A stretch of DNA of 62,500 nucleotides from Lachnospiraceae bacterium (lineage in GTDB: Bacteria; Bacillota; Clostridia; Lachnospirales; Lachnospiraceae): assembly GCA_910575605.1 (NCBI GenBank), contig CAJTEW010000012.1, positions 1 through 62,500 of the forward strand, read 5' to 3'. The notes under the pieces were generated by a model that worked only from the letters and a program-made list of their open reading frames with translations, made no database searches and had not been told where the DNA came from. Position 1 is the stretch's first letter; each line of letters opens with the position of its first letter. A program made the translations under genes and the position numbers. This document shows positions 1-62,500 of this stretch, piece after piece.

Positions 1-2
1 TA

Positions 3-80
3 AATCAGCTGATGGCACTTCTTCCGGGTGACCCGGAGGTTCTTAAGATGAAACAGGAGATTATAGCACATAGACTGTAA
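3..80 (+). CDS. C-terminal tail of an unidentified upstream protein (5' truncated)
   Basis: An open frame runs in from the window edge and ends with TAA at 78-80, giving about 25 residues that end in EIIAHRL. The stretch LLPGDPEVLKMK reads like the end of a TPR-like or glycosyltransferase-associated helical protein, but this is too short to assign. It lies directly before a perfect palindrome, which suggests that the upstream transcript ends here. It may belong to the same surface-glycan locus, which cannot be tested from this window. Confidence 0.5.
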   Translation, partial: NQLMALLPGDPEVLKMKQEIIAHRL

Positions 81-81
81 T

Positions 82-157
82 TGGGACGGGGTAAAATTCA
101 AAAGTGCCTGTCCCCCATGATAGGGGGACAGGCACTTTTGAATTTTACCCCGTCCCA
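82..157. repeat. Perfect 35-bp-arm palindrome (REP-like / bidirectional terminator)
   Basis: The left arm 82-116 and right arm 123-157 are exact reverse complements around the 6-nt loop ATGATA. The arms contain the GTGCCTGTCCCC core flanked by an A/T-rich stretch and GGGACGGGG. Similar GGGACAGGCAC palindromes are, from memory, dispersed in many Clostridia and resemble REP elements mobilised by Y1 (RAYT) transposases. No transposase lies nearby. As RNA it would form a very stable hairpin between the upstream gene's stop and the cluster promoter, so it probably also insulates transcription. The REP assignment is inference. Confidence 0.8.
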
Positions 158-177
158 GATTCTTTTTTATAAAAATA

Positions 178-204
178 TTAACTTTCTTATCTTTTAGTCG
201 ATAA
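178..204 (+). promoter_or_regulatory. Probable sigma-28 (FliA) promoter of the biosynthetic cluster
   Basis: TTAA at 178-181, a 15-nt spacer, then GTCGATAA at 197-204. The sigma-28 consensus is TAAA-N15-GCCGATAA, so each box has one mismatch. It lies 42 nt upstream of the first start codon at 246 and is the only convincing promoter before the 20-kb gene run. It would place the cluster under the flagellar late sigma factor encoded at 43962. Confidence 0.5.
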
Positions 205-245
205 TATAATATGATACATATACTTTAAAGATAGGAGTGTTGCGA

Positions 246-968
246 ATGAAGGCGATTTTGCTGGCAGCAGGGAGAGGCACAAGAATCTCTCGGATGGTAA
301 AAGAGATACCTAAGTCTACATTACCTGTTAAGGGAATACCTTTAATTCAGCTGACCGTTGATATGCTCCAGAGAAAAGGGATTGAAACAGTTGTTTGTGT
401 CGGGTATCAGCAGGATATGATACGTGATGCCTTAAAAGGTTATGAGGTGACATACTATTTTAATCCTTTTTATGATGTAACGAATAGTATTGCCAGCTTA
501 TGGTTTGCAAGACAAGAGTTAAAGGATGACTGTCTGGTTATTAATGCAGATGTATTTTTTTCTGACGAAATTCTAAAGATGATTGTTGAGGATGAGCATC
601 AGGCTGTAATGATGGTAGATAAGTCGAGAAGGAAAACGGGTGATTACTTCTTTTCGACCACAGATAATGGGTGTATTAGGAAATATGGAAAAGATTTGCC
701 ATTACAATACAGAAGCTGTGAATATGTCGGAGTTTCCAAGGTGACCAGAAGATTCATGCCATATTTTATGAAAAGGATGGAAGAGCTGATTGGGGCGTCG
801 AAGCATGGACTATGGTGGGAGGATACATTGTATTCTTTTACAAATGCAAATGAGCACCAGATTTATACAAGGGATGTTGAAGGTCTGTTCTGGTCTGAAA
901 TTGACTATTTTGATGATTATGAGAGAATATTAAATTATTTTGCAAGTCAGAAAGAGAACAAGCTATGA
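246..968 (+). CDS. LicC/PntC-like CTP nucleotidyltransferase
   Basis: A 240-residue GT-A-fold nucleotidyltransferase. The N-terminal LAAGRGTRI signature loop with K for phosphate binding (KSTLPVKG) is clear, and NADVFF supplies the metal-binding Asp. The segment FYDVTNSIASLWFA resembles LicC-type phosphocholine cytidylyltransferases and PntC 2-aminoethylphosphonate cytidylyltransferases, so a CMP-activated phospho- or phosphonoalcohol is the likely product. The start is ATG 246, placed 8 nt after GGAG (234-237); upstream GTG 237 overlaps the ribosome binding site and is less likely. The gene overlaps the aminotransferase by 4 nt, so they are translationally coupled, and a CDP-glycerol-type transferase lies later in the cluster. 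The substrate is inferred; a sugar-phosphate nucleotidyltransferase remains possible. Confidence 0.75.
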   Translation: MKAILLAAGRGTRISRMVKEIPKSTLPVKGIPLIQLTVDMLQRKGIETVVCVGYQQDMIRDALKGYEVTYYFNPFYDVTNSIASLWFARQELKDDCLVINADVFFSDEILKMIVEDEHQAVMMVDKSRRKTGDYFFSTTDNGCIRKYGKDLPLQYRSCEYVGVSKVTRRFMPYFMKRMEELIGASKHGLWWEDTLYSFTNANEHQIYTRDVEGLFWSEIDYFDDYERILNYFASQKENKL

Positions 969-2029
969 AATTATTTACAATAGGACCCGTTGAGATGTTT
1001 CCAGAGACATTGGCAATAAATGCAGAACAGCTGCCGTATTTTAGGACTCCAGAGTTTTCAGAGATTATGTTGGAAAACGAAGTATTATTTAGAGAAAGCA
1101 TCTGTGCGTCTAGAAATGATAAGGTTGTTTTTCTTACTACATCGGGAACAGGAGCAATGGAAGCAGCGGTTATAAATTGCTTTACTTCTAATGACAGATT
1201 ATTGGTTATAAATGGGGGAAGCTTTGGTGAAAGGTTTGGAGAAATCTGCAGAATTCATAAGCTTTTATATGACGAAGTGCATCTGCCTTTTGGAGAAAAG
1301 CTGACAAGAGAGAATCTGGAGCCTTATTATAAAAAAGGATATAAAGGACTGCTGGTGAATCTGCATGAGACGTCTACCGGACAGTTATATGATATAGGAA
1401 TGCTGGCGGAGTTCTGCAGAGAAAACGATATGTATCTCATTGTAGATGCAATTGGTGCATATGGAGCAGACGAAATAGATTTTAAAAAGTACGGAATAGA
1501 CGTACTGATTGTGAGTTCACAGAAAGCTTTGGCGCTGGCACCGGGAGCAGCAGTAGTAGTTATTAGTGAAAGAATATATAGAGACAAGGTAACAGTAACA
1601 GAATCGGGCTGCCTTTACTTGGATTTTAAACAGCATATAGATAATATGGAAAGAGGGCAGACACCTTTTACGCCGGCTGTAGGAATTTTTTTGAGTTTGA
1701 ATCAGCGTCTGAAGCAGATACACAATATCGGGATGAAGCAGATGATAAAAGAGGTAAAAGAACTGGCTCTTAAGTTTAGACGAGAGGCAGAAGAAAAGGG
1801 GGTTAAGGTTCCAGAGTATCCATTGTCAAATGCGCTTACACCTATTATAGCGGAACCATACGCAGAAGAATTATACCTTGGACTTAAAGCAGAATATGGA
1901 CTGATGGTGACACCAAATGGGGGAGAACTGCGGCAGGTTCTTGTAAGGATAGGACATTTGGGAAATGTAAGATGGGAAGATTATGAAGAGCTTTTAGAGG
2001 CTATGTGTGAGGTGAAAAAGAGATTATGA
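965..2029 (+). CDS. Class V aminotransferase, PhnW / alanine-glyoxylate transaminase-like
   Basis: A 354-residue PLP enzyme of the fold-type I class V group. It begins with the family's typical N-terminus (FTIGPVEM), has TSGTGAMEAA for PLP phosphate binding near residues 59-68, an Asp at 161 (IVDAIGAYG) and the presumed Schiff-base Lys187 in SSQKALALAPG. Length matches 2-aminoethylphosphonate-pyruvate and serine/alanine-glyoxylate transaminases. The start ATG overlaps the stop of the cytidylyltransferase, a pairing that recalls reported PntC-transaminase fusions in phosphonate pathways. No PEP mutase or phosphonopyruvate decarboxylase is visible here, so the amino-group acceptor is unknown. 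The family call is firm, the substrate is not. Confidence 0.8.
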   Translation: MKLFTIGPVEMFPETLAINAEQLPYFRTPEFSEIMLENEVLFRESICASRNDKVVFLTTSGTGAMEAAVINCFTSNDRLLVINGGSFGERFGEICRIHKLLYDEVHLPFGEKLTRENLEPYYKKGYKGLLVNLHETSTGQLYDIGMLAEFCRENDMYLIVDAIGAYGADEIDFKKYGIDVLIVSSQKALALAPGAAVVVISERIYRDKVTVTESGCLYLDFKQHIDNMERGQTPFTPAVGIFLSLNQRLKQIHNIGMKQMIKEVKELALKFRREAEEKGVKVPEYPLSNALTPIIAEPYAEELYLGLKAEYGLMVTPNGGELRQVLVRIGHLGNVRWEDYEELLEAMCEVKKRL

Positions 2030-2808
2030 GAGAGGCAGTAGAAAGCGATAGAAAGAGAATACTGGAGTATCTCGAACATGATCTCAAGAATTGTATATAT
2101 CTATATATTGATATAATAAATTATGGAATATCAGCAAAAAACATGAAGGTATGGCTTGAAGAAGAGGATAGCAGATTAAACATGGTTGTAATGAAGTATT
2201 ATGACAGCTATCAGATATACAGCCATAAATTAATATGCAGGGTAGAGGAAATCCTGTATTTGTTTCGTAAATATCCGGCATCGATGATATCTGGAAGAAA
2301 GGACATTATACAGCAGCTTGCAATTAGACTAAAAAATTATAAAGCAGATTATGGAGTTATATTCATTATGGATAAGTACAGACCTGTTAAGGCAATAGAT
2401 AAGGTCATAAGGGCTGTTCCTGAGGAGGCTGAAGAAATTGCACGGTTGATATGTTCGGATAGTGAGATAGGCGGACATTATACAGTAGAGGCTCTAACCA
2501 GACAGCTTAAGGAGCGTATATGTACAAGGACAGGTAGAAGCTATATTATACGAGAGAATGGAGATATAGCGGCACATAGTGCGACATATGCAGAAGCAGA
2601 TAAAATAGCTGTTGTAGGCGGTACAATTATTAAGCAGGAATACAGAAACTTAAATTATTATATGCTCCTTAGTAATTACATGCTGCAACAGTTAACTGCG
2701 GAAGGGAAAAAGGCATATACATTTTCTATAACTGATAAAATGATTCAGTATCATGAAAAAATGCATACAAAGTGCAGTGAATATGGGAAATTAGTGATTT
2801 ATAAGTGA
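2026..2808 (+). CDS. GNAT-fold acyl/aminoacyltransferase-like protein
   Basis: A 260-residue protein starting inside the aminotransferase stop (ATGA overlap). The N-terminal half has no recognisable motif. The C-terminal half has the GNAT pattern: a beta strand (KIAVVGGTIIKQEYR), the acyl-donor loop region with an RNLNYY helix start, and a terminal YHEKMH segment resembling the YHKKMGY end of other GNAT proteins. Two further GNAT-like proteins occur in the cluster (7396, 9809), each beside an adenylation enzyme or carrier protein, suggesting carrier-bound acyl or aminoacyl donors rather than acetyl-CoA. The acceptor may be the amino group made by the preceding enzyme. The function is inferred. 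Confidence 0.6.
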   Translation: MREAVESDRKRILEYLEHDLKNCIYLYIDIINYGISAKNMKVWLEEEDSRLNMVVMKYYDSYQIYSHKLICRVEEILYLFRKYPASMISGRKDIIQQLAIRLKNYKADYGVIFIMDKYRPVKAIDKVIRAVPEEAEEIARLICSDSEIGGHYTVEALTRQLKERICTRTGRSYIIRENGDIAAHSATYAEADKIAVVGGTIIKQEYRNLNYYMLLSNYMLQQLTAEGKKAYTFSITDKMIQYHEKMHTKCSEYGKLVIYK

Positions 2809-2835
2809 TAAATATATAAAAGGAGAAATTTTGTT

Positions 2836-3066
2836 ATGAAAGAAAAAATTCTAGAGGTTTTAAGAGAAGTTAATGAAGAGATATTAGAAGATACGGAAAG
2901 GGACTTGCTGGCAACAGGAATTTTGGATTCTTTTGATATTGTAAATATGGTGGTTGAATTAGAAGAGGCTTTTGATATTGTGATTGACGTGGATTTAGTG
3001 ACTCCTGACAACTTCCGTACAGCTGATTCTATTATAAACGTTATGGAAAATATTATAAAGGGATAA
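2836..3066 (+). CDS. Acyl/aminoacyl carrier protein 1 (DltC-like)
   Basis: A 76-residue acidic four-helix carrier protein. The phosphopantetheine site is Ser32 in LLATGILDSFDIVNMV, closely resembling the GLLDSxxxV motif of the D-alanyl carrier DltC, followed by a helix LEEAFDI typical of the family. A GGAG ribosome binding site lies at 2822-2825. It is the first of five carriers in the cluster and precedes a WcbI-like gene. Loading by one of the DltA-like enzymes at 5621 or 8302 is plausible. No phosphopantetheinyl transferase is encoded in the window, so a housekeeping enzyme must activate it. Confidence 0.85.
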   Translation: MKEKILEVLREVNEEILEDTERDLLATGILDSFDIVNMVVELEEAFDIVIDVDLVTPDNFRTADSIINVMENIIKG

Positions 3067-3082
3067 GGAAGACAGCATTGTT

Positions 3083-4324
3083 ATGAAAGAGCAGATCAAG
3101 GCGCTTGTAAGAGAACGAATGTCAAAACGAAGGATTGTTTTATTTGGTGCAGGCATAATTGCAGAAGAATTTTATGAAGAATATAAGCATGTTTTAAATA
3201 TTTCCCATTGTGTAAGCAATATTCAAAAAGAATGGGGAAAAGAGATGTTTATGGGGGAGCTAGATGTAAAAAAATTTGATAAAAAAGAAATACAGTCTGA
3301 AGATTATATAATTATATGTGGACCAATTGCATTCAGGACGATTGAAATTCAGCTGAATAATGAAGGGTTCCGTATGTATCAGGATTTTGTAGAGTCCCAT
3401 ATTGCTTCTGCAATATTTGAAAATAAAAAAATTGCTTTATTTTATGGTCAATGTGTATTAAGGGATATTTTCCAGTGCCTGAAAAAAGTCCCGGCATTTG
3501 AGAAGGAGTATATGTCTATATGGACACAGACATCAAAACACCAGGCTGTGATTGGGAATCGTGTATTATATTACACAAAGGAGCTTTGTGATTTGTATGT
3601 ATATACACCGAAGATTTTGGATCGGGATAGTATTTATAATATATCTCGCGAGGAGTTACCAAAAGACTGCCAGGCTGTCAGTGTGTCAAATTTAATTGTC
3701 TCTTTATATTGGCCTCAAATAGTGCCAGATATAGAAACATTTAATGAATGGTATATTCATCCATATAATGCAAAAAGAGATTTAGATTTTTACCACACCT
3801 TATATCGGTGGGAAGATAGAAACATTAATCGGATGGTATCGGAAGGAATGATGACAGAAGAAATTGTAAAAATTCTTTCTGATGAGAATTTTTATTCAGA
3901 AAAACAGGTCAATAAGACAAAAAAGGTTTCTCTAAAATTGATTAGTATTGCAGAAAAAGGTGTGGATATTGCAGTTGGTGACTTCATAGAAGATAATTAT
4001 CGTTCAATTAGGCTTTATCAGAACTATATTCATTCTAATAAAATTGTTGTATGGGAATACGTCAGGAGATTGTTAAATCAAATTGGTGTTTCTACGAGCG
4101 AAGTTGCTCAATTGGAAAAAGAATCTCCAGAGCATATTCATGAAGGAGGCGATGTTCCTATATATCCTAGTGTTGCGAAATGTTTAAATCTGGAATTTAT
4201 AGATAAGAAAACGATATATGAAGTTATGACAGGTAAAGAGATTGTTTATATGACCTTTGGAGAATATATAGAACACTATGCGGAGTATACAAGAAAAGCA
4301 ATGGAAATTGTCCACATGTGGTAA
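3083..4324 (+). CDS. WcbI-like protein, paralogue 1 of 3
   Basis: A 413-residue protein with two parts. Residues 15-110 look like a small Rossmann-type domain (IVLFGAGIIAEEF, YIIICGP). Residues 115-413 resemble WcbI-type polysaccharide biosynthesis proteins, a CoA-binding acyltransferase-like family: strand KKIALF, then YGQC with Cys124 where WcbI has its GNCQ-type loop, then a long alpha-helical region. Motifs LYWPQ, ENFYSEKQV and VPIYPSVAK are shared with the paralogues at 4334 and 16793, so all three derive from one ancestor. The context of carrier proteins and adenylation enzymes suggests acyl transfer to a glycan. The WcbI assignment is by motif only and could be wrong in detail. Confidence 0.6.
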   Translation: MKEQIKALVRERMSKRRIVLFGAGIIAEEFYEEYKHVLNISHCVSNIQKEWGKEMFMGELDVKKFDKKEIQSEDYIIICGPIAFRTIEIQLNNEGFRMYQDFVESHIASAIFENKKIALFYGQCVLRDIFQCLKKVPAFEKEYMSIWTQTSKHQAVIGNRVLYYTKELCDLYVYTPKILDRDSIYNISREELPKDCQAVSVSNLIVSLYWPQIVPDIETFNEWYIHPYNAKRDLDFYHTLYRWEDRNINRMVSEGMMTEEIVKILSDENFYSEKQVNKTKKVSLKLISIAEKGVDIAVGDFIEDNYRSIRLYQNYIHSNKIVVWEYVRRLLNQIGVSTSEVAQLEKESPEHIHEGGDVPIYPSVAKCLNLEFIDKKTIYEVMTGKEIVYMTFGEYIEHYAEYTRKAMEIVHMW

Positions 4325-4333
4325 GGAGCAGAC

Positions 4334-5596
4334 ATGGATTTAAAGAAGGTATGTGGTGATATTAAAAAAAGGGACATTGTCCTTTATGGAGATCAAGATG
4401 AAATAGAACTGTTTCTTGATACTTATTATGATTTACTGAATATACATACTGTAATTACAGAATTTAAAGAAGAATATATACTACAGCCTTATATAAGGTG
4501 GAACATTAAGGTGGAACTGTTTGATGAGATAAAGCTGTCAGAGGAGCAGTTGGTTGTTATCTGTTCTTCTTATAGGTTTGGGCTACTAAAGAGATATCTG
4601 GATTATTCGGGAAAAAAGGAATATAAGGACTATATCAGTCAGGAATTAGTTGAACATTTAGTATACCACAAAAAATTAATGGTGTGTATGGGAACACAGT
4701 TAATGCAACAGGTTTGTTTATTTCTTAAAAGGCATCAGAAATTGATTGAACAATATAGTATTATATATTATCCAGAAGACGGGTTAATGGAGGCGTATTG
4801 CAACAGGCTTGTTGAATATGTACATGCATGTAGATGCTGTGATGTCTATATCCGCTCTTCATGTGAGAAAGAGCGCTTTCCGCTTAAAATACCAGGCAGA
4901 AAAGTATTAAATGAGAATTGTAAAATTATAACGGTCGCAGATTATTGCTTTGGGGGATATTATCCACAGATTATTAAAGATAGAAATAGAGTTAATGATT
5001 ATTTGATGAGAGAACGAATACGTCTGGATATGGATTATGAAACTTTAGCATTTTCTAGGACAGATAAGGAAATTTTAAAATTGTGTCAAAAACAGACGAG
5101 TGTAAATAATATTGTAGAGATACTAATGGATGTTAATTTCTACTCTCAAGAGACAGTAAACAAATATTTTTCACATGAATTAGAACTATTTAGGCAACAG
5201 GAAAGAACTGCAGATATTAAATTAAGTGATTTTATTTATAATCAGAAACAGAAATATTTATGCTACAACTTGAATGAATGGACAGAGCCAGTTATTTCTT
5301 ATATTAGCAATGCTGTCGTTAAAATGCTGAATGTGCCTCCTATGTATATTAATGAAGAGGAGGGTAGGAAGCTGCTAGAGGAATCTATTGGAAGTGAATT
5401 ACCAATTTATCCAAGTGTACAGAAAGCCCTTGGACTTGAGGAGATGGTTGGTAATAAAAAATACAAAGTAGTTACTTATACGAAGATAGAATATATGGAG
5501 TTAGAAAAATATCTTAATTTTATTACAAATTATCTTTATAAAGCAATAGATATTATGGAATTCACTGGGATGAATGAACGGCTCAAGGAAAATTAG
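4334..5596 (+). CDS. WcbI-like protein, paralogue 2 of 3 (loop Cys lost)
   Basis: A 420-residue protein in tandem with paralogue 1, only 9 nt apart. The same layout is present: an N-terminal Rossmann-like part (DIVLYGDQDE), KKLMVCMG at about residue 113, VNFYSQETV and LPIYPSVQKALGLE near the C-terminus. The loop equivalent to YGQC/GACQ reads MGTQ, so the Cys found at position 124 or 126 of the other paralogues is missing. The glycine-rich FGAG of the first domain is also changed to YGDQ. This copy may be non-catalytic, for example a structural partner, or may have changed specificity. No frameshift is seen, so it is unlikely to be a decaying gene. Confidence 0.55.
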   Translation: MDLKKVCGDIKKRDIVLYGDQDEIELFLDTYYDLLNIHTVITEFKEEYILQPYIRWNIKVELFDEIKLSEEQLVVICSSYRFGLLKRYLDYSGKKEYKDYISQELVEHLVYHKKLMVCMGTQLMQQVCLFLKRHQKLIEQYSIIYYPEDGLMEAYCNRLVEYVHACRCCDVYIRSSCEKERFPLKIPGRKVLNENCKIITVADYCFGGYYPQIIKDRNRVNDYLMRERIRLDMDYETLAFSRTDKEILKLCQKQTSVNNIVEILMDVNFYSQETVNKYFSHELELFRQQERTADIKLSDFIYNQKQKYLCYNLNEWTEPVISYISNAVVKMLNVPPMYINEEEGRKLLEESIGSELPIYPSVQKALGLEEMVGNKKYKVVTYTKIEYMELEKYLNFITNYLYKAIDIMEFTGMNERLKEN

Positions 5597-5620
5597 CAAT
5601 AATATTTTAGGAGGTAAAAA

Positions 5621-7147
5621 ATGATAACAAATGTATTAGAGTATCTGGAAAAATCAGCGGAAAAGTATCCTGAAAAATTAGCATTTGTAGATGAACACGA
5701 AGGATATACTTATGATGTATTAAAAAATTATGGACATGCGATAGGTACTAAAATTGCGGAATACCATATGATTCGAAAACCTGTTGTAGTGTATTTGGAA
5801 AAAAGTGTAAGAGTAATTGCTTCCTTTGTTGGGATTTTGTATAGTGGGAATTTTTATTGCCCTATAGATACTTCAATGCCTTTAGAACGAGTGAGGACTA
5901 TACTTACAACGCTGGAAAGCTGCGTAATAATTACAGATGAGACTCATGCAGAAATTATTTCATCTGTTGTACCAGATAGGGATTTGTTATTGTACGATGA
6001 AATAATATCCGGAGGAAAAAATCTAGAATTATTGAATGATATAAGAAGAGAAATAACAGATATGGATCCCATTTATGTTTTATTCACCAGTGGTTCCACA
6101 GGAGTTCCTAAGGGGGTAGTTATTTCTCATCAATCTGTTATAGAGTATACGGAATGGGTTACAGAGACTTTTGATATAACAGAGCGAGACAGCTTTGGGA
6201 ATCAGGCTCCATTTTATTTTGATAATTCTATTTTGGATATATATTGTGGATTGAAAAACAGCGCAACAGTATATATTATTCCTCAGATTTGTTTTAGCTT
6301 TCCTAAAAAATTACTGGAATATCTAAATGAAAAACGGATAACTACCATATTCTTTGTGCCTTCTGTTCTATGCTTAGTTGCCAGAATCAAAGGTGCGTTA
6401 TCAAAAATACAGCTGACAACGGTAAAAAAGATACTGTTTTGCGGTGAAGTAATGCCTAATAAGCATTTAAATATTTGGCGTAAATATATGCCAAAAGCAT
6501 TATTTGCTAATTTATATGGCCCGACAGAAATTACAGATGTATGTACATATTATATTGTGGACAGAGAATTTGATGATGACGAACCACTTCCAATTGGAAA
6601 AGCTTGTAGAAATACAAGCTATGTAATACTAAATGAAAAAAGGGAAGCAGCTTTAAAAGGTGAGGTTGGTGAACTCTGCATTAAAGGAAGAAGTCTTGCC
6701 TTAGGATACTATAAAAATTTCCAAAAAAGTAATGAGGTATTTATCCAGAATCCGTTGAATCACGAATATAGAGAGCTGATATATTGTACAGGTGATCTGG
6801 TTCGGGTGAATGAAAGAGGTGAGATTATTTATTTAGGGAGAAAGGATTATCAGATTAAACATTTGGGCCACAGAATTGAGCTGGGAGAGATTGAGGTTGC
6901 TGCTGGAGGAATTGAAGGTATTGAAACATGTGCGTGTATATATGATGACGAAAAACAGAAGATAGTATTTTACTATAAAGGGAAAAATTATGAAAATGTT
7001 CTTTTAAAAGAGTACTTAAAGAAAAAAATACCAGAGTATATGCTGCCGGATACAATTATTGAGATAGAAGAATTTCCGTATAATCCTAATGGAAAAATCG
7101 ATAAGAAAAATTTAAAAGATATGTATTTAACTAGAAAGGAAAAGTAA
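5621..7147 (+). CDS. DltA-like amino acid adenylation enzyme 1
   Basis: A 508-residue stand-alone adenylate-forming enzyme that should activate a carboxylic or amino acid with ATP and load it on a carrier protein. Core motifs are visible in order: A3 LFTSGSTGVPKG, A4 region APFYFDNSILDIYCG, A5 LYGPTEITD, A7 YCTGDLV, A8 GRKDYQIKHLGHRIELGEIE and A10 PNGKIDKKNL with the catalytic Lys. The A4 segment resembles D-alanine ligase DltA. A GGAGG site precedes ATG 5621. The stop codon is immediately followed by the carrier protein start at 7148, so enzyme and carrier are co-produced. A near-duplicate lies at 8302. Substrate side chain cannot be read reliably by eye. Confidence 0.85.
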   Translation: MITNVLEYLEKSAEKYPEKLAFVDEHEGYTYDVLKNYGHAIGTKIAEYHMIRKPVVVYLEKSVRVIASFVGILYSGNFYCPIDTSMPLERVRTILTTLESCVIITDETHAEIISSVVPDRDLLLYDEIISGGKNLELLNDIRREITDMDPIYVLFTSGSTGVPKGVVISHQSVIEYTEWVTETFDITERDSFGNQAPFYFDNSILDIYCGLKNSATVYIIPQICFSFPKKLLEYLNEKRITTIFFVPSVLCLVARIKGALSKIQLTTVKKILFCGEVMPNKHLNIWRKYMPKALFANLYGPTEITDVCTYYIVDREFDDDEPLPIGKACRNTSYVILNEKREAALKGEVGELCIKGRSLALGYYKNFQKSNEVFIQNPLNHEYRELIYCTGDLVRVNERGEIIYLGRKDYQIKHLGHRIELGEIEVAAGGIEGIETCACIYDDEKQKIVFYYKGKNYENVLLKEYLKKKIPEYMLPDTIIEIEEFPYNPNGKIDKKNLKDMYLTRKEK

Positions 7148-7393
7148 ATGCGAGAAACGATATTGGAGATATTAAGTGAGTCTAATGCTAAGATCAGGAT
7201 AAATGCAGATAAGAATTTATTAGAAGAAAGGTTAATTGATTCCTTTGAGATTGTTAATATTGTAATGAAATTAGAGGATGCTTTTCATATTGAAATCAAT
7301 CCAGAGTTGATAGTTTCTGCAAATTTTCAGACTGTAGATAGTATTGTGAAATTAGTACAGGACATTGTTGAAAAAGAAAATGGAGAAATATAA
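7148..7393 (+). CDS. Acyl/aminoacyl carrier protein 2 (DltC-like)
   Basis: An 81-residue carrier protein with Ser32 in ERLIDSFEIVNIVM as the phosphopantetheine site and a typical LEDAFHIEI third-helix region. It begins on the base after the adenylation gene's stop, so translation is coupled and it is the natural acceptor for the product of the 5621 enzyme. It is most similar to carrier 1 (2836), sharing the DSF-IVN pattern and the NF-T-DSI segment before the last helix. The GNAT-like gene follows after 2 nt, completing an adenylation-carrier-transferase triad reminiscent of aminoacylation modules. Confidence 0.85.
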   Translation: MRETILEILSESNAKIRINADKNLLEERLIDSFEIVNIVMKLEDAFHIEINPELIVSANFQTVDSIVKLVQDIVEKENGEI

Positions 7394-7395
7394 AT

Positions 7396-8250
7396 ATGAT
7401 AAATAAAGTATTATCTGTACAGGAATATAAAGAACTAACAGAGGATTTTAGAAGCATATGTAGAAGACCATTTTCAAATATTTATCTTATGTCTGATGAT
7501 ATAAAGCGTTTTATAGAATTAGAAAGAGTAAGCTTCGAAAAAAGTGACTACGGACTTATTTTTTATTTTGATGAAGATACGTTCTATCGGGTTTGCTTAT
7601 ATGTTGATGAAAAACAATTATTTGAAATACCATCTCGTGATAAAAAGCTTCTGATAAGAAACGTTTACCGTACAAAAAAGAAGGATGTAAAATTATCATA
7701 TGTTGAAGAACGATTACAGTCACTGGGGTTTAAACAGGAAGGAACTACAGCACAAATTGAAGGTAATCCACAAGAATTAATTGCAAATTGCAAAGTTATA
7801 GAGCAGTATGCAAAAAAAATGGAAAGAAAGGGGTATTCTTGTATTATTCCAGATATTTCATGTTATGAAGAAATAGAAGATATGATTTTAGAATCTAGGG
7901 TCATAAAAGATTACCATATGACTTTTCGAACAAAGGAAGAGAAGAGGAATATGGAAAAGGGTTCTTATCTGTGTATTGTAAATGAGAAAGGAGAATTATG
8001 TGCAGCAATTATCGCTGATATGGACGTAGATATAGCACAGATTGAGGCGCTTGCAGTGAAAGAAGAATATAAAATACGTGGATTGGCACCGATTTTGGAT
8101 TACAAGATATTTAAGCAGTTATGTGAGAGAAAGATAGGACTTGTACAGGGTTGGGTTGAACTCGATAATGATGATTCTTTACAATATCATATGAGCCTGG
8201 GCTACCGTTTTGCTGGTAAACAGGCTAATGAGTGGATACTTGAAAAATAA
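7396..8250 (+). CDS. GNAT-fold transferase-like protein, module 1
   Basis: A 284-residue protein with an unassigned N-terminal domain (about 1-130) and a C-terminal GNAT domain. The GNAT part shows YLCIVNEKGELCAAIIA, then the strand/donor loop ALAVKEEYKIRGLAP (a Q/RxxGxG/A-like pyrophosphate loop) and the end DSLQYHMSLGYRFAG. It is clearly paralogous to the protein at 9809. It follows the DltA-like/DltC-like pair with no gap, suggesting it takes the carrier-bound aminoacyl group and transfers it to an amine or hydroxyl on a sugar. Acetyl-CoA as donor is the alternative. Confidence 0.65.
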   Translation: MINKVLSVQEYKELTEDFRSICRRPFSNIYLMSDDIKRFIELERVSFEKSDYGLIFYFDEDTFYRVCLYVDEKQLFEIPSRDKKLLIRNVYRTKKKDVKLSYVEERLQSLGFKQEGTTAQIEGNPQELIANCKVIEQYAKKMERKGYSCIIPDISCYEEIEDMILESRVIKDYHMTFRTKEEKRNMEKGSYLCIVNEKGELCAAIIADMDVDIAQIEALAVKEEYKIRGLAPILDYKIFKQLCERKIGLVQGWVELDNDDSLQYHMSLGYRFAGKQANEWILEK

Positions 8251-8301
8251 GTTCTAAACCCGGCTGATTAAAATGGCGAATTGATGTATGAGGAGATTGA
8301 A

Positions 8302-9831
8302 ATGATAACTAATGTATTGGAATATTTGGAAGACTCTGCCGAGAAGTATCCAGATAAAGCCGCGTTTGTAGACGAGTGGGAAACATATACATATACAGAT
8401 TTAAAAAAATATGGACAGGCTATTGGGACAGAAATAGAAAAATATAATTTATTTCGAAAACCTGTAGCAGTATATTTGGAAAAAAGTGTAAAAGCCGTAG
8501 CTTCTTTTTTAGGAGTTCTTTATAGTGGAAATTTTTATTGCCCTATTGATGTGTCGATGCCTTTACAGAGGGTAAAGACAATATTGGATATATTAGAGAC
8601 ACCTATCATTATTACGGATAAAGAGCATGCAGGCATCATTGAACAGGAGATAGAAGGAAAGAAATTGCTTTTCTACGATGATATTATTCAGGGTGAAACA
8701 AACCTGGAGCAGTTAAAAGATATTCGTAGAAAATCAATTGACATGGATCCCATGTATGTACTTTTTACCAGTGGTTCTACAGGGATTCCTAAGGGAGTTG
8801 TAGTATCACAGCAGTCTGTTATTGAATATACAGAATGGGTTACGAAAACATTTCATATTACAAGTCAGGATAGTTTTGGAAATCAGGCTCCATTTTATTT
8901 TGATAATTCGATTTTGGATATATATTGCGGACTGAAAAATAGTGCTACGGTCTATATTATTCCTAAAGTGTGCTTTGTATTTCCTATGCAATTACTGGAA
9001 TATTTGAATGAAAATCGTATTACAACGGTATTTTTTGTTCCTTCAGTGTTATGTACAGTTGCAAAGTTAAGAGCGTTAAGTAAAGTTTCATTAAGATTTT
9101 TGAAAAATATTTTATTTGCCGGGGAAGTGATGTCAAATAAATATTTAAATATATGGAGAAAGCATGTGCCAGATGCGTTATATGCAAATTTGTATGGGCC
9201 AACTGAGATTACTGATGTATGTATATACTATATTTTGGATCGAGAGTTTAGTGATGACGAACAGCTTCCAATTGGAGTAGCCTGTCAAAATACAGATTAC
9301 ATTATATTAGATGAAAACAACCATGCGGTTTCTAAAGGAAAAATAGGAGAACTTTGTATTAGAGGACGCAGCTTGTCCCTGGGCTATTATAAAAATAAAG
9401 AAAAAAGTGAAGAAGTATTTATTCAAAATCCGTTAAATCAGGAATATCGAGACTTAATTTATTGTACTGGTGATTTAGTCAAGGTAAATGAAAAAAATGA
9501 AATTCTCTATCTAGGCAGAAAGGATTTTCAAATTAAACATATGGGACATCGGATCGAACTTGGAGAGATTGAGGCTTCTGCCGGCGGATTTGAGGGGATT
9601 GAGACATGTGCATGTATATATGATGATAAAAAGCGGAAGATTGTATTTTTTTATAAAGGACCTGCGTATGAAGATGAAGAGCTAGAGGAATTATTCAGCA
9701 GAAAAGTGCCTGCTTATATGATACCAAATGTTTTTGTAAAGGTAAACCAATTTCCGTATAATGCCAATGGAAAGCTAGATAGGAAACAATTGAAGGAGGT
9801 ATATATGAGTGGAAAAGCTGGAGAGTTATGA
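8302..9831 (+). CDS. DltA-like amino acid adenylation enzyme 2
   Basis: A 509-residue near-duplicate of the enzyme at 5621, with the same motifs: LFTSGSTGIPKG, APFYFDNSILDIYCGLKN, LYGPTEITD, YCTGDLV, GRKDFQIKHMGHRIELGEIE and ANGKLDRKQL. The start is ATG 8302, 6 nt after GGAG and aligned with the MITNVLEYLE start of the paralogue; TTG 8281 and ATG 8284 lack a ribosome binding site. The A4 region is identical to copy 1, so the two probably activate the same or very similar acids. Its 3' end overlaps the next GNAT gene by 23 nt. Amino acid identity appears high along the whole length, indicating a fairly recent tandem duplication. Confidence 0.85.
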   Translation: MITNVLEYLEDSAEKYPDKAAFVDEWETYTYTDLKKYGQAIGTEIEKYNLFRKPVAVYLEKSVKAVASFLGVLYSGNFYCPIDVSMPLQRVKTILDILETPIIITDKEHAGIIEQEIEGKKLLFYDDIIQGETNLEQLKDIRRKSIDMDPMYVLFTSGSTGIPKGVVVSQQSVIEYTEWVTKTFHITSQDSFGNQAPFYFDNSILDIYCGLKNSATVYIIPKVCFVFPMQLLEYLNENRITTVFFVPSVLCTVAKLRALSKVSLRFLKNILFAGEVMSNKYLNIWRKHVPDALYANLYGPTEITDVCIYYILDREFSDDEQLPIGVACQNTDYIILDENNHAVSKGKIGELCIRGRSLSLGYYKNKEKSEEVFIQNPLNQEYRDLIYCTGDLVKVNEKNEILYLGRKDFQIKHMGHRIELGEIEASAGGFEGIETCACIYDDKKRKIVFFYKGPAYEDEELEELFSRKVPAYMIPNVFVKVNQFPYNANGKLDRKQLKEVYMSGKAGEL

Positions 9832-10669
9832 GCTATATAGAGAGCTTATAAAAAAAAGCAAATTGGCTTATAAGAATATATTTACTAATATGGATTTTTT
9901 GAAAACAGATTTAGAAAGCTATATAAAAGCTGGAAAGATGTATTATGAGAAAAATCAGGCAGGCGTATTGTTTTTTCTGGACGAGGGAAAATATTATAAA
10001 TTGTATATGTGTGTGAACGGGCAGATAGAATTTAAAATTATGCCAGAGAATAAAAAAATTCTTATAAGAAACATGTACAAAAAAGGGCAGAATATTTCGG
10101 CTCGAAGTGAGGTGGATAAACGTTTAGTAGAAAGCGGATTTATAAAAAAAGGGCTGCTAATGCAGGCAAAGGTAGAAACAAAAGCAGTTGTTGAAAGGCA
10201 TAACCAAATTGAAAAGTATATGCGGTTCATGGAAACAAAGGGGTATCGTTGTGTGGCTGCTAATATGGATATGGTAACTGAAATAGAGGAAATGCTGGTT
10301 GATAATACAATTGTTGAAGACTATGATTTATCACATACATTTGAAGAAATGCAGGATGAGATTAAAAGAGGGGCTTATTTATGCATTTTAGATAAGGAAA
10401 ATCAAATATGTGCCGCCAGTATTGCTTTTGTAAAAAATAATATAGCAAAAGGAATGGCCGTTGCTGTACGGGAACAGTTTAGAATGAATGGATTTGCTCC
10501 AGTATTGCTATATGAAAGATGTAAAATACTACATGAACGGAATATACAATATCTTCAGGGCTGGGTTTTAAATGACAATATTGCATCTTTGAAATATCAT
10601 AAAAAAATGGGCTATAAATTTACGGATAAATATGCAGATGAGTGGTTGTTAGGAAAAAAAGAGGATTAA
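9809..10669 (+). CDS. GNAT-fold transferase-like protein, module 2 (GTG start)
   Basis: A 286-residue paralogue of the protein at 7396. The C-terminal GNAT domain contains YLCILDKENQICAASIAF, VAVREQFRMNGFAP and SLKYHKKMGYKF. The start is GTG 9809, placed 8 nt after a perfect AAGGAGGT (9793-9800) that lies inside the adenylation gene; an ATG at 9805 is in the wrong frame. The 23-nt overlap means tight translational coupling. As in module 1, a carrier protein accompanies it, here after rather than before the transferase. Acyl or aminoacyl transfer is inferred from context. Confidence 0.65.
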   Translation: MEKLESYELYRELIKKSKLAYKNIFTNMDFLKTDLESYIKAGKMYYEKNQAGVLFFLDEGKYYKLYMCVNGQIEFKIMPENKKILIRNMYKKGQNISARSEVDKRLVESGFIKKGLLMQAKVETKAVVERHNQIEKYMRFMETKGYRCVAANMDMVTEIEEMLVDNTIVEDYDLSHTFEEMQDEIKRGAYLCILDKENQICAASIAFVKNNIAKGMAVAVREQFRMNGFAPVLLYERCKILHERNIQYLQGWVLNDNIASLKYHKKMGYKFTDKYADEWLLGKKED

Positions 10670-10683
10670 GAAGGAGAATAGAA

Positions 10684-10902
10684 ATGGAAGTAAATAAAAA
10701 AATGGAACTGTTAGAAGATATGTTGGAATTGGACGAAGGAACACTGCAGGCAGGGGATGTGTTAAACGAAATAGAAGAGTGGGATTCAATGGCAGCATTA
10801 TCGTTGATTGTATTGATGGATGAAGAATTTGGAAAAGAAATTAATGGCTCTGATATTAAGAAACTGTCTACTGTTCAGGATATTTTAGATCTAATGGATT
10901 AA
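10684..10902 (+). CDS. Acyl carrier protein 3
   Basis: A 72-residue acidic carrier protein with Ser35 in NEIEEWDSMAALSLIVLMDEEF. The WDS form of the site is that of acyl (fatty acid or polyketide-type) carriers, unlike the LDSF/IDSF of carriers 1 and 2. The start is ATG 10684, placed 7 nt after AAGGAG; the longer frame from 10642 lacks a site and runs into the previous gene. It sits between aminoacylation module 2 and the SDR/KAS III genes, so it may carry the ketoacyl intermediate. Confidence 0.8.
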   Translation: MEVNKKMELLEDMLELDEGTLQAGDVLNEIEEWDSMAALSLIVLMDEEFGKEINGSDIKKLSTVQDILDLMD

Positions 10903-10915
10903 TTCAGGAGGATAA

Positions 10916-11656
10916 ATGAAACCGTTAGTTAATTTGTCAGAACGAAAAATAATAGTTACAGGTGCATCTTCAGGAATCGGAAAAGCTGTTGCTATTATGT
11001 TAAGTGAATTAGATGCACAGGTAATTTTAATTGGGCGGAGTGAACAGAGGCTTAAGGCTGTTTTAGAACAGATGGAGGGAAAGCCGCATCAATATTATGT
11101 ATACGATCTGACGAGATTAGATGGTATAGGAAGCCTGGTAAAAAGGATTGTAGATGAAGATGGAAAAAAATTAGATGGCCTTGTCCACTGTGCGGGTATA
11201 TCGCTATGCCTTCCGGTTAGGAATTTGAATTATGAGAATATGGATATAGTTATGAAAACGAATTATTATTCATTTATGGAACTAATAAAACACTATTCTT
11301 GCAGGAATCATAATGGAGGGAGCATTGTAGGAGTTTCCTCGATGGCAGCAGTAAAAGGGAGTATAGGCCAGACTATTTATGCTGCAAGTAAAGCAGCAGT
11401 GGATATATCCGTCAAGACGTTATCAAAGGAATTAGTAAAAAAGAATATACGAATAAATAGCGTAAGACCGGGATTTATTAATACTGCGATGGTGGATCAA
11501 TGGAATGAAAAGACGAAAAATAATATATTAGGGCAAAATCAGCTGCTTGGTATAGGAGAACCAACAGATGTTGCCGGTTTAATTGCCTATCTGTTGAGTG
11601 ATGCTTCCAGCTTTATTACGGGAGCTAATTATACAATAGATGGCGGAAGCTGCTAA
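10916..11656 (+). CDS. SDR-family 3-oxoacyl-ACP reductase-like 1
   Basis: A 246-residue short-chain dehydrogenase/reductase. It has the NAD(P) loop TGASSGIG near residue 15, HCAGIS, the catalytic Ser in GVSSMA and the YAASK Tyr/Lys pair, then PGFINT and a C-terminal ITGANYTIDGG typical of FabG. A GGAGG site lies 5 nt before ATG 10916. It directly precedes a KAS III and follows a carrier protein, so reduction of a beta-ketoacyl-carrier to the 3-hydroxyacyl form is the natural role. FabG and sugar-modifying SDRs cannot be separated by motif alone. Confidence 0.8.
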   Translation: MKPLVNLSERKIIVTGASSGIGKAVAIMLSELDAQVILIGRSEQRLKAVLEQMEGKPHQYYVYDLTRLDGIGSLVKRIVDEDGKKLDGLVHCAGISLCLPVRNLNYENMDIVMKTNYYSFMELIKHYSCRNHNGGSIVGVSSMAAVKGSIGQTIYAASKAAVDISVKTLSKELVKKNIRINSVRPGFINTAMVDQWNEKTKNNILGQNQLLGIGEPTDVAGLIAYLLSDASSFITGANYTIDGGSC

Positions 11657-11670
11657 AAGGAGTGGAACTT

Positions 11671-12720
11671 ATGGCTTGTGGGACTTTAAGAGATTTAAGC
11701 ATAAAGGGTATTATATGCGCCCTGCCTGACAACAAGGTTGATACAACCATGCATTATAACAAATTCGGAAAGGATACGGTAGACAAAGTAATAGAATCTA
11801 CAGGGGTTAAATCCACATATAGGATTTTGAAAAGACAGACAGCTTCTGATTTATGTTATGTGGCTGCGGAAGAGCTTTTGAAAAGGCTGGGGTGGGAAAG
11901 AGAAAGTATAGATGTTTTGATTTTTGTTTCCCATGCGCCTGACTATAGAAGGCCAGGGACATCATGTGTCCTTCAGGGCAGGTTAGGTCTGGGAAAAGAA
12001 TGTATGGCTTTGGATATTGGACTGGGATGCTCAGGATTTGTTTATGGGATGTCTGTTATGGGGTCAGTCATGCAGAATTCAGATGTAAAAAGAGGAATAA
12101 TGCTGACAGGAGATATGAGCAGTATTGCGACGGACCCTGCAACTACCAGCAATATGTTGTTTGGAGACTGCGGTGCAGCGATTGCTTTAGAGAGGGAGAG
12201 CGGCTCGGAGGACATTCATTTTCTTTTAAAATCAGACGGAACAAGATATCAGAGCCTTCTGGCAGTAGGGGGAGGATATCGGCACAGAGAAAACCCTAAT
12301 GGCTACGTCTATATGGATGGAAATAATGTATTCAGTTTTTCTATTACAGATGTGGTGAAAACGATAAAGGAATTTATTCAAATAAATAGGATAAATATAG
12401 AAGATATTGATATGTTAGCTTTACATCAGGCTAATATTTTAATTATGAAAACTATTGCAAAGAAATGCAAGGTTGGGGTGGAAAAACTTCCTATAGTTAT
12501 TGACAGATATGGGAACACTGTGAGTTCATCCATACCGCTTGCTATTGTTGATACCCTTGTGAACAGTTCATGTAAAAAAGAGGTGTATAAAATCATAGCA
12601 TCAGGCTATGGGCTGGGATTGTCATGGGGAGTTGTGAATTTAACTTTGAAGCATAACGTGGAGGCAGGAATGCTTTATACAAATTATTACTGGGATGATG
12701 GACACTATGAAGAAAAGTAG
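11671..12720 (+). CDS. 3-oxoacyl-ACP synthase III (KAS III, FabH-like)
   Basis: A 349-residue thiolase-fold condensing enzyme with the full KAS III triad: Cys120 in GLGCSGF, His252 in LHQAN and Asn282 in RYGNTVSSS. It should condense an acyl-CoA with malonyl-carrier in a single decarboxylative step. The start is ATG 11671, 8 nt after AAAAGGAG; GTG 11662 overlaps that site. The active-site loop differs from housekeeping FabH, and no elongating KAS II is encoded here, consistent with one round of condensation to a short 3-oxoacyl group. The neighbours (SDR upstream, carrier protein 20 nt downstream) support this role. Confidence 0.85.
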   Translation: MACGTLRDLSIKGIICALPDNKVDTTMHYNKFGKDTVDKVIESTGVKSTYRILKRQTASDLCYVAAEELLKRLGWERESIDVLIFVSHAPDYRRPGTSCVLQGRLGLGKECMALDIGLGCSGFVYGMSVMGSVMQNSDVKRGIMLTGDMSSIATDPATTSNMLFGDCGAAIALERESGSEDIHFLLKSDGTRYQSLLAVGGGYRHRENPNGYVYMDGNNVFSFSITDVVKTIKEFIQINRINIEDIDMLALHQANILIMKTIAKKCKVGVEKLPIVIDRYGNTVSSSIPLAIVDTLVNSSCKKEVYKIIASGYGLGLSWGVVNLTLKHNVEAGMLYTNYYWDDGHYEEK

Positions 12721-12740
12721 TTAAGAAAGGAAACAAGAAA

Positions 12741-12980
12741 ATGGAACAGTTAAGAAAATATAACCAGGTTTTTATGGAAGCTTTTTCGCTTGCAGAGGGA
12801 GAATTGACAGATAAGGTTGTAATGGGGGAGACTACAGACTGGGATTCTATAGGGCATGTTAATTTAATTACTTCCATGGAAGATGTTTTTGATATTATGT
12901 TTGAAACAGAGGATATTTTGGAGTTTACTTCCTATACTAAAGGAAAAGAAATCTTGAAGAAATATAATATATACATATAA
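12741..12980 (+). CDS. Acyl carrier protein 4
   Basis: A 79-residue carrier protein with Ser36 in TTDWDSIGHVNLITSMED, the phosphopantetheine attachment site. The C-terminal helix region (EFTSYTKGKEILKKY) is typical of stand-alone carriers in surface polysaccharide loci. An AAAGGAAA site precedes ATG 12741. Lying between the KAS III and the carboxyltransferase, it may be the malonyl or ketoacyl carrier of the pathway. Confidence 0.8.
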   Translation: MEQLRKYNQVFMEAFSLAEGELTDKVVMGETTDWDSIGHVNLITSMEDVFDIMFETEDILEFTSYTKGKEILKKYNIYI

Positions 12981-12996
12981 AGGGCAAAGAATTAAT

Positions 12997-14541
12997 ATGT
13001 GGAATCGAAAATATATTGAGGAATTGATTGAAAAGAGGAAGAAAGCACGAAAAGGCGGCGGGGAAGAACGGATCTACAGGCAGCATGAAAAGGGAAAGCT
13101 GACTGCGTGGGAAAGATTAAATATTCTTTTTGATGAAGGCACTTTTGTAGAAGTTGATAATTTGATTGAATCCCGGATTGATGATTTTCAGATGAAGGAA
13201 AAAAGAGTTCCTGGTGATGGTGTTATAACTGGATATGGAGAAATAGACGGTAGACTTACATTTGCTTATTCAGAAGATTTTACAGTAATAGGCGGTACTT
13301 TGGGGGAATATCATTCCTTGAAGATCTGCAGAATTATGGACCGTGCGTTAGAAATGCGTGCACCGCTTATTGCAATCAATGATAGTGGCGGCGCCAGGAT
13401 TGAAGAGGGAATTAGTTCTTTAAGTGGATATAGCGGAATGTTTCTGAGAAATACAAGAGCGTCAGGGGTAATCCCTCAGATTGCAGTTATTGCCGGGCCT
13501 TGTGCAGGGGGAGCCTGCTACTCTCCGGCAATTTGTGATTTTATTTTTATGACGGAGAGTAACAGCAGAATGTTTATAACAGGTCCGGGGGTTGTAAAAG
13601 AAGTTATTGGGGAAACAGTATCTTCTTTTGAACTTGGGAGTTCAAGAACCCATATGGAAAAAAGTGGGGTTGCACATTTTGCTTTTAAGAATGATGAGGA
13701 ATGTCTGAATGGAGTAAGAAATCTGTTATCTTACCTGCCTGCCAATAATGAAGAGATAATGAAAATCGCAGAGTGCAGTACAGAGGATAAATCTAGCCTG
13801 CTGCAGGAAATTGTACCCGATGAACAAAGAAAAGTTTATGATGTGCATAAAGTAGTAGAGGTAATTGTTGATCCGAAAAGTTTTTTGGAAGTCCAATCGG
13901 ATTATGCATCTAACTTGGTGATAGGATTTGGGAGGCTAAATGGACAGTCTCTTGGTATTGTAGCTAACCAGCCGTTTGTTATGGGGGGATCATTAGATGT
14001 AAATGCGTCTGAAAAAGGGGCGAGATTTATTAGATTTTGTGATGCATTTAATATTCCAGTTCTGTCACTTATAGATGTACCGGGATTCTTTCCTGGAACA
14101 CAGCAGGAGCATGGCGGTATTATACGAAAAGGTGCAAAGCTTCTGTATGCATATTCAGAGGCTACAGTTCCAAAAGTATCTCTTATTATGCGGAAAGCGT
14201 ATGGCGGTGCATATATCGCCATGAATAGTAAAAATATGGGAGCAGATATGGTATATGCATGGCCTATTGCGCAGATTGCGGTTATGGGAGCGGAAGGAGC
14301 GGCAGATATTATTTATAGGCAGGAAATAAAAAATGCGGAGGACAGCAGAGCAATAAAAAAGGGATTTGTAAAGAAATATGAGGAAACTTTTATGAATCCA
14401 TATATTGCTGCAAAAAGAGGATATATAGACGAGGTGATTCTGCCGGAAGAAACGAGAGAAAAGCTTATATGTGCATTTAGGATGTGCCGGACTAAAAGAA
14501 GGAGTATAGTTACAAAAAAGCATGGTAATATACCACTTTAA
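12997..14541 (+). CDS. Acyl-CoA carboxyltransferase subunit (PccB/MmdA-like), no partner subunits
   Basis: A 514-residue carboxyltransferase of the propionyl-CoA carboxylase beta / methylmalonyl-CoA decarboxylase alpha family. Both crotonase-like halves are present: oxyanion-hole motifs DSGGARIEEGISS near residue 128, GPCAGGACYSPA, and in the C-terminal half PGFFPGTQQEHGG, MRKAYGGAYIAM and the end QIAVMGAEGAADI. It transfers a carboxyl group between biotin and an acyl-CoA. No biotin carboxylase, biotin carrier or membrane subunit lies in the window, so it must borrow these or act alone. In this setting it could supply malonyl- or methylmalonyl-CoA for the KAS III and malonyl transferase nearby. 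Confidence 0.85.
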   Translation: MWNRKYIEELIEKRKKARKGGGEERIYRQHEKGKLTAWERLNILFDEGTFVEVDNLIESRIDDFQMKEKRVPGDGVITGYGEIDGRLTFAYSEDFTVIGGTLGEYHSLKICRIMDRALEMRAPLIAINDSGGARIEEGISSLSGYSGMFLRNTRASGVIPQIAVIAGPCAGGACYSPAICDFIFMTESNSRMFITGPGVVKEVIGETVSSFELGSSRTHMEKSGVAHFAFKNDEECLNGVRNLLSYLPANNEEIMKIAECSTEDKSSLLQEIVPDEQRKVYDVHKVVEVIVDPKSFLEVQSDYASNLVIGFGRLNGQSLGIVANQPFVMGGSLDVNASEKGARFIRFCDAFNIPVLSLIDVPGFFPGTQQEHGGIIRKGAKLLYAYSEATVPKVSLIMRKAYGGAYIAMNSKNMGADMVYAWPIAQIAVMGAEGAADIIYRQEIKNAEDSRAIKKGFVKKYEETFMNPYIAAKRGYIDEVILPEETREKLICAFRMCRTKRRSIVTKKHGNIPL

Positions 14542-14558
14542 AACAAGGAGGCAGGAGC

Positions 14559-15320
14559 TTGAACAAGGAAAAAGAAATGCTGAAGGGGAAAGTATGTCTG
14601 ATTACTGGGACAAGCCGCGGGATTGGAAAGGAGACTGCAGAGTGTTTTGCCAGGGAAGGAGCAATTGTGTATGCGAATGCAAGGGCAAAAGGAGGTCTTG
14701 CAGAATGGTCAGATAATATAAATATAAAAAGTAAGGGAAAGATCATTCCTTTATTTTTTGATATTACAAATACAGAAGAGATAAGAAAAGCAGTTATGCG
14801 GATAAAAAAGGAACAGGGAAGAGTAGATGTCCTTGTTAATAATGCTGGAATGGTCAGCAATGAAATGCTGGGAATGATTTCAATTGATAAGACAAGAGAA
14901 ATGTTTGAAGTAAATGTATTTGGACTTTTGAATCTTACACAGCTTATTACAACAAGATTTATGATGAAACAAAAAAATGGAAGCATTATCAATTTATCTT
15001 CAGTTGTAGGAATCGAAGGAAGTAAAGGGCAGGTTGCTTATTCTGCCAGTAAAGGCGCTGTTGCAGCGCTAACAAAGTCAATGGCAAAGGAGCTGGCTCC
15101 ATATAACATACGGGTTAATGCTCTGGCGCCAGGAATGATACAGACGGAGCGTCTTGAAGAAACGATTAGAGATGTATATAAGGGCAGAACACCTTATGTT
15201 GGTATGGGAAGGCTTGGAGAGCCTAGGGAAATTGCAGATGGATGTCTCTATTTGGCATCAGAGAGTTCGAGCTATGTAACTGGTCAGATTTTGGTTATTG
15301 GCGGAGGAATTGTACCATAG
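14559..15320 (+). CDS. SDR-family 3-oxoacyl-ACP reductase-like 2 (FabG-like)
   Basis: A 253-residue classical SDR very like FabG: LITGTSRGIGKETA nucleotide loop, VNNAGM, catalytic Ser in NLSSVVG, YSASKGA, PGMIQTE and the closing VTGQILVIGGG. The start TTG 14559 is 7 nt after AAGGAGG; ATG 14577 (MLKGKVCLITG) behind a weaker AAGGAA is an alternative that removes six residues. It is the second ketoreductase of the cluster, so either two ketones are reduced or one SDR acts on a sugar. The order carboxyltransferase-SDR-adenylation enzyme fits an acyl-building function. Confidence 0.8.
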   Translation: MNKEKEMLKGKVCLITGTSRGIGKETAECFAREGAIVYANARAKGGLAEWSDNINIKSKGKIIPLFFDITNTEEIRKAVMRIKKEQGRVDVLVNNAGMVSNEMLGMISIDKTREMFEVNVFGLLNLTQLITTRFMMKQKNGSIINLSSVVGIEGSKGQVAYSASKGAVAALTKSMAKELAPYNIRVNALAPGMIQTERLEETIRDVYKGRTPYVGMGRLGEPREIADGCLYLASESSSYVTGQILVIGGGIVP

Positions 15321-15366
15321 TTAAAAGCCACAAAATATATTTAATAAATTAGAGGAGAGGATAGAT

Positions 15367-16755
15367 ATGTTTCTAGAAATTGAAAAAAAGAATCAAGAGA
15401 ATATAGCATTAATAGATAGTGAGGGAAATCAAGTTTCTTATGGAGATATTGTAAAATTTGTTCCTTCCTTTTATTCTGCTGTTAATAAAAGAACATTAAT
15501 ATTTGTTTTGAATGATAACAGTGTAGGCGCTGCTTTGGGTTATCTGGGTGCAATGAGTAATCATATAGTTCCACTGATGCTGGGTGCATCTATGGATAAA
15601 GAGTTATTAGGGGAACTGATTCGTATATACCAGCCTGAATATATCTGGAAACCTTTGTGTATGGCAGAGAGTAAAGATGTTCTATTTGAAGGCTATCATT
15701 ATGTTTTGGAAGCAACAGGGCTGACGGGTTATCCGTTATATGAAGAACTGTCATTGCTCCTAACTACTTCAGGGTCAACAGGAAGTCCAAAGCTGGTTCG
15801 ACATTCTTATGCAAATTTAGAGGCGCAGGCGAAAAATATATCTGCATTTTTTGAAATGGACGGCACAGAAAGACCTATTGTAGACCTTCCAATTAATTAT
15901 ACGTACGGGTTGTCTGTAATGAACAGCCATTTGTATTCTGGTGCAACAGTACTTCTTACTTCTATGAATGTTTTAAATCCAAAATATTGGGTATATTTAA
16001 AAGAGCAGAAGGCAACTGTTTTTACAAATGTTCCGTATAGTTATGAAATTTTGAAAAAATTACGTGTATTTAAAATGGAGCTACCCTATCTTAAAATTTT
16101 TACACAAGGAGGGGGAAAGCTAAATGAGGAATTGCATCGGGAATTTGCGGAATACGCGAAAAATACTGGAAGAAAGTTTATTGTTACTTATGGGCAGACA
16201 GAGGGAAGCGCTAGAATGGCATATCTTCCATCAGAATATGCTATAGAAAAATGTGGAAGTATCGGGAAAGCAATTCCAAATGGAAAACTTTATCTTCTTG
16301 ATGAAGAAGGAAAGAAGATTACAGAACCAGGAGTAATCGGAGAGATGGTGTATGAAGGACCTAATGTAACATTAGGATATGCACAGTCAGGAGAAGATCT
16401 GCTTCTTGGTGATGAAAGACATGGAGTGCTGTATACTGGCGATATGGTAAAGATGGATGGAGATGGATTCTTTTATATTGTAGGAAGAAAGAAGCGTTTC
16501 CTTAAACTATGTGGGTATAGAATTGGGCTGGATGAATGTGAAAATATAATTAAATCTGCTTTTGATACAGAATGTGCTTGTGTAGGGAATGACGACTGCA
16601 TGCACATTTATGTTACGTCTGAAAAGGAGCATGAAAAGATAAAAAGATATATTGCAGATAAGCTTGGTATTAATTCCGGGGCTTTCAAGGTCTGCCATAT
16701 TGAGCAGATTCCAAGAAATGAGGCCGGAAAAATTCTATATAGTAAATTATCATAA
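15367..16755 (+). CDS. AMP-forming acyl ligase-like enzyme 3
   Basis: A 462-residue adenylate-forming enzyme, distinct from the two DltA-like copies and closer to acyl-ACP/acyl-CoA ligases. It has LLTTSGSTGSPKLVRHS (P-loop), VTYGQTEGSARM, LYTGDMVK, GRKKRFLKLCGYRIGLDE and the C-terminal catalytic Lys in EAGKILYSKL. It lacks the first 40 or so residues of larger ligases, making it short for the superfamily but complete in motifs. A GAGGAGAGG site precedes ATG 15367. It could activate a free fatty or hydroxy acid for loading on one of the carriers. Confidence 0.8.
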   Translation: MFLEIEKKNQENIALIDSEGNQVSYGDIVKFVPSFYSAVNKRTLIFVLNDNSVGAALGYLGAMSNHIVPLMLGASMDKELLGELIRIYQPEYIWKPLCMAESKDVLFEGYHYVLEATGLTGYPLYEELSLLLTTSGSTGSPKLVRHSYANLEAQAKNISAFFEMDGTERPIVDLPINYTYGLSVMNSHLYSGATVLLTSMNVLNPKYWVYLKEQKATVFTNVPYSYEILKKLRVFKMELPYLKIFTQGGGKLNEELHREFAEYAKNTGRKFIVTYGQTEGSARMAYLPSEYAIEKCGSIGKAIPNGKLYLLDEEGKKITEPGVIGEMVYEGPNVTLGYAQSGEDLLLGDERHGVLYTGDMVKMDGDGFFYIVGRKKRFLKLCGYRIGLDECENIIKSAFDTECACVGNDDCMHIYVTSEKEHEKIKRYIADKLGINSGAFKVCHIEQIPRNEAGKILYSKLS

Positions 16756-16792
16756 AAATAGTATAAAATTTTTGTTGTAAAGGTGGCTGTGA

Positions 16793-18037
16793 ATGAAGAA
16801 AAGTGCAGAACAGATAAAGGCATTGATAAAGTCCAGACTTGAAACGGGAGATCTTGTTATTTGGGGTTATAATGATAAGGCCAGGGAATTTTACTATAAG
16901 TATAAAGAGAGCTTTCATATAAAAGGCTGTATAACAGAACAGAAAAATCATCCGGATTATTTGGATAATGAAAGCAGAATTCCGGTTGTAGGCTGGGAAA
17001 AATATGACATGAAGGAAAACGATTATATTATTATTTTTGCAGGCCCTCTTATGCATATTGAAAATCAGATACTGGCAAGTGGACTAAAAGTTTTTGAAGA
17101 ATATGTAGATTCGACAGTAGCGGAGGTTGTTTTGACAAAAAGAAAAATTGCAATTATGGCAGGTGCTTGTCAAACCGCTGTAATATGTAACTTTTTATGG
17201 ACTATAAACGATTTCAAAGAAGAATATATGTTAATACGCTTTTCGATACATTTTTGGAAAAGCAGATGGTCATTAAGGCTTCAGAGCTTTGTGAAAAATA
17301 TGTGTGAACTATATATTTGTATGCAGCATGAGGAAGATAATCCTTTATATTTTAGCCCAGAGGAACTGCCAAAAACATGTAGAATAATTACACTACCAAG
17401 TGCGTTAGTACGACTTTACTGGCCACAGATGGGAAGAAGTTGGAAAAGTGCATTGAACTCATATTTTAAAAAGGATAATAATAGGCCAGATCATGGTCCT
17501 TTTGAATATGGGGATGAAAACATTAACAGAATGATAGAAGAGGGTAAGGATGTCGAAGAAATTATAACGGTGCTCACTGGAGATAATTTTTATACAGAAG
17601 AACAGGTAGAGAGACATATTAATACAATGCTGCGGATGTTGGAATATGAAGAAGATAAATGTGATATAAAAATTGCATCGTATATTCGTAGTAACTTTAA
17701 GAAAAAAATGTTATATAGAGATATGGCGCATATGCATACCTGCCTCGTGTGTGAGATGGTAAGGGCAGTTTTAAGATACCTTGGTTTAGGTACAGACGAA
17801 GTGGATAAGATGGAACAACTGAAAGATAATCCCACTATTCAGGAATATGAGACACACTGTACAGAGGTTCCCATATATCCCAGTGTTGCAAAATATCTGG
17901 GATTAGAATGGTGGGATAAAGATATAAAGTATGACGTGAGATTTTACAATGGGATAAAGAAAATTACTTTTGAAGAATATATTCGGAGGTATTATAGTGT
18001 GTGCAGCAAAACGAAACAGATCTTAGAGGAATGGTAG
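16793..18037 (+). CDS. WcbI-like protein, paralogue 3 of 3
   Basis: A 414-residue paralogue of the proteins at 3083 and 4334. It keeps the N-terminal Rossmann-like part (LVIWGYNDKAREF, YIIIFAGP) and the loop AGACQTAVICNFL with Cys126-Gln127, the best match among the three to the WcbI-type G-x-C-Q motif. Further shared motifs are RLYWPQM, DNFYTEEQV and VPIYPSVAKYLGLE. It lies 37 nt after the acyl ligase and 8 nt before the malonyl transferase, far from its tandem relatives, so it may serve the acyl half of the pathway whereas the others serve the aminoacyl half. The assignment rests on motif similarity. Confidence 0.6.
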   Translation: MKKSAEQIKALIKSRLETGDLVIWGYNDKAREFYYKYKESFHIKGCITEQKNHPDYLDNESRIPVVGWEKYDMKENDYIIIFAGPLMHIENQILASGLKVFEEYVDSTVAEVVLTKRKIAIMAGACQTAVICNFLWTINDFKEEYMLIRFSIHFWKSRWSLRLQSFVKNMCELYICMQHEEDNPLYFSPEELPKTCRIITLPSALVRLYWPQMGRSWKSALNSYFKKDNNRPDHGPFEYGDENINRMIEEGKDVEEIITVLTGDNFYTEEQVERHINTMLRMLEYEEDKCDIKIASYIRSNFKKKMLYRDMAHMHTCLVCEMVRAVLRYLGLGTDEVDKMEQLKDNPTIQEYETHCTEVPIYPSVAKYLGLEWWDKDIKYDVRFYNGIKKITFEEYIRRYYSVCSKTKQILEEW

Positions 18038-18045
18038 GATAATCT

Positions 18046-18951
18046 ATGAGTAAAATAGCATTTGTATTTCCGGGGCAAGGAACTCAGTATATTGGAATGG
18101 GCAAGGATTTTTACGAAAGTTTTTCCATATGTAAAGAAGTTTTTCATAAAGCCTCTGATGAATCAGGAATTGATATTCCTAAACTATGTTTTGAGGAAAG
18201 TGAAAAAATAAATGTAACAGAATATACACAGATTGCAATACTTACAGTAGAGGCTGCAATTTTAGCGGTTATAAATGAAAAGGGAATCATTTCCACGACA
18301 TCTGCCGGCCTTAGTCTTGGGGAGTATGGGGCGTTGATTGCTTCTGATACGCTTTGCGTAGAGGATGCATTTCGGATAGTGAGAAAGAGAGGACTTTATA
18401 TGCAGGAGGCAATGCCTGTGGGAGGCGCTATGGCAGCGGTAATTGGAGCAGCTCAATATACAGTAGAAGGAATTTGTGAAAAATCAGAAGGTATTGTATC
18501 AATAGCTAATTATAATTGTCCTGGGCAGATTGTCATAACCGGGCATACAGAGGCAGTCAAAAGGGCGGGAGAATTATTAAAGGAGAAAGGAGCTAAAAGA
18601 ATCCTTCCATTAAATGTAAGTGGGCCGTTTCACTCTGAGTTATTATATGAGGCTGGAAAAAGGCTGGAAAAAGTATTAAATACAATAGATATAAGAGAGC
18701 CTGTAAAACCATATATTTCAAACGTGACAGCGGATTATGTAACAAAAAAAGAAGATATAAAGCAGCTTTTAGTGAAACAGGTTTCGTCACCAGTGAGATG
18801 GCAGCAGAGTGTAGAGCGCATGCTTGAAGATGGTGTGGATACTTTTATAGAAATTGGTCCGGGAAAAACTTTAACTGGATTTCTAAGGAAGATTAATAAA
18901 AATGCTAAAGCAATCAATGTGGGAGTTGTCAAAGATTTGGAAAAGCTATAG
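18046..18951 (+). CDS. fabD: Malonyl-CoA:ACP transacylase (FabD-like)
   Basis: A 301-residue acyltransferase with all FabD hallmarks: FPGQGTQ at residue 8, nucleophile Ser90 in GLSLGEYGAL, Arg115 in KRGLYMQ that normally binds the malonyl carboxylate, PVGGAMAA, and catalytic His196 in GPFHSEL. Length is normal for FabD. It should load malonyl (or methylmalonyl) groups onto a cluster carrier protein for the KAS III. It is probably a dedicated copy rather than the housekeeping gene, because no other fab elongation genes accompany it. Confidence 0.88.
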   Translation: MSKIAFVFPGQGTQYIGMGKDFYESFSICKEVFHKASDESGIDIPKLCFEESEKINVTEYTQIAILTVEAAILAVINEKGIISTTSAGLSLGEYGALIASDTLCVEDAFRIVRKRGLYMQEAMPVGGAMAAVIGAAQYTVEGICEKSEGIVSIANYNCPGQIVITGHTEAVKRAGELLKEKGAKRILPLNVSGPFHSELLYEAGKRLEKVLNTIDIREPVKPYISNVTADYVTKKEDIKQLLVKQVSSPVRWQQSVERMLEDGVDTFIEIGPGKTLTGFLRKINKNAKAINVGVVKDLEKL

Positions 18952-18974
18952 AAATGAAAGGGACAGCCTGATTT

Positions 18975-20507
18975 ATGAGAAAAGCAGTTAAAAGAAAAAT
19001 ACTTGATTTATTTACAACTCTGCGGGAGGCGCATAATGAGATACGTCTGCTGTTGCAGAAGGAGGAGTATGTAAAGGTAAATAATATTCTGGCAGATTGT
19101 CAGGAATGTGCATTATTAGCAGGGAACACGATAGAGCAGTTTGAGAAAAATCAGAAAGATATCGTCAGAGAGCTGGAAGAATATTGTGAACAAGTATTTG
19201 AGATCAGCTCTTGTCTGGAAAATAAAGCAAGGCTTAATGCTAATGAAATTCAGAAGAAATTGAACTTATACATTCAGAGGGCACATGAAAAAGTGGAAAG
19301 TAATATTACAGCAGCTTTAAAGGTTGTTTTTATGCCTTATAAAGCATCTATGTGGACCAGTTTGGAATCTGTATGGGAAGCAGCAGCAGCAGATGAGGCG
19401 TGTGAGGTTAAAGTGGTTGTAATTCCATATTATACATTGGATTTTGAAGGAAATAAGAAAGAGTTACATTATGAAGGCGAATTGTTTCCGAAGAATGTAC
19501 CAGTGGTACATTTTGATGAATACATTTTGGAGCATGAGCACCCGGACATAATATTTATTCATAATCCTTATGATGGAACCAATAATGTGACGAGAGTCCC
19601 AGAGAAGTATTATTCGTATAATTTAAAACGTTATACAGACCATCTGGTATACAGTCCATATGGTATGATGGGATATTATTCGCCAAAGCAGGGGGCTTTT
19701 ATGTGCTATATGAGTGCAATTCACATAGCTGATAAGGTACTGGTGCAGTCTGAAAAGGTTAAGCAGATATATATCGACCACGGAGTTGAGCGGGAAAAGC
19801 TTTTGGCAATAGGTTCGCCTAAGGTTGATGCAATAATAAGAGGGATGAAAGAATCAAAAATATATCCGAATGAATGGAGAGAGAAATTAGAAGGGAGAAA
19901 AGTATTTTTGCTAAATACCCATTTGTCATATTTTATAAATGGATATAATTACCAACAAAAATATGGAAAAGAAAAAAGCTATGCAGAATGGTACCATGAA
20001 AATATTTTTGAAAATATTTTGGATAAACCAGGTTGTGCTTTAATATGGCGGCCTCATCCATTGCTTAAAGATACATTGAAAAGTAGGGAGCTTTATTCCA
20101 CTTTAGAATTTATTGAAGCGTTGGAGAGACAGCTGAAGGAGTCTGAGAATGGTGTATTGGATATAAATGGAGACTATAATATTTCATTTCGATTGTCAGA
20201 TGCACTTATTACTACATATAGTTCAATGATTCCAGAATACATGATTTCTGGTAAGCCGGTATACATATATGAGGGGAGATTAAATGAAGGAAACTGCAGA
20301 AAATCTCCTATGAGTTATATTAATAATTATTATAGGGCTAGACGTGGAGAAGGGAGAATGCTTCCTAAATTTATAGAAATGGTTTTAAATGGAGACGATC
20401 CATTATATAATAAAAGAATGGATGATGTACATCGGGCATTTACTAATTTGGATGGCACGATTGGAAAAAGAATATATGAGAAATTAAAAAAAGAATTTGA
20501 TGTATGA
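18975..20507 (+). CDS. CDP-glycerol glycerophosphotransferase-like protein (TagB/TagF fold)
   Basis: A 510-residue protein with a helical N-terminal extension of about 110 residues and a GT-B-like C-terminal part of the CDP-glycerol:polyglycerophosphate transferase type. Visible motifs are KVLVQSEKVKQIY and AIGSPKVDAI, the nucleotide-binding WRPHPLLK, and DALITTYSSMIPEYMISGKPV, matching the family's conserved RPHP and SSxxxEY blocks. Such enzymes transfer a phospho-alcohol from CDP-X. With the LicC/PntC-like gene at 246 this suggests that the cluster installs a CMP-derived phosphoryl or phosphonyl group on a glycan. The acceptor is unknown. No membrane segments are evident. Confidence 0.7.
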   Translation: MRKAVKRKILDLFTTLREAHNEIRLLLQKEEYVKVNNILADCQECALLAGNTIEQFEKNQKDIVRELEEYCEQVFEISSCLENKARLNANEIQKKLNLYIQRAHEKVESNITAALKVVFMPYKASMWTSLESVWEAAAADEACEVKVVVIPYYTLDFEGNKKELHYEGELFPKNVPVVHFDEYILEHEHPDIIFIHNPYDGTNNVTRVPEKYYSYNLKRYTDHLVYSPYGMMGYYSPKQGAFMCYMSAIHIADKVLVQSEKVKQIYIDHGVEREKLLAIGSPKVDAIIRGMKESKIYPNEWREKLEGRKVFLLNTHLSYFINGYNYQQKYGKEKSYAEWYHENIFENILDKPGCALIWRPHPLLKDTLKSRELYSTLEFIEALERQLKESENGVLDINGDYNISFRLSDALITTYSSMIPEYMISGKPVYIYEGRLNEGNCRKSPMSYINNYYRARRGEGRMLPKFIEMVLNGDDPLYNKRMDDVHRAFTNLDGTIGKRIYEKLKKEFDV

Positions 20508-20517
20508 AAGGAATAGT

Positions 20518-20760
20518 ATGAGAAGAGAAGAAGTGCTGGAAAGAGTACAGGCTATTTTTAAAGAAGTGTTCAATGACACATCACTTTTTGTAAGTGATAA
20601 CACACCAGTGAAAGAATGGGATTCTTTTGAGCGTATTGATCTAATAGTTGCTATTGAAGAAAAATTTGGAATTAGGTTTCCGATGAAAAAAATAATGACG
20701 GCAAAAACGATAGGAGAAATTGTGGATACAATACTTGAAATGGAAGGGCTAAGCAGTTAA
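20518..20760 (+). CDS. Acyl carrier protein 5
   Basis: An 80-residue carrier protein with Ser36 in PVKEWDSFERIDLIVAIEE and FGIRFPMKK typical of acyl carriers in capsule and flagellin loci. ATG 20518 sits 5 nt after AAGGA; ATG 20500 would overlap the transferase stop and lacks a ribosome binding site. It is the last gene of the run, and its stop codon lies inside the palindromic terminator that follows. Confidence 0.82.
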   Translation: MRREEVLERVQAIFKEVFNDTSLFVSDNTPVKEWDSFERIDLIVAIEEKFGIRFPMKKIMTAKTIGEIVDTILEMEGLSS

Positions 20761-20784
20761 CTGCTTAGCCTTCTATCTTTTCTT
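20747..20784 (+). terminator. Rho-independent terminator overlapping the last carrier gene's stop
   Basis: Arms GGCTAAGCAG (20747-20756) and CTGCTTAGCC (20761-20770) pair perfectly around TTAA, followed by a T-rich tract (TTCTATCTTTTCTT). The TAA stop of carrier 5 is in the loop. It closes the biosynthetic operon. The T-run is only on the plus-strand side, so the convergent chemoreceptor gene is not clearly served by it. Confidence 0.8.
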
Positions 20785-20792
20785 ATATATCT

Positions 20793-22679
20793 TTAGTACT
20801 TTTCGTTATTATCAACAAACTTTATCCCCGGCGCCGGTCTATTGTGCACTGGAGTTGAAACTGGTGCTGCAGGGGGGATCTCTGGCTCATATTCTGACTC
20901 TGATACAGGAATATAATTATAGCTTATATCATTATCTGAAGATGTATCAAAGGATACCGGCGTTGTCTCGATGGGTAACTCCGGCTGCTTCTGGATAGGA
21001 GCTGTCATGCCTTTAATCTGGAAACGGTCAACTAAGGTCTTAAGAAGGTTAGCCTGACTGGATAACTCTTCACTGGATGCAGCACTTTCTTGGGCGGTTG
21101 CGGAATTAGTCTGTATAACAGCAGAAATCTGATCAATACCTATGGTTACCTGCTGAATTCCTTCTGCCTGCATATCAGAGGCTTCTGTTATAAGCGCCAT
21201 ATTTGAGGCAATCTTTTGGGCGCTTGACACTACATTTAATAAAGACCTCTGCGTATCGGCAGCAATCTGATTGCCTTCAGAGACAGCTGTCAGAGAGTTA
21301 CCTATTAATATGGTAGTCTCCTGAGCGGCTTCGGCACTCTTAGAAGCAAGACTCCTTACTTCGTCGGCAACTACAGCAAAGCCCTTTCCTGCTTCTCCTG
21401 CACGTGCTGCTTCGACGGCGGCATTCAGAGCAAGGATATTTGTCTGGAAGGCAATATCTTCAATCGTCTTAATGATCTTTTCGATTTCACTGGAGCAGTC
21501 ATTAATTTTAGTCATAGCCTTCATCATAGATTCCATCTTACTATTGCTGTTATCAACTTCCTTACCGGTATCATTAATAAGTGCATTAACATCGCGTGAA
21601 TTCTTAGCAGTCTGATTTACCTGGCTGGAAAGTTCATTGAGAGTTGCAACGAGCTCTTCGACTGAGCTTGCCTGTTCCGTTGTGCCCTGGCTGAGAGCCT
21701 GTGCGCCGCTTGAAACCTGCTCAGAACCACTTGCAACCTGTGAGGAGGCATCTTCAATCTGTCCAAGAGTATCATTCAGCGATTCGATAATCTTATTGCC
21801 TGAATGCTTGATAGATTCGAATTCTCCAAGGTAGTCCATATCCATATCTACAGTTAAGTCTCCTTTGGCAAGAGAATCCATTCTGCTGCAAATGTGGGAA
21901 ATATAACCGGATAATGTTTTTAATACAAAACGTAAATTTTCTGCAAGTAGTCCTAACTCATCATTGGATGTATATGTAACTTCGGACTGCATATTACCTT
22001 CTGCCATTGCTTTAACAGCTACTTCAATTTCTGTAATAGGATGGGTAATGCCTCTTATGATTTTTATTGCGATAAACATTGTAAAAACAATACTGAAGGC
22101 AGCCAGGCCATATAATATAATGGTACATATTTTTTTTGTCTTTAACCCAGACGCATAATAGTCATCCGCTTTTTCCTGTGCGGAATCAATTACATCCTGA
22201 ATAGCATCCTGCAGGCCGTTAGCCGCCGTTACATATTCACCGTTCATAACAATATGCGCATTTTCAATATCATGTGCGGTGATGTATTCAATCGCCTGCG
22301 CTCTTGTGGTACGCGTCCGTTCAGAGGCAGAAGAAACAGCTTGTATCAATGCGGTATCGCCTTCATAGCATTCCTCTAAAGCATTCAGTGCGTCCATAAG
22401 CCTTGTTGAGGACTGATCAATATCAGCCAGTATCGTCTGAACCTCTGCATCATTATCCGCTATACTGGCGCGGAATACATTGGCCTGGATATCTCTTGTA
22501 GCAGACTGTGCTTCTAATGCAGATTCTACCATAGGATAGGGAGTTTTATAGAAATTTTCCAGTCCGCTTACAACACTGCCTAAGCCAATCAGCGCAGCTA
22601 TGACAGCTATAATATAAAATAATAGTATAATGGTGTATGAGAAGAATAGCTTACTTCTCACTCTTAAGTTCTTAAACAC
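20793..22679 (-). CDS. Methyl-accepting chemotaxis protein 1 (4HB-type)
   Basis: A 628-residue transmembrane chemoreceptor read leftwards. It has a first membrane helix at about 10-33, an external helical region to about 185 that resembles a four-helix-bundle sensor, a second membrane helix at about 186-206, HAMP domains, and the cytoplasmic signalling domain with the hairpin tip around [20 protein letters not shown] and [12 protein letters not shown]. The start is GTG 22679 with AGGAGG 8 nt upstream. The C-terminus is a Pro-rich tail without a CheR-tethering pentapeptide. It converges on the biosynthetic operon and diverges from the lytic transglycosylase. The ligand is unknown. Confidence 0.9.
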
Positions 22680-22851
22680 GTTAAGTTCCTCCTAAATTTT
22701 ATTGTATATAAGTACATGTTGCATATAGTTATTTTATACCTGAATTGAAGGAATGTAAATATCAGATTGTTCTTTTTTTTGTTCCCGAAGAATTTTTCGG
22801 AGAATTTATAAAAAAGTCTTTTCAAGGAAAAGGAAAAATGGCATAATATAC

Positions 22852-22883
22852 TTGCATACTTTTCGTATTATATACTATATAAT
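22852..22883 (+). promoter_or_regulatory. Possible sigma-A promoter for the transglycosylase
   Basis: TTGCAT at 22852-22857 is followed by overlapping TA-rich -10 candidates (TATATA 22876, TATAAT 22878) at spacings of 18-20 nt, about 75 nt before ATG 22958. The region is so AT-rich that the call is weak. On the opposite strand GCCGATTA (22892-22885) resembles a sigma-28 -10 element for the chemoreceptor, but no matching -35 is seen. Confidence 0.3.
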
Positions 22884-22957
22884 ATAATCGGCTGGTTGCT
22901 TTATGTTAGATAAAGTATATGATAATATTATGAATTTAAAAACAGGAGATGAATTTT

Positions 22958-23719
22958 ATGGCAGACAGGTATACAGCTTATACAGATCTATATAACTATA
23001 TGAATAGAATAATGTCTGAGATACAGACAAGAACCAGTGGCCCGGCTCAGACGAAATCCCAGATTCGGGTGAGCGGTCAAAGCTTTTACGATACATTTCA
23101 AAATACATCGCAGAAGCTTAATGCACCGGCGAGTATGGATTCAATTTTTGAGGAAGCAGCACAGATTTATAATGTGCCGCTTGCACTTTTGAAGGCGGTC
23201 GGGAAGGCAGAATCAGGATTTAATGCCAGTGCTGTCTCTCCGGCAGGTGCTCAAGGAGTTATGCAGCTTATGCCGGCAACAGCACAGGCACTTGGCGTAG
23301 AGGACCCATTTGATGCCAGAAGCAATATTATGGGAGGGGCAAAGTATATTGCAGAAAAGCTGACCCAATATGATGGAGATATAGAGCTTGCACTAGCAGC
23401 ATATAATGCGGGAAGCGGCAATGTCAGCAAGTATGGTGGTGTGCCTCCATTTGAGGAGACGATAAATTATATAAAGAGAATCAAAGAATATATGGGCGAA
23501 GACTTAACGACAGGGCAGACCGTATCTGGTCAGACGCAGTATAAAGAGGCGGATAATGATGAAAGAATATCATCGGTCCTTTCGGATAAAGAGCTTACAG
23601 AGCTCACAAAACAGTATCTGATGGGAACGATGTACCTTAAGCTTCAGAATCAGATGGATTCGCTGGGGCTTTCTATTGCTTCAGAAAAGAAGGAAGATGA
23701 GGAAAACAGTCTGTTGTGA
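22958..23719 (+). CDS. Lytic transglycosylase (SLT, family 1-like)
   Basis: A 253-residue protein with a SLT/goose-lysozyme-like domain at about residues 65-180. The catalytic Glu lies in VGKAESGFN, followed by SPAGAQGVMQLMPATAQALGV and the substrate-binding AYNAGSGNVSKYGG. It cleaves peptidoglycan glycan strands. The start is ATG 22958, 9 nt after AGGAG; ATG 22949 is too close to that site. No signal peptide is evident, so export by the flagellar apparatus is possible, as with flagellar muramidases. Its place just before flgB suggests it opens the wall for the rod. Confidence 0.88.
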   Translation: MADRYTAYTDLYNYMNRIMSEIQTRTSGPAQTKSQIRVSGQSFYDTFQNTSQKLNAPASMDSIFEEAAQIYNVPLALLKAVGKAESGFNASAVSPAGAQGVMQLMPATAQALGVEDPFDARSNIMGGAKYIAEKLTQYDGDIELALAAYNAGSGNVSKYGGVPPFEETINYIKRIKEYMGEDLTTGQTVSGQTQYKEADNDERISSVLSDKELTELTKQYLMGTMYLKLQNQMDSLGLSIASEKKEDEENSLL

Positions 23720-23755
23720 ACGAAATGTGAAATATTGTAAATGCAGTAAAAAAAC

Positions 23756-23784
23756 TTGAGTTTTCGGTAAATTAGGTGTATGAT
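23756..23784 (+). promoter_or_regulatory. Sigma-A promoter of the fla/che operon
   Basis: TTGAGT at 23756-23761, a 17-nt spacer, and TATGAT at 23779-23784, close to the vegetative consensus. It is 72 nt upstream of flgB and is the only good promoter before the roughly 28-kb operon. A small CCCG/CGGG stem lies in the leader. No riboswitch fold was recognised in the 70-nt leader. Confidence 0.65.
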
Positions 23785-23855
23785 AATTAATGATGCCCGT
23801 TTAGCGGGATTTAGCCTTATAATTATAATATTTTATAAAAGGAAGTGACATTCGG

Positions 23856-24230
23856 ATGTTTGGAAATACGATAGCAATGGCGGAAAAATCCCTTGACTGT
23901 CTGTGGAAAAAGCAAGAGGCGATAAATAATAATCTTGCCAATATTGATACCCCAGGGTATAAGAGAAAGCAGGTCAGCTTTGAAGAGACTTACAGGAAAA
24001 GGCTGCTTGCTGCAAGTGAGACAAAAAGTGATAAGAAGATAAAGGAAGCAATTCAAGGAATGAATTATACTGTATCGTCCAGAGACGATTCTGCAAGAGT
24101 TGATGAAAACAATGTTAATGCAGATGTTGAAAATACAGAGATGACAAGAACATGGCTTCATTATTACTATCTTTTGCAGTCAGTAACTTCTGATATCAAG
24201 ATGTATCAGACAGCAATTAAAGGACAATAG
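23856..24230 (+). CDS. flgB: Flagellar basal-body rod protein FlgB
   Basis: A 124-residue proximal rod subunit exported by the flagellar type III system. The N-terminal rod motif EAINNNLANIDTPGYKRKQVSFEE is diagnostic, and the C-terminal MTRTWLHYYYLLQSVTSDI is the paired helix of rod proteins. It is first in the operon, behind the sigma-A promoter, with AAAGGAAG upstream of ATG 23856. Unusually, flgC does not follow it but lies 12.6 kb downstream. Confidence 0.95.
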   Translation: MFGNTIAMAEKSLDCLWKKQEAINNNLANIDTPGYKRKQVSFEETYRKRLLAASETKSDKKIKEAIQGMNYTVSSRDDSARVDENNVNADVENTEMTRTWLHYYYLLQSVTSDIKMYQTAIKGQ

Positions 24231-24265
24231 TCAGGAATATTTGTAGAAAGGATTGATACATAATT

Positions 24266-24589
24266 ATGGAAGAGATGTTCATTACTCCTATTCAATTGAT
24301 GAGCCCGGTAAGCTCGGTAAATTCTGCAGGGACAGCGGGGGAATCTGTTGTTAGGGGACAGGAAGGAATAACTGCTTTTAAAAATATTTTTGAAAATGCA
24401 ATTAACGATGTGAGAACCACAAGTGATATTAAAGTTAAGGAACAGTATCTCCTTGCGACGGGACAGACGGAAAATCCGCACTCGGCACAGATTGCAGCAT
24501 CAAATGCCCAGCTCGCGGTAGATATGCTTGTGGCGCTTAGGTCCAAGGCACTAGAGTCTTATACTGAAATTATGCGTATCAGTTCGTAA
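24266..24589 (+). CDS. fliE: Flagellar hook-basal body complex protein FliE
   Basis: A 107-residue protein matching FliE, the adaptor between MS ring and rod. The C-terminal half TGQTENPHSAQIAASNAQLAVDMLVALRSKALESYTEIMRI carries the family pattern (HxxxIAxxxAxLxxxxxVxxRxKAxxAYxEIMRM). The N-terminus is variable as usual. It follows flgB by 35 nt. Its stop codon is inside a strong hairpin that continues into the fliE-fliF gap. Confidence 0.93.
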   Translation: MEEMFITPIQLMSPVSSVNSAGTAGESVVRGQEGITAFKNIFENAINDVRTTSDIKVKEQYLLATGQTENPHSAQIAASNAQLAVDMLVALRSKALESYTEIMRISS

Positions 24590-24613
24590 ACAGAGTGGTC
24601 TGTTTACGAACTG
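24580..24613 (+). repeat. 15-bp perfect hairpin between fliE and fliF
   Basis: Arms 24580-24594 and 24599-24613 are exact complements around the loop GTGG. The hairpin starts within the last codons of fliE and covers its stop. Only a short T-run (GTTTTCG) follows, so it may act as an attenuator, an mRNA 3' end stabiliser or a processing site rather than a full terminator, since fliF continues 66 nt later without a clear new promoter. Confidence 0.75.
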
Positions 24614-24679
24614 GCGTTTTCGTGTAATGCAGGTTAGTTCGGTACATTAAATCAAAAAAAGATAAGAGAGTTTTGGATA

Positions 24680-26296
24680 ATGAAAGAAAAAATTGGGCAA
24701 AAGTTTGGACAGTTAAAAGAAGCAGCCGGAAAGCTAAGTGACAAGACTAAAAAATTAATTATTGCTGGTGTGGTAGTTCTGATTGCCGGAGCTGTAATTA
24801 TAGCACTCGTTTTAAATAACCGGCCCTATGGAAGTCTGTTTACCGGACTGGGACAGGAAGAAGCGCAGCAGATTACGAAGAAGCTTCAAGAGGATGGAAT
24901 AGACTTTAAATATGACGGTGATTCGGAAATCCTGGTAAAAAAGGATATTCTGGATCAGACGAAGGCATCTCTTGTACAGGAAGGTTATCCGAAAAGCGGA
25001 TTTACATATGACACATTTAAAGATAATGCGGGCGTTATGACTACAGATTCGGATAAAAATACTTATAAGCTGTATGATCTTCAAGACCGTATAGGCTCTA
25101 CGATACGTTTGTTTGATGGCGTGAAGGATGCGAAGGTTACGATTGCACTTGGAGAAGAGAGCAAATATGTTTTGAGCGATAATGAGCAGAAGTCCAGTGC
25201 GACAGCAGTGGTGACAATGCAGGATGGAGGCTCGCCTACAGCGGAGCAGGCGGCAGGCATTCAGAGGCTTGTCGCGAAAAGTGTTCCAGGGATGGAGCTT
25301 GAAGATGTGGCAGTTTTTGATGGAAACGGCAATGATGTGTCGGTAGAATCAGATGCAGGTTCTTCATTATCTTCCACAGGTTCTGACGCAGAAGAGATTG
25401 CGCAGGTAGTAGAGAACCAGATTGCGAATAATGTCATGAAGGTGCTCGGCCCTCTTTACGGACAGAATAATGTAAGGGTTTCTGCAAGAGCGCAGATTAA
25501 TATGGAGAACCTGATTAGGGAGACGATTACATATAATACTCCTGAGAAGATAGATGAAGAAGATAAAACGGGAATTGTCAGCAATGAAGAGAGATATGTT
25601 GAACGTGCAGGCGGAGCAGATGGAGCAGGCGGCGTAGCGGGTGCAGAGACGAATGCAGACGCAGATGAATATAATACAGACAGTGACACTGATGATGCTT
25701 CTGCATACAGTGAAAGCGTTTCTAGAGAGTATCTTGTGAACCAGATAAAGGAGCAGGGACAGGTAACGCCGGGAGCGCTGGATGATCTTACTGTTTCTGT
25801 TGCAATTAATGGCGACGGCTTTGGCGATTTAAGAGAATCTCAGCTTCTTGCGCTGGTAGGAAATGCAGCAGGTATAGCGGCAGCTGATCAGCGAGAAAAA
25901 ATCGCGATAGTAAGTGCACCTTTTAATGATGGTACAAATGATTCAGATGAGGAAGCAAAGACAGGTTTTGCAAAACTGATAGAGACTGTTCCGCTTTGGG
26001 TATTTATAGCAGCGGCAGTGCTCTTGGTATTACTAATAGGATTGGTTATTTTCCTGATTATCAGAAGGCGCGGTAAAGACGAAGATGAGGAAGAGCTTAT
26101 ACAGGCAGAAGGAGCTGATGGCGCTGAGGGAGTAGAACCCCCATTATTTGATCTTAATCAGGAGCTTCAGGAAATCAGAAACGACAGAGGCATGGAACTT
26201 AAGAGGAGTATTCGTGAGTTTGCAGAACAAAACTCCGAGATATCTGCACAGTTATTGAAAAACTGGCTGAATGGAGGCGGTGGAAATGGAGAATAA
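24680..26296 (+). CDS. fliF: Flagellar MS-ring protein FliF
   Basis: A 538-residue membrane protein forming the MS ring. A first membrane helix at about residues 26-46 is followed by the YscJ/FliF ring-building motifs (NNRPYGSLFTGLGQEEAQ, then VKDAKVTIALGEES). A low-complexity acidic segment precedes a second membrane helix at about 435-460 (VPLWVFIAAAVLLVLLIGL). The C-terminal tail, ending in AQLLKNWLNGG, is the FliG-binding region. Length is typical. It overlaps fliG by 11 nt. Confidence 0.95.
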   Translation: MKEKIGQKFGQLKEAAGKLSDKTKKLIIAGVVVLIAGAVIIALVLNNRPYGSLFTGLGQEEAQQITKKLQEDGIDFKYDGDSEILVKKDILDQTKASLVQEGYPKSGFTYDTFKDNAGVMTTDSDKNTYKLYDLQDRIGSTIRLFDGVKDAKVTIALGEESKYVLSDNEQKSSATAVVTMQDGGSPTAEQAAGIQRLVAKSVPGMELEDVAVFDGNGNDVSVESDAGSSLSSTGSDAEEIAQVVENQIANNVMKVLGPLYGQNNVRVSARAQINMENLIRETITYNTPEKIDEEDKTGIVSNEERYVERAGGADGAGGVAGAETNADADEYNTDSDTDDASAYSESVSREYLVNQIKEQGQVTPGALDDLTVSVAINGDGFGDLRESQLLALVGNAAGIAAADQREKIAIVSAPFNDGTNDSDEEAKTGFAKLIETVPLWVFIAAAVLLVLLIGLVIFLIIRRRGKDEDEEELIQAEGADGAEGVEPPLFDLNQELQEIRNDRGMELKRSIREFAEQNSEISAQLLKNWLNGGGGNGE

Positions 26297-27296
26297 TAAG
26301 CTGACATCAGAGCAAAAAGCGGCAGCAGTCATTGTTTCTCTTGGAGCCGATAAAGCATCTAAGATTTACAAGCATTTGAGTGAATCTGATATTGAAAAAT
26401 TAACAATAGAGGTGGCAAAGCTTGGACATATTACTCCGGAACAGATGGAAGAGGTCTTAGATGAATTTTATAAGACATGTCTGACGCAGAAAGTAGTAAC
26501 TGACGGAGGAATGGAATATGCCAGGGCAGTACTTGAGAAAGCGTTCGGTGAAAGTACTGCTCAGTCACTTTTAGAAAAATTGTCCAAATCCTTAAAGGTA
26601 CGTCCTTTCGAATTTGTTAGAAAGAGTAACGTAAAGAATTTAGTTTCTTTTTTACAGCATGAGAGACCGCAGACGATTGCGCTGGTGCTTTCCTATGCAG
26701 ATTCAGATCAGGCATCCACAGTTATCAGCGAGCTGCCTAAAGAAAAGCGTATTAAAGTGGTAGAGTCGATTGCCAAGATGGAGGGAGCATCCCCAGAAGC
26801 AATTAAGATTGTAGAAGCTTCGCTGAAGAAAAGGTTTGAAAGTGTACTTACTACTGAGGATTACACGAAGATTGGTGGTATTGATTACATAGCTGATGTT
26901 ATGAACCATATGGATAGAGCGAATGAAAAATATATCTTTGATGAGCTTGGCAAGGAAGATGAAGAACTTGCAGATACAATCCGTAAGAAAATGTTTGTAT
27001 TCGAGGATATTGTATCCATGGACAACAGATCGATTCAGAGATTTATCCGTGAATGTGATGTTAAAGATATTGTATACGCACTTAAAGGTTCTGATGAGAA
27101 TATTAAACAGCTTGTCTTTGCAAATGTATCCAGCCGTATGGCAGAGAGTATCCAGTCTGACCTTGAAGTTACAGTCAATGTACGTCTGCGTGATGTAGAG
27201 GAAGCACAGCAGCGGATTGTTGGCGTAATTAGAAGACTTGAAGAGGCTGGAGAGCTTATTATAGTTAAGAGCGGAAAGGATGAAATCATTGCCTAG
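26286..27296 (+). CDS. fliG: Flagellar motor switch protein FliG
   Basis: A 336-residue rotor/switch protein. N-terminal KLTSEQKAAAVIVSLGADKASKIYKHL binds FliF; the middle domain has LQHERPQTIALVLSY (EHPQ-like motif); the C-terminal torque domain carries MFVFEDIVSMDNRSIQRFIRECD with the charged residues that meet MotA. The start is ATG 26286, 8 nt after GGAGG; ATG 26271 lies over that site. The gene overlaps fliF and fliH at its two ends, which implies coupled translation. Confidence 0.95.
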   Translation: MENNKLTSEQKAAAVIVSLGADKASKIYKHLSESDIEKLTIEVAKLGHITPEQMEEVLDEFYKTCLTQKVVTDGGMEYARAVLEKAFGESTAQSLLEKLSKSLKVRPFEFVRKSNVKNLVSFLQHERPQTIALVLSYADSDQASTVISELPKEKRIKVVESIAKMEGASPEAIKIVEASLKKRFESVLTTEDYTKIGGIDYIADVMNHMDRANEKYIFDELGKEDEELADTIRKKMFVFEDIVSMDNRSIQRFIRECDVKDIVYALKGSDENIKQLVFANVSSRMAESIQSDLEVTVNVRLRDVEEAQQRIVGVIRRLEEAGELIIVKSGKDEIIA

Positions 27297-28050
27297 GATC
27301 GTGAAGGAACCGGAAAAAAATCAAGATATTAAACCGTTTGATTTTTTTGCGGGATTTAAGATTAAAGAAGATGTGCAGACCGAAGAGCAGGAAGACGGGA
27401 ATGATGTAGAAGAAACAGACGGGCCCGATCCGAACGCTTTGGTTGAAGCAGAAAATGAAATTCTGGAAGAGGCAAGAAGAAAGGCAGGCCAGATCTTGTC
27501 TGATGCAAGAGAACAGGCAGAATATCTTCGGCAGCAGGGATATGACGAGGGCATAAAGGCAGGCCGTGAGGATGGATACAAGGAGGCTTATGATGAGCAG
27601 CAGAGAATCCTTGAGCAAAAGATAAGAGAGATTGACCAGGGGTTTGCAGAGGCTGTAAAAGAGGTTTCCATTGAAAAGGATAAGATTTTAGAGAAGTACA
27701 TAGATGATTTAAAGCGTATTTCGCTTGCAGTGGCAGAAAAGATTATTCAGACGAGCCTCCAGTCAAGCGGAGATATTATAAAGCGTATGATTCTTGCGGC
27801 TACAGATAAGCTTAGAAAAAAACAATGGGCAAAGATTTATGTCACAAAGTGCGAAAGCGGCATATCTATGGAAGTAGATACTGAGTTTTTGGAGGCATTG
27901 TCCGGTCTGTCTGATAATATTAAGATTATAACAATGGATAATGGTGAAGATGGAACATGTATTATTGAACTTCCAGATGAGATTATAGATGCAAGTGTAG
28001 GTACACAGTTAGAAAACATCAAAGATATATTAAACAATGTCAGAGCGTAG
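27280..28050 (+). CDS. fliH: Flagellar export apparatus regulator FliH
   Basis: A 256-residue FliH/YscL-type stator of the export ATPase. A charged N-terminus with FDFFAGFKIKED leads into a long coiled coil (about 60-130) with the GYDEGIKAGREDGYKEAYDE glycine-repeat typical of FliH, then the C-terminal FliI-binding domain. It overlaps fliG by 17 nt and precedes fliI, the usual order. Confidence 0.9.
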   Translation: MKSLPRIVKEPEKNQDIKPFDFFAGFKIKEDVQTEEQEDGNDVEETDGPDPNALVEAENEILEEARRKAGQILSDAREQAEYLRQQGYDEGIKAGREDGYKEAYDEQQRILEQKIREIDQGFAEAVKEVSIEKDKILEKYIDDLKRISLAVAEKIIQTSLQSSGDIIKRMILAATDKLRKKQWAKIYVTKCESGISMEVDTEFLEALSGLSDNIKIITMDNGEDGTCIIELPDEIIDASVGTQLENIKDILNNVRA

Positions 28051-28066
28051 CTGAGGTGGGAAGAAT

Positions 28067-29368
28067 ATGTTTTCAAAGCTGCCAGAATTGATTCAGAAGT
28101 CAGAGACGGTAAGTTATATAGGAAAAATTGAAAATGTTGTCGGAATGGCTATGGAATCATCAGGGAACCGCGCCAGTATTGGAGACATTGCTATGATTTA
28201 TAATGAGGAAAAGCATAGGCAGATACCAGTAGAGGTTGTTGGATTCCGGGAAGATAAGATGCAGCTTATGGCATACGAAAACATCAGCGGTGTGGCGGCA
28301 GGAAGTTTTGTGAGAAATACAAAGCGCCGTCTGAAGATACCGGTTGGAGAGTTCTTAAGAGGCCGGATTATAGATGCCACAGGGAATCCGATGGATGATT
28401 TTGGACCGTTTCCCACACCGAGATATTACTATGTAGAAAATACTTACATAAACCCGCTCAAAAGACCTCCTATAACAGATACGCTCGAATTCGGCGTAAA
28501 AGCGATTGATGGACTTAATACGATAGGAAAGGGACAGCGTATTGGAATCTTTGCGGGAAGTGGTGTTGGAAAAAGTACATTGCTTGGAATGATCGCGAAG
28601 AATGTAAAGGCTGATATTAATGTTATTGCATTGGTAGGAGAGCGAGGACGGGAAGTACGTGAATTTATTGAGAAAGATTTGGGGCCAGAAGGACTAAAAA
28701 GGAGTGTCCTTGTTGTGGCGACATCTGACCAGCCGGCAATGCTGCGTATGAAATGTCCTCTTGTGGCTACAACAATTGCAGAATATTTTAAAGACCAGGG
28801 GAAGGACGTTCTTCTGATGATGGATTCTCTTACGCGTTTTGCCATGGCACAGCGTGAGATAGGGCTTGCGACCGGAGAGCCACCGGTTGCAAGAGGATAT
28901 ACTCCATCTATATATGCAGAATTTCCAAAACTTTTGGAGCGCAGCGGCAAATTTGAAAAGGGGTCGATTACAGGAGTGTATACTGTGTTAGTAGAGGGTG
29001 ATGATACGAATGAACCTATAGCGGATACTGTTCGTGGTATTTTAGATGGGCATATTGTGTTAAGCAGAAAGCTTGCCAACGAAAATCATTTCCCAGCGAT
29101 AGATGTAAATGCCAGTATTTCTCGTCTTATGACAAACATTGTGCCAGATGAACACAGGATGGCAGCTGCGAAAATGAGGGATATTTTAAGTATATATTCA
29201 AAAAATGAAGATTTGATTTCAATAGGCGCTTACAAAGCGGGGACGAACCCCAAACTTGACGGGGCGATTTCCAAGATTGACAAGGTAAATGAATTTTTGA
29301 TGCAGAAGATAGATGAGAGCTTTTCATTAGGAGAGTCATTACAGATGATGCAGAGGATTGTACGATGA
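28067..29368 (+). CDS. fliI: Flagellum-specific export ATPase FliI
   Basis: A 433-residue F1-beta-like ATPase that energises loading of flagellar export substrates. Walker A is GSGVGKST at residues 164-171, followed by ALVGERGREVREF, the Walker B region VLLMMDSLTRFAMAQREIGLATGEPP, and the C-terminal family segment. A GAGGTGGG site precedes ATG 28067. The 3' end overlaps fliJ by 4 nt (ATGA). Confidence 0.96.
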   Translation: MFSKLPELIQKSETVSYIGKIENVVGMAMESSGNRASIGDIAMIYNEEKHRQIPVEVVGFREDKMQLMAYENISGVAAGSFVRNTKRRLKIPVGEFLRGRIIDATGNPMDDFGPFPTPRYYYVENTYINPLKRPPITDTLEFGVKAIDGLNTIGKGQRIGIFAGSGVGKSTLLGMIAKNVKADINVIALVGERGREVREFIEKDLGPEGLKRSVLVVATSDQPAMLRMKCPLVATTIAEYFKDQGKDVLLMMDSLTRFAMAQREIGLATGEPPVARGYTPSIYAEFPKLLERSGKFEKGSITGVYTVLVEGDDTNEPIADTVRGILDGHIVLSRKLANENHFPAIDVNASISRLMTNIVPDEHRMAAAKMRDILSIYSKNEDLISIGAYKAGTNPKLDGAISKIDKVNEFLMQKIDESFSLGESLQMMQRIVR

Positions 29369-29817
29369 AAAAATTCTTTTTTCCACTAGATACAGTACTT
29401 AGCTATAAGGAACAGGTACTAGACGGCTTGAAAGCCGAGCATGCAAAGATACTGGCAAAAGTCAGAGAATGTGAACGGGCTATTGAGGAGCTCGAGCAGC
29501 TTCACTATGAGTGTACAGATGAATTCAGGAAAAATAAGATGAATGGAATTAAGATAAGTGAGATCCATACATATGAAAATTATCTGGAATCGCTAGGGCT
29601 TAAAATCAGACAGAAGCAGGAGCAGCTTAAGAGGCTTATGATAAAAGAAGAGGCGAAGAGGAATGAGGTAGTGGAAGCAAAAAAAGAGACCTCCTCTATT
29701 GATAAGCTAAAGGAAAAGAAGCGGCAGGAGTATGATAAAGTAGTACAAAAAGAAGAAGAACAGTTTATTGAAGAGTTTGTAGCTACGCAAAGTGCAATGG
29801 CAAAGCTTATTGGGTAA
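29365..29817 (+). CDS. fliJ: Flagellar export protein FliJ
   Basis: A 150-residue, almost wholly alpha-helical coiled coil, rich in Lys and Glu, matching FliJ in length, in its FPLDTVLSYKEQVLDGLKAE start and in its position after fliI. FliJ forms the central stalk of the FliI ring and escorts chaperones. Translation is coupled to fliI through the ATGA overlap. Sequence alone is weakly diagnostic; context makes the call. Confidence 0.88.
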   Translation: MKKFFFPLDTVLSYKEQVLDGLKAEHAKILAKVRECERAIEELEQLHYECTDEFRKNKMNGIKISEIHTYENYLESLGLKIRQKQEQLKRLMIKEEAKRNEVVEAKKETSSIDKLKEKKRQEYDKVVQKEEEQFIEEFVATQSAMAKLIG

Positions 29818-29868
29818 TACTGCAAAGCAGATTACTATATATATTATTAGAGAAAGGAGGAGAACAAA

Positions 29869-31023
29869 ATGGAAAGAGTAAGCGTGAAAAACGCAGACCT
29901 GAATCTGCGCGCAGCAGATAATGTGAAATCTGCCGGCCGTCCTGAAGAATCATCAGATGAGTTTAGAAAACTGCTGGAAGGACAAAAAAACAACGAGCAG
30001 GAAGTATCAAAGGATACAGAGCCCAAGAAGAAGCCTGAAGCAGCGCAGGAAACATCTAAGGAACCTGTAAATGAACAGGCAGCCGAGGGAAAGGTTGAGG
30101 AAGACACAAATGGTAAAGAAAGTAACCAGACGGTAAGTCTTTTGGCGGCATATCAAATGCTGCAGAATGTGAGGCCAGAGATTCAGACGATGAATCAGGA
30201 AAATGTGGAACCAGAAGTAGTAGTAGAAGAAGAGACATTAACAGATGTTGAGATGGTTCTTGAAGCAAAGCCGGAGGCAGAAACAACAGAACAACTTGTG
30301 ACACAGGGCACTGTAGCAGAACAGGCAGAAACACTTGTGGCTGAGAAGATTCCTGTAAGGGAAGAAATTAAAATGGATTCTACGAAGCAGGAAGCAGCGC
30401 CTGATGCTGAAGTAAAGCCAGAGGCATCAACAATGCAGGAGAAGCCTAAGGAAACAGGCAGAGAAGATGCAGGCCAGACAGACAGCAGAGGGGCTGAACA
30501 GATGATGCAGCCGCAGACAGCAGAACCTCTTATGAAAACAGAGGTACAGGAGATAAAGCAGCCGGAGCCGGTAAGAATGCAGGTGCCACAGCCAGAGGAA
30601 CTTCCGGAAAAGGTAACAGAACAGCTTATGGCAAAAATATCTGAAGGAGTGCAGGAGTTTGAGATACATATAGAGCCAGTTAATCTTGGAAAGATTGCAG
30701 TTAAAATATTGTATCATGAAGGCCAGGCAACAGTTTCTATTATGTGTTCTGAAAAGAGAACCTTTGAGATGCTGGGACGCAGTGCAGGTGAGATTGGTCA
30801 GGTTATTGAGAAAAACCTTGGAGGCACAACTACGATTATTGTAGATAAGCAGGAGAGTGATTATCTGAATCAGACCAGAGATGAAAACCAGAAGAATGGC
30901 CAGAACTCAGAGCAGGAGCAGCAGAAGGAAAGCAAAAATGACAAAGATGCAGAAGATGCAGAGCAGTTTCTTCAGAAGCTTCGGTTAGGTCTTGTAGGCT
31001 GGAATGTGAAAGGAGAAATATAA
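29869..31023 (+). CDS. fliK: Flagellar hook-length control protein FliK
   Basis: A 384-residue molecular ruler. The long middle part (about 30-245) is low-complexity, rich in Glu, Gln, Pro and Ala, as in FliK. The C-terminal domain at about 250-325 (FEIHIEPVNLGKIAVKILYHEGQATVSI) matches the conserved FliK L-x-P-x-x-L-G-x-V-x-V block that switches FlhB specificity. A perfect AAAGGAGG site lies upstream of ATG 29869. It precedes flgD, as is usual. Confidence 0.9.
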   Translation: MERVSVKNADLNLRAADNVKSAGRPEESSDEFRKLLEGQKNNEQEVSKDTEPKKKPEAAQETSKEPVNEQAAEGKVEEDTNGKESNQTVSLLAAYQMLQNVRPEIQTMNQENVEPEVVVEEETLTDVEMVLEAKPEAETTEQLVTQGTVAEQAETLVAEKIPVREEIKMDSTKQEAAPDAEVKPEASTMQEKPKETGREDAGQTDSRGAEQMMQPQTAEPLMKTEVQEIKQPEPVRMQVPQPEELPEKVTEQLMAKISEGVQEFEIHIEPVNLGKIAVKILYHEGQATVSIMCSEKRTFEMLGRSAGEIGQVIEKNLGGTTTIIVDKQESDYLNQTRDENQKNGQNSEQEQQKESKNDKDAEDAEQFLQKLRLGLVGWNVKGEI

Positions 31024-31025
31024 AA

Positions 31026-31562
31026 ATGGCGGTAGATGCAACTACATTATTAAGCGATGCAGCGAAATATTATTATGACGCAGAAAAAGCAACACAGGCC
31101 GGTTCTTCATCGAGTAATACATTGACGACAGATGATTACTGGAAGCTTATGGCAGCGCAGCTTCAGTATCAGGATATGAACAATCCGATGGACAACAGTG
31201 AAATGATGAATCAGATGGTACAGATGTCTTCCTTAAGTTCGATGACAAAGCTTTCAGAGGCGGTAGCAAATTTTTCAACAGTAACAAACAACCTGTCAAC
31301 AGTAACACTTACTACCTATTCCACAGGACTTCTTGGAAAGGAAGTTACCATTGCAATTACCGAAAAAGATGAGGAGACGGGTGAGAGCAAAATAGTGGAT
31401 AAAGTTAAGGGAGTAGTAACAGGCGTTGACCTTACAGGAGCGACTTCTGTATATGTAGGTGGTAAAAAATATGACTTATCACAGGTTATGGCAGTAGGCG
31501 ATGTCCCAGAGGACAAAAATGAACAGGACAAGGGAGAAAGCCAGGGTGAAGATAAAGCGTAA
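31026..31562 (+). CDS. flgD: Hook assembly cap protein FlgD
   Basis: A 178-residue hook scaffold. The conserved FlgD N-terminal block is clear: DDYWKLMAAQLQYQDMNNP, then NSEMMNQMVQMSSLSSM. The C-terminal Tudor/FnIII region is reduced and ends in an acidic tail (EDKNEQDKGESQGEDKA), so the protein is shorter than the enterobacterial form, as in Bacillus and Clostridia. It begins 2 nt after fliK. Confidence 0.92.
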   Translation: MAVDATTLLSDAAKYYYDAEKATQAGSSSSNTLTTDDYWKLMAAQLQYQDMNNPMDNSEMMNQMVQMSSLSSMTKLSEAVANFSTVTNNLSTVTLTTYSTGLLGKEVTIAITEKDEETGESKIVDKVKGVVTGVDLTGATSVYVGGKKYDLSQVMAVGDVPEDKNEQDKGESQGEDKA

Positions 31563-31601
31563 ACTTTAGAATGTGAGAGCAGAGTGAAAGGCGGTATAAC
31601 A

Positions 31602-31994
31602 TTGACGAGTAATGTGAATCAGATTACAAATGCCGGCACACTTAAGCTGCAGCATGCGCAGACCGCATTGCAGACGAGAGGAAATACTGGTAATCAAATG
31701 CAGTTTGCAAAGCTTCTTCAGGAAGAGGCTGGCAGGCCAAAGTCTGTTCAGTTTTCCAAACACGCGGCGCAGAGAGTGCAGCAGCGGGGAATCGAAATGA
31801 CTGACAGCCTTCTTACAGAGCTTAATCAGGCGGTAGCCAAAGCCCAGGAAAAGGGAGCGAAGGATGTAGTCGTTATTGGTAAGAGCGGGGCCTTTATCGT
31901 AAATGTTCCTAATAATATTGTTGTCACGACGATGTCAGGGGCAGAGATGAAGGAAAACATATTTACAAATATTGACAGTGCTGTCTTGATATAA
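31602..31994 (+). CDS. Flagellar operon protein, TIGR02530 type
   Basis: A protein of about 130 residues of the small family found between flgD and flgE in Gram-positive flagellar operons. The conserved block is VQFSKHAAQRVQQRGIEMTD, followed by KGAKDVVVIGKSGAFIVNVPNNIVVTTM. Its role is unknown but it is probably linked to hook assembly. TTG 31602, 7 nt after AAAGGCGG, is the preferred start; GTG 31584 has only a weak GAGAG upstream and adds six residues. Confidence 0.85.
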   Translation: MTSNVNQITNAGTLKLQHAQTALQTRGNTGNQMQFAKLLQEEAGRPKSVQFSKHAAQRVQQRGIEMTDSLLTELNQAVAKAQEKGAKDVVVIGKSGAFIVNVPNNIVVTTMSGAEMKENIFTNIDSAVLI

Positions 31995-32084
31995 GCCGGA
32001 CCATTTATGGAGGTTTTTGTGTCTGTATGACTTGCAGATACATGATAAGACAGCAAAAGACAAAAAGAAAGGAAGTAATGAAAA

Positions 32085-33383
32085 ATGGTCAGATCAATGG
32101 TTGCGGCAGTTGCCGGACTTAAAACCCATCAGTCGAAGATGGATGTAATTGGTAATAATATTGCAAACGTAAATACATGGGGATTCAAATCCTACAGCTT
32201 TAACTTCCAGGATTCTATGTATGCAAATTCAATTAGTGGTTCGGGCGGCAGTTCGGCGGCAGGAGCAGCGGGCGGACGTAATGCATCCCAGGTTGGTTAT
32301 GGTTCTACCTTGTCTTCTATTACAAATGAATTTGGAACTGGTGCACCGTCACCGTCCTCTAACCCTTTGGATTGTATGATTGATGGTACGGGATTTTTCC
32401 TGGTAGGTAATATGGTAAATGGAAGCTTTACGAATGTGGCAGATTCAGGTCTGTTCTTATCAAGAGTAGGAATTTTCCGTGTGGATAATAATGGTTATCT
32501 TGTAGATGACCAGAGAAGCTATGTATACGGTTATGCCTTAGTAGAAGGAACTGGTATTCCGGAGAAGTCAGCTAAGCCGAGTTCATATGCTTTTAAAAAT
32601 TCAGACATGACAATTACAACAGAAACAGATGCAGCTACTAATGTGACAAAGAACTATATTACAATAGCCGGACTTAAGGTGGAGACAAAAGTTGCACCTG
32701 GAGATTCAAGCAAGTATGAAGATGCAATTAATGACTGGATATCAGGTGCAAATAAAGATGCTAAATTTGGAGAATATAATATTGCGTTTAATGGTTTGAC
32801 AAGTACAGTAGACCCGACTGATCCTACGAAAAGAATCTTTGGTGCAAACCTGACTGTGACGGCAAAAAAGACAGGTGATACTCATACGGCTATTGAAGGA
32901 TTAGGATTTGGGAATAATTTTACACAGTTAGAATTAGGTAATGAGCTGGTGCCAGGAATTGATGCGGAATATTCAGATGAGCTGTCTGCTATTCGTATTC
33001 CGATCGACCCTGATACAGGCCTGATGTACGAGATTCAAAGCTATAAAATTAATGAGGATGGAACTATTCTTGGTGTGGATAAACAGAATCGCGCTATTGC
33101 GATTGGTCAGATTGCCCTTGTTACAGTAGAGAACCCGAACGGCCTTGAAAAAACGAGCGGTTATTATTATACTCCAGGCGCTAATGCAGGAGATACTACT
33201 GCGATGAAGCCAAACGGCGGTCCGTCAGGAAAAATTATGGGTGGTTACCTCGAGATGGCGAATGTTGACCTTGCAAACGAATTTTCAAATATGATTACCT
33301 GCCAGAGAGGATTTCAGGCAAATTCTAAAATTATTACTGTAACTGACGAGATGCTATCAGAGCTTGTAAATATGAAACGGTAA
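32085..33383 (+). CDS. flgE: Flagellar hook protein FlgE
   Basis: A 432-residue hook subunit. The N-terminus MVRSMVAAVAGLKTHQSKMDVIGNNIANVNTWGFK carries the rod/hook motif, and the C-terminus MANVDLANEFSNMITCQRGFQANSKIITVTDEML is the partner helix with FQAN. The central domain is the surface-exposed variable region. It sits after the TIGR02530 gene and before flbD as in Bacillus/Clostridium operons. Confidence 0.95.
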   Translation: MVRSMVAAVAGLKTHQSKMDVIGNNIANVNTWGFKSYSFNFQDSMYANSISGSGGSSAAGAAGGRNASQVGYGSTLSSITNEFGTGAPSPSSNPLDCMIDGTGFFLVGNMVNGSFTNVADSGLFLSRVGIFRVDNNGYLVDDQRSYVYGYALVEGTGIPEKSAKPSSYAFKNSDMTITTETDAATNVTKNYITIAGLKVETKVAPGDSSKYEDAINDWISGANKDAKFGEYNIAFNGLTSTVDPTDPTKRIFGANLTVTAKKTGDTHTAIEGLGFGNNFTQLELGNELVPGIDAEYSDELSAIRIPIDPDTGLMYEIQSYKINEDGTILGVDKQNRAIAIGQIALVTVENPNGLEKTSGYYYTPGANAGDTTAMKPNGGPSGKIMGGYLEMANVDLANEFSNMITCQRGFQANSKIITVTDEMLSELVNMKR

Positions 33384-33434
33384 TGCTGTTGTAATTAATG
33401 TTTAGGATTAATTAAGAAAGTAATTCATGCGTAT

Positions 33435-33461
33435 ACCGGGATATTTAGGTAATATCCCGGT
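33435..33461 (+). repeat. 10-bp hairpin between flgE and flbD
   Basis: ACCGGGATAT (33435-33444) pairs exactly with ATATCCCGGT (33452-33461) around TTAGGTA. No long T-run follows, so it is more likely an mRNA stabiliser or processing element downstream of the highly needed flgE message than a strong terminator. Confidence 0.65.
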
Positions 33462-33490
33462 TATGTTTGAAAAGTGTGAGGAAGTGTGTT

Positions 33491-33688
33491 ATGATAGTGC
33501 TGACTAAGCTGAATAATCAGCAGATTCTACTGAATTGTGCACAGATTGAGGCAGTTGAATTAATTCCGGAGTCAAAGATTGTTATGATGAATGGGAAGTT
33601 TTACCTTGTAAAAGAGAGCGCAGAAGAGATTATAGAGAAAACAATTGAGTACAATGGAAGAATCCATTGTTATCATACAGATAGATAA
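33491..33688 (+). CDS. flbD: Flagellar protein FlbD
   Basis: A 65-residue protein of the small FlbD (SwrD-type) family. The sequence MIVLTKLNNQQILLNCAQIEAVELIPESKI then IIEKTIEYNGRI is characteristic (LTKLNG-x-x-x-x-LN-x-x-IE). Its Bacillus relative SwrD increases stator power. Start ATG 33491 follows GAGGAAG by 6 nt; the longer frame from 33467 has no site. It immediately precedes motA, fitting a stator role. Confidence 0.9.
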   Translation: MIVLTKLNNQQILLNCAQIEAVELIPESKIVMMNGKFYLVKESAEEIIEKTIEYNGRIHCYHTDR

Positions 33689-33711
33689 ATAAGTAAGGCG
33701 GTGAAGATAAC

Positions 33712-34536
33712 GTGGATATTACTAGTATTTTAGGTTTAGTTATAGGAACGGTATTAATCGTATTTGTAGGTATAACACCTGCGAAGCTTGGAAATTTCTG
33801 GGATGCAGAATCTGTTGCGATTGTTGTGGGAGGAGCCCTTGCAGCCGTAATTGCAAGTTATCCTTTAGGTATTTTGAAAACAGTGCTTAGCCACACTAAG
33901 ATGCTGCTGCAGGGAAACAAGTACAACATTGCTGAATTGGTGAATACTCTGGAAGAGATGGCACAGCTTGCAAGAAAAAATGGTCTTTTAGCTCTTGAGG
34001 AAAAAGCGAATGAGCTTGACGATATGTTTTTTAAACAGGGTATTATGCTGATCGTTGATGCGACGGAGCCGGAAGAGGTACGTTCCCTTTTGGAGAATGA
34101 TGTAGATGCTATGGCGGCAAGACATGAAGAAAGTATTGGTATCTATGATAAGGCTTCCGCATATTCTCCAGCATTTGGTATGATTGGTACTCTTGTTGGT
34201 CTGGTAAATATGTTAAAGGGTATGAATCTAGACGGTGACGGTTCTGCTGATATAGGACCAGCGATGGCAACAGCACTTATTACAACATTTTATGGTTGTA
34301 TTCTGGCGAATTTGATCTTTTCGCCAATAGCGAAAAAACTTAGAGTTAGAAATGAAGAAGAGCTGCTTTATAAGCAGATTATGATAGAGGGTATATTGGC
34401 AATTCAGGCCGGAGATAATCCGAAGTTCCTGAAAGAAAAGCTTGTTACATACGTTTCCCAGAAGCAGCGTCAGAGGATTCTTGATCCAGACGCAGCGCCG
34501 GCGAAGAAAGGCAAGAAGGGAAAAGACGAGGAATAG
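33712..34536 (+). CDS. motA: Flagellar motor stator protein MotA
   Basis: A 274-residue stator with four predicted membrane helices: residues 1-22, about 34-52, about 155-175 (AFGMIGTLVGLVNML) and about 190-210 (MATALITTFYGCILANLIF). The cytoplasmic loop between helices 2 and 3 includes the charged residues that touch FliG. GTG 33712 behind AAGGCGG is the start. MotA and MotB form the ion channel. The C-terminus is a Lys-rich tail. Confidence 0.94.
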   Translation: MDITSILGLVIGTVLIVFVGITPAKLGNFWDAESVAIVVGGALAAVIASYPLGILKTVLSHTKMLLQGNKYNIAELVNTLEEMAQLARKNGLLALEEKANELDDMFFKQGIMLIVDATEPEEVRSLLENDVDAMAARHEESIGIYDKASAYSPAFGMIGTLVGLVNMLKGMNLDGDGSADIGPAMATALITTFYGCILANLIFSPIAKKLRVRNEEELLYKQIMIEGILAIQAGDNPKFLKEKLVTYVSQKQRQRILDPDAAPAKKGKKGKDEE

Positions 34537-34551
34537 GAATAGGGGGATAAT

Positions 34552-35319
34552 ATGGGGAAAAGAAAGAAAGCAGAAGAGGGTGGCGCCAATTGGATGGATA
34601 CATATGGCGACCTTGTAACACTGCTGTTATGTTTTTTCGTACTTTTGTATTCTATTTCTACTGTTGACCAGGCAAAGTGGATAAAGATTGTTAAAAGTTT
34701 TAATCCTGATGCAAAAGAGGTATCTCAGATTGTAGACGGTGATACGATGGAGGGGGAAGATGATGTTCCTGGAGGTCTTGATAATGAAGGGGAAGATCTT
34801 ACCTTAGACGAATTTGACGAGTTGTTCGAGAGCCTGAAGCAAGCAGTGGCAGAGGCTGGACTTGAAAGCGAGGTTGAGCTTTTTAAGGGAGATGGGTACA
34901 CTTTTATTACTTTCCGGGACAATGTATTCTTTGATGGAGATAGCTCAGTGATAAAAGAAGGTGGTCAGACAATTTTAGGACAGTTTTCTGCGATTATTTC
35001 CGGAGTCAGCGATTCAGTCAAGGAGATTCAGGTACTGGGCCATACAACGCAGGCTGATCCCAATGTGATTAATGAACCGATAGGTGACCGTGTGCTTTCC
35101 TCAGAAAGAGCGGCGAGGGTCGCTGCCTTTATTCAGACACGGACAAATGTACTTCCGGAGAGTATTGTTTCAATTGGATATGGTCAGTTCCGGCCGATTG
35201 CTCCGTTTGATACAGAGGAAAATAGAGCAAAGAACCGCAGGGTAGAATTGTTGATTACTAAGTCGGATTCCGTGGAGCAGAGTCTTGAGAAATATTATGA
35301 GGAAATGGGCCGGCAATAA
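34552..35319 (+). CDS. motB: Flagellar motor stator protein MotB
   Basis: A 255-residue stator subunit. The N-terminal NWMDTYGDLVTLLLCFFVLLYSIS holds the ion-binding Asp of the membrane helix (YGDLVTLL). The C-terminal OmpA-like peptidoglycan-binding domain contains VLGHTTQADP and SSERAARVAAFI, and ends with the NRRVELLI motif. It follows motA by 15 nt. No fliL is found before fliM. Confidence 0.94.
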   Translation: MGKRKKAEEGGANWMDTYGDLVTLLLCFFVLLYSISTVDQAKWIKIVKSFNPDAKEVSQIVDGDTMEGEDDVPGGLDNEGEDLTLDEFDELFESLKQAVAEAGLESEVELFKGDGYTFITFRDNVFFDGDSSVIKEGGQTILGQFSAIISGVSDSVKEIQVLGHTTQADPNVINEPIGDRVLSSERAARVAAFIQTRTNVLPESIVSIGYGQFRPIAPFDTEENRAKNRRVELLITKSDSVEQSLEKYYEEMGRQ

Positions 35320-35342
35320 TGAAATGAAAGTAGGAATTTAGA

Positions 35343-36362
35343 ATGGCAGATGTATTATCACAAAGTCAGATAGACGCGCTGCTGAATTCGATGCAAAATG
35401 GCGGTGACACAGAAAGTGCCCCCAAGGAACCGAAGCAGACTGAAAAGAGCCATAGAAAATATGATTTCTATAGTCCCAAAAAGTATACGAAAGATAAGCT
35501 TAAAATGCTCCAAAGCATATATGACAATTACTGCAGGGTGGCGACCTCGCAGATTAATGGACTATTCAGGGTGGCAAGTGAGGTTGAGGTTGTAGGAGTC
35601 GAAGAGCAGCGATATTATGAGTTCGGAAATGCACTCAATGAGACGGATGTTATTACTCTTGCGCATGTAGAGCTGCAGGATAATTCTTCAAACCCGCCAA
35701 TGATATTTCATATAGCTCCTTCCGTAATGGGATCGATGATTGATCGTATGCTTGGAGGAACGGGAACAGATATGTCAGTTGATATGTCTTATACTTATAC
35801 AGATATAGAACTAGATCTGTACGAGCGGATAATTCGTTATCTTGTAGCCATTACTTCCGATGTCTGGGCAAATTATATTGATTTTAAGGTCAACTTTGAG
35901 CGTGTTGAGGAAAATCCCAGTATGTTCCAGGGCATTAGTGTGGATGAGACTGTAGTTATTATCATGCTGAAGATTCTGGTGGGTGAAATAGGTGGTGCAA
36001 TGAATATATGTATTCCGGGTACGCTTTTGAGCAATATATTTGAAATTATTGACAAGACAAAGCATTTGGCGAATAAAGGCGCCCGGGCGCTTATGAATAA
36101 CAGAGATGATCTGCTGGAGAATATCAGAGAATCTAAGATGGACGTTATGGCGCAGCTTGGTGTAGCACAGCTAAGCCTGGATGATGTTTATAACCTCCAT
36201 GTAGGAGATGTTATTGATTTAAATAAGCCACAGAATTCATTGATTTCACTGTATATAGAAGGCCAGCCGTGGTTTAATGGCCAGCTGGGGGTACACAATA
36301 AAAATGTAGCAGTAAAGATAGAAGATCGTATACTGAAATCCAAAAATGATGTAGCGGTATAA
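35343..36362 (+). CDS. fliM: Flagellar motor switch protein FliM
   Basis: A 339-residue C-ring protein. Its N-terminal peptide MADVLSQSQIDALLNSM is the CheY-P binding element. The middle CheC-like domain follows (YDFYSPKKYTKDKLKMLQSIYDNY, then APSVMGSMIDRMLGG), and the C-terminal SpoA domain (LGVAQLSLDDVYNLHVGDVIDLNK) stacks with FliY. It lies directly after motB; an intervening fliL is absent. Confidence 0.95.
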   Translation: MADVLSQSQIDALLNSMQNGGDTESAPKEPKQTEKSHRKYDFYSPKKYTKDKLKMLQSIYDNYCRVATSQINGLFRVASEVEVVGVEEQRYYEFGNALNETDVITLAHVELQDNSSNPPMIFHIAPSVMGSMIDRMLGGTGTDMSVDMSYTYTDIELDLYERIIRYLVAITSDVWANYIDFKVNFERVEENPSMFQGISVDETVVIIMLKILVGEIGGAMNICIPGTLLSNIFEIIDKTKHLANKGARALMNNRDDLLENIRESKMDVMAQLGVAQLSLDDVYNLHVGDVIDLNKPQNSLISLYIEGQPWFNGQLGVHNKNVAVKIEDRILKSKNDVAV

Positions 36363-36431
36363 TTACCAGATAAGTTTTTAACTGTCTGAGTATATAAATT
36401 ACAATGAGAATAAAAAGTGAGGTATAAGAAA

Positions 36432-36791
36432 ATGGCAAAGATTATGTTAGTAGATGATGCGGCATTTATGAGAATGATGTTAAAGACTACATTGACACAG
36501 GCAGGGTATACGGACCTTGTTGAGGCAGAGGACGGCGCAAAGGCAGTAGAGCTTTATAGTGCAGAGAAACCGGATCTTGTATTTATGGATATTACAATGC
36601 CGAATAAGGATGGTCTTGAGACATTAAAGGAAATTAAAGGAATGGATCCAAATGCAACTATAGTTATGTGTTCTGCTATGGGGCAGGAGACAATGGTAAT
36701 GGACTCTATTAAGTCAGGCGCCAAAGACTTTATTGTTAAACCCTTTAAACCGGAACGTATTCTTTCAACGGTTAAGAAGATTCTCGGTTAA
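36432..36791 (+). CDS. cheY: Chemotaxis response regulator CheY
   Basis: A 119-residue single receiver domain. The acidic pair is Asp8-Asp9, the phosphorylated residue Asp53 (DLVFMDITMP), the Thr/Ser position Ser81 (VMCSAMGQ) and the conserved Lys103 (IVKPFKPE). It is very like the CheY of Bacillus and Thermotoga. ATG 36432 follows GAGGT; the upstream start in the same frame lacks a site. Between fliM and flgC it is placed to meet FliM and FliY, which bind and dephosphorylate it. Confidence 0.95.
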   Translation: MAKIMLVDDAAFMRMMLKTTLTQAGYTDLVEAEDGAKAVELYSAEKPDLVFMDITMPNKDGLETLKEIKGMDPNATIVMCSAMGQETMVMDSIKSGAKDFIVKPFKPERILSTVKKILG

Positions 36792-36808
36792 TTTAAGGGG
36801 GTATATAG

Positions 36809-37249
36809 ATGTCTTTTTTGAGTTCATTCGATATCAGTGCATCAGGACTTACAGCTGAGAGACAGCGGCTGGACATTGCGGCTGAGAATCTTTCGAATAC
36901 AAATACAACAAGAACAGAGAGCGGCGGCACTTATCGGAGAAAGATGGTGGTTCTTGAGGAGGTGCCTTCTACCTCGTTCCGCACAAAATTTAACAGTCTT
37001 TTAAGCAGAACAGCGTCCAAAGGCGGCGTAAAAGTGACGGAGATTATAGAGGATCAAAGAGACTTGAATCCGGTTTATAATCCAAGCCATCCAGATGCTA
37101 ATGAAGACGGTTATGTTATGATGCCCAATGTAGACCCGGTAAAAGAGACAATAGACGGTATGTCTGCTACCAGATCCTATGAGGCGAATATTACAGCTTT
37201 TAACGCGATGAAGATGATGGCACAGAAAGCGTTAGATATTGGTAAATAG
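36809..37249 (+). CDS. flgC: Flagellar basal-body rod protein FlgC (displaced)
   Basis: A 146-residue rod subunit with the FlgC signature: SFDISASGLTAERQRLDIAAENLSNTNTTR at the N-terminus, NPSHPDANEDGYVMMPNVD, and the C-terminal SYEANITAFNAMKMMAQKALDIG helix. In most Gram-positive operons it sits between flgB and fliE; here it is located between cheY and fliY. No second flgC is seen near flgB, so this appears to be the working copy. Confidence 0.95.
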   Translation: MSFLSSFDISASGLTAERQRLDIAAENLSNTNTTRTESGGTYRRKMVVLEEVPSTSFRTKFNSLLSRTASKGGVKVTEIIEDQRDLNPVYNPSHPDANEDGYVMMPNVDPVKETIDGMSATRSYEANITAFNAMKMMAQKALDIGK

Positions 37250-37288
37250 AACGGAGGGTAATTTCCTCGGAAGGAGAGAAGGGTTAGT

Positions 37289-38701
37289 ATGGTTTCTGAG
37301 TGCTTTAGTAAATTAGAAATAGATGCCATAGGCGAGATACTGAATATCAGTCTGGGTGCCTCTGCTACAGCAGTATCCACAATGCTGAATGCCAGAGTAG
37401 ATATTACAACGCCGGTTGTAAATGTTGTAACTAAAGAACAATTTAAAATGGATAAAGTAGAACCGGCTGTTGGTGTCGAGATTACTTATGTTGCCGGATT
37501 GGAAGGCGAGAATGTTATGCTTCTTAAAAGGCATGACGTTAAAGTAATTGTAGAGATGCTTATGGGCATGGAGGTTCCGGATGATGAGTTCGAGCTGAAT
37601 GAGATAAATATCAGTGCAGTTTGTGAAGTTATGAACCAGATGATGGGGGCTTCTTCCACAGCGCTCTCAGAATTTTTGGGGAAGATGGTTAATATCTCAA
37701 CGCCTATTTCATTTGAAGTAAAAAATGAGCAGGAATTTATAGATAAATATTTTATAGATGAATATCCAAAAGTAATGGTTGGCTTTACATTGAAAATTGC
37801 TGATAAACTTGAAAGTGAATTCTTTAATGTGATGCCAATAGAGCTTGCTAAAGGACTGGTAAAAGGATTTCTTCCGGATGATCAGATTATTGAGATTGAT
37901 AAGGGAAAGCAGGTTGCAGCAAAAACACCGGAAGAGCCGACAGTAGGAAGCTCCTCTTCGGGCGGTTCTTTATCACAGGAGGAGATTGAGAAGCTTCTGG
38001 CAGGAGGAAGCGAAGAACCAGCACCAGTACAGGCACCGGCAGGAAGCTCTTCTTCGGGCGGTTCTTTATCACAGGAGGAGATTGAGAAGCTTCTGGCAGG
38101 AGGAAGTGAAGAACCAGCACCAGTACAGACGCCGCAGCCAGCACCGGCACCAGTAGCACAGCCAGTACAGGCACCGCAGCCAGCACCGGCACCAGTGTCA
38201 CAGCCAGTACAGGCACCGCAGCCGGTACAACAGATGCAGCCAGCAGCAATGATGAATCCAGATGTGTCTATGATGCAGATGCAGATGATGCAGCAGATGA
38301 TGCAGCAGATGCAGACAATGCAGCAGGCGATGCAGGATCAAATGCAGGAAAAGAAGAAATCTCCAGAGCCGAAGATGATTCATGTGCAGACACCGTCACA
38401 GCTCAACCTAAAACCAGACAGCGATATTGTTCTTGAGGGCGAACAGGAAGAAAATATGGAGCTTATTATGGGAGTTCCACTTGAGATTTCTGTTGAAATA
38501 GGGAGAACTAAGAAATACGTTAAAGACATCCTTGACTTCACAAAAGGTTCATTGGTTGTTTTGGACAAACTGGCGGGTGAGCAGGTAGATTTGTATGTAA
38601 ATGGACAATGCATTGCAAAGGGTGATGTTGTTGTTGTAGAAGATAATTTTGGAATAAGAATTACAGAGATTATGAAAGTTAACTTAATTGCATTAGAGTA
38701 A
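37289..38701 (+). CDS. fliY: Flagellar switch protein/CheY-P phosphatase FliY
   Basis: A 470-residue protein with three parts. Residues 1-205 form a CheC-like phosphatase domain with two intact ExxN sites (GEILNIS with Glu16/Asn19, and CEVMNQMMG). Residues 210-370 form a linker with two copies of SSSGGSLSQEEIEKLLAGGSEEPAP, then PAPV/QAPQ repeats and a Met/Gln-rich coil. The C-terminus from about 385 is the FliN/SpoA domain (LIMGVPLEISVEIGRTKKYVKDIL). The N-terminal CheY-binding peptide common in Bacillus FliY is missing; the repeated linker peptide looks like its replacement. Confidence 0.92.
   Translation: MVSECFSKLEIDAIGEILNISLGASATAVSTMLNARVDITTPVVNVVTKEQFKMDKVEPAVGVEITYVAGLEGENVMLLKRHDVKVIVEMLMGMEVPDDEFELNEINISAVCEVMNQMMGASSTALSEFLGKMVNISTPISFEVKNEQEFIDKYFIDEYPKVMVGFTLKIADKLESEFFNVMPIELAKGLVKGFLPDDQIIEIDKGKQVAAKTPEEPTVGSSSSGGSLSQEEIEKLLAGGSEEPAPVQAPAGSSSSGGSLSQEEIEKLLAGGSEEPAPVQTPQPAPAPVAQPVQAPQPAPAPVSQPVQAPQPVQQMQPAAMMNPDVSMMQMQMMQQMMQQMQTMQQAMQDQMQEKKKSPEPKMIHVQTPSQLNLKPDSDIVLEGEQEENMELIMGVPLEISVEIGRTKKYVKDILDFTKGSLVVLDKLAGEQVDLYVNGQCIAKGDVVVVEDNFGIRITEIMKVNLIALE
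37945..38128 (+). repeat. Direct repeat within fliY (about 88 bp, offset 96 bp)
   Basis: The stretches 37945-38032 and 38041-38128 differ at only two or three bases and encode the same peptide twice. Differences are silent (CTC/CTT, AGC/AGT), pointing to recent duplication with selection on the protein. The repeated core LSQEEIEKLLAGG resembles the CheY-binding LSQxxIDALL peptide of FliM at 35343. Confidence 0.85.
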
Positions 38702-38713
38702 GGAAGGAATTAT

Positions 38714-39055
38714 ATGTGGAGTGCGATTGCCACACTTATTATAGTGGTGCTTATTATTTACGGAAGCTATATAGCAAGTAAATACATAGGTAAGGGGCTG
38801 GCAAAAAACAGCAGTTCCCGTTATATGCGTTTAATTGATCAGATTACAATGGGGCAGGACAGACATATTGCAATTGTACAGATTAGTGGAAGATATCTGC
38901 TTATTGGTGTTACTGCAGGACAAATTAATGTTCTGTCCGAGCTTCAGGATGATGAAATATTTCCGCTTACACCTGAAGAAAATGACAGGGGTAATACTGT
39001 AGATTTTAGGGCAATGATGGAGAAGTTTAGTGATTTGGGTAAAAAGGGGAGGTAG
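38714..39055 (+). CDS. fliO: Flagellar biosynthetic protein FliO
   Basis: A 113-residue protein with one N-terminal membrane helix (residues 3-24) followed by a small cytoplasmic domain. RLIDQITMGQDRHIAIVQISGRYLLIGVTAG matches the FliO/FliZ core. FliO assists assembly of the FliP ring, and fliP follows after 6 nt. The tail is short, as in Clostridia. Confidence 0.88.
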   Translation: MWSAIATLIIVVLIIYGSYIASKYIGKGLAKNSSSRYMRLIDQITMGQDRHIAIVQISGRYLLIGVTAGQINVLSELQDDEIFPLTPEENDRGNTVDFRAMMEKFSDLGKKGR

Positions 39056-39061
39056 AGACTA

Positions 39062-39733
39062 GTGTACGATTCACTGATAAATGTTAATGGCAGCCAGATT
39101 CCTACATTAGATATATTGTTGCTTTTGACGATAGTATCACTTCTGCCTTCTCTCTTAATCATGATGTCCTCCTTCATGCGGACAATAATCATTCTTTCCT
39201 TTTTAAGAAATGCACTAGGAGTCCAACAGACTCCACCCAATATGGTGCTTGTAGGAATTTCTATTTTTTTGACACTTTTTATTATGGATCCGGTGATTGG
39301 CGAAATAAATGCTAATGCGTATACACCATATAAAAACTCAGAAATTTCACAGGAAGAAGCAATTGAACGAGCCCAGATTCCTTTAAAAAAATTTATGTTA
39401 GAGAATACAGAAAAAAGCTCTCTTGAATTATTTGCAGATATATCTAATATGGAAGTCATTGAGGATGAAGAGAGGCTTCAGACAGAGCTTCCTATGACAG
39501 TAGTTATTCCGTCTTTTATGACAAGTGAGCTCAAAAGAGCATTTACTGCAGGTTTTCTTTTATATATTCCATTTCTGTTAATTGATATTGTTGTCGCAAG
39601 TACTTTGATGTCCATGGGAATGATGATGCTTCCACCTGCGATGATTTCTCTGCCGTTTAAGCTTTTGTTGTTTGTGACTGTCAATGGCTGGGAACAGTTA
39701 TTCGCTACTATTGTAAATAGTTTTAACCGATGA
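39062..39733 (+). CDS. fliP: Flagellar export gate protein FliP
   Basis: A 223-residue membrane protein of the export gate. It has TIVSLLPSLLIMMSSFMRTIIILSFLRNALGVQQTPPN, then AFTAGFLLYIPFLLIDIVVASTLMSMGMMMLPPAMISLPFKLLLF, both strongly conserved FliP blocks. It starts with GTG 39062 behind GGGGAGG. It lacks the cleavable signal peptide found in some proteobacterial FliP proteins, as expected for this group. Confidence 0.95.
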   Translation: MYDSLINVNGSQIPTLDILLLLTIVSLLPSLLIMMSSFMRTIIILSFLRNALGVQQTPPNMVLVGISIFLTLFIMDPVIGEINANAYTPYKNSEISQEEAIERAQIPLKKFMLENTEKSSLELFADISNMEVIEDEERLQTELPMTVVIPSFMTSELKRAFTAGFLLYIPFLLIDIVVASTLMSMGMMMLPPAMISLPFKLLLFVTVNGWEQLFATIVNSFNR

Positions 39734-39748
39734 CGGAGGTGTAGATAG

Positions 39749-40009
39749 ATGACAAATGCAGAAGTCAGTGATTTAATGTATGAAGTGTTTATTATGGCGA
39801 TACAGCTTGCAGGACCGCTTCTAATCATCAGTATGCTGGTGGGGGTAATAATTGCCATACTGCAGGCGGCAACGCAGGTTCACGAACAGACGCTTACATT
39901 TGTGCCAAAGCTTTTAGTGATAGGTTCAATCCTTGTCTTTACCGGCAGCTCTATGCTTCGGTCATTGCAGGATTTTATGATAAGGCTGCTCGGCATGATA
40001 GAGGGCTGA
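39749..40009 (+). CDS. fliQ: Flagellar export gate protein FliQ
   Basis: An 86-residue protein with two membrane helices (about 15-40 and 53-75). AGPLLIISMLVGVIIAILQAATQVHEQTLTFVPK is the classic FliQ pattern. It lies between fliP and fliR in the usual order. Confidence 0.95.
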   Translation: MTNAEVSDLMYEVFIMAIQLAGPLLIISMLVGVIIAILQAATQVHEQTLTFVPKLLVIGSILVFTGSSMLRSLQDFMIRLLGMIEG

Positions 40010-40025
40010 TACAAGGAGTGATAGC

Positions 40026-40793
40026 ATGGCGATTGATAATGTCGCGCAGTTGACTCTGTTTTCTCTGATAATGATGAGAATGTCGGGGTTTATACTTTTG
40101 AATCCGATATTGGGCAGAAGAAATATACCAAGCGTAGTAAAAGCAGGACTTATCTTTATACTGACCTTAATGATATATTCTGTTTCAATAGAACAGGCAT
40201 TTGAGATACCTGGTACATTCGAATTTGGGGTTCTCCTGTTAAAGGAATTTGCGGTAGGGTATATTGTTGGCTATGCTATGGAATTGTTTTTTTTTGCAAT
40301 TACTTTTGGCGGCTATGTTATAGATTTTCAGATGGGTTTGTCTATGGCTACTGTGTATGATCCACAGAGTAATGCACAGGTAGCTGTAACTGGAAGTATA
40401 CTACAGAATTGGTTTTTACTTTTATTTTTTGCAGTAGACGGGCATCTTGCACTGATGAAAATATTGATTACATCTGCTGAGATTGTGCCATATGGTGAGA
40501 TTGCTTTTACACAGAATTTGTATAACCGAATGATAGAAATATTTTTACAATGTGTAGAGCTGGGAGTAAGACTTGCAATTCCGATTATGGCAGCTGAATT
40601 TCTTGTAGAGGCTGCAGTTGGAGTTATGAACAAGGTTGTGCCGCAGGTTAGTGTTTTTGTTATTAATATTCAGATGAAAATAATTGTCGGAATTGGTCTT
40701 TTGGTCATTTTGTTTTCATCATTTGGAGAGCATTTGAATAGAATCCTGACAATGATGATGAAGACAGTCCAGGGAATATTGACATTTTTATAG
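40026..40793 (+). CDS. fliR: Flagellar export gate protein FliR
   Basis: A 255-residue hydrophobic protein with about six membrane helices that completes the FliPQR gate. Recognisable blocks are MMRMSGFILLNPILGRRNIPSVVKAGL, EFAVGYIVGYAMELFFFAITFGGYVIDFQMG and LRLAIPIMAAEF-like text before the C-terminal helices. It follows fliQ and precedes flhB. Confidence 0.94.
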   Translation: MAIDNVAQLTLFSLIMMRMSGFILLNPILGRRNIPSVVKAGLIFILTLMIYSVSIEQAFEIPGTFEFGVLLLKEFAVGYIVGYAMELFFFAITFGGYVIDFQMGLSMATVYDPQSNAQVAVTGSILQNWFLLLFFAVDGHLALMKILITSAEIVPYGEIAFTQNLYNRMIEIFLQCVELGVRLAIPIMAAEFLVEAAVGVMNKVVPQVSVFVINIQMKIIVGIGLLVILFSSFGEHLNRILTMMMKTVQGILTFL

Positions 40794-40810
40794 ATAGGGA
40801 GTGAGTACAT

Positions 40811-41878
40811 TTGCCGTCAGGTTCAGGTGAAAAAACTGAAAAAGCCACGCCCAAACGGCGAAGGGAACAGCGAAGGAAAGGTAATGTTCCTGTCAGCAAA
40901 GACGTAATTGTTGTTGCTTCGCTTTTAATAAGTTTTTGGTGCATACAGCTGTTTTTTCCAATAATGTATGAATCACTTAGAGATATAATGAATTTTCAGA
41001 TTTCGTCAGTTAGTAAGGTTGATGAGCTGACAATAGGAAATCTTAGACAGCTTGGTATGCTGTCTGTAAATGTTTTAGTGAAAAGTATTATTCCGTTAGG
41101 CCTTATTAGCATGGCAGTCGGAATTATAACGACTGGCATACAGACAAAATTTCTCTTTACAATGAAGCCGTTAAAATTTAAATTAAGTAAACTGAATCCA
41201 TTGAAGGGAATTAAAAAGTTCGTTTCTATAAAGAATATTATAGAAGTATTGAAGTCCCTTGTGAAGCTTATTATTCTGGCTGTAATTGTTTATCAGATTT
41301 TAAAAGATGAAATTATTCTGATTGCTCAGACAATGGATATGAACCCAGCCGTCGGCTTTTCTTATATATTAAAAGAAGTTATAGGAATGATTTTTAAGAT
41401 TGTCATGGTTTTTGCGGCAATTGCTTTTTTTGATTTCTTTTACCAGAGATGGTCCCATGAAAAGGGGATGAGAATGTCAAAAGAAGAGATTAAGGAAGAA
41501 TACAAGCAAACAGAAGGAAATCCACAGATTAAGAGCAGAATACGAAGCTTGCAGCAGAGTATGGCTAGAAGCCGGATGATGCAGGCAGTACCGGATGCAG
41601 ACGTTATTATCCGTAACCCTACACATTATGCGGTTGCTCTTAAATATGACATAGATCATGATAACGCTCCGGTTCTTGTCGCAAAGGGACAGGATTTGAT
41701 TGCGCTTAAGATTGTAGAGATTGCAGAGGAAAGTGGAGTTACAGTAATTGAGAATAAGCCTTTGGCAAGAGGAATTTATGCCTCGACTCCATTGAATGGT
41801 GAAATACCTGCAGAATACTATGGAGTTGTAGCGGAAATTCTTGTCAAGGTATTCCGTATGAATAAGAAGTTGGTGTAG
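40811..41878 (+). CDS. flhB: Flagellar export switch protein FlhB
   Basis: A 355-residue protein. The N-terminus GEKTEKATPKRRREQRRKGNVPVSKD and four membrane helices are typical; the cytoplasmic autoprotease domain contains the cleavage motif NPTH at residues 269-272 (IIRNPTHYAVALKY). Self-cleavage changes export from hook to filament substrates. It starts with TTG 40811 behind GGGAGTGAG. fliR upstream and flhA downstream give the usual order. Confidence 0.95.
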   Translation: MPSGSGEKTEKATPKRRREQRRKGNVPVSKDVIVVASLLISFWCIQLFFPIMYESLRDIMNFQISSVSKVDELTIGNLRQLGMLSVNVLVKSIIPLGLISMAVGIITTGIQTKFLFTMKPLKFKLSKLNPLKGIKKFVSIKNIIEVLKSLVKLIILAVIVYQILKDEIILIAQTMDMNPAVGFSYILKEVIGMIFKIVMVFAAIAFFDFFYQRWSHEKGMRMSKEEIKEEYKQTEGNPQIKSRIRSLQQSMARSRMMQAVPDADVIIRNPTHYAVALKYDIDHDNAPVLVAKGQDLIALKIVEIAEESGVTVIENKPLARGIYASTPLNGEIPAEYYGVVAEILVKVFRMNKKLV

Positions 41879-41881
41879 AAT

Positions 41882-43945
41882 ATGAAAAAAATATTGAATA
41901 GCTCGGTATCATTGATTGTAGTTATGATTGTTCTGCTTTTAATCATACCGTTAAACACGTTCTTTTTGGACGTTATGATTATTTTAAATATTTCTGTATC
42001 CATGATCGTACTATTGATTAGTATGAATATTAAGGAGCCGCTGGAATTTTCTATATTTCCATCGATGCTTCTTATTACGACATTATTTCGTATTGGAATT
42101 AATATTTCTTCTACAAGAAGTATTCTTGGAAATTCTGGTACAGCAGGAGCAGTTATTAAGTCTATGGGTGATTTCGTGCTCCAAGGAAATGTTGTTGTCG
42201 GTGTTATTATATTCTTAATTATCGTATTAGTTCAGTTCCTTGTCATTACTAAAGGTGCTGAACGTGTTTCGGAAGTTGCCGCCAGATTTACTCTGGATGC
42301 CATGCCTGGTAAACAGATGGCAATTGATGCTGATTTGGGAAGTGGACTGATTACAGAGGAAGAGGCAAAGGAAAGACGGCATAAGATACAAAAAGAGGCT
42401 GATTTCTATGGCTCTATGGATGGTGCCACTAAGATTGTAAAAGGTGACGCAATTATGTCACTTATTATTACGGCAACTAACTTTATCGGTGGATGTGTCA
42501 TCGGTATGGTGCAGGGTGGCATGGAATTTACAGAAGTGTTGTCTGTGTATTCAATTGCGACAGTCGGTGATGGACTTGTATCTCAGATTCCTTCACTTCT
42601 TATCTCAACTGCTACAGGTATGATTGTAACTCGTGCTGTTGCGGAAGATAGTCTAAACATGGACGTAACGAAACAGTTTATGGCTCAGCCACGTGCAATT
42701 ATGATGACAGGTGGTGTTCTTGCAATACTTCTTGCAGTTCCCGGAATGCCGAAGTTTCAGCTGGCAGTGGTTTCACTGATCCTTATGCTTGGAGGATGGC
42801 AGATTTCACGGCGTATGGAGGAAATGGGAACGCCAGAAGGGCAGGCTGCAATGGGGCTTGCTGAAGGAGAAGACGTTCAGGTCAGCGAGGAAGAAAGCTT
42901 TAAGGACATTAACAGTGTATACTCTCTGATTACAGTAGAACCAATAGAGATGGAGTTTGGATATAGTCTGATCCCGCTTGTGGATGAAGAAAGCGGCGGA
43001 AGAATGATTGACCGTATTGTTATATTCAGAAGGCAGTATGCGCAGGAGATGGGCCTTGTAATTCCTTCTATACGTCTTCGGGACAGTTCCAGTCTTAATA
43101 CGAATCAGTATGTAATTAAAATTAAAGGTGAGGAAGTAGCCAAGGGTGAGATACTGGTAGATTATTATCTTGCACTTGAGCCGCCGAATCCGGAAAAAGA
43201 GCTGGATGGTATAGATACCATTGAGCCGGCATATGGTATTCCTAGTAAATGGATTACCGTGGATAAGAAGGAAATGGCAGAGATTTATGGATATACCGTT
43301 ATTGATCCGCTTTCAGTAATGCTGACACACCTGTCAGAGACAGTAAAGAAGCATGCACATGAGCTTCTCAATCGTCAGGAGGTTGTGCGTCTGGTTGACA
43401 ATATGAAGCAGCAGTCACCAGAGCTTGTTGAGGAGCTGATTCCGGCGCTTATTTCCTATGGCAGTTTCCAGAAGATTTTAACAAATCTTTTAAAAGAAGG
43501 TATACCAATAAAAGATATGGAGACTATTATGGAGACAATCGTAGATTCTTCCATGACAGTCAAGGATATAGAAACTATTACGGAAAATATTCGTGTTGCA
43601 CTTAAACGTACAATTACAAGAAAATTCTGTGAGGGTGGAAGTATGAAGGTAGTGACACTCGATGCAGAACTTGAAAAGAATATTATTACGAGCCTGACGA
43701 CGGGAGAACATGGGCTGTATCTTGCACTTGCTCCTGATGTTATGCAGAATGTAATTACCCAGCTTTCAGATGAAGTAAAGAAATTCCATGATTTTGGCCA
43801 GTCGCCGCTTATATTGACCAGTCAGGTTGTGAGAGTGCATTTTTATCATCTGATAGAGCAGTTTTTCCCGGATGTGTATGTTCTTTCTTTTAATGAAATC
43901 AGTAATAATATTCAGATACAGGCAATTGGAAACATAACACTTTAA
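41882..43945 (+). CDS. flhA: Flagellar export gate protein FlhA
   Basis: A 687-residue export gate component. Seven or eight N-terminal membrane helices include EPLEFSIFPSMLLITTLFRIGINISSTR, the FHIPEP loop TKGAERVSEVAARFTLDAMPGKQMAIDADL, and a large C-terminal cytoplasmic domain forming the nonameric ring. In Gram-positives flhF and flhG usually follow, but here the next gene is the sigma factor fliA, 16 nt away. Confidence 0.96.
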   Translation: MKKILNSSVSLIVVMIVLLLIIPLNTFFLDVMIILNISVSMIVLLISMNIKEPLEFSIFPSMLLITTLFRIGINISSTRSILGNSGTAGAVIKSMGDFVLQGNVVVGVIIFLIIVLVQFLVITKGAERVSEVAARFTLDAMPGKQMAIDADLGSGLITEEEAKERRHKIQKEADFYGSMDGATKIVKGDAIMSLIITATNFIGGCVIGMVQGGMEFTEVLSVYSIATVGDGLVSQIPSLLISTATGMIVTRAVAEDSLNMDVTKQFMAQPRAIMMTGGVLAILLAVPGMPKFQLAVVSLILMLGGWQISRRMEEMGTPEGQAAMGLAEGEDVQVSEEESFKDINSVYSLITVEPIEMEFGYSLIPLVDEESGGRMIDRIVIFRRQYAQEMGLVIPSIRLRDSSSLNTNQYVIKIKGEEVAKGEILVDYYLALEPPNPEKELDGIDTIEPAYGIPSKWITVDKKEMAEIYGYTVIDPLSVMLTHLSETVKKHAHELLNRQEVVRLVDNMKQQSPELVEELIPALISYGSFQKILTNLLKEGIPIKDMETIMETIVDSSMTVKDIETITENIRVALKRTITRKFCEGGSMKVVTLDAELEKNIITSLTTGEHGLYLALAPDVMQNVITQLSDEVKKFHDFGQSPLILTSQVVRVHFYHLIEQFFPDVYVLSFNEISNNIQIQAIGNITL

Positions 43946-43961
43946 AAATGAGGCAGTCAAT

Positions 43962-44771
43962 ATGAGCACACAAAAGCTTTATGAAGAGCAGTCCAATGAA
44001 GAGCTTTTAAAATTGTATAAAGAGACGAACAGCCTGGAGATTAAGCAGGAACTTGTGATGCGTTATATTTATCTTGTGAAAAGTATTGCACTTCAGATGA
44101 GAGATATCTATTTGAGCTTTGTTCAGGTAGATGATATTATAAATGAAGGTGTTATTGCAATTATGTCTGCTATTGATAAATTTGATATGGAGAAGAATGT
44201 TAAATTTGAAACCTATATATCAAAGCGGATTAAAGGAATGATTATTGACTTGGCAAGAAAACAGGACTGGGTGCCAAGAAGTACAAGAAAGAGTACAAGA
44301 GATATTGAAGATGCTGTGACAACGTTATATAATAAACTTGGGTACTATCCATCTATTCAGGAAGTAACTGATTATTTGGATATTTCCATGGAAAAATATC
44401 ATGAGACAATGAGAAAGGCAGCATTATTTAATATTCTCTCACTGGATATGGTGCTGGCAGAAGCACAGGGAAATGAGATAAGTTCTAAGCTTGCACAGGG
44501 AGAATCTCATGAGCAGCCAGAAGATAAATTTTTGAAAAAGGAGCTCACAGAGATACTGGCAACAGGAATTAAAGGATTAAAAGAGAACGAACAGCTTGTA
44601 ATATCACTATATTATATAGAGGAATTGAATATGAGGCAGATTGCAGATGTATTGCAGGTAAGTGAGCCGCGTGTTTCGCAGATTCATTCTAATGCAATCA
44701 AAAAATTACGAAAGCATATGGAAAAATTTAACGAAGAAAGGGGGAGGAAAGATGTTTCAGGGATATTATGA
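43962..44771 (+). CDS. fliA: RNA polymerase sigma-28 factor FliA/SigD
   Basis: A 269-residue sigma-70-family factor. Regions 2 (RYIYLVKSIALQM, VDDIINEGVIAIMSAIDKFD, FETYISKRIKGMIIDLARKQDWVPRSTR), 3 (KLGYYPSIQEVTDYLDI) and 4 (LYYIEELNMRQIADVLQVSEPRVSQIHSNAIKKLR) are all present. The LARKQDWVPRS segment is typical of FliA/SigD. It should read the GTCGATAA/GCCGATAA-type promoters found at several sites in this window. It overlaps the next rod gene by 20 nt. No flgM anti-sigma gene was found in the window. Confidence 0.94.
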   Translation: MSTQKLYEEQSNEELLKLYKETNSLEIKQELVMRYIYLVKSIALQMRDIYLSFVQVDDIINEGVIAIMSAIDKFDMEKNVKFETYISKRIKGMIIDLARKQDWVPRSTRKSTRDIEDAVTTLYNKLGYYPSIQEVTDYLDISMEKYHETMRKAALFNILSLDMVLAEAQGNEISSKLAQGESHEQPEDKFLKKELTEILATGIKGLKENEQLVISLYYIEELNMRQIADVLQVSEPRVSQIHSNAIKKLRKHMEKFNEERGRKDVSGIL

Positions 44772-45495
44772 TTTAGCATCAAATATGATAACGCAGAACC
44801 GTAATATGAATATTATCAGTAATAACATATCTAATGTGTCAACTCCGGGATATAAGACGGATAGACTGATGGAGAGCACTTTCCGGGAAGAAATGATTTA
44901 TCGGTATGACCAGCAGGGGAAGACCCGGGTGGGCATGGTGTCACGAATGAATATTGCAGATGAGAGAGTGACCGATTACAGTGAAGGTGGACTTAGAGAA
45001 ACGGGGAGTCCTCTGGATGTAGGATTAACAGGGAATGGTTTCTTCGCTGTTCAGACCAATAATGGAATTGTATATACAAGAAATGGATCCTTTAATTTGG
45101 ATGATGAAAGATATCTTGTTCTGCCAGGAGTTGGCCGAGTTTTAGGAACGGATGGGCCTATTCAGCTGACAACAGATGAGGTAGGAATTGATAAGCAGGG
45201 GAACATAACCACTGAAGATGGATATCAGACTTTCGGAACACTTAGAATTGTTGATTTTACAGATTACAATCAGCTTACTAAGATTACAGGAGGAGTATTC
45301 CAGGCAGCGGGTGAACCACAGGCTGCGCAGAATGCAACAGTAACACAGCGATATACAGAATATTCAAACGTTTCAATGGCAGACGAGATGACAAAGATGA
45401 TGAGCGGACAACGTGTACTGCAGGGTTCGGCTCAGATTCTTAAGATATATGACCAGTTGGTCGGAAAGATTGTAACCATTGGAACGGCATCTTAG
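44752..45495 (+). CDS. flgF: Flagellar rod protein FlgF/FlhO-like
   Basis: A 247-residue distal rod protein with MITQNRNMNIISNNISNVSTPGYKTDRL at its N-terminus, GNGFFAVQTNNGIVYTRNGSFNLDD in the middle, and the C-terminal MMSGQRVLQGSAQILKIYDQLV helix. ATG 44752 behind GGGAGGAAAG is inside the end of fliA; the upstream extension of the frame is an artefact of the overlap. Of the two rod genes here this one is more like FlhO/FlgF; the F/G split is uncertain. Confidence 0.88.
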   Translation: MFQGYYDLASNMITQNRNMNIISNNISNVSTPGYKTDRLMESTFREEMIYRYDQQGKTRVGMVSRMNIADERVTDYSEGGLRETGSPLDVGLTGNGFFAVQTNNGIVYTRNGSFNLDDERYLVLPGVGRVLGTDGPIQLTTDEVGIDKQGNITTEDGYQTFGTLRIVDFTDYNQLTKITGGVFQAAGEPQAAQNATVTQRYTEYSNVSMADEMTKMMSGQRVLQGSAQILKIYDQLVGKIVTIGTAS

Positions 45496-45529
45496 ATTGT
45501 AAGCTTATAGACCAGAGAGGAGATATATT

Positions 45530-46240
45530 ATGTATACATCATTTTATACTGCAGCGAGAGGTGCGATGGAGGAACAGAAAAAGCTTGATGTTATTGCAAA
45601 TAACTTTGCTAATGTAAATAACTATGGTTATAAAGCAAAGAAGGCAGTATTTTCTGATTTAATGTATTATAATCTGAATAACTATAGAGGTGATGATACG
45701 CCGCTTAAGGCAGGAACTGGTATAGTTGTGGAAAAAACAGATACGAATTTTGATCCCAGCGGGTTTGTGCCTACGCAGGGGGATTATGATTATGCAATCG
45801 TTGAAAAAGGATTTTTTATGCTGAGAAGCCCCATTGACGGGGAGATTACATATACGAGGAATGGACATTTTAGTCTGTCAAAGCGTGGGACAGAGTTTTA
45901 TCTGGTAAATGATAACGGTAATTTTGTTCTTGACCAGAACAGGAATCCAATTCTTGTTACAGACGGTGAGTTAAGTGGTGAGGTTGGTGTATATGGCTTT
46001 GACATTTTGGATGGAATGTTGAGTGTGGGAAATAATGAATTTTCACCGGTTGCCAAAAATGGGGACCCTTATTTGATGCCTGGAGCAAAAATGGTTGACC
46101 ATACTCTGGAGATGTCCGGAGTAGATACGGCAGATGAGATTACCCGGACCATTGAAGCGCAGAGAGCGTATTCTCTTGCACTTAGAATGGTTACTACATC
46201 TGATGAAATTATGAGTACAATTAATACACTAAGACAATAG
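45530..46240 (+). CDS. flgG: Flagellar rod protein FlgG/FlhP-like
   Basis: A 236-residue rod protein with EEQKKLDVIANNFANVNNYGYKAKKAVFSDL, EKGFFMLRSPIDGEITYTRNGHFSLS, and the C-terminal TIEAQRAYSLALRMVTTSDEIMSTINTLR. The EAQRAY...ITTSDEM...N-x-LR ending is that of FlgG. A GAGAGGAGA site precedes ATG 45530. It pairs with the preceding rod gene to form the distal rod. Confidence 0.88.
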   Translation: MYTSFYTAARGAMEEQKKLDVIANNFANVNNYGYKAKKAVFSDLMYYNLNNYRGDDTPLKAGTGIVVEKTDTNFDPSGFVPTQGDYDYAIVEKGFFMLRSPIDGEITYTRNGHFSLSKRGTEFYLVNDNGNFVLDQNRNPILVTDGELSGEVGVYGFDILDGMLSVGNNEFSPVAKNGDPYLMPGAKMVDHTLEMSGVDTADEITRTIEAQRAYSLALRMVTTSDEIMSTINTLRQ

Positions 46241-46251
46241 TGAGGTGACCT

Positions 46252-46872
46252 ATGGCGATAGATAGATACGAAGAAATGAATGAGATGAAGATAGATGTAC
46301 TCAAGGAGATGGGAAGCATTGGAGGCGGTAATGCTGCCACAGCATTATCCAGTATGCTGAGTGCCAAGGTTAACATGACACTTCCAAGAGCAGAAATATT
46401 AGAATTTAATGAGGCGTTGGAACGGCTTGGCCATCCGGAGGATTTGATTGCGGCAGTTTTTGTGGAAATGTCTGGAGAAATCCAAGGAATTATGTTATTT
46501 ATTGTTCCACAGGAATTTTCAGATGAAGTACTTTTCAGGATGCTTGGAAAGACGAGAGTGGAGCTTTTGGAGATGGAAGAAATAGATAGTTCTGTTTTGA
46601 CGGAGATTGGAAATATTGTTATTTCTTCTTATGTGACAGCACTGTCTTCGCTGGCGAATGTGGAGGTAGAGCTATCGGTACCACAATTTACTGTTAATAT
46701 GCTGGGTGGAGTAATGAGTCTTCCATTGGCAATGATGGGGCAGCATTCGGACAGAATTATGATGGTGACAGGAGAATTCAGAATAGATGATAAGGCCTTA
46801 AATAGCGGTATGCTTCTTCTGCCGGATGTGGAATCCTTGAATATTCTTATGAAAAAGCTAGGAGTTGATTGA
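46252..46872 (+). CDS. cheC: CheY-P phosphatase CheC (first active site altered)
   Basis: A 206-residue pseudo-symmetric CheC protein that dephosphorylates CheY-P and binds CheD. The second catalytic site is intact (Glu118/Asn121 in LTEIGNIVISS). The first site reads KEMGSIGGGNAATALS: Glu19 is present but the Asn expected three residues later is Ser22. The GGGNAATALSSML segment is otherwise typical. cheD follows after 3 nt, matching the known CheC-CheD partnership. Confidence 0.93.
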   Translation: MAIDRYEEMNEMKIDVLKEMGSIGGGNAATALSSMLSAKVNMTLPRAEILEFNEALERLGHPEDLIAAVFVEMSGEIQGIMLFIVPQEFSDEVLFRMLGKTRVELLEMEEIDSSVLTEIGNIVISSYVTALSSLANVEVELSVPQFTVNMLGGVMSLPLAMMGQHSDRIMMVTGEFRIDDKALNSGMLLLPDVESLNILMKKLGVD

Positions 46873-46875
46873 TAA

Positions 46876-47355
46876 ATGGCCAAAAAGATATCGGTCGGAA
46901 TTGCAGATATGAAGATAGCACGGCAGGAAGGGGAGCTTATTACGTATGCGCTTGGGTCCTGTATTGGAATCTCTTTTTATGATCCTATGATTAAGCTGGG
47001 AGCACTTCTTCATATTATGCTTCCAGAAAAAAATCAGGCAGATAGTAATGTGTTTAAATTTGCAGATTCAGGAATCAGGGAGACACTGCGGAAACTGTAT
47101 GCATTTGGAGCAACAAAGGGCAGACTTGTGTGTAAGATTGCAGGCGGAGCAAAAATGTTTGAGATGAAGGGTCCGGGAGGGCTTGGAAATATCGGGGAAC
47201 GTAACGCACAGAATGTAAAAAGAGTTCTGATGATGGAAGGACTGCGTGTTGTAAGTGAAGATACGGGTGCGAATTATGCAAGGACCATGTTGCTTGACGT
47301 GGGAACTGGGCAGGTGTTTATCCGGACATCAGGAAAGCCGGAACGCATGCTTTAA
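46876..47355 (+). CDS. cheD: Chemoreceptor glutamine deamidase CheD
   Basis: A 159-residue enzyme that deamidates Gln in chemoreceptors and stimulates CheC. Catalytic Cys29 (ALGSCIGISFYD) and His46 (GALLHIMLP) are both present, as is the KIAGGAKMFEM block and the closing RTMLLDVGTGQVFIR. Three receptors in this window are possible substrates. The gene ends 66 nt before cheV, with a probable sigma-28 promoter in the gap. Confidence 0.95.
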   Translation: MAKKISVGIADMKIARQEGELITYALGSCIGISFYDPMIKLGALLHIMLPEKNQADSNVFKFADSGIRETLRKLYAFGATKGRLVCKIAGGAKMFEMKGPGGLGNIGERNAQNVKRVLMMEGLRVVSEDTGANYARTMLLDVGTGQVFIRTSGKPERML

Positions 47356-47361
47356 AAAGCT

Positions 47362-47388
47362 TATTATGTAGAAGTATTATGTCGATAA
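47362..47388 (+). promoter_or_regulatory. Possible sigma-28 promoter before cheV
   Basis: GTCGATAA at 47381-47388 is identical to the -10 box at 197 and one base from GCCGATAA. The position for the -35 box (about 47362) is only TATT, so the match is incomplete. It lies 32 nt upstream of ATG 47421 and could give cheV and downstream genes extra late expression inside the operon. Confidence 0.4.
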
Positions 47389-47420
47389 ACATATAATAGA
47401 GTATAAAGGAGAAAGTGGTT

Positions 47421-48338
47421 ATGGCTGATACAGAGATTTTATTAGAATCGGGAACAAATGAGATTGAAATTATGCAGTTTACAATATTTGGTGAACTGTA
47501 TGGTATCAATGTTGCGAAAGTACGGGAAATTATGATGGCGGATAAAGTGAAGCCAATACCTCATTCTCATGGGGCAGTTGAAGGTATATTTAAACCAAGA
47601 GAGATCCTTCTAACTGTAATTAATCTGCCTAAATATCTGACCGGAGAAAGCGGTGAACGGAATGATAGAGATTTATTCATTATTACGAATTTTAATAAGA
47701 TGAATATTGCATTTCGTGTACATACTGTGGTAGGAATCAGTAGAATTTCCTGGGAAGATATACAAAAGCCTGATAAGACACTCACGAATGGGGAAGACGG
47801 AGTTGCAACAGGTATTGCACAGTGTGGAGGCAATCTTGTTACAATTTTAGATTTTGAAAGAATTGTAGCAGAAATTGCGCCAGAAACCAGTATTCAGGTG
47901 GAAGAGATAGATAAGCTTGGAGACAGAGTTGCAAGAAATCATAATATTATTCTTGCAGAGGATTCGATTCTTCTGACAAAGATGATTAAAGACTCACTGG
48001 TACGTGCAGGCTATGCGAATATTAAGAACTTTAACAATGGGAAAGAAGCATGGGATTATCTGGCTTCTATCCGTAATGAGCCTGATTTTGTTGACAAAGC
48101 AGCTCTTCTTATTACAGATATAGAGATGCCGGAGATGGATGGGCACCGGCTGACAAAGCTTGTAAAGGATGATGAGAAGATGAAGGATATGCCAGTTATT
48201 ATATTCTCTTCTCTGATTAATGAAGAAATGAGAAGAAAAGGCAGACAGCTGGGGGCAAATGAACAGCTGTCAAAGCCGGAGATAGGACGTCTCGTTGAAG
48301 TAATGGATGCATTGTTAGAGGAAAGAGGGCTGATATAA
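47421..48338 (+). CDS. cheV: Chemotaxis coupling protein CheV (CheW-receiver fusion)
   Basis: A 305-residue protein. Residues 12-160 form a CheW-like coupling domain (EIMQFTIFGELYGINVAKVREIM, then ILLTVINLPKYL). Residues 175-305 form a receiver with the phosphorylation site Asp in LLITDIEMPEMDG and the Lys in EQLSKPEI. It couples receptors to CheA and can act as a phosphate sink. ATG 47421 lies 9 nt after GGAG. Next gene starts 1 nt after its stop. Confidence 0.95.
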   Translation: MADTEILLESGTNEIEIMQFTIFGELYGINVAKVREIMMADKVKPIPHSHGAVEGIFKPREILLTVINLPKYLTGESGERNDRDLFIITNFNKMNIAFRVHTVVGISRISWEDIQKPDKTLTNGEDGVATGIAQCGGNLVTILDFERIVAEIAPETSIQVEEIDKLGDRVARNHNIILAEDSILLTKMIKDSLVRAGYANIKNFNNGKEAWDYLASIRNEPDFVDKAALLITDIEMPEMDGHRLTKLVKDDEKMKDMPVIIFSSLINEEMRRKGRQLGANEQLSKPEIGRLVEVMDALLEERGLI

Positions 48339-48339
48339 G

Positions 48340-49587
48340 ATGGATAATTGTGTAGTAAGGCAGGCAATTAAAGATCAGCGTACTGATGCGATAGTTGGAT
48401 ATGAGCTTATGATTCAGGAGGATAAGGAAAGTTTATACAATCCAAGCTCAGACAGTGTGGCGGCAAACGCTATGGTATCGTTTTTATCAGAAAATTCAGC
48501 ATGTATTTTTAATGAAAATAAAACGTTTATGACGTTTACACCGAGTCTGTTGTTTCGGAATACGCCTAAAATATTTGATTGTGAAAAAATTGTAATTCAG
48601 ATAGAAGATAATATTGTGGTTCACTCACTTGCTACGATTATTATTGGAAAGTATAAGGAAGAAGGCTATCATTTTGCAATCAATGATTTTCAGTTCACGC
48701 CAAAGTATTTCAGTATGCTTGAATATGTTGACTATATCAAGATGGATATTTCAAGCGAAATGAATGATGAACGAAAACGATCAATTGCCAATGTTGTAGA
48801 GATGGCTCATGGATTCCAAAAAGAATTTATTGCTACAGGTGTTAATTCAAAAGAAGTTTATGAGTTTGCAAAGGAACTGGAGGCTGATTATGTGGAGGGC
48901 AATTATATTGCTACTGCCACAGCAACAAAGACAAGTAAGATGGATTTTATGCAGGGAAATCTGTACCAGCTTATTGTAGAGATAACGCGGGATGAGCCTG
49001 ATGTAGAGATTTTAGAGCAGATTGTAAGCAGAGATGCTTCTTTGACATATGCATTGCTTAAGATGGCGAACTCGGCATATTTTGCAGTACATCATGAGAC
49101 GACATCTGTCAGGCAGGCACTGGTGCGTGTTGGTATCAGCCAGCTTAAACAGTGGATTTATTTGTTAAGCTTTGAGGATAATGGAACTAATTCTTCAGAA
49201 GAACTTTTAAAGACATCTTTTATGCGTGCCAATTTTGCATCTGCACTTGTGAAAAAGCTGAAAAAGTTTGTAATTAACACTTCAGATGCGTATCTTCTTG
49301 GAATGTTTTCAACTTTGGAATATATGGTTGATGCAACGATGGAGGAGATTCTTCAGGAAATTCCGATTATAGAAGAGGTTAAGACTGCTTTGATTTCTAA
49401 AGAAGGTAAAGCAGGTAAGCTGTATGAGCTGATTCTTTGCTATGAGAGGGCAGAATGGGGCAGGATTAAAGAGCTTACTGAGGAACTGGGACTGCAGACA
49501 AATGAGATGGCCCAAATCTATATGGAATGTGTAGAAGAAGTGAATGATATATGGAATAATGTTATAGGAAATGCAGAAAATGCGTAA
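48340..49587 (+). CDS. Degenerate EAL plus HDOD domain protein (YuxH-like)
   Basis: A 415-residue two-domain protein. The N-terminal EAL fold (about 1-200) lacks catalysis: the EAL motif reads YELMI, DDFG reads NDFQ (FAINDFQFTPKYF), only the KxD-like KMD remains, so c-di-GMP hydrolysis is unlikely. The C-terminal HDOD domain (about 205-400) shows RDASLTYALLKMANSAYF and RQALVRVGISQLKQWIYLL. It is translationally linked to cheV (1 nt gap), which suggests a regulatory or c-di-GMP-sensing role in motility. The exact function is unknown. Confidence 0.85.
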   Translation: MDNCVVRQAIKDQRTDAIVGYELMIQEDKESLYNPSSDSVAANAMVSFLSENSACIFNENKTFMTFTPSLLFRNTPKIFDCEKIVIQIEDNIVVHSLATIIIGKYKEEGYHFAINDFQFTPKYFSMLEYVDYIKMDISSEMNDERKRSIANVVEMAHGFQKEFIATGVNSKEVYEFAKELEADYVEGNYIATATATKTSKMDFMQGNLYQLIVEITRDEPDVEILEQIVSRDASLTYALLKMANSAYFAVHHETTSVRQALVRVGISQLKQWIYLLSFEDNGTNSSEELLKTSFMRANFASALVKKLKKFVINTSDAYLLGMFSTLEYMVDATMEEILQEIPIIEEVKTALISKEGKAGKLYELILCYERAEWGRIKELTEELGLQTNEMAQIYMECVEEVNDIWNNVIGNAENA

Positions 49588-49609
49588 AGGCAGTTAGGAA
49601 GGTAACGAT

Positions 49610-50236
49610 ATGCTGGGTGGAATTTCAGGAATAAGTCCTTATGTAAATAATTACCGGTATAATAATATGGCACGCACAGAAGGTATTTCTCGTGCAAACC
49701 AGACACAGGCAGTACAGAGGGCGGGTGTTATTATGTATTCCGGAGGACGTGTGTCGAATCCGGGGACACCAGTTGAGCCTGTACGTCCAGTTCTGCCAGT
49801 AAGTGTGGAAGCATCAAGAGGGACCAGCTATGCGATTCCTTTTCTAAGAAAAGGAATGGATCCTGCAGAGCTTGCTGTCCGGATGCGCATCAGATATGAT
49901 GAGGGTGTCCAAAGAACCTCCCAAGAAGGAGAATGTAAGACTTGTAAAGAAAGAAAATATCAGGATGGCTCTGATGATGCAGGGGTTTCTTACAAATCTC
50001 CGACTCATATTGCTCCAGAAGAGGCAGCTTCAGCGGTACGAGGACATGAGATGGAGCATGTTGTGAGGGAGCAGGCAAAGGCAAAAGGAGATGACCGGAA
50101 GGTGGTCAGCCAGTCTGTGACACTTCATAATGGGATTTGTCCCGAATGTGGCAAGGTTTATGTGTCGGGAGGAACAACCAGAACGGTTACAGCTGAAAGC
50201 CAGGATATAGAGCCGGCAGTCTCTAAGGAACAGTAG
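49610..50236 (+). CDS. Predicted SprA-related zinc metalloprotease (CJM1_0395-like)
   Basis: A 208-residue protein. The variable N-terminal 100 residues are Gly/Pro/Val-rich and resemble export-type disordered regions. The core has Cys109/Cys112 (ECKTCKERKYQDGSDDAGVSYK), the zincin motif HEMEH (His146, Glu147, His150), and a second pair Cys177/Cys180 (CPEC). The CxxC-R-YxDGSDDxGVSxK block and HExxH match the SprA-related putative metalloprotease family (PF12118). Its location between the HDOD gene and a chemoreceptor in the fla/che operon suggests a role in flagellar or receptor function, but the substrate is unknown. Confidence 0.72.
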   Translation: MLGGISGISPYVNNYRYNNMARTEGISRANQTQAVQRAGVIMYSGGRVSNPGTPVEPVRPVLPVSVEASRGTSYAIPFLRKGMDPAELAVRMRIRYDEGVQRTSQEGECKTCKERKYQDGSDDAGVSYKSPTHIAPEEAASAVRGHEMEHVVREQAKAKGDDRKVVSQSVTLHNGICPECGKVYVSGGTTRTVTAESQDIEPAVSKEQ

Positions 50237-50273
50237 CATAAAAATATACAGTAAAAGAGAGGGGATATAAGTC

Positions 50274-51920
50274 ATGCGAAAAAGTATTAAGACAATGGTA
50301 GGAATACGTGTAGTTGCAGCACTTGTTTCTGTGCTTTTTTATAGCATATTGATTTCTATAAATATTTTTGCCATTAAGGACACACAGCAAAAGAGTATCC
50401 ATGCAAATGAGCTGTTGCAGACAATTCAAAGTGCAGAGGTAGCTCATTATAAATGGTCGAGTGGTTTAAGTAATGCGTTATATGCAGGAGCAGAATTTAC
50501 CGGAAGTATTGATCCGACTACCTGTGTGTTAGGACAGTGGATATATGGTGATAATGACACAGAAAATTCGGATGTTCTTGCACTTCGGGATCAGATGGAA
50601 CCTTTGCACAAGGAATTGCACGAATCTGCAAGTAAGGTTCTTAATACATTAAAAACAGACCCGGAGTCAGCACAGGAATATTATCAAAATACGATTCAGT
50701 CCAATCTTACAACTTTGGTAGGGCTTATGGATGAAGTCGTAGCTAATGTAACAGAGCAGAGCGCGAGCTGTGCTGAGGATATGAAGAGCACGATTCATGT
50801 AATGCAGGTTATTTCTGGTATTTGTTTTGTTCTTGCACTTGCCTGCCTTGCAAGCCTAGTACAGTATGTGCTTGCACATATAGTTAAACCAATTATAAAG
50901 ATTACGGATAAGACAAGGCCGCTTCAGGACGGACAGCTTGAGCTTGAGTTGGAATATAATGCGAATAACGAAATAGGAGATCTTGCATCAACAATAGAGC
51001 AGTCCATGAAACTTATATACAGATATGTTGCGGATATTAACCGTATTATGGGACTTTTGTCAGAAGGTAACTTTAATGTAAAGACTTCTGAACCGTTCAT
51101 CGGAGACTTTAAGTCAATCGAGGTTTCTGTTGATAGCTTTACAAGCAAGATATCAGGGGCATTTAATAATATCAATCAGGCAGAGCGTCAGGTGTCCGGC
51201 AATGCGGAGCAGCTTTCAAGCAGTGCGCAGTCATTAGCACAGGGAGCTACAGAACAGGCCAGTGCAGTGGAAGAACTGTATGCTACATTGGATGAATTAT
51301 CTAAGAATGCAGAAAAGAATGTAAAGGATGCATCAGATGCACAAGAAAATGCACGCCTTACTGGTGAACAGGTAACAGTAAGCAGCGAACAGATGCAACA
51401 GATGGTGGCTGCTATGGAAGATATTACCGAGGCATCGCAAAAGATTGGTAAAATTATTGCTACTATTGAAGATATTGCATTCCAGACAAACATACTTGCG
51501 CTCAACGCAGCTGTAGAGGCCGCAAGAGCAGGTACGGCAGGAAAAGGCTTTGCAGTTGTATCAAGTGAAGTGAGAACCTTGGCTTCACGTTCTGATCAGG
51601 CGGCAAAAGCAACAAAAGAATTGATTGAGAACTCTGTACAGGCGGCAGAGAGAGGAAGCAGGATTGTAGGAGAAGTCTCAGAGACTCTGACTAAGACCTT
51701 AGATCTTGTAGTACGCTCTAACAGTACAATTGGAACGATTGCTGAGGCAATCCGGGGTGAAGCGGCTTCTATCTCCCAGGTTACAGAAGGAATAAGCCAG
51801 ATTTCGGAGGTTGTACAGACAAATTCTGCCAGCAGCCAGGAGTCAGCAGCAGTCAGCTCTGAACTTTTTGATCAGGTGCGCTTGTTAAGAGAACAGACAT
51901 CAAAATTTAAACTGAAATGA
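50274..51920 (+). CDS. Methyl-accepting chemotaxis protein 2 with extracytoplasmic CZB-like zinc site
   Basis: A 548-residue chemoreceptor. Membrane helices at about 10-33 and 175-200 flank an external domain. That domain has His58-x-x-Trp61, Cys84-x-Leu-Gly-x-Trp89, and His112-x-x-x-His116, which is the full 3His/1Cys pattern of the chemoreceptor zinc-binding (CZB) domain. HAMP repeats and the signalling domain follow ([35 protein letters not shown]). It is the last gene of the operon and is followed by a terminator. It may sense zinc or redox/hypochlorous stress outside the cell. Confidence 0.9.
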   Translation: MRKSIKTMVGIRVVAALVSVLFYSILISINIFAIKDTQQKSIHANELLQTIQSAEVAHYKWSSGLSNALYAGAEFTGSIDPTTCVLGQWIYGDNDTENSDVLALRDQMEPLHKELHESASKVLNTLKTDPESAQEYYQNTIQSNLTTLVGLMDEVVANVTEQSASCAEDMKSTIHVMQVISGICFVLALACLASLVQYVLAHIVKPIIKITDKTRPLQDGQLELELEYNANNEIGDLASTIEQSMKLIYRYVADINRIMGLLSEGNFNVKTSEPFIGDFKSIEVSVDSFTSKISGAFNNINQAERQVSGNAEQLSSSAQSLAQGATEQASAVEELYATLDELSKNAEKNVKDASDAQENARLTGEQVTVSSEQMQQMVAAMEDITEASQKIGKIIATIEDIAFQTNILALNAAVEAARAGTAGKGFAVVSSEVRTLASRSDQAAKATKELIENSVQAAERGSRIVGEVSETLTKTLDLVVRSNSTIGTIAEAIRGEAASISQVTEGISQISEVVQTNSASSQESAAVSSELFDQVRLLREQTSKFKLK

Positions 51921-51940
51921 TTCAGAGATGAGTTAAAATA

Positions 51941-51985
51941 AAAAAGTGGCAGCTCCACTTTAGTGAGGCTGCCGCTTTTTTATTT
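51941..51985. terminator. Terminator at the end of the fla/che operon
   Basis: AAAAAGTGGCAGC (51941-51953) pairs with GCTGCCGCTTTTT (51968-51980), with one G-U pair, and a T-run continues to about 51985. A-rich sequence on the other side makes it likely to work in both directions, also ending the minus-strand ComFB-like gene at 52002. Confidence 0.88.
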
Positions 51986-52001
51986 TATTCTGTTTTCAAA
52001 C

Positions 52002-52823
52002 CTAATGGCGGGGGTTGTCTTTAATAATCATACATGCCTTTGTAGCTTCCACAGTAACATCAGAAATTAATCGATTCGTATAGTAACTAAGAAGGGGGTC
52101 TACTGCGGCAGGTGTTGTTACAAGATATTTTGGCAGTAATCCATTTAAAGTCAGGGCAATTGTATCATTTACGCAGCGTTCGCAAGTGCAAACATCAAAC
52201 TGACGCATAAAATATATGATCTTATCCTCTACAATGCGTTCCATGACATTCCATCTAACAAAGTCCGGCTCTGGCTGTGGTGCCGGATTAGATTGTAAAG
52301 CAGCGTCAGCCTGCATTACCGGATCAGATTGTGGAACTTCATCAGTCTGCTTTGTATGATCAGATTGTAAAGCGGCGTCAGTCTGCATTATTGGTTCAGC
52401 CTGTGAAACGTCACTAGTCTGCACTGCAGGTTCAGCCTGTGAAACGTCATTAGTCTGTACTGCAGATTCGGATTGTAAATCAGCCTCAGTCTGTGAAGTA
52501 TTTTCTTCTGGCAGGTTAGATGTTTTTTCCGGCTCTGGCTCCGCTTCTAATTCGGGAGCAGTCTCTAAGACAGGGTTTTCCGAGACATGCTCTTCAAGTT
52601 CGCGGGATAGTTTTTCCTGTATCAGGTCTGATATGGGATCCTCTTCTGTTGTATCAATAACTGAAATGTTTTGTGATAGTGAAGGGGACGCATCTGCACG
52701 AACAGAACCAGAAGGGGTTTTGTCCATGCTTTCATTAGATGCTTCTTCTATATTGTCCTTTGCTGCCTCATGTCCAGCTATAAGATTAAGGACATGAGCT
52801 GTTTTATTGCTCTTTCTAGCCAT
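52002..52823 (-). CDS. ComFB-domain protein with repetitive linker
   Basis: A 273-residue protein. It begins with SNKTAHVLNLIAG, a short conserved N-terminal motif. A long acidic, Gln/Ser/Pro-rich linker (about 25-185) includes imperfect repeats of the type VQTNDVSQAEPAVQT. The C-terminal 85 residues form a late-competence ComFB domain with Cys212, Cys214 and Cys217 (FDVCTCERCVNDTIALTLNGLLPKYL). ComFB domains have been linked to cyclic dinucleotide binding. It is 20 nt downstream of a ParA gene on the minus strand, so the two form an operon inside the flagellar region. The ribosome binding site is GGAGGT. Confidence 0.8.
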   Translation of the reverse strand: MARKSNKTAHVLNLIAGHEAAKDNIEEASNESMDKTPSGSVRADASPSLSQNISVIDTTEEDPISDLIQEKLSRELEEHVSENPVLETAPELEAEPEPEKTSNLPEENTSQTEADLQSESAVQTNDVSQAEPAVQTSDVSQAEPIMQTDAALQSDHTKQTDEVPQSDPVMQADAALQSNPAPQPEPDFVRWNVMERIVEDKIIYFMRQFDVCTCERCVNDTIALTLNGLLPKYLVTTPAAVDPLLSYYTNRLISDVTVEATKACMIIKDNPRH

Positions 52824-52843
52824 TTATATTACCTCCTGAGTAT

Positions 52844-53611
52844 TTAGTTTGATGTCAGCTTTAACACTTCGCCAACAAATTCCTTATAATCTTCTGATGG
52901 CTTGGCAGTAGGTGAATGATCGAAAATGCTAAGACCGTGTGCGGGAGCCTCGGCTACTGAAACACTGGTCCGAACCTGTGTGCTAAAGACCCGGGTTCCA
53001 GTCTGAGCGGCGACATTTTCAGCCATCTCCTTTACCTCACGGGCAAGCAGGGTACGCTTATTGAATTTTGTAAGAATAATTCCAAGTACATTTAGCTGGG
53101 GATTAACACTTTGTCGTACAGATGTTATTGTTTCCATCAGCTGTGTCACTCCAAGAAGACTTAAAATCTCTGGCGCCATAGGAATAATCAGGTGATCAGC
53201 TGCAGCATACGCATTAACGGTAAGGATATTTAAGGCAGGCGGAGTATCTATAATAATATAATCATAATTGTCAACAACAGGCGCCAGCGCTTTTTTAAGT
53301 AAAATCTGCCTGTCAGAAGAAGTAAATTCAATTTCAGCACTGCTTAATAGAATATTAGAAGTAATAACATCACAATAATCTGTCATCTGAATTGCTTCCT
53401 GTATAGGAACCTGTCCCGTAAATACGTCATGGATTGTGCTGCAGTCTTCAATGTCAAGACCAAGACTAAATCCCAGGCTTCCCTGGGGATCCAGATCAAT
53501 CGCCAGTACCTTTTTATCATAAAAAGAAGCCAGGCCGGAAGCCAGGGCACTAGATGTAGTGGTCTTGCCGACACCGCCTTTCTGGTTGGTTAATGCGATT
53601 ATAATAGCCAA
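52844..53611 (-). CDS. ParA-family ATPase
   Basis: A 255-residue deviant Walker ATPase: KGGVGKTT (residues 11-18), ALDLDPQGSLG-like (LAIDLDPQGSLGFSLG), and YIIIDTPPALNILTVNAYAAAD. It is a classical Soj/ParA-type rather than FlhG-type sequence. TTG 53611 follows GGAGGA by 6 nt; the ATG at 53629 lies upstream of that site, so the longer frame is less likely. There is no ParB; the co-transcribed partner is the ComFB protein. With flhF/flhG absent nearby it may position flagella or chemoreceptor arrays. That role is inferred. Confidence 0.85.
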   Translation of the reverse strand: MAIIIALTNQKGGVGKTTTSSALASGLASFYDKKVLAIDLDPQGSLGFSLGLDIEDCSTIHDVFTGQVPIQEAIQMTDYCDVITSNILLSSAEIEFTSSDRQILLKKALAPVVDNYDYIIIDTPPALNILTVNAYAAADHLIIPMAPEILSLLGVTQLMETITSVRQSVNPQLNVLGIILTKFNKRTLLAREVKEMAENVAAQTGTRVFSTQVRTSVSVAEAPAHGLSIFDHSPTAKPSEDYKEFVGEVLKLTSN

Positions 53612-53651
53612 AATAATTCCTCCATTCATAATTAAAACTTGATTTAACTAT

Positions 53652-53678
53652 TATTTAAAGTATACTATATGCCGATAA
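53652..53678 (+). promoter_or_regulatory. Sigma-28 promoter of fliD-fliS
   Basis: GCCGATAA at 53671-53678 is the exact sigma-28 -10 consensus. A TAAAG lies at 53656-53660, closer than the usual 15-nt spacing, while the normal -35 position holds TATT. It lies 81 nt upstream of ATG 53759, and filament-cap genes are expected FliA targets. A small GCGGC/GCCGC hairpin (53712-53728) lies in the leader. Confidence 0.6.
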
Positions 53679-53758
53679 ATAAGTACAGGATATTTTTAAA
53701 TTTGTAAAAGCGCGGCGGATTCTGCCGCACAATAATGAATAGAAAGGAAGAGATTGAG

Positions 53759-56167
53759 ATGTCAACAATAGGTGGATTAACTACTTCAACTACCAGCAGT
53801 ATCAGAGGATATGGCGGTTTGGCCAGCGGAATGGACAGAGATTCCCTGATAGAGGGCATGACTTATGGCACTACCAGTAAGATTACACAGCAGGAACAGA
53901 AAAAGCAGCAGCTCCAGTGGAAGCAGGAGGCGGTGCGCAGCATCACAGACCAGATGCTTGCCTTTGCAAATAAGTATACGTCTTCATTCTCCTCAGCTTC
54001 GAATCTGTTCAGCTCTGTGTTCTGGGGGAGATCAAGTATTACCACAAGTGGAGAATTTAGTAAGCTTGTATCAGTAACTGGAAATGCAAAGTCAGCAGAT
54101 ACAGTGTCCATTATGGGTGTAAAGCAGCTTGCGCAGAAGGCGAAGTGGAGTACTGCTTCCAAAGAGGGTATATCTGATGGAGTATTGAAAGGTGAAAAGA
54201 TCAGTACAGAGGATCCGATAAAGTATAATCTGACTGGTAAATCATTGACCTTTAAGGTTGGTGATACCTCAGCTACAATCTTTTTAAATGAAACTCTTGG
54301 CGAGGGAGACAGCCTTGAGAATCTTTCATATGATACTGATGAGAATATAGAAGCGGCTATTAATAAACTACTTGATGCAGAGAAAGTAGGAGAGAGCGGT
54401 AAGCTAAGTGATTCTGTTTCAGTAAAGGTTGTGGACGGAAAGATTCAGTTTACCGGGAAAGGTGGTAATTCTGTCAGCATTACAGGTGGCACAGCACTAA
54501 GTACACTTGGAATGAAAGAAAAAGAATATGATATTTCCAGTAAGACTGTGACAGGCGAGAAGGCAATTGATATTGGTGAACAGATCAGCTTTGCAGAGAT
54601 GGTTGCCGGAAAAACAATGACCTTTACTTATAATGGAGTTACAAAAGATATCAAGCTTTCTGGTCTTAATGCATACAAGGATAAGGACGGAAATATATTA
54701 AGCGGTGATGATGCGCTTACAGCTCTAAAAAATGATCTTCAGAAGAAGCTCAACAGCGCTTTTGGCGCAGATAGAATTCAGGTAGATCTGAATGACGGTG
54801 CACTTTCCTTCAAGACAACTCTGCCGGATGGAACTGCTGATAAGTCCTCCTCTCTTACTCTGGTAAACGGAAGTGCAGATCTTGTAGGATCAAAAGGCGT
54901 ATTAAAGATAAAGACAGGAGAGTCTAACCGCCTGAATCTGAATACAACACTTGCGAAGGCTGGATTTAAGGGAATAGATGAAAATACAACATTTCCAAAG
55001 GAAATTACGGTAAACGGCACAAAGATTGAAATTACAGCGAAAGATTCTGTTTATTCCCTGATGGAGAAGATTAACAGCAAGACAAATGTAAAAGTCAGCT
55101 ATCAGGAAGCATCTGATAAGTTTACATTTACATCAAAGGAAGACGGAGCAAGCGGAAAGATAGAATTTGGTGGAGATGCTGATTTCCTTGATAGCCTTTT
55201 TGGCGAGGGGGCTTCTACAGCAAAGGCTGTAGGACAGGATGCTATTGTTGCAGTGAAGTACAGTGGTTCAGATGAAGCGGTAGAGTTAGTACGTGGTTCA
55301 AACTCATTTATGATAGATGGTCTTACTATTAATGTAAAGGGTGAGTTTGGATATAAGGCTAAGACAGATGCTGATGGAAATGAGATACTGGCGGACGGAA
55401 AGCCGGTGTTGGAGCTTGATACATCCACAGAGGCCGTTGAGATTGACGCGAAGGTAAATACAGATTCTATCGTGGATGCAATCAAAGGTATGGTGGAAGA
55501 GTACAACTCCATTATCGAAGCTGTTAATAAGCAGTTAAAAACAAAGCCGGATCGCGATTATGCGCCTCTTACCAGTGAGCAGAAGAAAGAATTAAGTGAG
55601 GATGAAATTAAAACATACGAGGAGAAGGCAAAGGAAGGACTGCTTTTTGGAGACAGTGACTTCCGTACACTTAGCAGCGATCTTCGTTTTATTATCGGTG
55701 GTGCGAATATACAGGCATTAAGTGAAGTTGGAATTACCACATCTTCAACATACAGCGATAATGGAAAGCTTGTGCTTGATGAATCTAAACTGCGTGCAGC
55801 TCTTGAGAATGATCCGGAGTCTGTAGAGAAGTTATTTACTAATTCAGATTCTTCGGAGAACGGAGCATCGAACGGACTTGCGACAAATCTAAAAAATGTA
55901 ATGGACAAATATGTAAATACATTGGGAGCATGGGAGTCTAAGGGTATTTTGATCCGAAAAGCAGGTTCTGAAAGCTCACCGACAAGTATTACAGAGAACT
56001 ATATTTATAAGGAAATTGCGGAGATTAATAAACAGATTTCAAAGCTCCAGACAAAGCTTGAGACAGAGCGTGACCGCTATATTAAACAATTTACTAGCCT
56101 TGAGACATTAATTTCGCAGATGAACAGCCAAAGCAGCTGGTTAGCCCAGATTGGTGGAAGCTATTAG
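53759..56167 (+). CDS. fliD: Flagellar filament cap protein FliD (enlarged)
   Basis: An 802-residue hook-associated protein 2. The N-terminal GGLASGMDRDSLIEGMTYGTTSKITQQEQKKQQLQWKQEA is the FliD start (GLASGxDxxxxI). VSIMGVKQLAQKAKW follows, and the C-terminal block has VEEYNSIIEAVNKQL and EIAEINKQISKLQTKLETERDRYIKQFTSLETLISQMNSQSSWL. Typical FliD is about 450-550 residues, so the central surface domains are expanded by some 250 residues. ATG 53759 follows AAAGGAAG by 9 nt. Confidence 0.93.
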   Translation: MSTIGGLTTSTTSSIRGYGGLASGMDRDSLIEGMTYGTTSKITQQEQKKQQLQWKQEAVRSITDQMLAFANKYTSSFSSASNLFSSVFWGRSSITTSGEFSKLVSVTGNAKSADTVSIMGVKQLAQKAKWSTASKEGISDGVLKGEKISTEDPIKYNLTGKSLTFKVGDTSATIFLNETLGEGDSLENLSYDTDENIEAAINKLLDAEKVGESGKLSDSVSVKVVDGKIQFTGKGGNSVSITGGTALSTLGMKEKEYDISSKTVTGEKAIDIGEQISFAEMVAGKTMTFTYNGVTKDIKLSGLNAYKDKDGNILSGDDALTALKNDLQKKLNSAFGADRIQVDLNDGALSFKTTLPDGTADKSSSLTLVNGSADLVGSKGVLKIKTGESNRLNLNTTLAKAGFKGIDENTTFPKEITVNGTKIEITAKDSVYSLMEKINSKTNVKVSYQEASDKFTFTSKEDGASGKIEFGGDADFLDSLFGEGASTAKAVGQDAIVAVKYSGSDEAVELVRGSNSFMIDGLTINVKGEFGYKAKTDADGNEILADGKPVLELDTSTEAVEIDAKVNTDSIVDAIKGMVEEYNSIIEAVNKQLKTKPDRDYAPLTSEQKKELSEDEIKTYEEKAKEGLLFGDSDFRTLSSDLRFIIGGANIQALSEVGITTSSTYSDNGKLVLDESKLRAALENDPESVEKLFTNSDSSENGASNGLATNLKNVMDKYVNTLGAWESKGILIRKAGSESSPTSITENYIYKEIAEINKQISKLQTKLETERDRYIKQFTSLETLISQMNSQSSWLAQIGGSY

Positions 56168-56182
56168 AAAAAGGGGAAAAGT

Positions 56183-56554
56183 ATGTATCAGAATGGATAT
56201 GAACAGTACAAAATGCAGTCCGTAAATACAATGACGCATGGTGAGATGCTGTTGCTGCTTTACGATGAGTTAATTAAACGGCTTACAAGAGCGCAGATTG
56301 CATTAGAAGATAAGAACTATGAGCTGTTTGATAAGTCTGTTCAAAGGTCAAGGGAGATTGTAAGGTATTTGAACAAGACCTTGAATATGGATTATCAGAT
56401 AAGCTATGAACTTAAAAGAATGTATGAGTTTTTTCTTTATGAACTCAGCAGACTGCAGGCTGGAAGAAATGGTGCTGTAATTCAGGAATTGAAGCCCCTT
56501 GTTACAGAGCTTCGTGATGCATTTAGAGAGGCAAGCAAAACAACAGTTGTATAA
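56183..56554 (+). CDS. fliS: Flagellin chaperone FliS
   Basis: A 123-residue helical export chaperone. YEQYKMQSVNTMTHGEMLLLLYDELIKRLTRAQIALEDKNYE is the diagnostic N-terminal block (YxxxxVxTASPxELxLMLYDG-like), followed by the REIVRYLNKTLNMDYQISYEL segment. It keeps flagellin unfolded for export. It follows fliD by 15 nt. Confidence 0.95.
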   Translation: MYQNGYEQYKMQSVNTMTHGEMLLLLYDELIKRLTRAQIALEDKNYELFDKSVQRSREIVRYLNKTLNMDYQISYELKRMYEFFLYELSRLQAGRNGAVIQELKPLVTELRDAFREASKTTVV

Positions 56555-56569
56555 ACAGGGGGAAATCAT

Positions 56570-56980
56570 ATGGAAAATAGAAAAGAACTCCTGTCAGAAA
56601 TATTAAAACGTGTGCAGCGTAATTATGTAAGGGTAGTAGAAATTGAGAGACTTACAAAAGAGCTTGGAACCTCATTGTCACGAAATGATCAGGAATCGGC
56701 GCAGCTTCTTGTTAAGATGAGACAGGATGAGATTGAACAGGCAAATGAGACTAAACATGAGATACAGATGCTTCTTCAGTCAGTAAATGGTGAAGAACAG
56801 GAAAAGCTTAGATGTTGGCTCTCAGGAGGAACCCGGTACGAGGCAGATATTTTTGAGGCGGGGAAGATTGTAGAATTAAGCGGTCAACTTACGCAGGTGC
56901 TAAATCGTACAATTGAATTTGATAAAGCAATTAATTTAAAACTTGCCGGAAAAGATTCATATTATCAGATGACAACATAA
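56570..56980 (+). CDS. FliT/FlgN-like flagellar export chaperone
   Basis: A 136-residue, almost wholly helical and charged protein after fliS, in the place where a FliT-like or FlgN-like chaperone is expected. It has no strong motif; ELLSEILKRVQRNYVRVVEIERLTKELGTSL and the Glu/Gln-rich helix are consistent with this group. A GGGGGAAA site precedes ATG 56570. A terminator follows. The assignment is by context. Confidence 0.6.
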   Translation: MENRKELLSEILKRVQRNYVRVVEIERLTKELGTSLSRNDQESAQLLVKMRQDEIEQANETKHEIQMLLQSVNGEEQEKLRCWLSGGTRYEADIFEAGKIVELSGQLTQVLNRTIEFDKAINLKLAGKDSYYQMTT

Positions 56981-56990
56981 AAAGTTAATA

Positions 56991-57042
56991 TAAAAGGATG
57001 AACCTGTAATAGCTATGACTACAGATTCATCCTTTTATTTTT
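56991..57042. terminator. Strong terminator after fliD-fliS
   Basis: TAAAAGGATGAA (56991-57002) pairs with TTCATCCTTTTA (57026-57037), with an inner CTGTA/TACAG stem (57004-57008 and 57020-57024), followed by TTTTTAATAAAA. It can serve both the fliS side and the convergent peptidase gene ending at 57057. Confidence 0.88.
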
Positions 57043-57056
57043 AATAAAAAGGCAGA

Positions 57057-57776
57057 TTACTTTGGGGATATACTCCACATGGGACCGCCGCCGCTTGCTC
57101 CATATAACAGTTCATCCAGAATAAGCTGAGCTTCCCAGGGAGTCTGAGTACGTTCCAGGCTGGCTGGATCCGCTACAGATACCTGACTACCGGCCCAGTA
57201 GTTATAAATGATGATGAAATGACCAGAATCACTAAAGTGTCCTGGCCCCATAAGCGCGACCAGAATATGTCCACTGCGCAGTTCGGAAATTACATCTTCC
57301 GGCGTAAATTTCTGGAAGGGTACAGCGTGAAAGCCAAAAGCAGCAGCACCCTCCAGAAAAAAGTTATGCTTTGTTCCAGAGCCTGCAGACCAGAAATTAT
57401 TGGCAGCAGCCCAGTCTGCCATATCAGAGGGGAGGTAACATTGCTCTGTAAAGCTGGAGACGATCATAGCCAGAACTGTAGGACCACATCCATAAGCAGA
57501 GATGGGATCCTGGCCTCCATAAAGTGAGGAAGCCCAACGCGTATCATTTTGATTATAATAGGTAAGCAGTCCTACACTACTTGTAAGGGATAATGTATAT
57601 GTTCCTTCGTTAAAAGCAGGCGCTTCTACTGGAGCCGGAGCTGGCGGAGGAAGAGGGACAGATTTTGCCGCTTCTGCCGGCTTTGTTGAGACACCGGAAG
57701 ATAAATCTATGCATGAGAAGGGAGCGCATAGCAGAAATGCCAATAGTAAAATACCGATTATCAGTTTCTTTTTCAT
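57057..57776 (-). CDS. Secreted C39-like cysteine peptidase
   Basis: A 239-residue exported protein. It has an N-terminal signal sequence (KKKLIIGILLLAFLLCAP), a Pro/Ala linker (residues 38-55) and a C39-type papain-like domain. The catalytic residues appear to be Cys97 (SAYGCGPTVLAM), His186 (SGHFIIIYNYW) and Asp203 (VADPAS). It resembles peptidase_C39_2 proteins that act on or near the cell wall. It is on the minus strand, convergent with fliS. Its link to flagella is unknown. Confidence 0.8.
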   Translation of the reverse strand: MKKKLIIGILLLAFLLCAPFSCIDLSSGVSTKPAEAAKSVPLPPPAPAPVEAPAFNEGTYTLSLTSSVGLLTYYNQNDTRWASSLYGGQDPISAYGCGPTVLAMIVSSFTEQCYLPSDMADWAAANNFWSAGSGTKHNFFLEGAAAFGFHAVPFQKFTPEDVISELRSGHILVALMGPGHFSDSGHFIIIYNYWAGSQVSVADPASLERTQTPWEAQLILDELLYGASGGGPMWSISPK

Positions 57777-57805
57777 CTTTTTCTCCCTGTTTTAATAATC
57801 TAATA

Positions 57806-57834
57806 TTGACTGTCATCTTTTTAAACAGTATAGT
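57806..57834 (+). promoter_or_regulatory. Sigma-A promoter for the FtsE-like gene
   Basis: TTGACT at 57806-57811, a 17-nt spacer, and TATAGT at 57829-57834, close to the vegetative consensus. It is 50 nt upstream of ATG 57884. Confidence 0.65.
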
Positions 57835-57883
57835 ATACAGTATAAATATCGGAAATTATTGAAAAAAATTAAGGTAGGAAATT

Positions 57884-58624
57884 ATGGCACAAATTATTTT
57901 TGATCATGTGACAAAAAAGTTCCGGAATGAAATAGTATTAGACGATATTTCCTTTGAAATCGAGAAGGGGGAGTTCGTATTTATAATAGGAAAAAGTGGG
58001 GCAGGAAAGAGTACACTTTTAAATCTGATTATGAAGCAGGAGGAAGTGACTTCAGGACGTATCACAGTTAATGGGCGCAGAGTGGATATTATGCAGAGAA
58101 GGAAGATTCCGGCCCACAGAAGGAGGCTGGGAGTGGTCTCATCAGATGTGGGACTTCTTAAGGATCGCTCTGTATATGACAATATTATGCTTGCTATTCT
58201 GGCAACAGGAAAATCGAATGATAAGATTAAGCCGACGGTTATGAAAGTACTTGGACTTGTAGGATTGGCGGGGAAATTTCAGGCATATCCAGATGAGCTG
58301 TCAGGAGGAGAGAAGGCAAGAGTACTTCTTGCCAGGGCATTGTCTGTTCAGCCCGAAATTCTTATTGCTGATGAGCCAACAGCAAATCTTGATCCAGATT
58401 CTGCATGGGATTTGATGCAGCTTCTTGAAGAGGTGAATTACAGGGGTATGACAGTACTGGTGGCAAGTCATGCAAGGGAGCTTGTTACTATTATGAAGCG
58501 CAGATGTATGACTTTAGTAGCAGGAACCTTAGTGGCAGATGAAAAGAAGTCTATATATAATTCTAAAGCAACAGATATTTTTGAGGAAAGGCGGGTACTA
58601 AAAGATGGAAAAAGAAATAGGTAA
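57884..58624 (+). CDS. FtsE-like ABC transporter ATPase (solo)
   Basis: A 246-residue ABC ATPase with Walker A GKSGAGKST (residues 36-44), signature LSGGEKARVLLARAL, Walker B ILIADEPTANLD and switch His in VASHAREL. MAQIIFDHVTKKF and the residues around Walker A are closest to FtsE. The usual partner FtsX is not encoded next to it; the following genes are a nucleotidyltransferase-like protein and a chemoreceptor. The C-terminus is extended by about 20 residues beyond the core. It could partner with an FtsX elsewhere or act as an FtsE variant. Confidence 0.85.
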   Translation: MAQIIFDHVTKKFRNEIVLDDISFEIEKGEFVFIIGKSGAGKSTLLNLIMKQEEVTSGRITVNGRRVDIMQRRKIPAHRRRLGVVSSDVGLLKDRSVYDNIMLAILATGKSNDKIKPTVMKVLGLVGLAGKFQAYPDELSGGEKARVLLARALSVQPEILIADEPTANLDPDSAWDLMQLLEEVNYRGMTVLVASHARELVTIMKRRCMTLVAGTLVADEKKSIYNSKATDIFEERRVLKDGKRNR

Positions 58625-58631
58625 AAAAATG

Positions 58632-58658
58632 TTATTTTTTCTGTAAAATGTCCGATAT
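58632..58658 (+). promoter_or_regulatory. Possible sigma-28 promoter before the nucleotidyltransferase-MCP pair
   Basis: TCCGATAT at 58651-58658 differs by one base from the SigD -10 GCCGATAT. The -35 position at 58632 reads TTAT, a partial match. It lies just before the start region of the next gene and would co-express a chemoreceptor with late flagellar genes. Confidence 0.4.
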
Positions 58659-58670
58659 TATATTAAAGGT

Positions 58671-59978
58671 ATGATTTATAGTAGGCTGGAGGGAGGGACA
58701 ATTATTAATTATGAAATAAGGTATATGTTATTATTACTGACGGCTGTTGTCAATCAGAAGCCGGTCCAAAGACTGAAACGAGCCGTAGGGTGGGAAACCA
58801 TTTTAAAAGTATCCGATTTTCATAATATTATCAATATAATCTATCTTGGAATCTTAGGGATGGAAAAGGACATTTCCGAGGATTGCGAATTACAATTCTA
58901 TCAGGGGTATAAAAGAGAGCTTCTTCTGAGTGAATCATACCGAAAGGCAGAAGAGGTTATCATGTGGCAGTTAGAGAGATACAAGATTGACGCATTGTTT
59001 TTAACGGATACAAGTATAGAAGAATTGTATGTTAAGCCAGAAATGGCCTATATTGGACAGATAGAGATTCTTGTAGAGAAGAAAGATCTGCCTCAGATAC
59101 ATAGATTTATGCGGGACATGGACTATGAGCAGCAGGAGGACCGGGTAAGAAAAGGGACTGTATATACAAGAGTGCCGGGTGTCAGGGTTGTGTTTTATGA
59201 TTGTATGCCAACTGAAAATAAAGTGTTAAGGCGGCATTTTTCGGAGCCTGTAAAGAAGTATGGACATTTAGGTAATTATAAGTATATACATATTTTATCG
59301 AGGGAAGATAAGTATTTGTACCGTGTAGCAAGGCTGGTTGAGTCATATATCACGGGAATGCTGAAGATAAGGGAAATTCTGGATTTTTGGCAATTTCAGA
59401 AAACTCTTGATGAAACCTTCCACTTTAGAATGACAGCGGAGATTGTGGAGAAAGCAGACTGGCAGGAATTTGTTGCACAGGCAGGAGTGCTTGCCACACT
59501 TTGGTTTGAGGATGGTGTAAGACAGCAGTATGGACTTGCACTGGAGCTGGAGGAATATATTATTTCCCGCGGCCAGGAAAATAAGCATCTTGATAAGGTG
59601 CTTCTGCCAAATGAAAAAGCAAGGCTGGATTTTTACTGGCGGGATCGCGAGGAAGAATGGGCAGTAAGAAAAAGAGAATGGCTGTTTCCATCTAGAGAAT
59701 ATATGTTCCAATTCTTTCCTATATTAGGGAAATATCCCTTTTTGTTAGTTTTCTGTTGGCTAATCCGGGATTTTCGTTTCCTTAAGTTTGTGTGTTCTGG
59801 CAGATGTAGACAGGCGGGTGTTCACATCCGTGTGAAGCTGCTGGATATCAAAGAAAAACTAAAAGGATATCTGCGAAAAAATAAAGAGGAGGAAGAAACG
59901 GAAAACGATATATATTTTATAAACGAAGAAGAAACAGAAGGAGAGCAAGACAATGAAGAAGTTGAAAATCAGAAGTAA
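58671..59978 (+). CDS. Uncharacterised nucleotidyltransferase-like protein (NTP_transf_5 type)
   Basis: A protein of up to 435 residues. The part at about 95-175 ([53 protein letters not shown]) has the layout of the PF14907 uncharacterised nucleotidyltransferase family, with DIxI-type text replaced by QIEIL. The rest is helical, ending in an acidic tail. The start is unclear: ATG 58671 sits directly on its AAAGGT, while a strong GGAGGGAGG (58688-58696) lies inside the frame without an ATG/GTG/TTG at the right distance; ATG 58725 is another option. It overlaps the chemoreceptor gene by 26 nt. Confidence 0.65.
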
Positions 59979-61632
59979 GTTACTATTGTCCTTTGGAGTT
60001 GTTTTAATACTGACGGTTATTATATCCGTTTTTTCAATATTACAGCTTGAAAAGGCAAACAGCAATCTAAAGGACTTTATGGAAGGTGCCGTTGCTGCAG
60101 ATGATGCGGTGAAGAGCTGCCGTATTGCAACATTTATTGCTGCAAAAGATGTACGTGATATGGTAATTCAGGGAAAGACTGATTCTGCAGTCAAGCAGGA
60201 GATTGATGAGCAGATAGAAGCTATCCGTACAAATCTTAAAAAGGTTCAGGAACTGGATATTCTGAATGAAGAGAAAGTGAATGAGCTTAGTAATACATTA
60301 GAGGGCTGGATTGGTGTTGCAGACGATATTATAGCAGATCTGGATGTCGGTGATCAGGCATCAGCCGGTAAGAAAATTCTGACAGAATGTGAGCCAGAGC
60401 TGGATAAAGTTATTCAGGAGATTAATGGTCTGATTGATGAGACAGTATCTATTAGAACAAAGACACTATCAGACAGTGTTTCAACGACAAATCAGAGTAT
60501 GATTATACTTCTGGCAATTGCGGTAATTGCTATTATTATTGCAATGGTTATTTGTATAAGAGTAACAAGAACGATTGTGAGGCCGTTAGCACAGATCGAT
60601 GTAGCTATGGAAGGACTTGCAAGAGGTGAGATGTCACAGTCTTTGGATTATGAATCCCAGGATGAATTTGGTTTGCTTGTAAAAAGTGTACAGACTATGT
60701 GTGAGGGATTGGAGAATGTTGTACGTGATTTGACATATTTACTGGATGAGATGTCAAGTGGTAACTTTAATCTTTATGCAAAGGAAGATGCATATATTGG
60801 AGACTTCAAACCGCTCTTGCAGTCTATCCGTCACATGAACATTACTTTAAGTGATACAATGAGACAGATTAATGATGCTTCTGACCAGGTGGCAAGCGGG
60901 TCAGATCAGGTGTCATCGGGTGCTCAGGCATTATCACAGGGTGCAACTGAGCAGGCAAGCTCTGTAGAGGAGCTGGCGGCTACTGTAAATGAAATTTCCA
61001 GGGAAGTTAATAATACTGCCAGCAATGCAAAAGAAGCAAGTGGAAAAGTACAGGAGGCACAGGAGAAATTAACAGTATCCAATGAACAGATGCAGGATAT
61101 GATTGTAGCAATGGAAGATATCAGTCAGAAATCCGGTGATATAGGCAAGATTATTAAGACAATTGAGGATATAGCATTCCAGACTAATATTCTTGCACTT
61201 AATGCAGCTGTAGAAGCGGCACGTGCTGGTGAGGCAGGTAAAGGCTTTGCGGTAGTTGCTGACGAAGTACGTAATCTTGCGTCCAAGAGTGCAGAAGCGG
61301 CAAGTAATACGACAGCACTTATTGAAGGTACAATACAGGCAGTAGAGAATGGAACAGAGATTGTAGGCAGAACTGCAGAGGCAATTCAAGCTACTGTAGA
61401 GAGTACAAAGAGTGCTGTTACATATGTAGATGAGATTACTACTGCAGCGGACAGACAGGCAGAGGAAATTTCACAGGTAACGACAGGTATGGATCAGATT
61501 TCCAGTGTAGTTCAGACAAACTCTGCTACAGCAGAAGAAAGTGCTGCGGCAAGTGAAGAATTATCTAGTCAGGCACAGATTTTGAAATCTCTTGTAAGCC
61601 GTTTCAAGTTAAGAGATAAGAATAGAGTATAA
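59953..61632 (+). CDS. Methyl-accepting chemotaxis protein 3
   Basis: A 559-residue transmembrane chemoreceptor. Membrane helices are at about 8-30 and 183-203, the external domain is helical (4HB type), then HAMP and a second HAMP-like unit ([24 protein letters not shown]), then the signalling domain with [20 protein letters not shown] and [22 protein letters not shown] lies upstream of ATG 59953, within the preceding gene. The C-terminus has no pentapeptide. The ligand is unknown. Confidence 0.92.
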
Positions 61633-61643
61633 GAACAATCTAT

Positions 61644-61670
61644 TAACATTTATGACTGAAATGTCGATAT
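61644..61670 (+). promoter_or_regulatory. Probable sigma-28 promoter of the FliD-like gene
   Basis: TAAC at 61644-61647, a 15-nt spacer, then GTCGATAT at 61663-61670, each one mismatch from consensus (TTAA at spacing 16 is also possible). It lies 47 nt before ATG 61718 in a clear intergenic gap, with AAAGGAGG before the start. Confidence 0.55.
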
Positions 61671-61717
61671 AATATATGTAGAAGCATAAATATAACTACG
61701 AGAAAGGAGGAAGAGAT

Positions 61718-62500
61718 ATGGCAATTAATGGAATGAATTCTTACATGGGATATTATAATTATCAGGCATCTATCAATAATTTCCGTTTGACGCAGGCGCT
61801 TGCTAATAATAAGAGATTTACTGAGGCGGTCAGCTCGGTTTCACGTGTATCATCGAATTCTTACAGAAATACGTCTTTGACATCAAGCATGGCTTTTGTT
61901 AAGGATTATAGTAGTAGTATGTCTGATTTGATGAGTTCTGCTAATGAACTGAAAAGTTCTAATCAGAGCAGTGTTATGAATGACTTATCTGTTACAAGCT
62001 CTAACACTTCAGTAGCTGTTGCTTCTGAGAAGCTGCCGGCAAGGTATAAGCAGTCTGTGGAGTTTGATGTGCAGCAGCTTGCCAGCGCCCAGGTAAATGT
62101 CAGTGAAGGAGTAAAAGCTTCAGCGAAAGCAGACTCTGACATGAATTTTACAGTTGGCAATGCGGCTAGCTCTGTGAATGTACAGGTTAGTGCTCTCAAT
62201 AGTAATGGTTCAGCCAAGACGAATGCACAGATGTTGAAGGAAGCGGCAAGCCAGATTAACAAGCAGTCTTCTAATGTGAAGGCTAGTGTCGTACAGAAGG
62301 ACGGCGTTGCGTCTTTACAGCTGGAAGGTAAATATACGGGTGCAGCTAATACATTCAGCGTAAGTGGGACACTTGGCGCTGCATCAGGAGCTGATACTGT
62401 AAAAACGGAAGCAGCTAATTCAAAATATTCCATGACTACAGGCGGAGTGACGACACAGCATGAATCTTTTAGCAATAATGTTTCCCTTGATTCTACTAGA
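61718..62500 (+). CDS. FliD-like / hook-associated filament protein (3' truncated)
   Basis: The first 261 residues of a Ser/Asn-rich protein that runs past the window end. FDVQQLASAQVNVSEG resembles the VxQLAxAQ segment of FliD, and the later KTNAQMLKEAASQINKQSSNVKASVVQKDGVASLQLEGKYTGAANTFSV is like the flagellin hook-IN motif region shared by FliD and flagellins. The N-terminus (MGYYNYQASINNFRLTQALANN) lacks the usual GLASGxD start seen in the FliD at 53759. It is probably a second cap-like or filament-associated protein behind a sigma-28 promoter. Confidence 0.7.
   Translation, partial: MAINGMNSYMGYYNYQASINNFRLTQALANNKRFTEAVSSVSRVSSNSYRNTSLTSSMAFVKDYSSSMSDLMSSANELKSSNQSSVMNDLSVTSSNTSVAVASEKLPARYKQSVEFDVQQLASAQVNVSEGVKASAKADSDMNFTVGNAASSVNVQVSALNSNGSAKTNAQMLKEAASQINKQSSNVKASVVQKDGVASLQLEGKYTGAANTFSVSGTLGAASGADTVKTEAANSKYSMTTGGVTTQHESFSNNVSLDSTR

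Follow-up and report, generated by a model that had tools for sequence, protein, structure and literature searches.

The closest described scaffold is that of two flagellin loci, Type A of C. difficile (cd0240-cd0244) and the b-type of P. aeruginosa (pa1088-pa1091), in which, by the accessible parts of the reports, fliC is accompanied by an adjoining glycosyltransferase, a LicC-like cytidylyltransferase, and a CDP-glycerol-type phosphotransferase, and a phosphodiester joins an amino compound to the flagellin sugar (PMC10714395, PMC11833859). C. difficile mutants in the cytidylyltransferase or the TagF-like gene are left with the core GlcNAc only (PMC10714395). Acyl-carrier genes appear in other flagellin islands, again going by the available portions of the papers: the P. 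syringae viosamine and P. aeruginosa PAK islands hold an ACP, a KAS III, and a 3-oxoacyl-ACP reductase, the P. syringae island places a 3-hydroxybutyryl group on the sugar, and its reductase was tested by mutant and mass spectrometry (PMC3927599); the Aeromonas Group II and Enterobacteriaceae islands combine an ACP, an AMP-dependent synthetase or CoA ligase, and a 3-oxoacyl-ACP reductase (PMC7874193, PMC4875605). In Pseudomonas, Aeromonas, and Enterobacteriaceae, flagellin islands that combine carriers with KAS III or AMP ligases are already known. Dissociated A-enzymes with a free carrier are described for vicenistatin (VinN-VinO-VinL-VinM) and butirosin (BtrI/BtrK) in the accessible text of PMC11284099.

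The island analysed here lies at the start of the window, by which we mean the whole 62,500-nucleotide stretch of Lachnospiraceae DNA under study, and resembles each of these systems in part. Likened by gene families and not by sequence alignment, it has the Type A scaffold, but family scans of its 22 genes find no PSP/ThrH-like enzyme or N-methyltransferase, an aminotransferase being in their place, and it adds carriers and acyl genes. The P. syringae island, in contrast, follows a dTDP-viosamine route, and its seven genes, as listed in the available part of the source, include none for amino-acid adenylation, WcbI, or a CDP-type transferase. The Aeromonas and Enterobacteriaceae islands have LuxC/LuxE, and in Aeromonas also pseudaminic-acid genes, whereas neither a DltA-like pair nor a WcbI triad was found in the accessible accounts of them. 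As in Dlt D-alanylation, a DltA-like ligase is paired with a DltC-like carrier, but both proteins fall below the equivalog cut-offs (W07, TIGR01734, 311.6 vs 559.85; W04, TIGR01688, 32.9 vs 52.35), and neither DltB nor DltD has a Pfam or NCBIfam match among the 22 genes. Unlike that of vicenistatin and butirosin, the logic of the island is tied to flagellin genes.

An earlier note on this DNA had called the pathway undescribed-looking. We too found no description of this island in the titles and abstract openings that searches of open-access papers listed, but the novelty does not extend to the pairing of carriers with KAS III or AMP ligases, which has been published for other flagellin islands as cited above. 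The note named partial relatives only and missed the Type A/b-type scaffold.

Operon structure and flagellar junction

The earlier note had described about 22 co-oriented genes in one run at 246-20760. All 22 (Table 1) are indeed on the plus strand in one tight operon, each an open frame free of internal stops, and the families it named were mostly matched: five carriers, three adenylate-forming enzymes, three WcbI-like proteins, KAS III, FabD, two SDRs, a carboxyltransferase, a nucleotidyltransferase, a class-V aminotransferase, a PF04464 transferase, and three GNATs, of which W09 and W11 are recognized by Pfam and W03 by its structure model only. When W10 is taken to start at 8302, W11 at 9809, W12 at 10684, and W22 at 20500, the intergenic gaps lie between about -23 and about +51 nt, a range that depends on start choice (slightly later starts give -8 to 54 nt); W01 shares 4 nt with W02, as does W02 with W03.

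Position 246, taken before as the start of the cluster, does not hold as such. Base 1 of the window is base 1 of contig C12, where the island is truncated at its 5′ end, and contig C58 of the same genome overlaps window bases 1-100 with exact 100-bp identity. That contig carries the remainder of the glycosyltransferase gene, whose protein has PF00535 and TPR (GT2-TPR), with fliC (PF00669/PF00700) upstream of it, which places the GT2-TPR gene between fliC and W01 by contig overlap. In a genome of the same genus (G001), fliC, GT2, and island are unbroken on one contig. Downstream on the window's own contig, the opposite strand carries an MCP gene, after which come a transglycosylase and then FliF, FliG, an export ATPase, FliM, FlhB, and FlhA; a 124-aa frame at 23856, also downstream of the island, has no family match. 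Since the same arrangement is found again in other genomes, it is not due to chance.

Table 1. The island genes and the flagellin glycosyltransferase end that precedes them (window coordinates).
Feature	Position	Strand	Basis
3′ end of GT2-TPR flagellin glycosyltransferase gene	1..77	+	frame 3 reads NQLMALLPGDPEVLKMKQEIIAHRL*, identical to end of L017:21-2036(-)
W01 LicC/PntC-like cytidylyltransferase	246..968	+	PF12804/PF00483; solved relatives 1jyk, 6pd1
W02 class-V aminotransferase, 3f0h family	965..2029	+	Pfam; below curated AEP transaminase cut-off
W03 tandem-GNAT acyltransferase	2026..2808	+	Foldseek matches to tandem GNATs; model pLDDT 90.0
W04 carrier protein 1, DltC-like	2836..3066	+	PF00550; nearest NCBIfam DltC; DSF site
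W05 WcbI-like 1, Cys and His kept	3083..4324	+	PF18588, 37.0 bits
W06 WcbI-like 2, without Cys and His	4334..5596	+	PF18588, 46.0 bits
W07 amino-acid adenylating enzyme, DltA-like	5621..7147	+	PF00501; TIGR01733, 320.3 bits vs cut-off 317.4
W08 carrier protein 2, DSF type	7148..7393	+	PF00550; DSF site
W09 tandem-GNAT acyltransferase	7396..8250	+	PF00583; model pLDDT 89.8, Foldseek
W10 amino-acid adenylating enzyme, W07 paralogue	8302..9831	+	PF00501; TIGR01733, 313.8 bits, slightly below 317.4
W11 GNAT acyltransferase, W09 paralogue (35% identical, alignment)	9809..10669	+	PF12746/PF00583
W12 carrier protein 3, WDS type	10684..10902	+	PF00550
W13 SDR, FabG-like	10916..11656	+	PF13561; YxxSK and TGxxxGxG motifs
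W14 KAS III	11662..12720	+	PF08541/PF08545; Cys, His, Asn motifs
W15 carrier protein 4, WDS type	12741..12980	+	NCBIfam ACP model, 1.6e-5; Pfam match absent
W16 MmdA-type acyl-CoA carboxyltransferase subunit	12997..14541	+	PF01039; mmdA 749.3 bits, below cut-off 998.8
W17 SDR, FabG-like	14559..15320	+	PF00106
W18 acyl-adenylating ligase	15367..16755	+	PF00501
W19 WcbI-like 3, Cys and His kept	16793..18037	+	PF18588, 55.0 bits
W20 FabD malonyl transferase	18046..18951	+	TIGR00128, 317.1 bits vs cut-off 260.9
W21 TagF-like CDP-polyol-type phosphotransferase	18975..20507	+	PF04464, 34.2 bits vs cut-off 22.1
W22 carrier protein 5, WDS type	20500..20760	+	PF00550

Carriers and acyl enzymes

Carrier sites and catalytic motifs are intact by a sequence motif check. 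The Asp-Ser site is kept in 5/5 carriers, four of which match PF00550 and one (W15) NCBIfam ACP models only, and W12-W15 bring together ACP, KAS III, and 3-oxoacyl reductase with their motifs intact, the composition of an mVio-type acyl-carrier module. Pfam and NCBIfam scans give no match for W03, the GNAT at 2026; its model resembles solved tandem GNATs. The Foldseek relatives of the GNAT models include FemX/MprF-type and streptothricin aminoacyl transferases, the top matches being CoA-dependent acyltransferases. The TagF-like label of W21 rests on PF04464, since the W21 profile finds no relative in the PDB at E 0.01.

Related islands in other genomes

With an island-like locus defined as a short-form CDP-type transferase plus a carrier and an adenylating enzyme, the best 80 among the matches listed hold nine such loci in eight genomes, the window included. 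Seven of the nine sit in flagellar filament loci, the other two being L147 and L197, and sibling islands lie in the flagellar loci of G725, G726, G727, G728 (contig C17), and G729, of which 10 proteins were checked by Pfam. Three types of flagellar junction occur: fliC-GT2, a divergent GT2 after fliC, and a position after FliW and a CsrA-like frame (in the loci of relatives, genes are called CsrA-like, IspD-like, TagD-like, or extended SDR presumptively, by eye from the first residues). MAGs make up almost all of the island genomes, and the loci are related by descent.

Related flagellar loci have conserved island ends (W01-W02 ... W18 ... W21) and exchanged inner genes. Identity to W01 is 94.6% in G001, 75-80% in G725-G727, and 66% in G729, and neither G728 locus shows W01-W02; the corresponding values are 77.9% (G001), 76, 74, and 69% (G725-G727), and 48-56% (G728, G729) for W18, and 69%, then 62, 61, and 59%, then 39-40% for W21. 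Relatives of W17 are present in most sibling islands. In the sibling island DNA examined, W13 is the best match of no gene and W14 and W20 have no counterpart; W16 has no relative inside the sibling islands, its relatives lying near two of them. A W05 relative is absent in 4/6 same-genus genomes (G002-G005). In three siblings, a PLP decarboxylase related to BtrK of butirosin (88.9 bits; best solved match 6knh, 106.8) stands beside an A-enzyme and a carrier; the window's island has none.

Proposed function and alternatives

The physical joining to flagellin and filament genes, with a glycosyltransferase adjoining fliC, makes this, as judged from the DNA, probably a flagellin-modification island, and flagellin itself is very probably its target. 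A modified flagellin with (amino)acyl and phosphoryl groups, as the earlier note envisaged, is supported by the fliC-GT2 pair directly upstream, in the window's own genome and in G001, and by the flagellar position of most related islands. W21 is likely to perform the phosphodiester transfer, and there is a good chance that the phosphodiester-linked moiety receives aminoacyl and acyl groups from the carriers. In our best model, a phosphodiester scaffold like that of Clostridioides Type A would be coupled with a dissociated aminoacyl/acyl-carrier line.

The steps that we infer, with putative substrates, would be these. GT2 would give flagellin Ser/Thr a sugar; W02 would provide an amino compound, the phosphate ester of which W01 would charge to a CDP derivative. 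W07 and W10 would load the DltC-like carriers with amino acids and W18 a WDS-type carrier with another acid, and in the window's own genome W16, W20, and W14 with an SDR would assemble a short, carrier-bound beta-hydroxyacyl group, as has been proposed for Pseudomonas mVio. Tandem GNATs would then form amides between amines and the acyl or aminoacyl groups on the carriers. The WcbI proteins, of which some copies look active and their partner inactive, would acylate hydroxyls, and W21 would pass the completed (acyl)amino-alkyl phosphate from CMP on to the sugar of flagellin. That the steps follow exactly this order is rather doubtful, and the last two stages, acylation and transfer, may come in either order.

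The phosphonyl substituent suggested earlier would make W02 an AEP transaminase, W01 a CMP-AEP synthase, and the flagellin a bearer of 2-aminoethylphosphonate. The W01-W02 order does parallel the PntC-AEPT fusion of T. denticola, and both proteins match that fusion (for W01, 46.7 bits to 6pd1, after LicC 1jyk at 55.2). Contig C16 of the window's own genome has a real phosphonate operon, in which PEP mutase and phosphonopyruvate decarboxylase are joined by a true PhnW; PEP mutase is also encoded in G735, the genome of the island-like locus L197. But that operon carries its own nucleotidyltransferase, neither PEP mutase nor the decarboxylase has a Pfam match among the 22 island genes, and W02, whose best solved relative, 3f0h, is itself without assigned function, scores 120.5 bits against the AEP transaminase equivalog TIGR03301, where 360.8 are needed and the C16 enzyme reaches 451.8, so that only a distant likeness is left of the "PhnW-like" label. 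Moreover, of 23 other genomes that have a close W02 relative (G001 plus 18, and a further 4), some of them incomplete MAGs, none showed PEP mutase above cut-off, a count that leaves aside 8 weaker W02 matches (25-29% identity) and the G304 fragment. We reject the phosphonate reading on the W02 score and this co-occurrence count, and consider it very unlikely.

The target is unlikely to be a capsule or teichoic-like surface glycan, with the flagellar genes as incidental neighbours. W01, W02, and W21 homologues do occur singly in LicD-type surface-glycan loci, with TagD-like and rhamnose loci also represented, and on C16 a second copy of W21 (42%) adjoins LicD; for single genes we retain this reading. 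The whole island, however, when checked for the capsule-only neighbourhoods that the earlier note had asked about, is mainly flagellar (7/9), through three distinct junctions, and LicD, polysaccharide polymerase, and flippase have no Pfam match among the 22 genes. The length of W21 is no guide here: that short forms mark flagellin loci was rejected, with fliC nearby in 6/48 short versus 4/32 long (best 80 loci among the matches listed, flanks up to 10 kb). A secreted soluble peptide- or polyketide-like natural product, with an accidental flagellar position, would account for the A-domains, carriers, KAS III, FabD, and the BtrK-related decarboxylase of three siblings, but no thioesterase, condensation domain, or exporter has a Pfam match among the 22 genes, and the inner genes vary while the GT2, cytidylyltransferase, and TagF-like parts persist; we give this reading almost no credence.

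WcbI-like proteins

By the available part of PMC4104973, purified WcbI of the Burkholderia capsule binds CoA but showed transfer in none of the three assays published, and its need for a partner has been suggested. W05, W06, and W19 all exceed the PF18588 cut-off (29.2), and the CoA-pocket residues Cys14 and His201 are present in W05 and W19 and absent from W06. The island copies differ from WcbI in an additional domain at the N terminus (about 110 aa), in being three paralogues, and in having carriers adjacent. In 8/8 cases, WcbI-like copies that keep Cys and His are accompanied by a copy without them.

The gene arrangement suggests that WcbI-like proteins may use carrier-bound donors. It is possible, and we propose it tentatively, that some gut Lachnospiraceae flagella bear a natural-product-like group made by a fully dissociated aminoacyl/acyl-carrier line and delivered by way of a CDP donor, and that WcbI-family proteins are carrier-dependent acyltransferases in which a catalytic copy works with a pseudoenzyme partner. 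If so, a carrier donor and a pseudoenzyme partner would be what the earlier WcbI assays missed, and flagellin decoration would extend, in gut Firmicutes, from sugars and simple acyls to aminoacyl and acyl groups from free carriers. Flagellins of gut Firmicutes encounter the host immune system. The open WcbI question becomes testable with these members: carriers and a Cys/His-less partner copy accompany them, and one genome fuses a WcbI-like protein to an adenylating enzyme.

WcbI-like genes do not always adjoin carriers, and that candidate rule was rejected: among six other PF18588 genomes, L236, L237, L238, and L240 do not show it and L239 and L241 do. In L197 the WcbI-like gene adjoins a carrier, and such adjacency is found in three loci without flagellar genes.

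Gene content and flagellar setting

Contig C12, whose bases 1 to 62500 form the window, is 102363 bp long and lies within a 3.81-Mb genome of 92 contigs. The single co-oriented run of about 22 genes claimed in an earlier note is indeed present, as 22 genes on the plus strand with no intergenic gap longer than about 51 nt, and family scans bore out the enzyme classes named there. The Asp-Ser site is intact in all 5 carriers, including W15, which matches NCBIfam ACP models only. The putative GNAT W03 had no match in the family scans; its predicted structure (pLDDT 90.0, pTM 0.82), like that of the GNAT W09 (pLDDT 89.8), resembles solved tandem GNATs, at the level of fold only (TM about 0.4 to 0.7, identity 7 to 17%).

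On its 3′ side, the island is followed by a divergent MCP gene and then by FliF, FliG, export ATPase, FliM, FlhB, and FlhA. On its 5′ side, base 1 of the window falls within another gene, and bases 1 to 100 are an exact copy of the last 100 bases (reverse strand) of C58, a 3087-bp contig of the same genome that encodes a flagellin followed by a GT2-TPR glycosyltransferase of 671 aa. Assemblers leave overlaps of this kind between contigs at ambiguous joins, and the order fliC-GT2-W01 in this genome is therefore likely, but inferred from the overlap. In G001, of the same genus, a single 28510-bp contig, apparently record CAMNTM010000025.1 (L139), spans fliC-GT2-W01-W02 and, further on, W19-W21; W01 is 94.6% and W21 69.4% identical between the 2 genomes.

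Positions of the island and of related features
Feature	Locus	Coordinates	Remark
Island W01-W22	window	246-20760 (+)	22 genes
W02 aminotransferase	window	965-2029	same family as solved 3f0h
W16-like carboxyltransferase	L141	17243-18868 (+)	61%; about 6 kb outside the G726 island
W16-like carboxyltransferase	L126 (G215)	7216-8814 (-)	50%; adjoins a W01-W02 pair
WcbI2-A-enzyme (DltA) fusion, G728	L225	3483-6251 (-)	922 aa
WcbI2-A-enzyme (DltA) fusion, G728	L147	15724-18495 (+)	923 aa
AEP operon, own contig C16	L015	6949-17456	complete across both stretches: Ppd, nucleotidyltransferase, cytidylyltransferase-PEP mutase fusion, PhnW; with LicD, DltA-like enzyme, W03-like GNAT (38%), second W21 (42%)
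AEP operon, own contig C16	L077	1686-4012	

Distribution and sibling islands

Relatives of the phosphotransferase W21 occur in 69 of the 299 genomes of the family and in 26 of the 391 of the class; many are forms of about 850 aa, some of which lie in LicD or TagD-like surface loci. A relative of W05 (WcbI1) is present in 3 of the 116 relatives, and in 2 of the 6 genomes from the same genus. When named genomes were scanned, at least 585 W21 relatives were confirmed, and the best 80 were examined further by BLAST for island-like loci, defined as a short-form W21 with a carrier and an adenylating enzyme. Eight were found (L139-L142, L146-L148, L197), which together with the window gives 9 loci from 8 genomes. 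The flagellar-neighbourhood search asked for by the earlier note placed 7 of these 9, among the best 80 of at least 585, in flagellar filament loci, which are not seven independent events because the loci share descent. Besides the window and G001, they are the islands of G725 (with FlgK, FlgL, FliW, FliD, FliS, and FliC), G726 (FlgL, FliW, CsrA-like, FliC), G727 (FlgL, FliW, CsrA-like, then W01), G728 on contig C17 (fliC-GT2), and G729 (FlgL and FliW before, FliD, FliS, and FliC after). The CsrA-like and TagD-like labels are our presumptive assignments, made by eye from first residues; for the filament-locus assignments, 10 proteins from sibling loci were scanned with Pfam. At L147, the second G728 locus, flagellin lies about 20 kb away on the opposite strand with unrelated genes intervening, and no flagellar gene was seen within the 12.3 kb of L197. 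The island is thus real, recurrent, and flagellin-linked, with a chemistry that is predicted.

Relation to known systems

In C. difficile Type A, N-methylthreonine is described as joined through a phosphodiester to GlcNAc on flagellin, with CDP-threonine proposed to be made and used by the LicC-like CD0242 and TagF-like CD0244 (PMC10714395), and the same logic is given for P. aeruginosa b-type (PMC11833859); the Type B cap is reported to consist of taurine, alanine, and glycine (PMC5207245). In the P. syringae flagellin island, an ACP-KAS III-reductase set is described as working on the sugar's acyl group, the reductase having been checked by mutant and MS (PMC3927599), and genome surveys report carrier genes in flagellin islands of Aeromonas (PMC7874193) and Enterobacteriaceae (PMC4875605). 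VinM is a reported precedent for an A-enzyme that makes an amide bond on a carrier with no condensation domain involved, and VinO for on-carrier decarboxylation (PMC11284099). No description of the island's combination was found in the literature searched, judged by titles and abstract openings. What is new is that 2 logics of flagellin modification, each already known, are combined in the island with a dissociated carrier line, the chemistry being predicted from sequence.

Mostly conserved ends and a variable interior

Gene content was tallied for 8 loci (the own genome, G001, G725, G726, G727, both G728 loci, and G729). W21 and an acyl ligase are present in all 8, and W01 with W02 in 6, the pair being missing from both G728 loci. 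The inner genes of the siblings vary and include a PanE-like reductase, a metallo-hydrolase, and additional ligases. In G001, G726, and G727, a PLP decarboxylase adjoins an A-enzyme and a carrier; it scores below the lysA and TIGR03099 cut-offs, has 6knh as its top solved match, and also matches BtrK, the L-glutamyl-[BtrI ACP] decarboxylase. No gene of the siblings, within the DNA examined, has KAS III (W14), FabD (W20), or the SDR W13 as its best match, and just one, past the G726 island, has the carboxyltransferase W16. This pattern would be expected of a fixed attachment machine fed by interchangeable acyl-making cassettes, the arrangement that we infer.

WcbI-like proteins

PF18588 is scarce (7 of 299 family genomes), and a long-form WcbI profile had matches in 3 of the 391 class genomes, of which two were partial. 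In the solved WcbI, the acetyl-CoA head is described as held by Cys14 and His201; no transfer was observed in the published assays, and the need for a partner was proposed (PMC4104973). Both residues are kept in 8 of 8 island WcbI1 genes (one read as two halves) and 4 of 4 WcbI3 genes, and both are absent at the aligned positions in all 8 WcbI2 copies (6 unfused, 2 fused), the fused copies having a His two columns further on. These fusions, both in G728, match W06 by BLAST at 26% (E 1.9e-35 and 5.9e-40); Pfam called only their AMP-binding part. Among the loci that showed no flagellar gene, WcbI adjoins a carrier in L239, L241 (a carrier with no Pfam match), and L197, and does not in L236, L237, L238, and L240. 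Because WcbI2 is fused to an A-enzyme and WcbI lies beside carriers in those 3 loci, the WcbI proteins may use carrier-bound donors.

Phosphonate synthesis

The phosphonyl option for the island's product was not supported, and W02 is PhnW-like only distantly: as an AEP transaminase, W02 scores 120.5 against a cut-off of 360.8, and PEP mutase exceeds its cut-off in the own genome but in none of the 23 others that have a close W02 (G001, 18 family genomes, G725, G726, G727, and G729), some of them incomplete MAGs (for example G254, 86%). Elsewhere among the tested genomes, it was found in G022, which had no close W02 in the family-genome search, G732 (L153), and G735 (L197). On C16, the own genome has a phosphonate operon that clears all 3 cut-offs (PEP mutase, 411.5 against 319.55; Ppd, 456.5 against 312.5; PhnW, 451.8 against 360.8). 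The own genome aside, the close family of W02 (42 to 52% identical) comprises 19 matches, with E of at most 9.5e-87, spread over 18 of the 299 family genomes; among the matches listed, they are often paired with LicD and W01-like genes in surface loci, rhamnose ones included. One W01/W02/LicD/W03 locus, L122 (G254:C7), looks broken, with many short frames.

Other W21-type loci

Further flagellin islands were seen at L153 (Clostridium chromiireducens DSM 23318), L083/L084 (G453), and L144 (G730), where a W21 relative, LicD, and frames that we take by eye to be IspD-like and SDR-like lie amid FliC/FliD/FliS genes; their content suggests polyol-phosphate-like groups on flagellin. The forms of about 850 aa occur at L086-L091 and other long-form loci, several within LicD/TagD-like surface-glycan loci, and the own contig C15 carries two copies.
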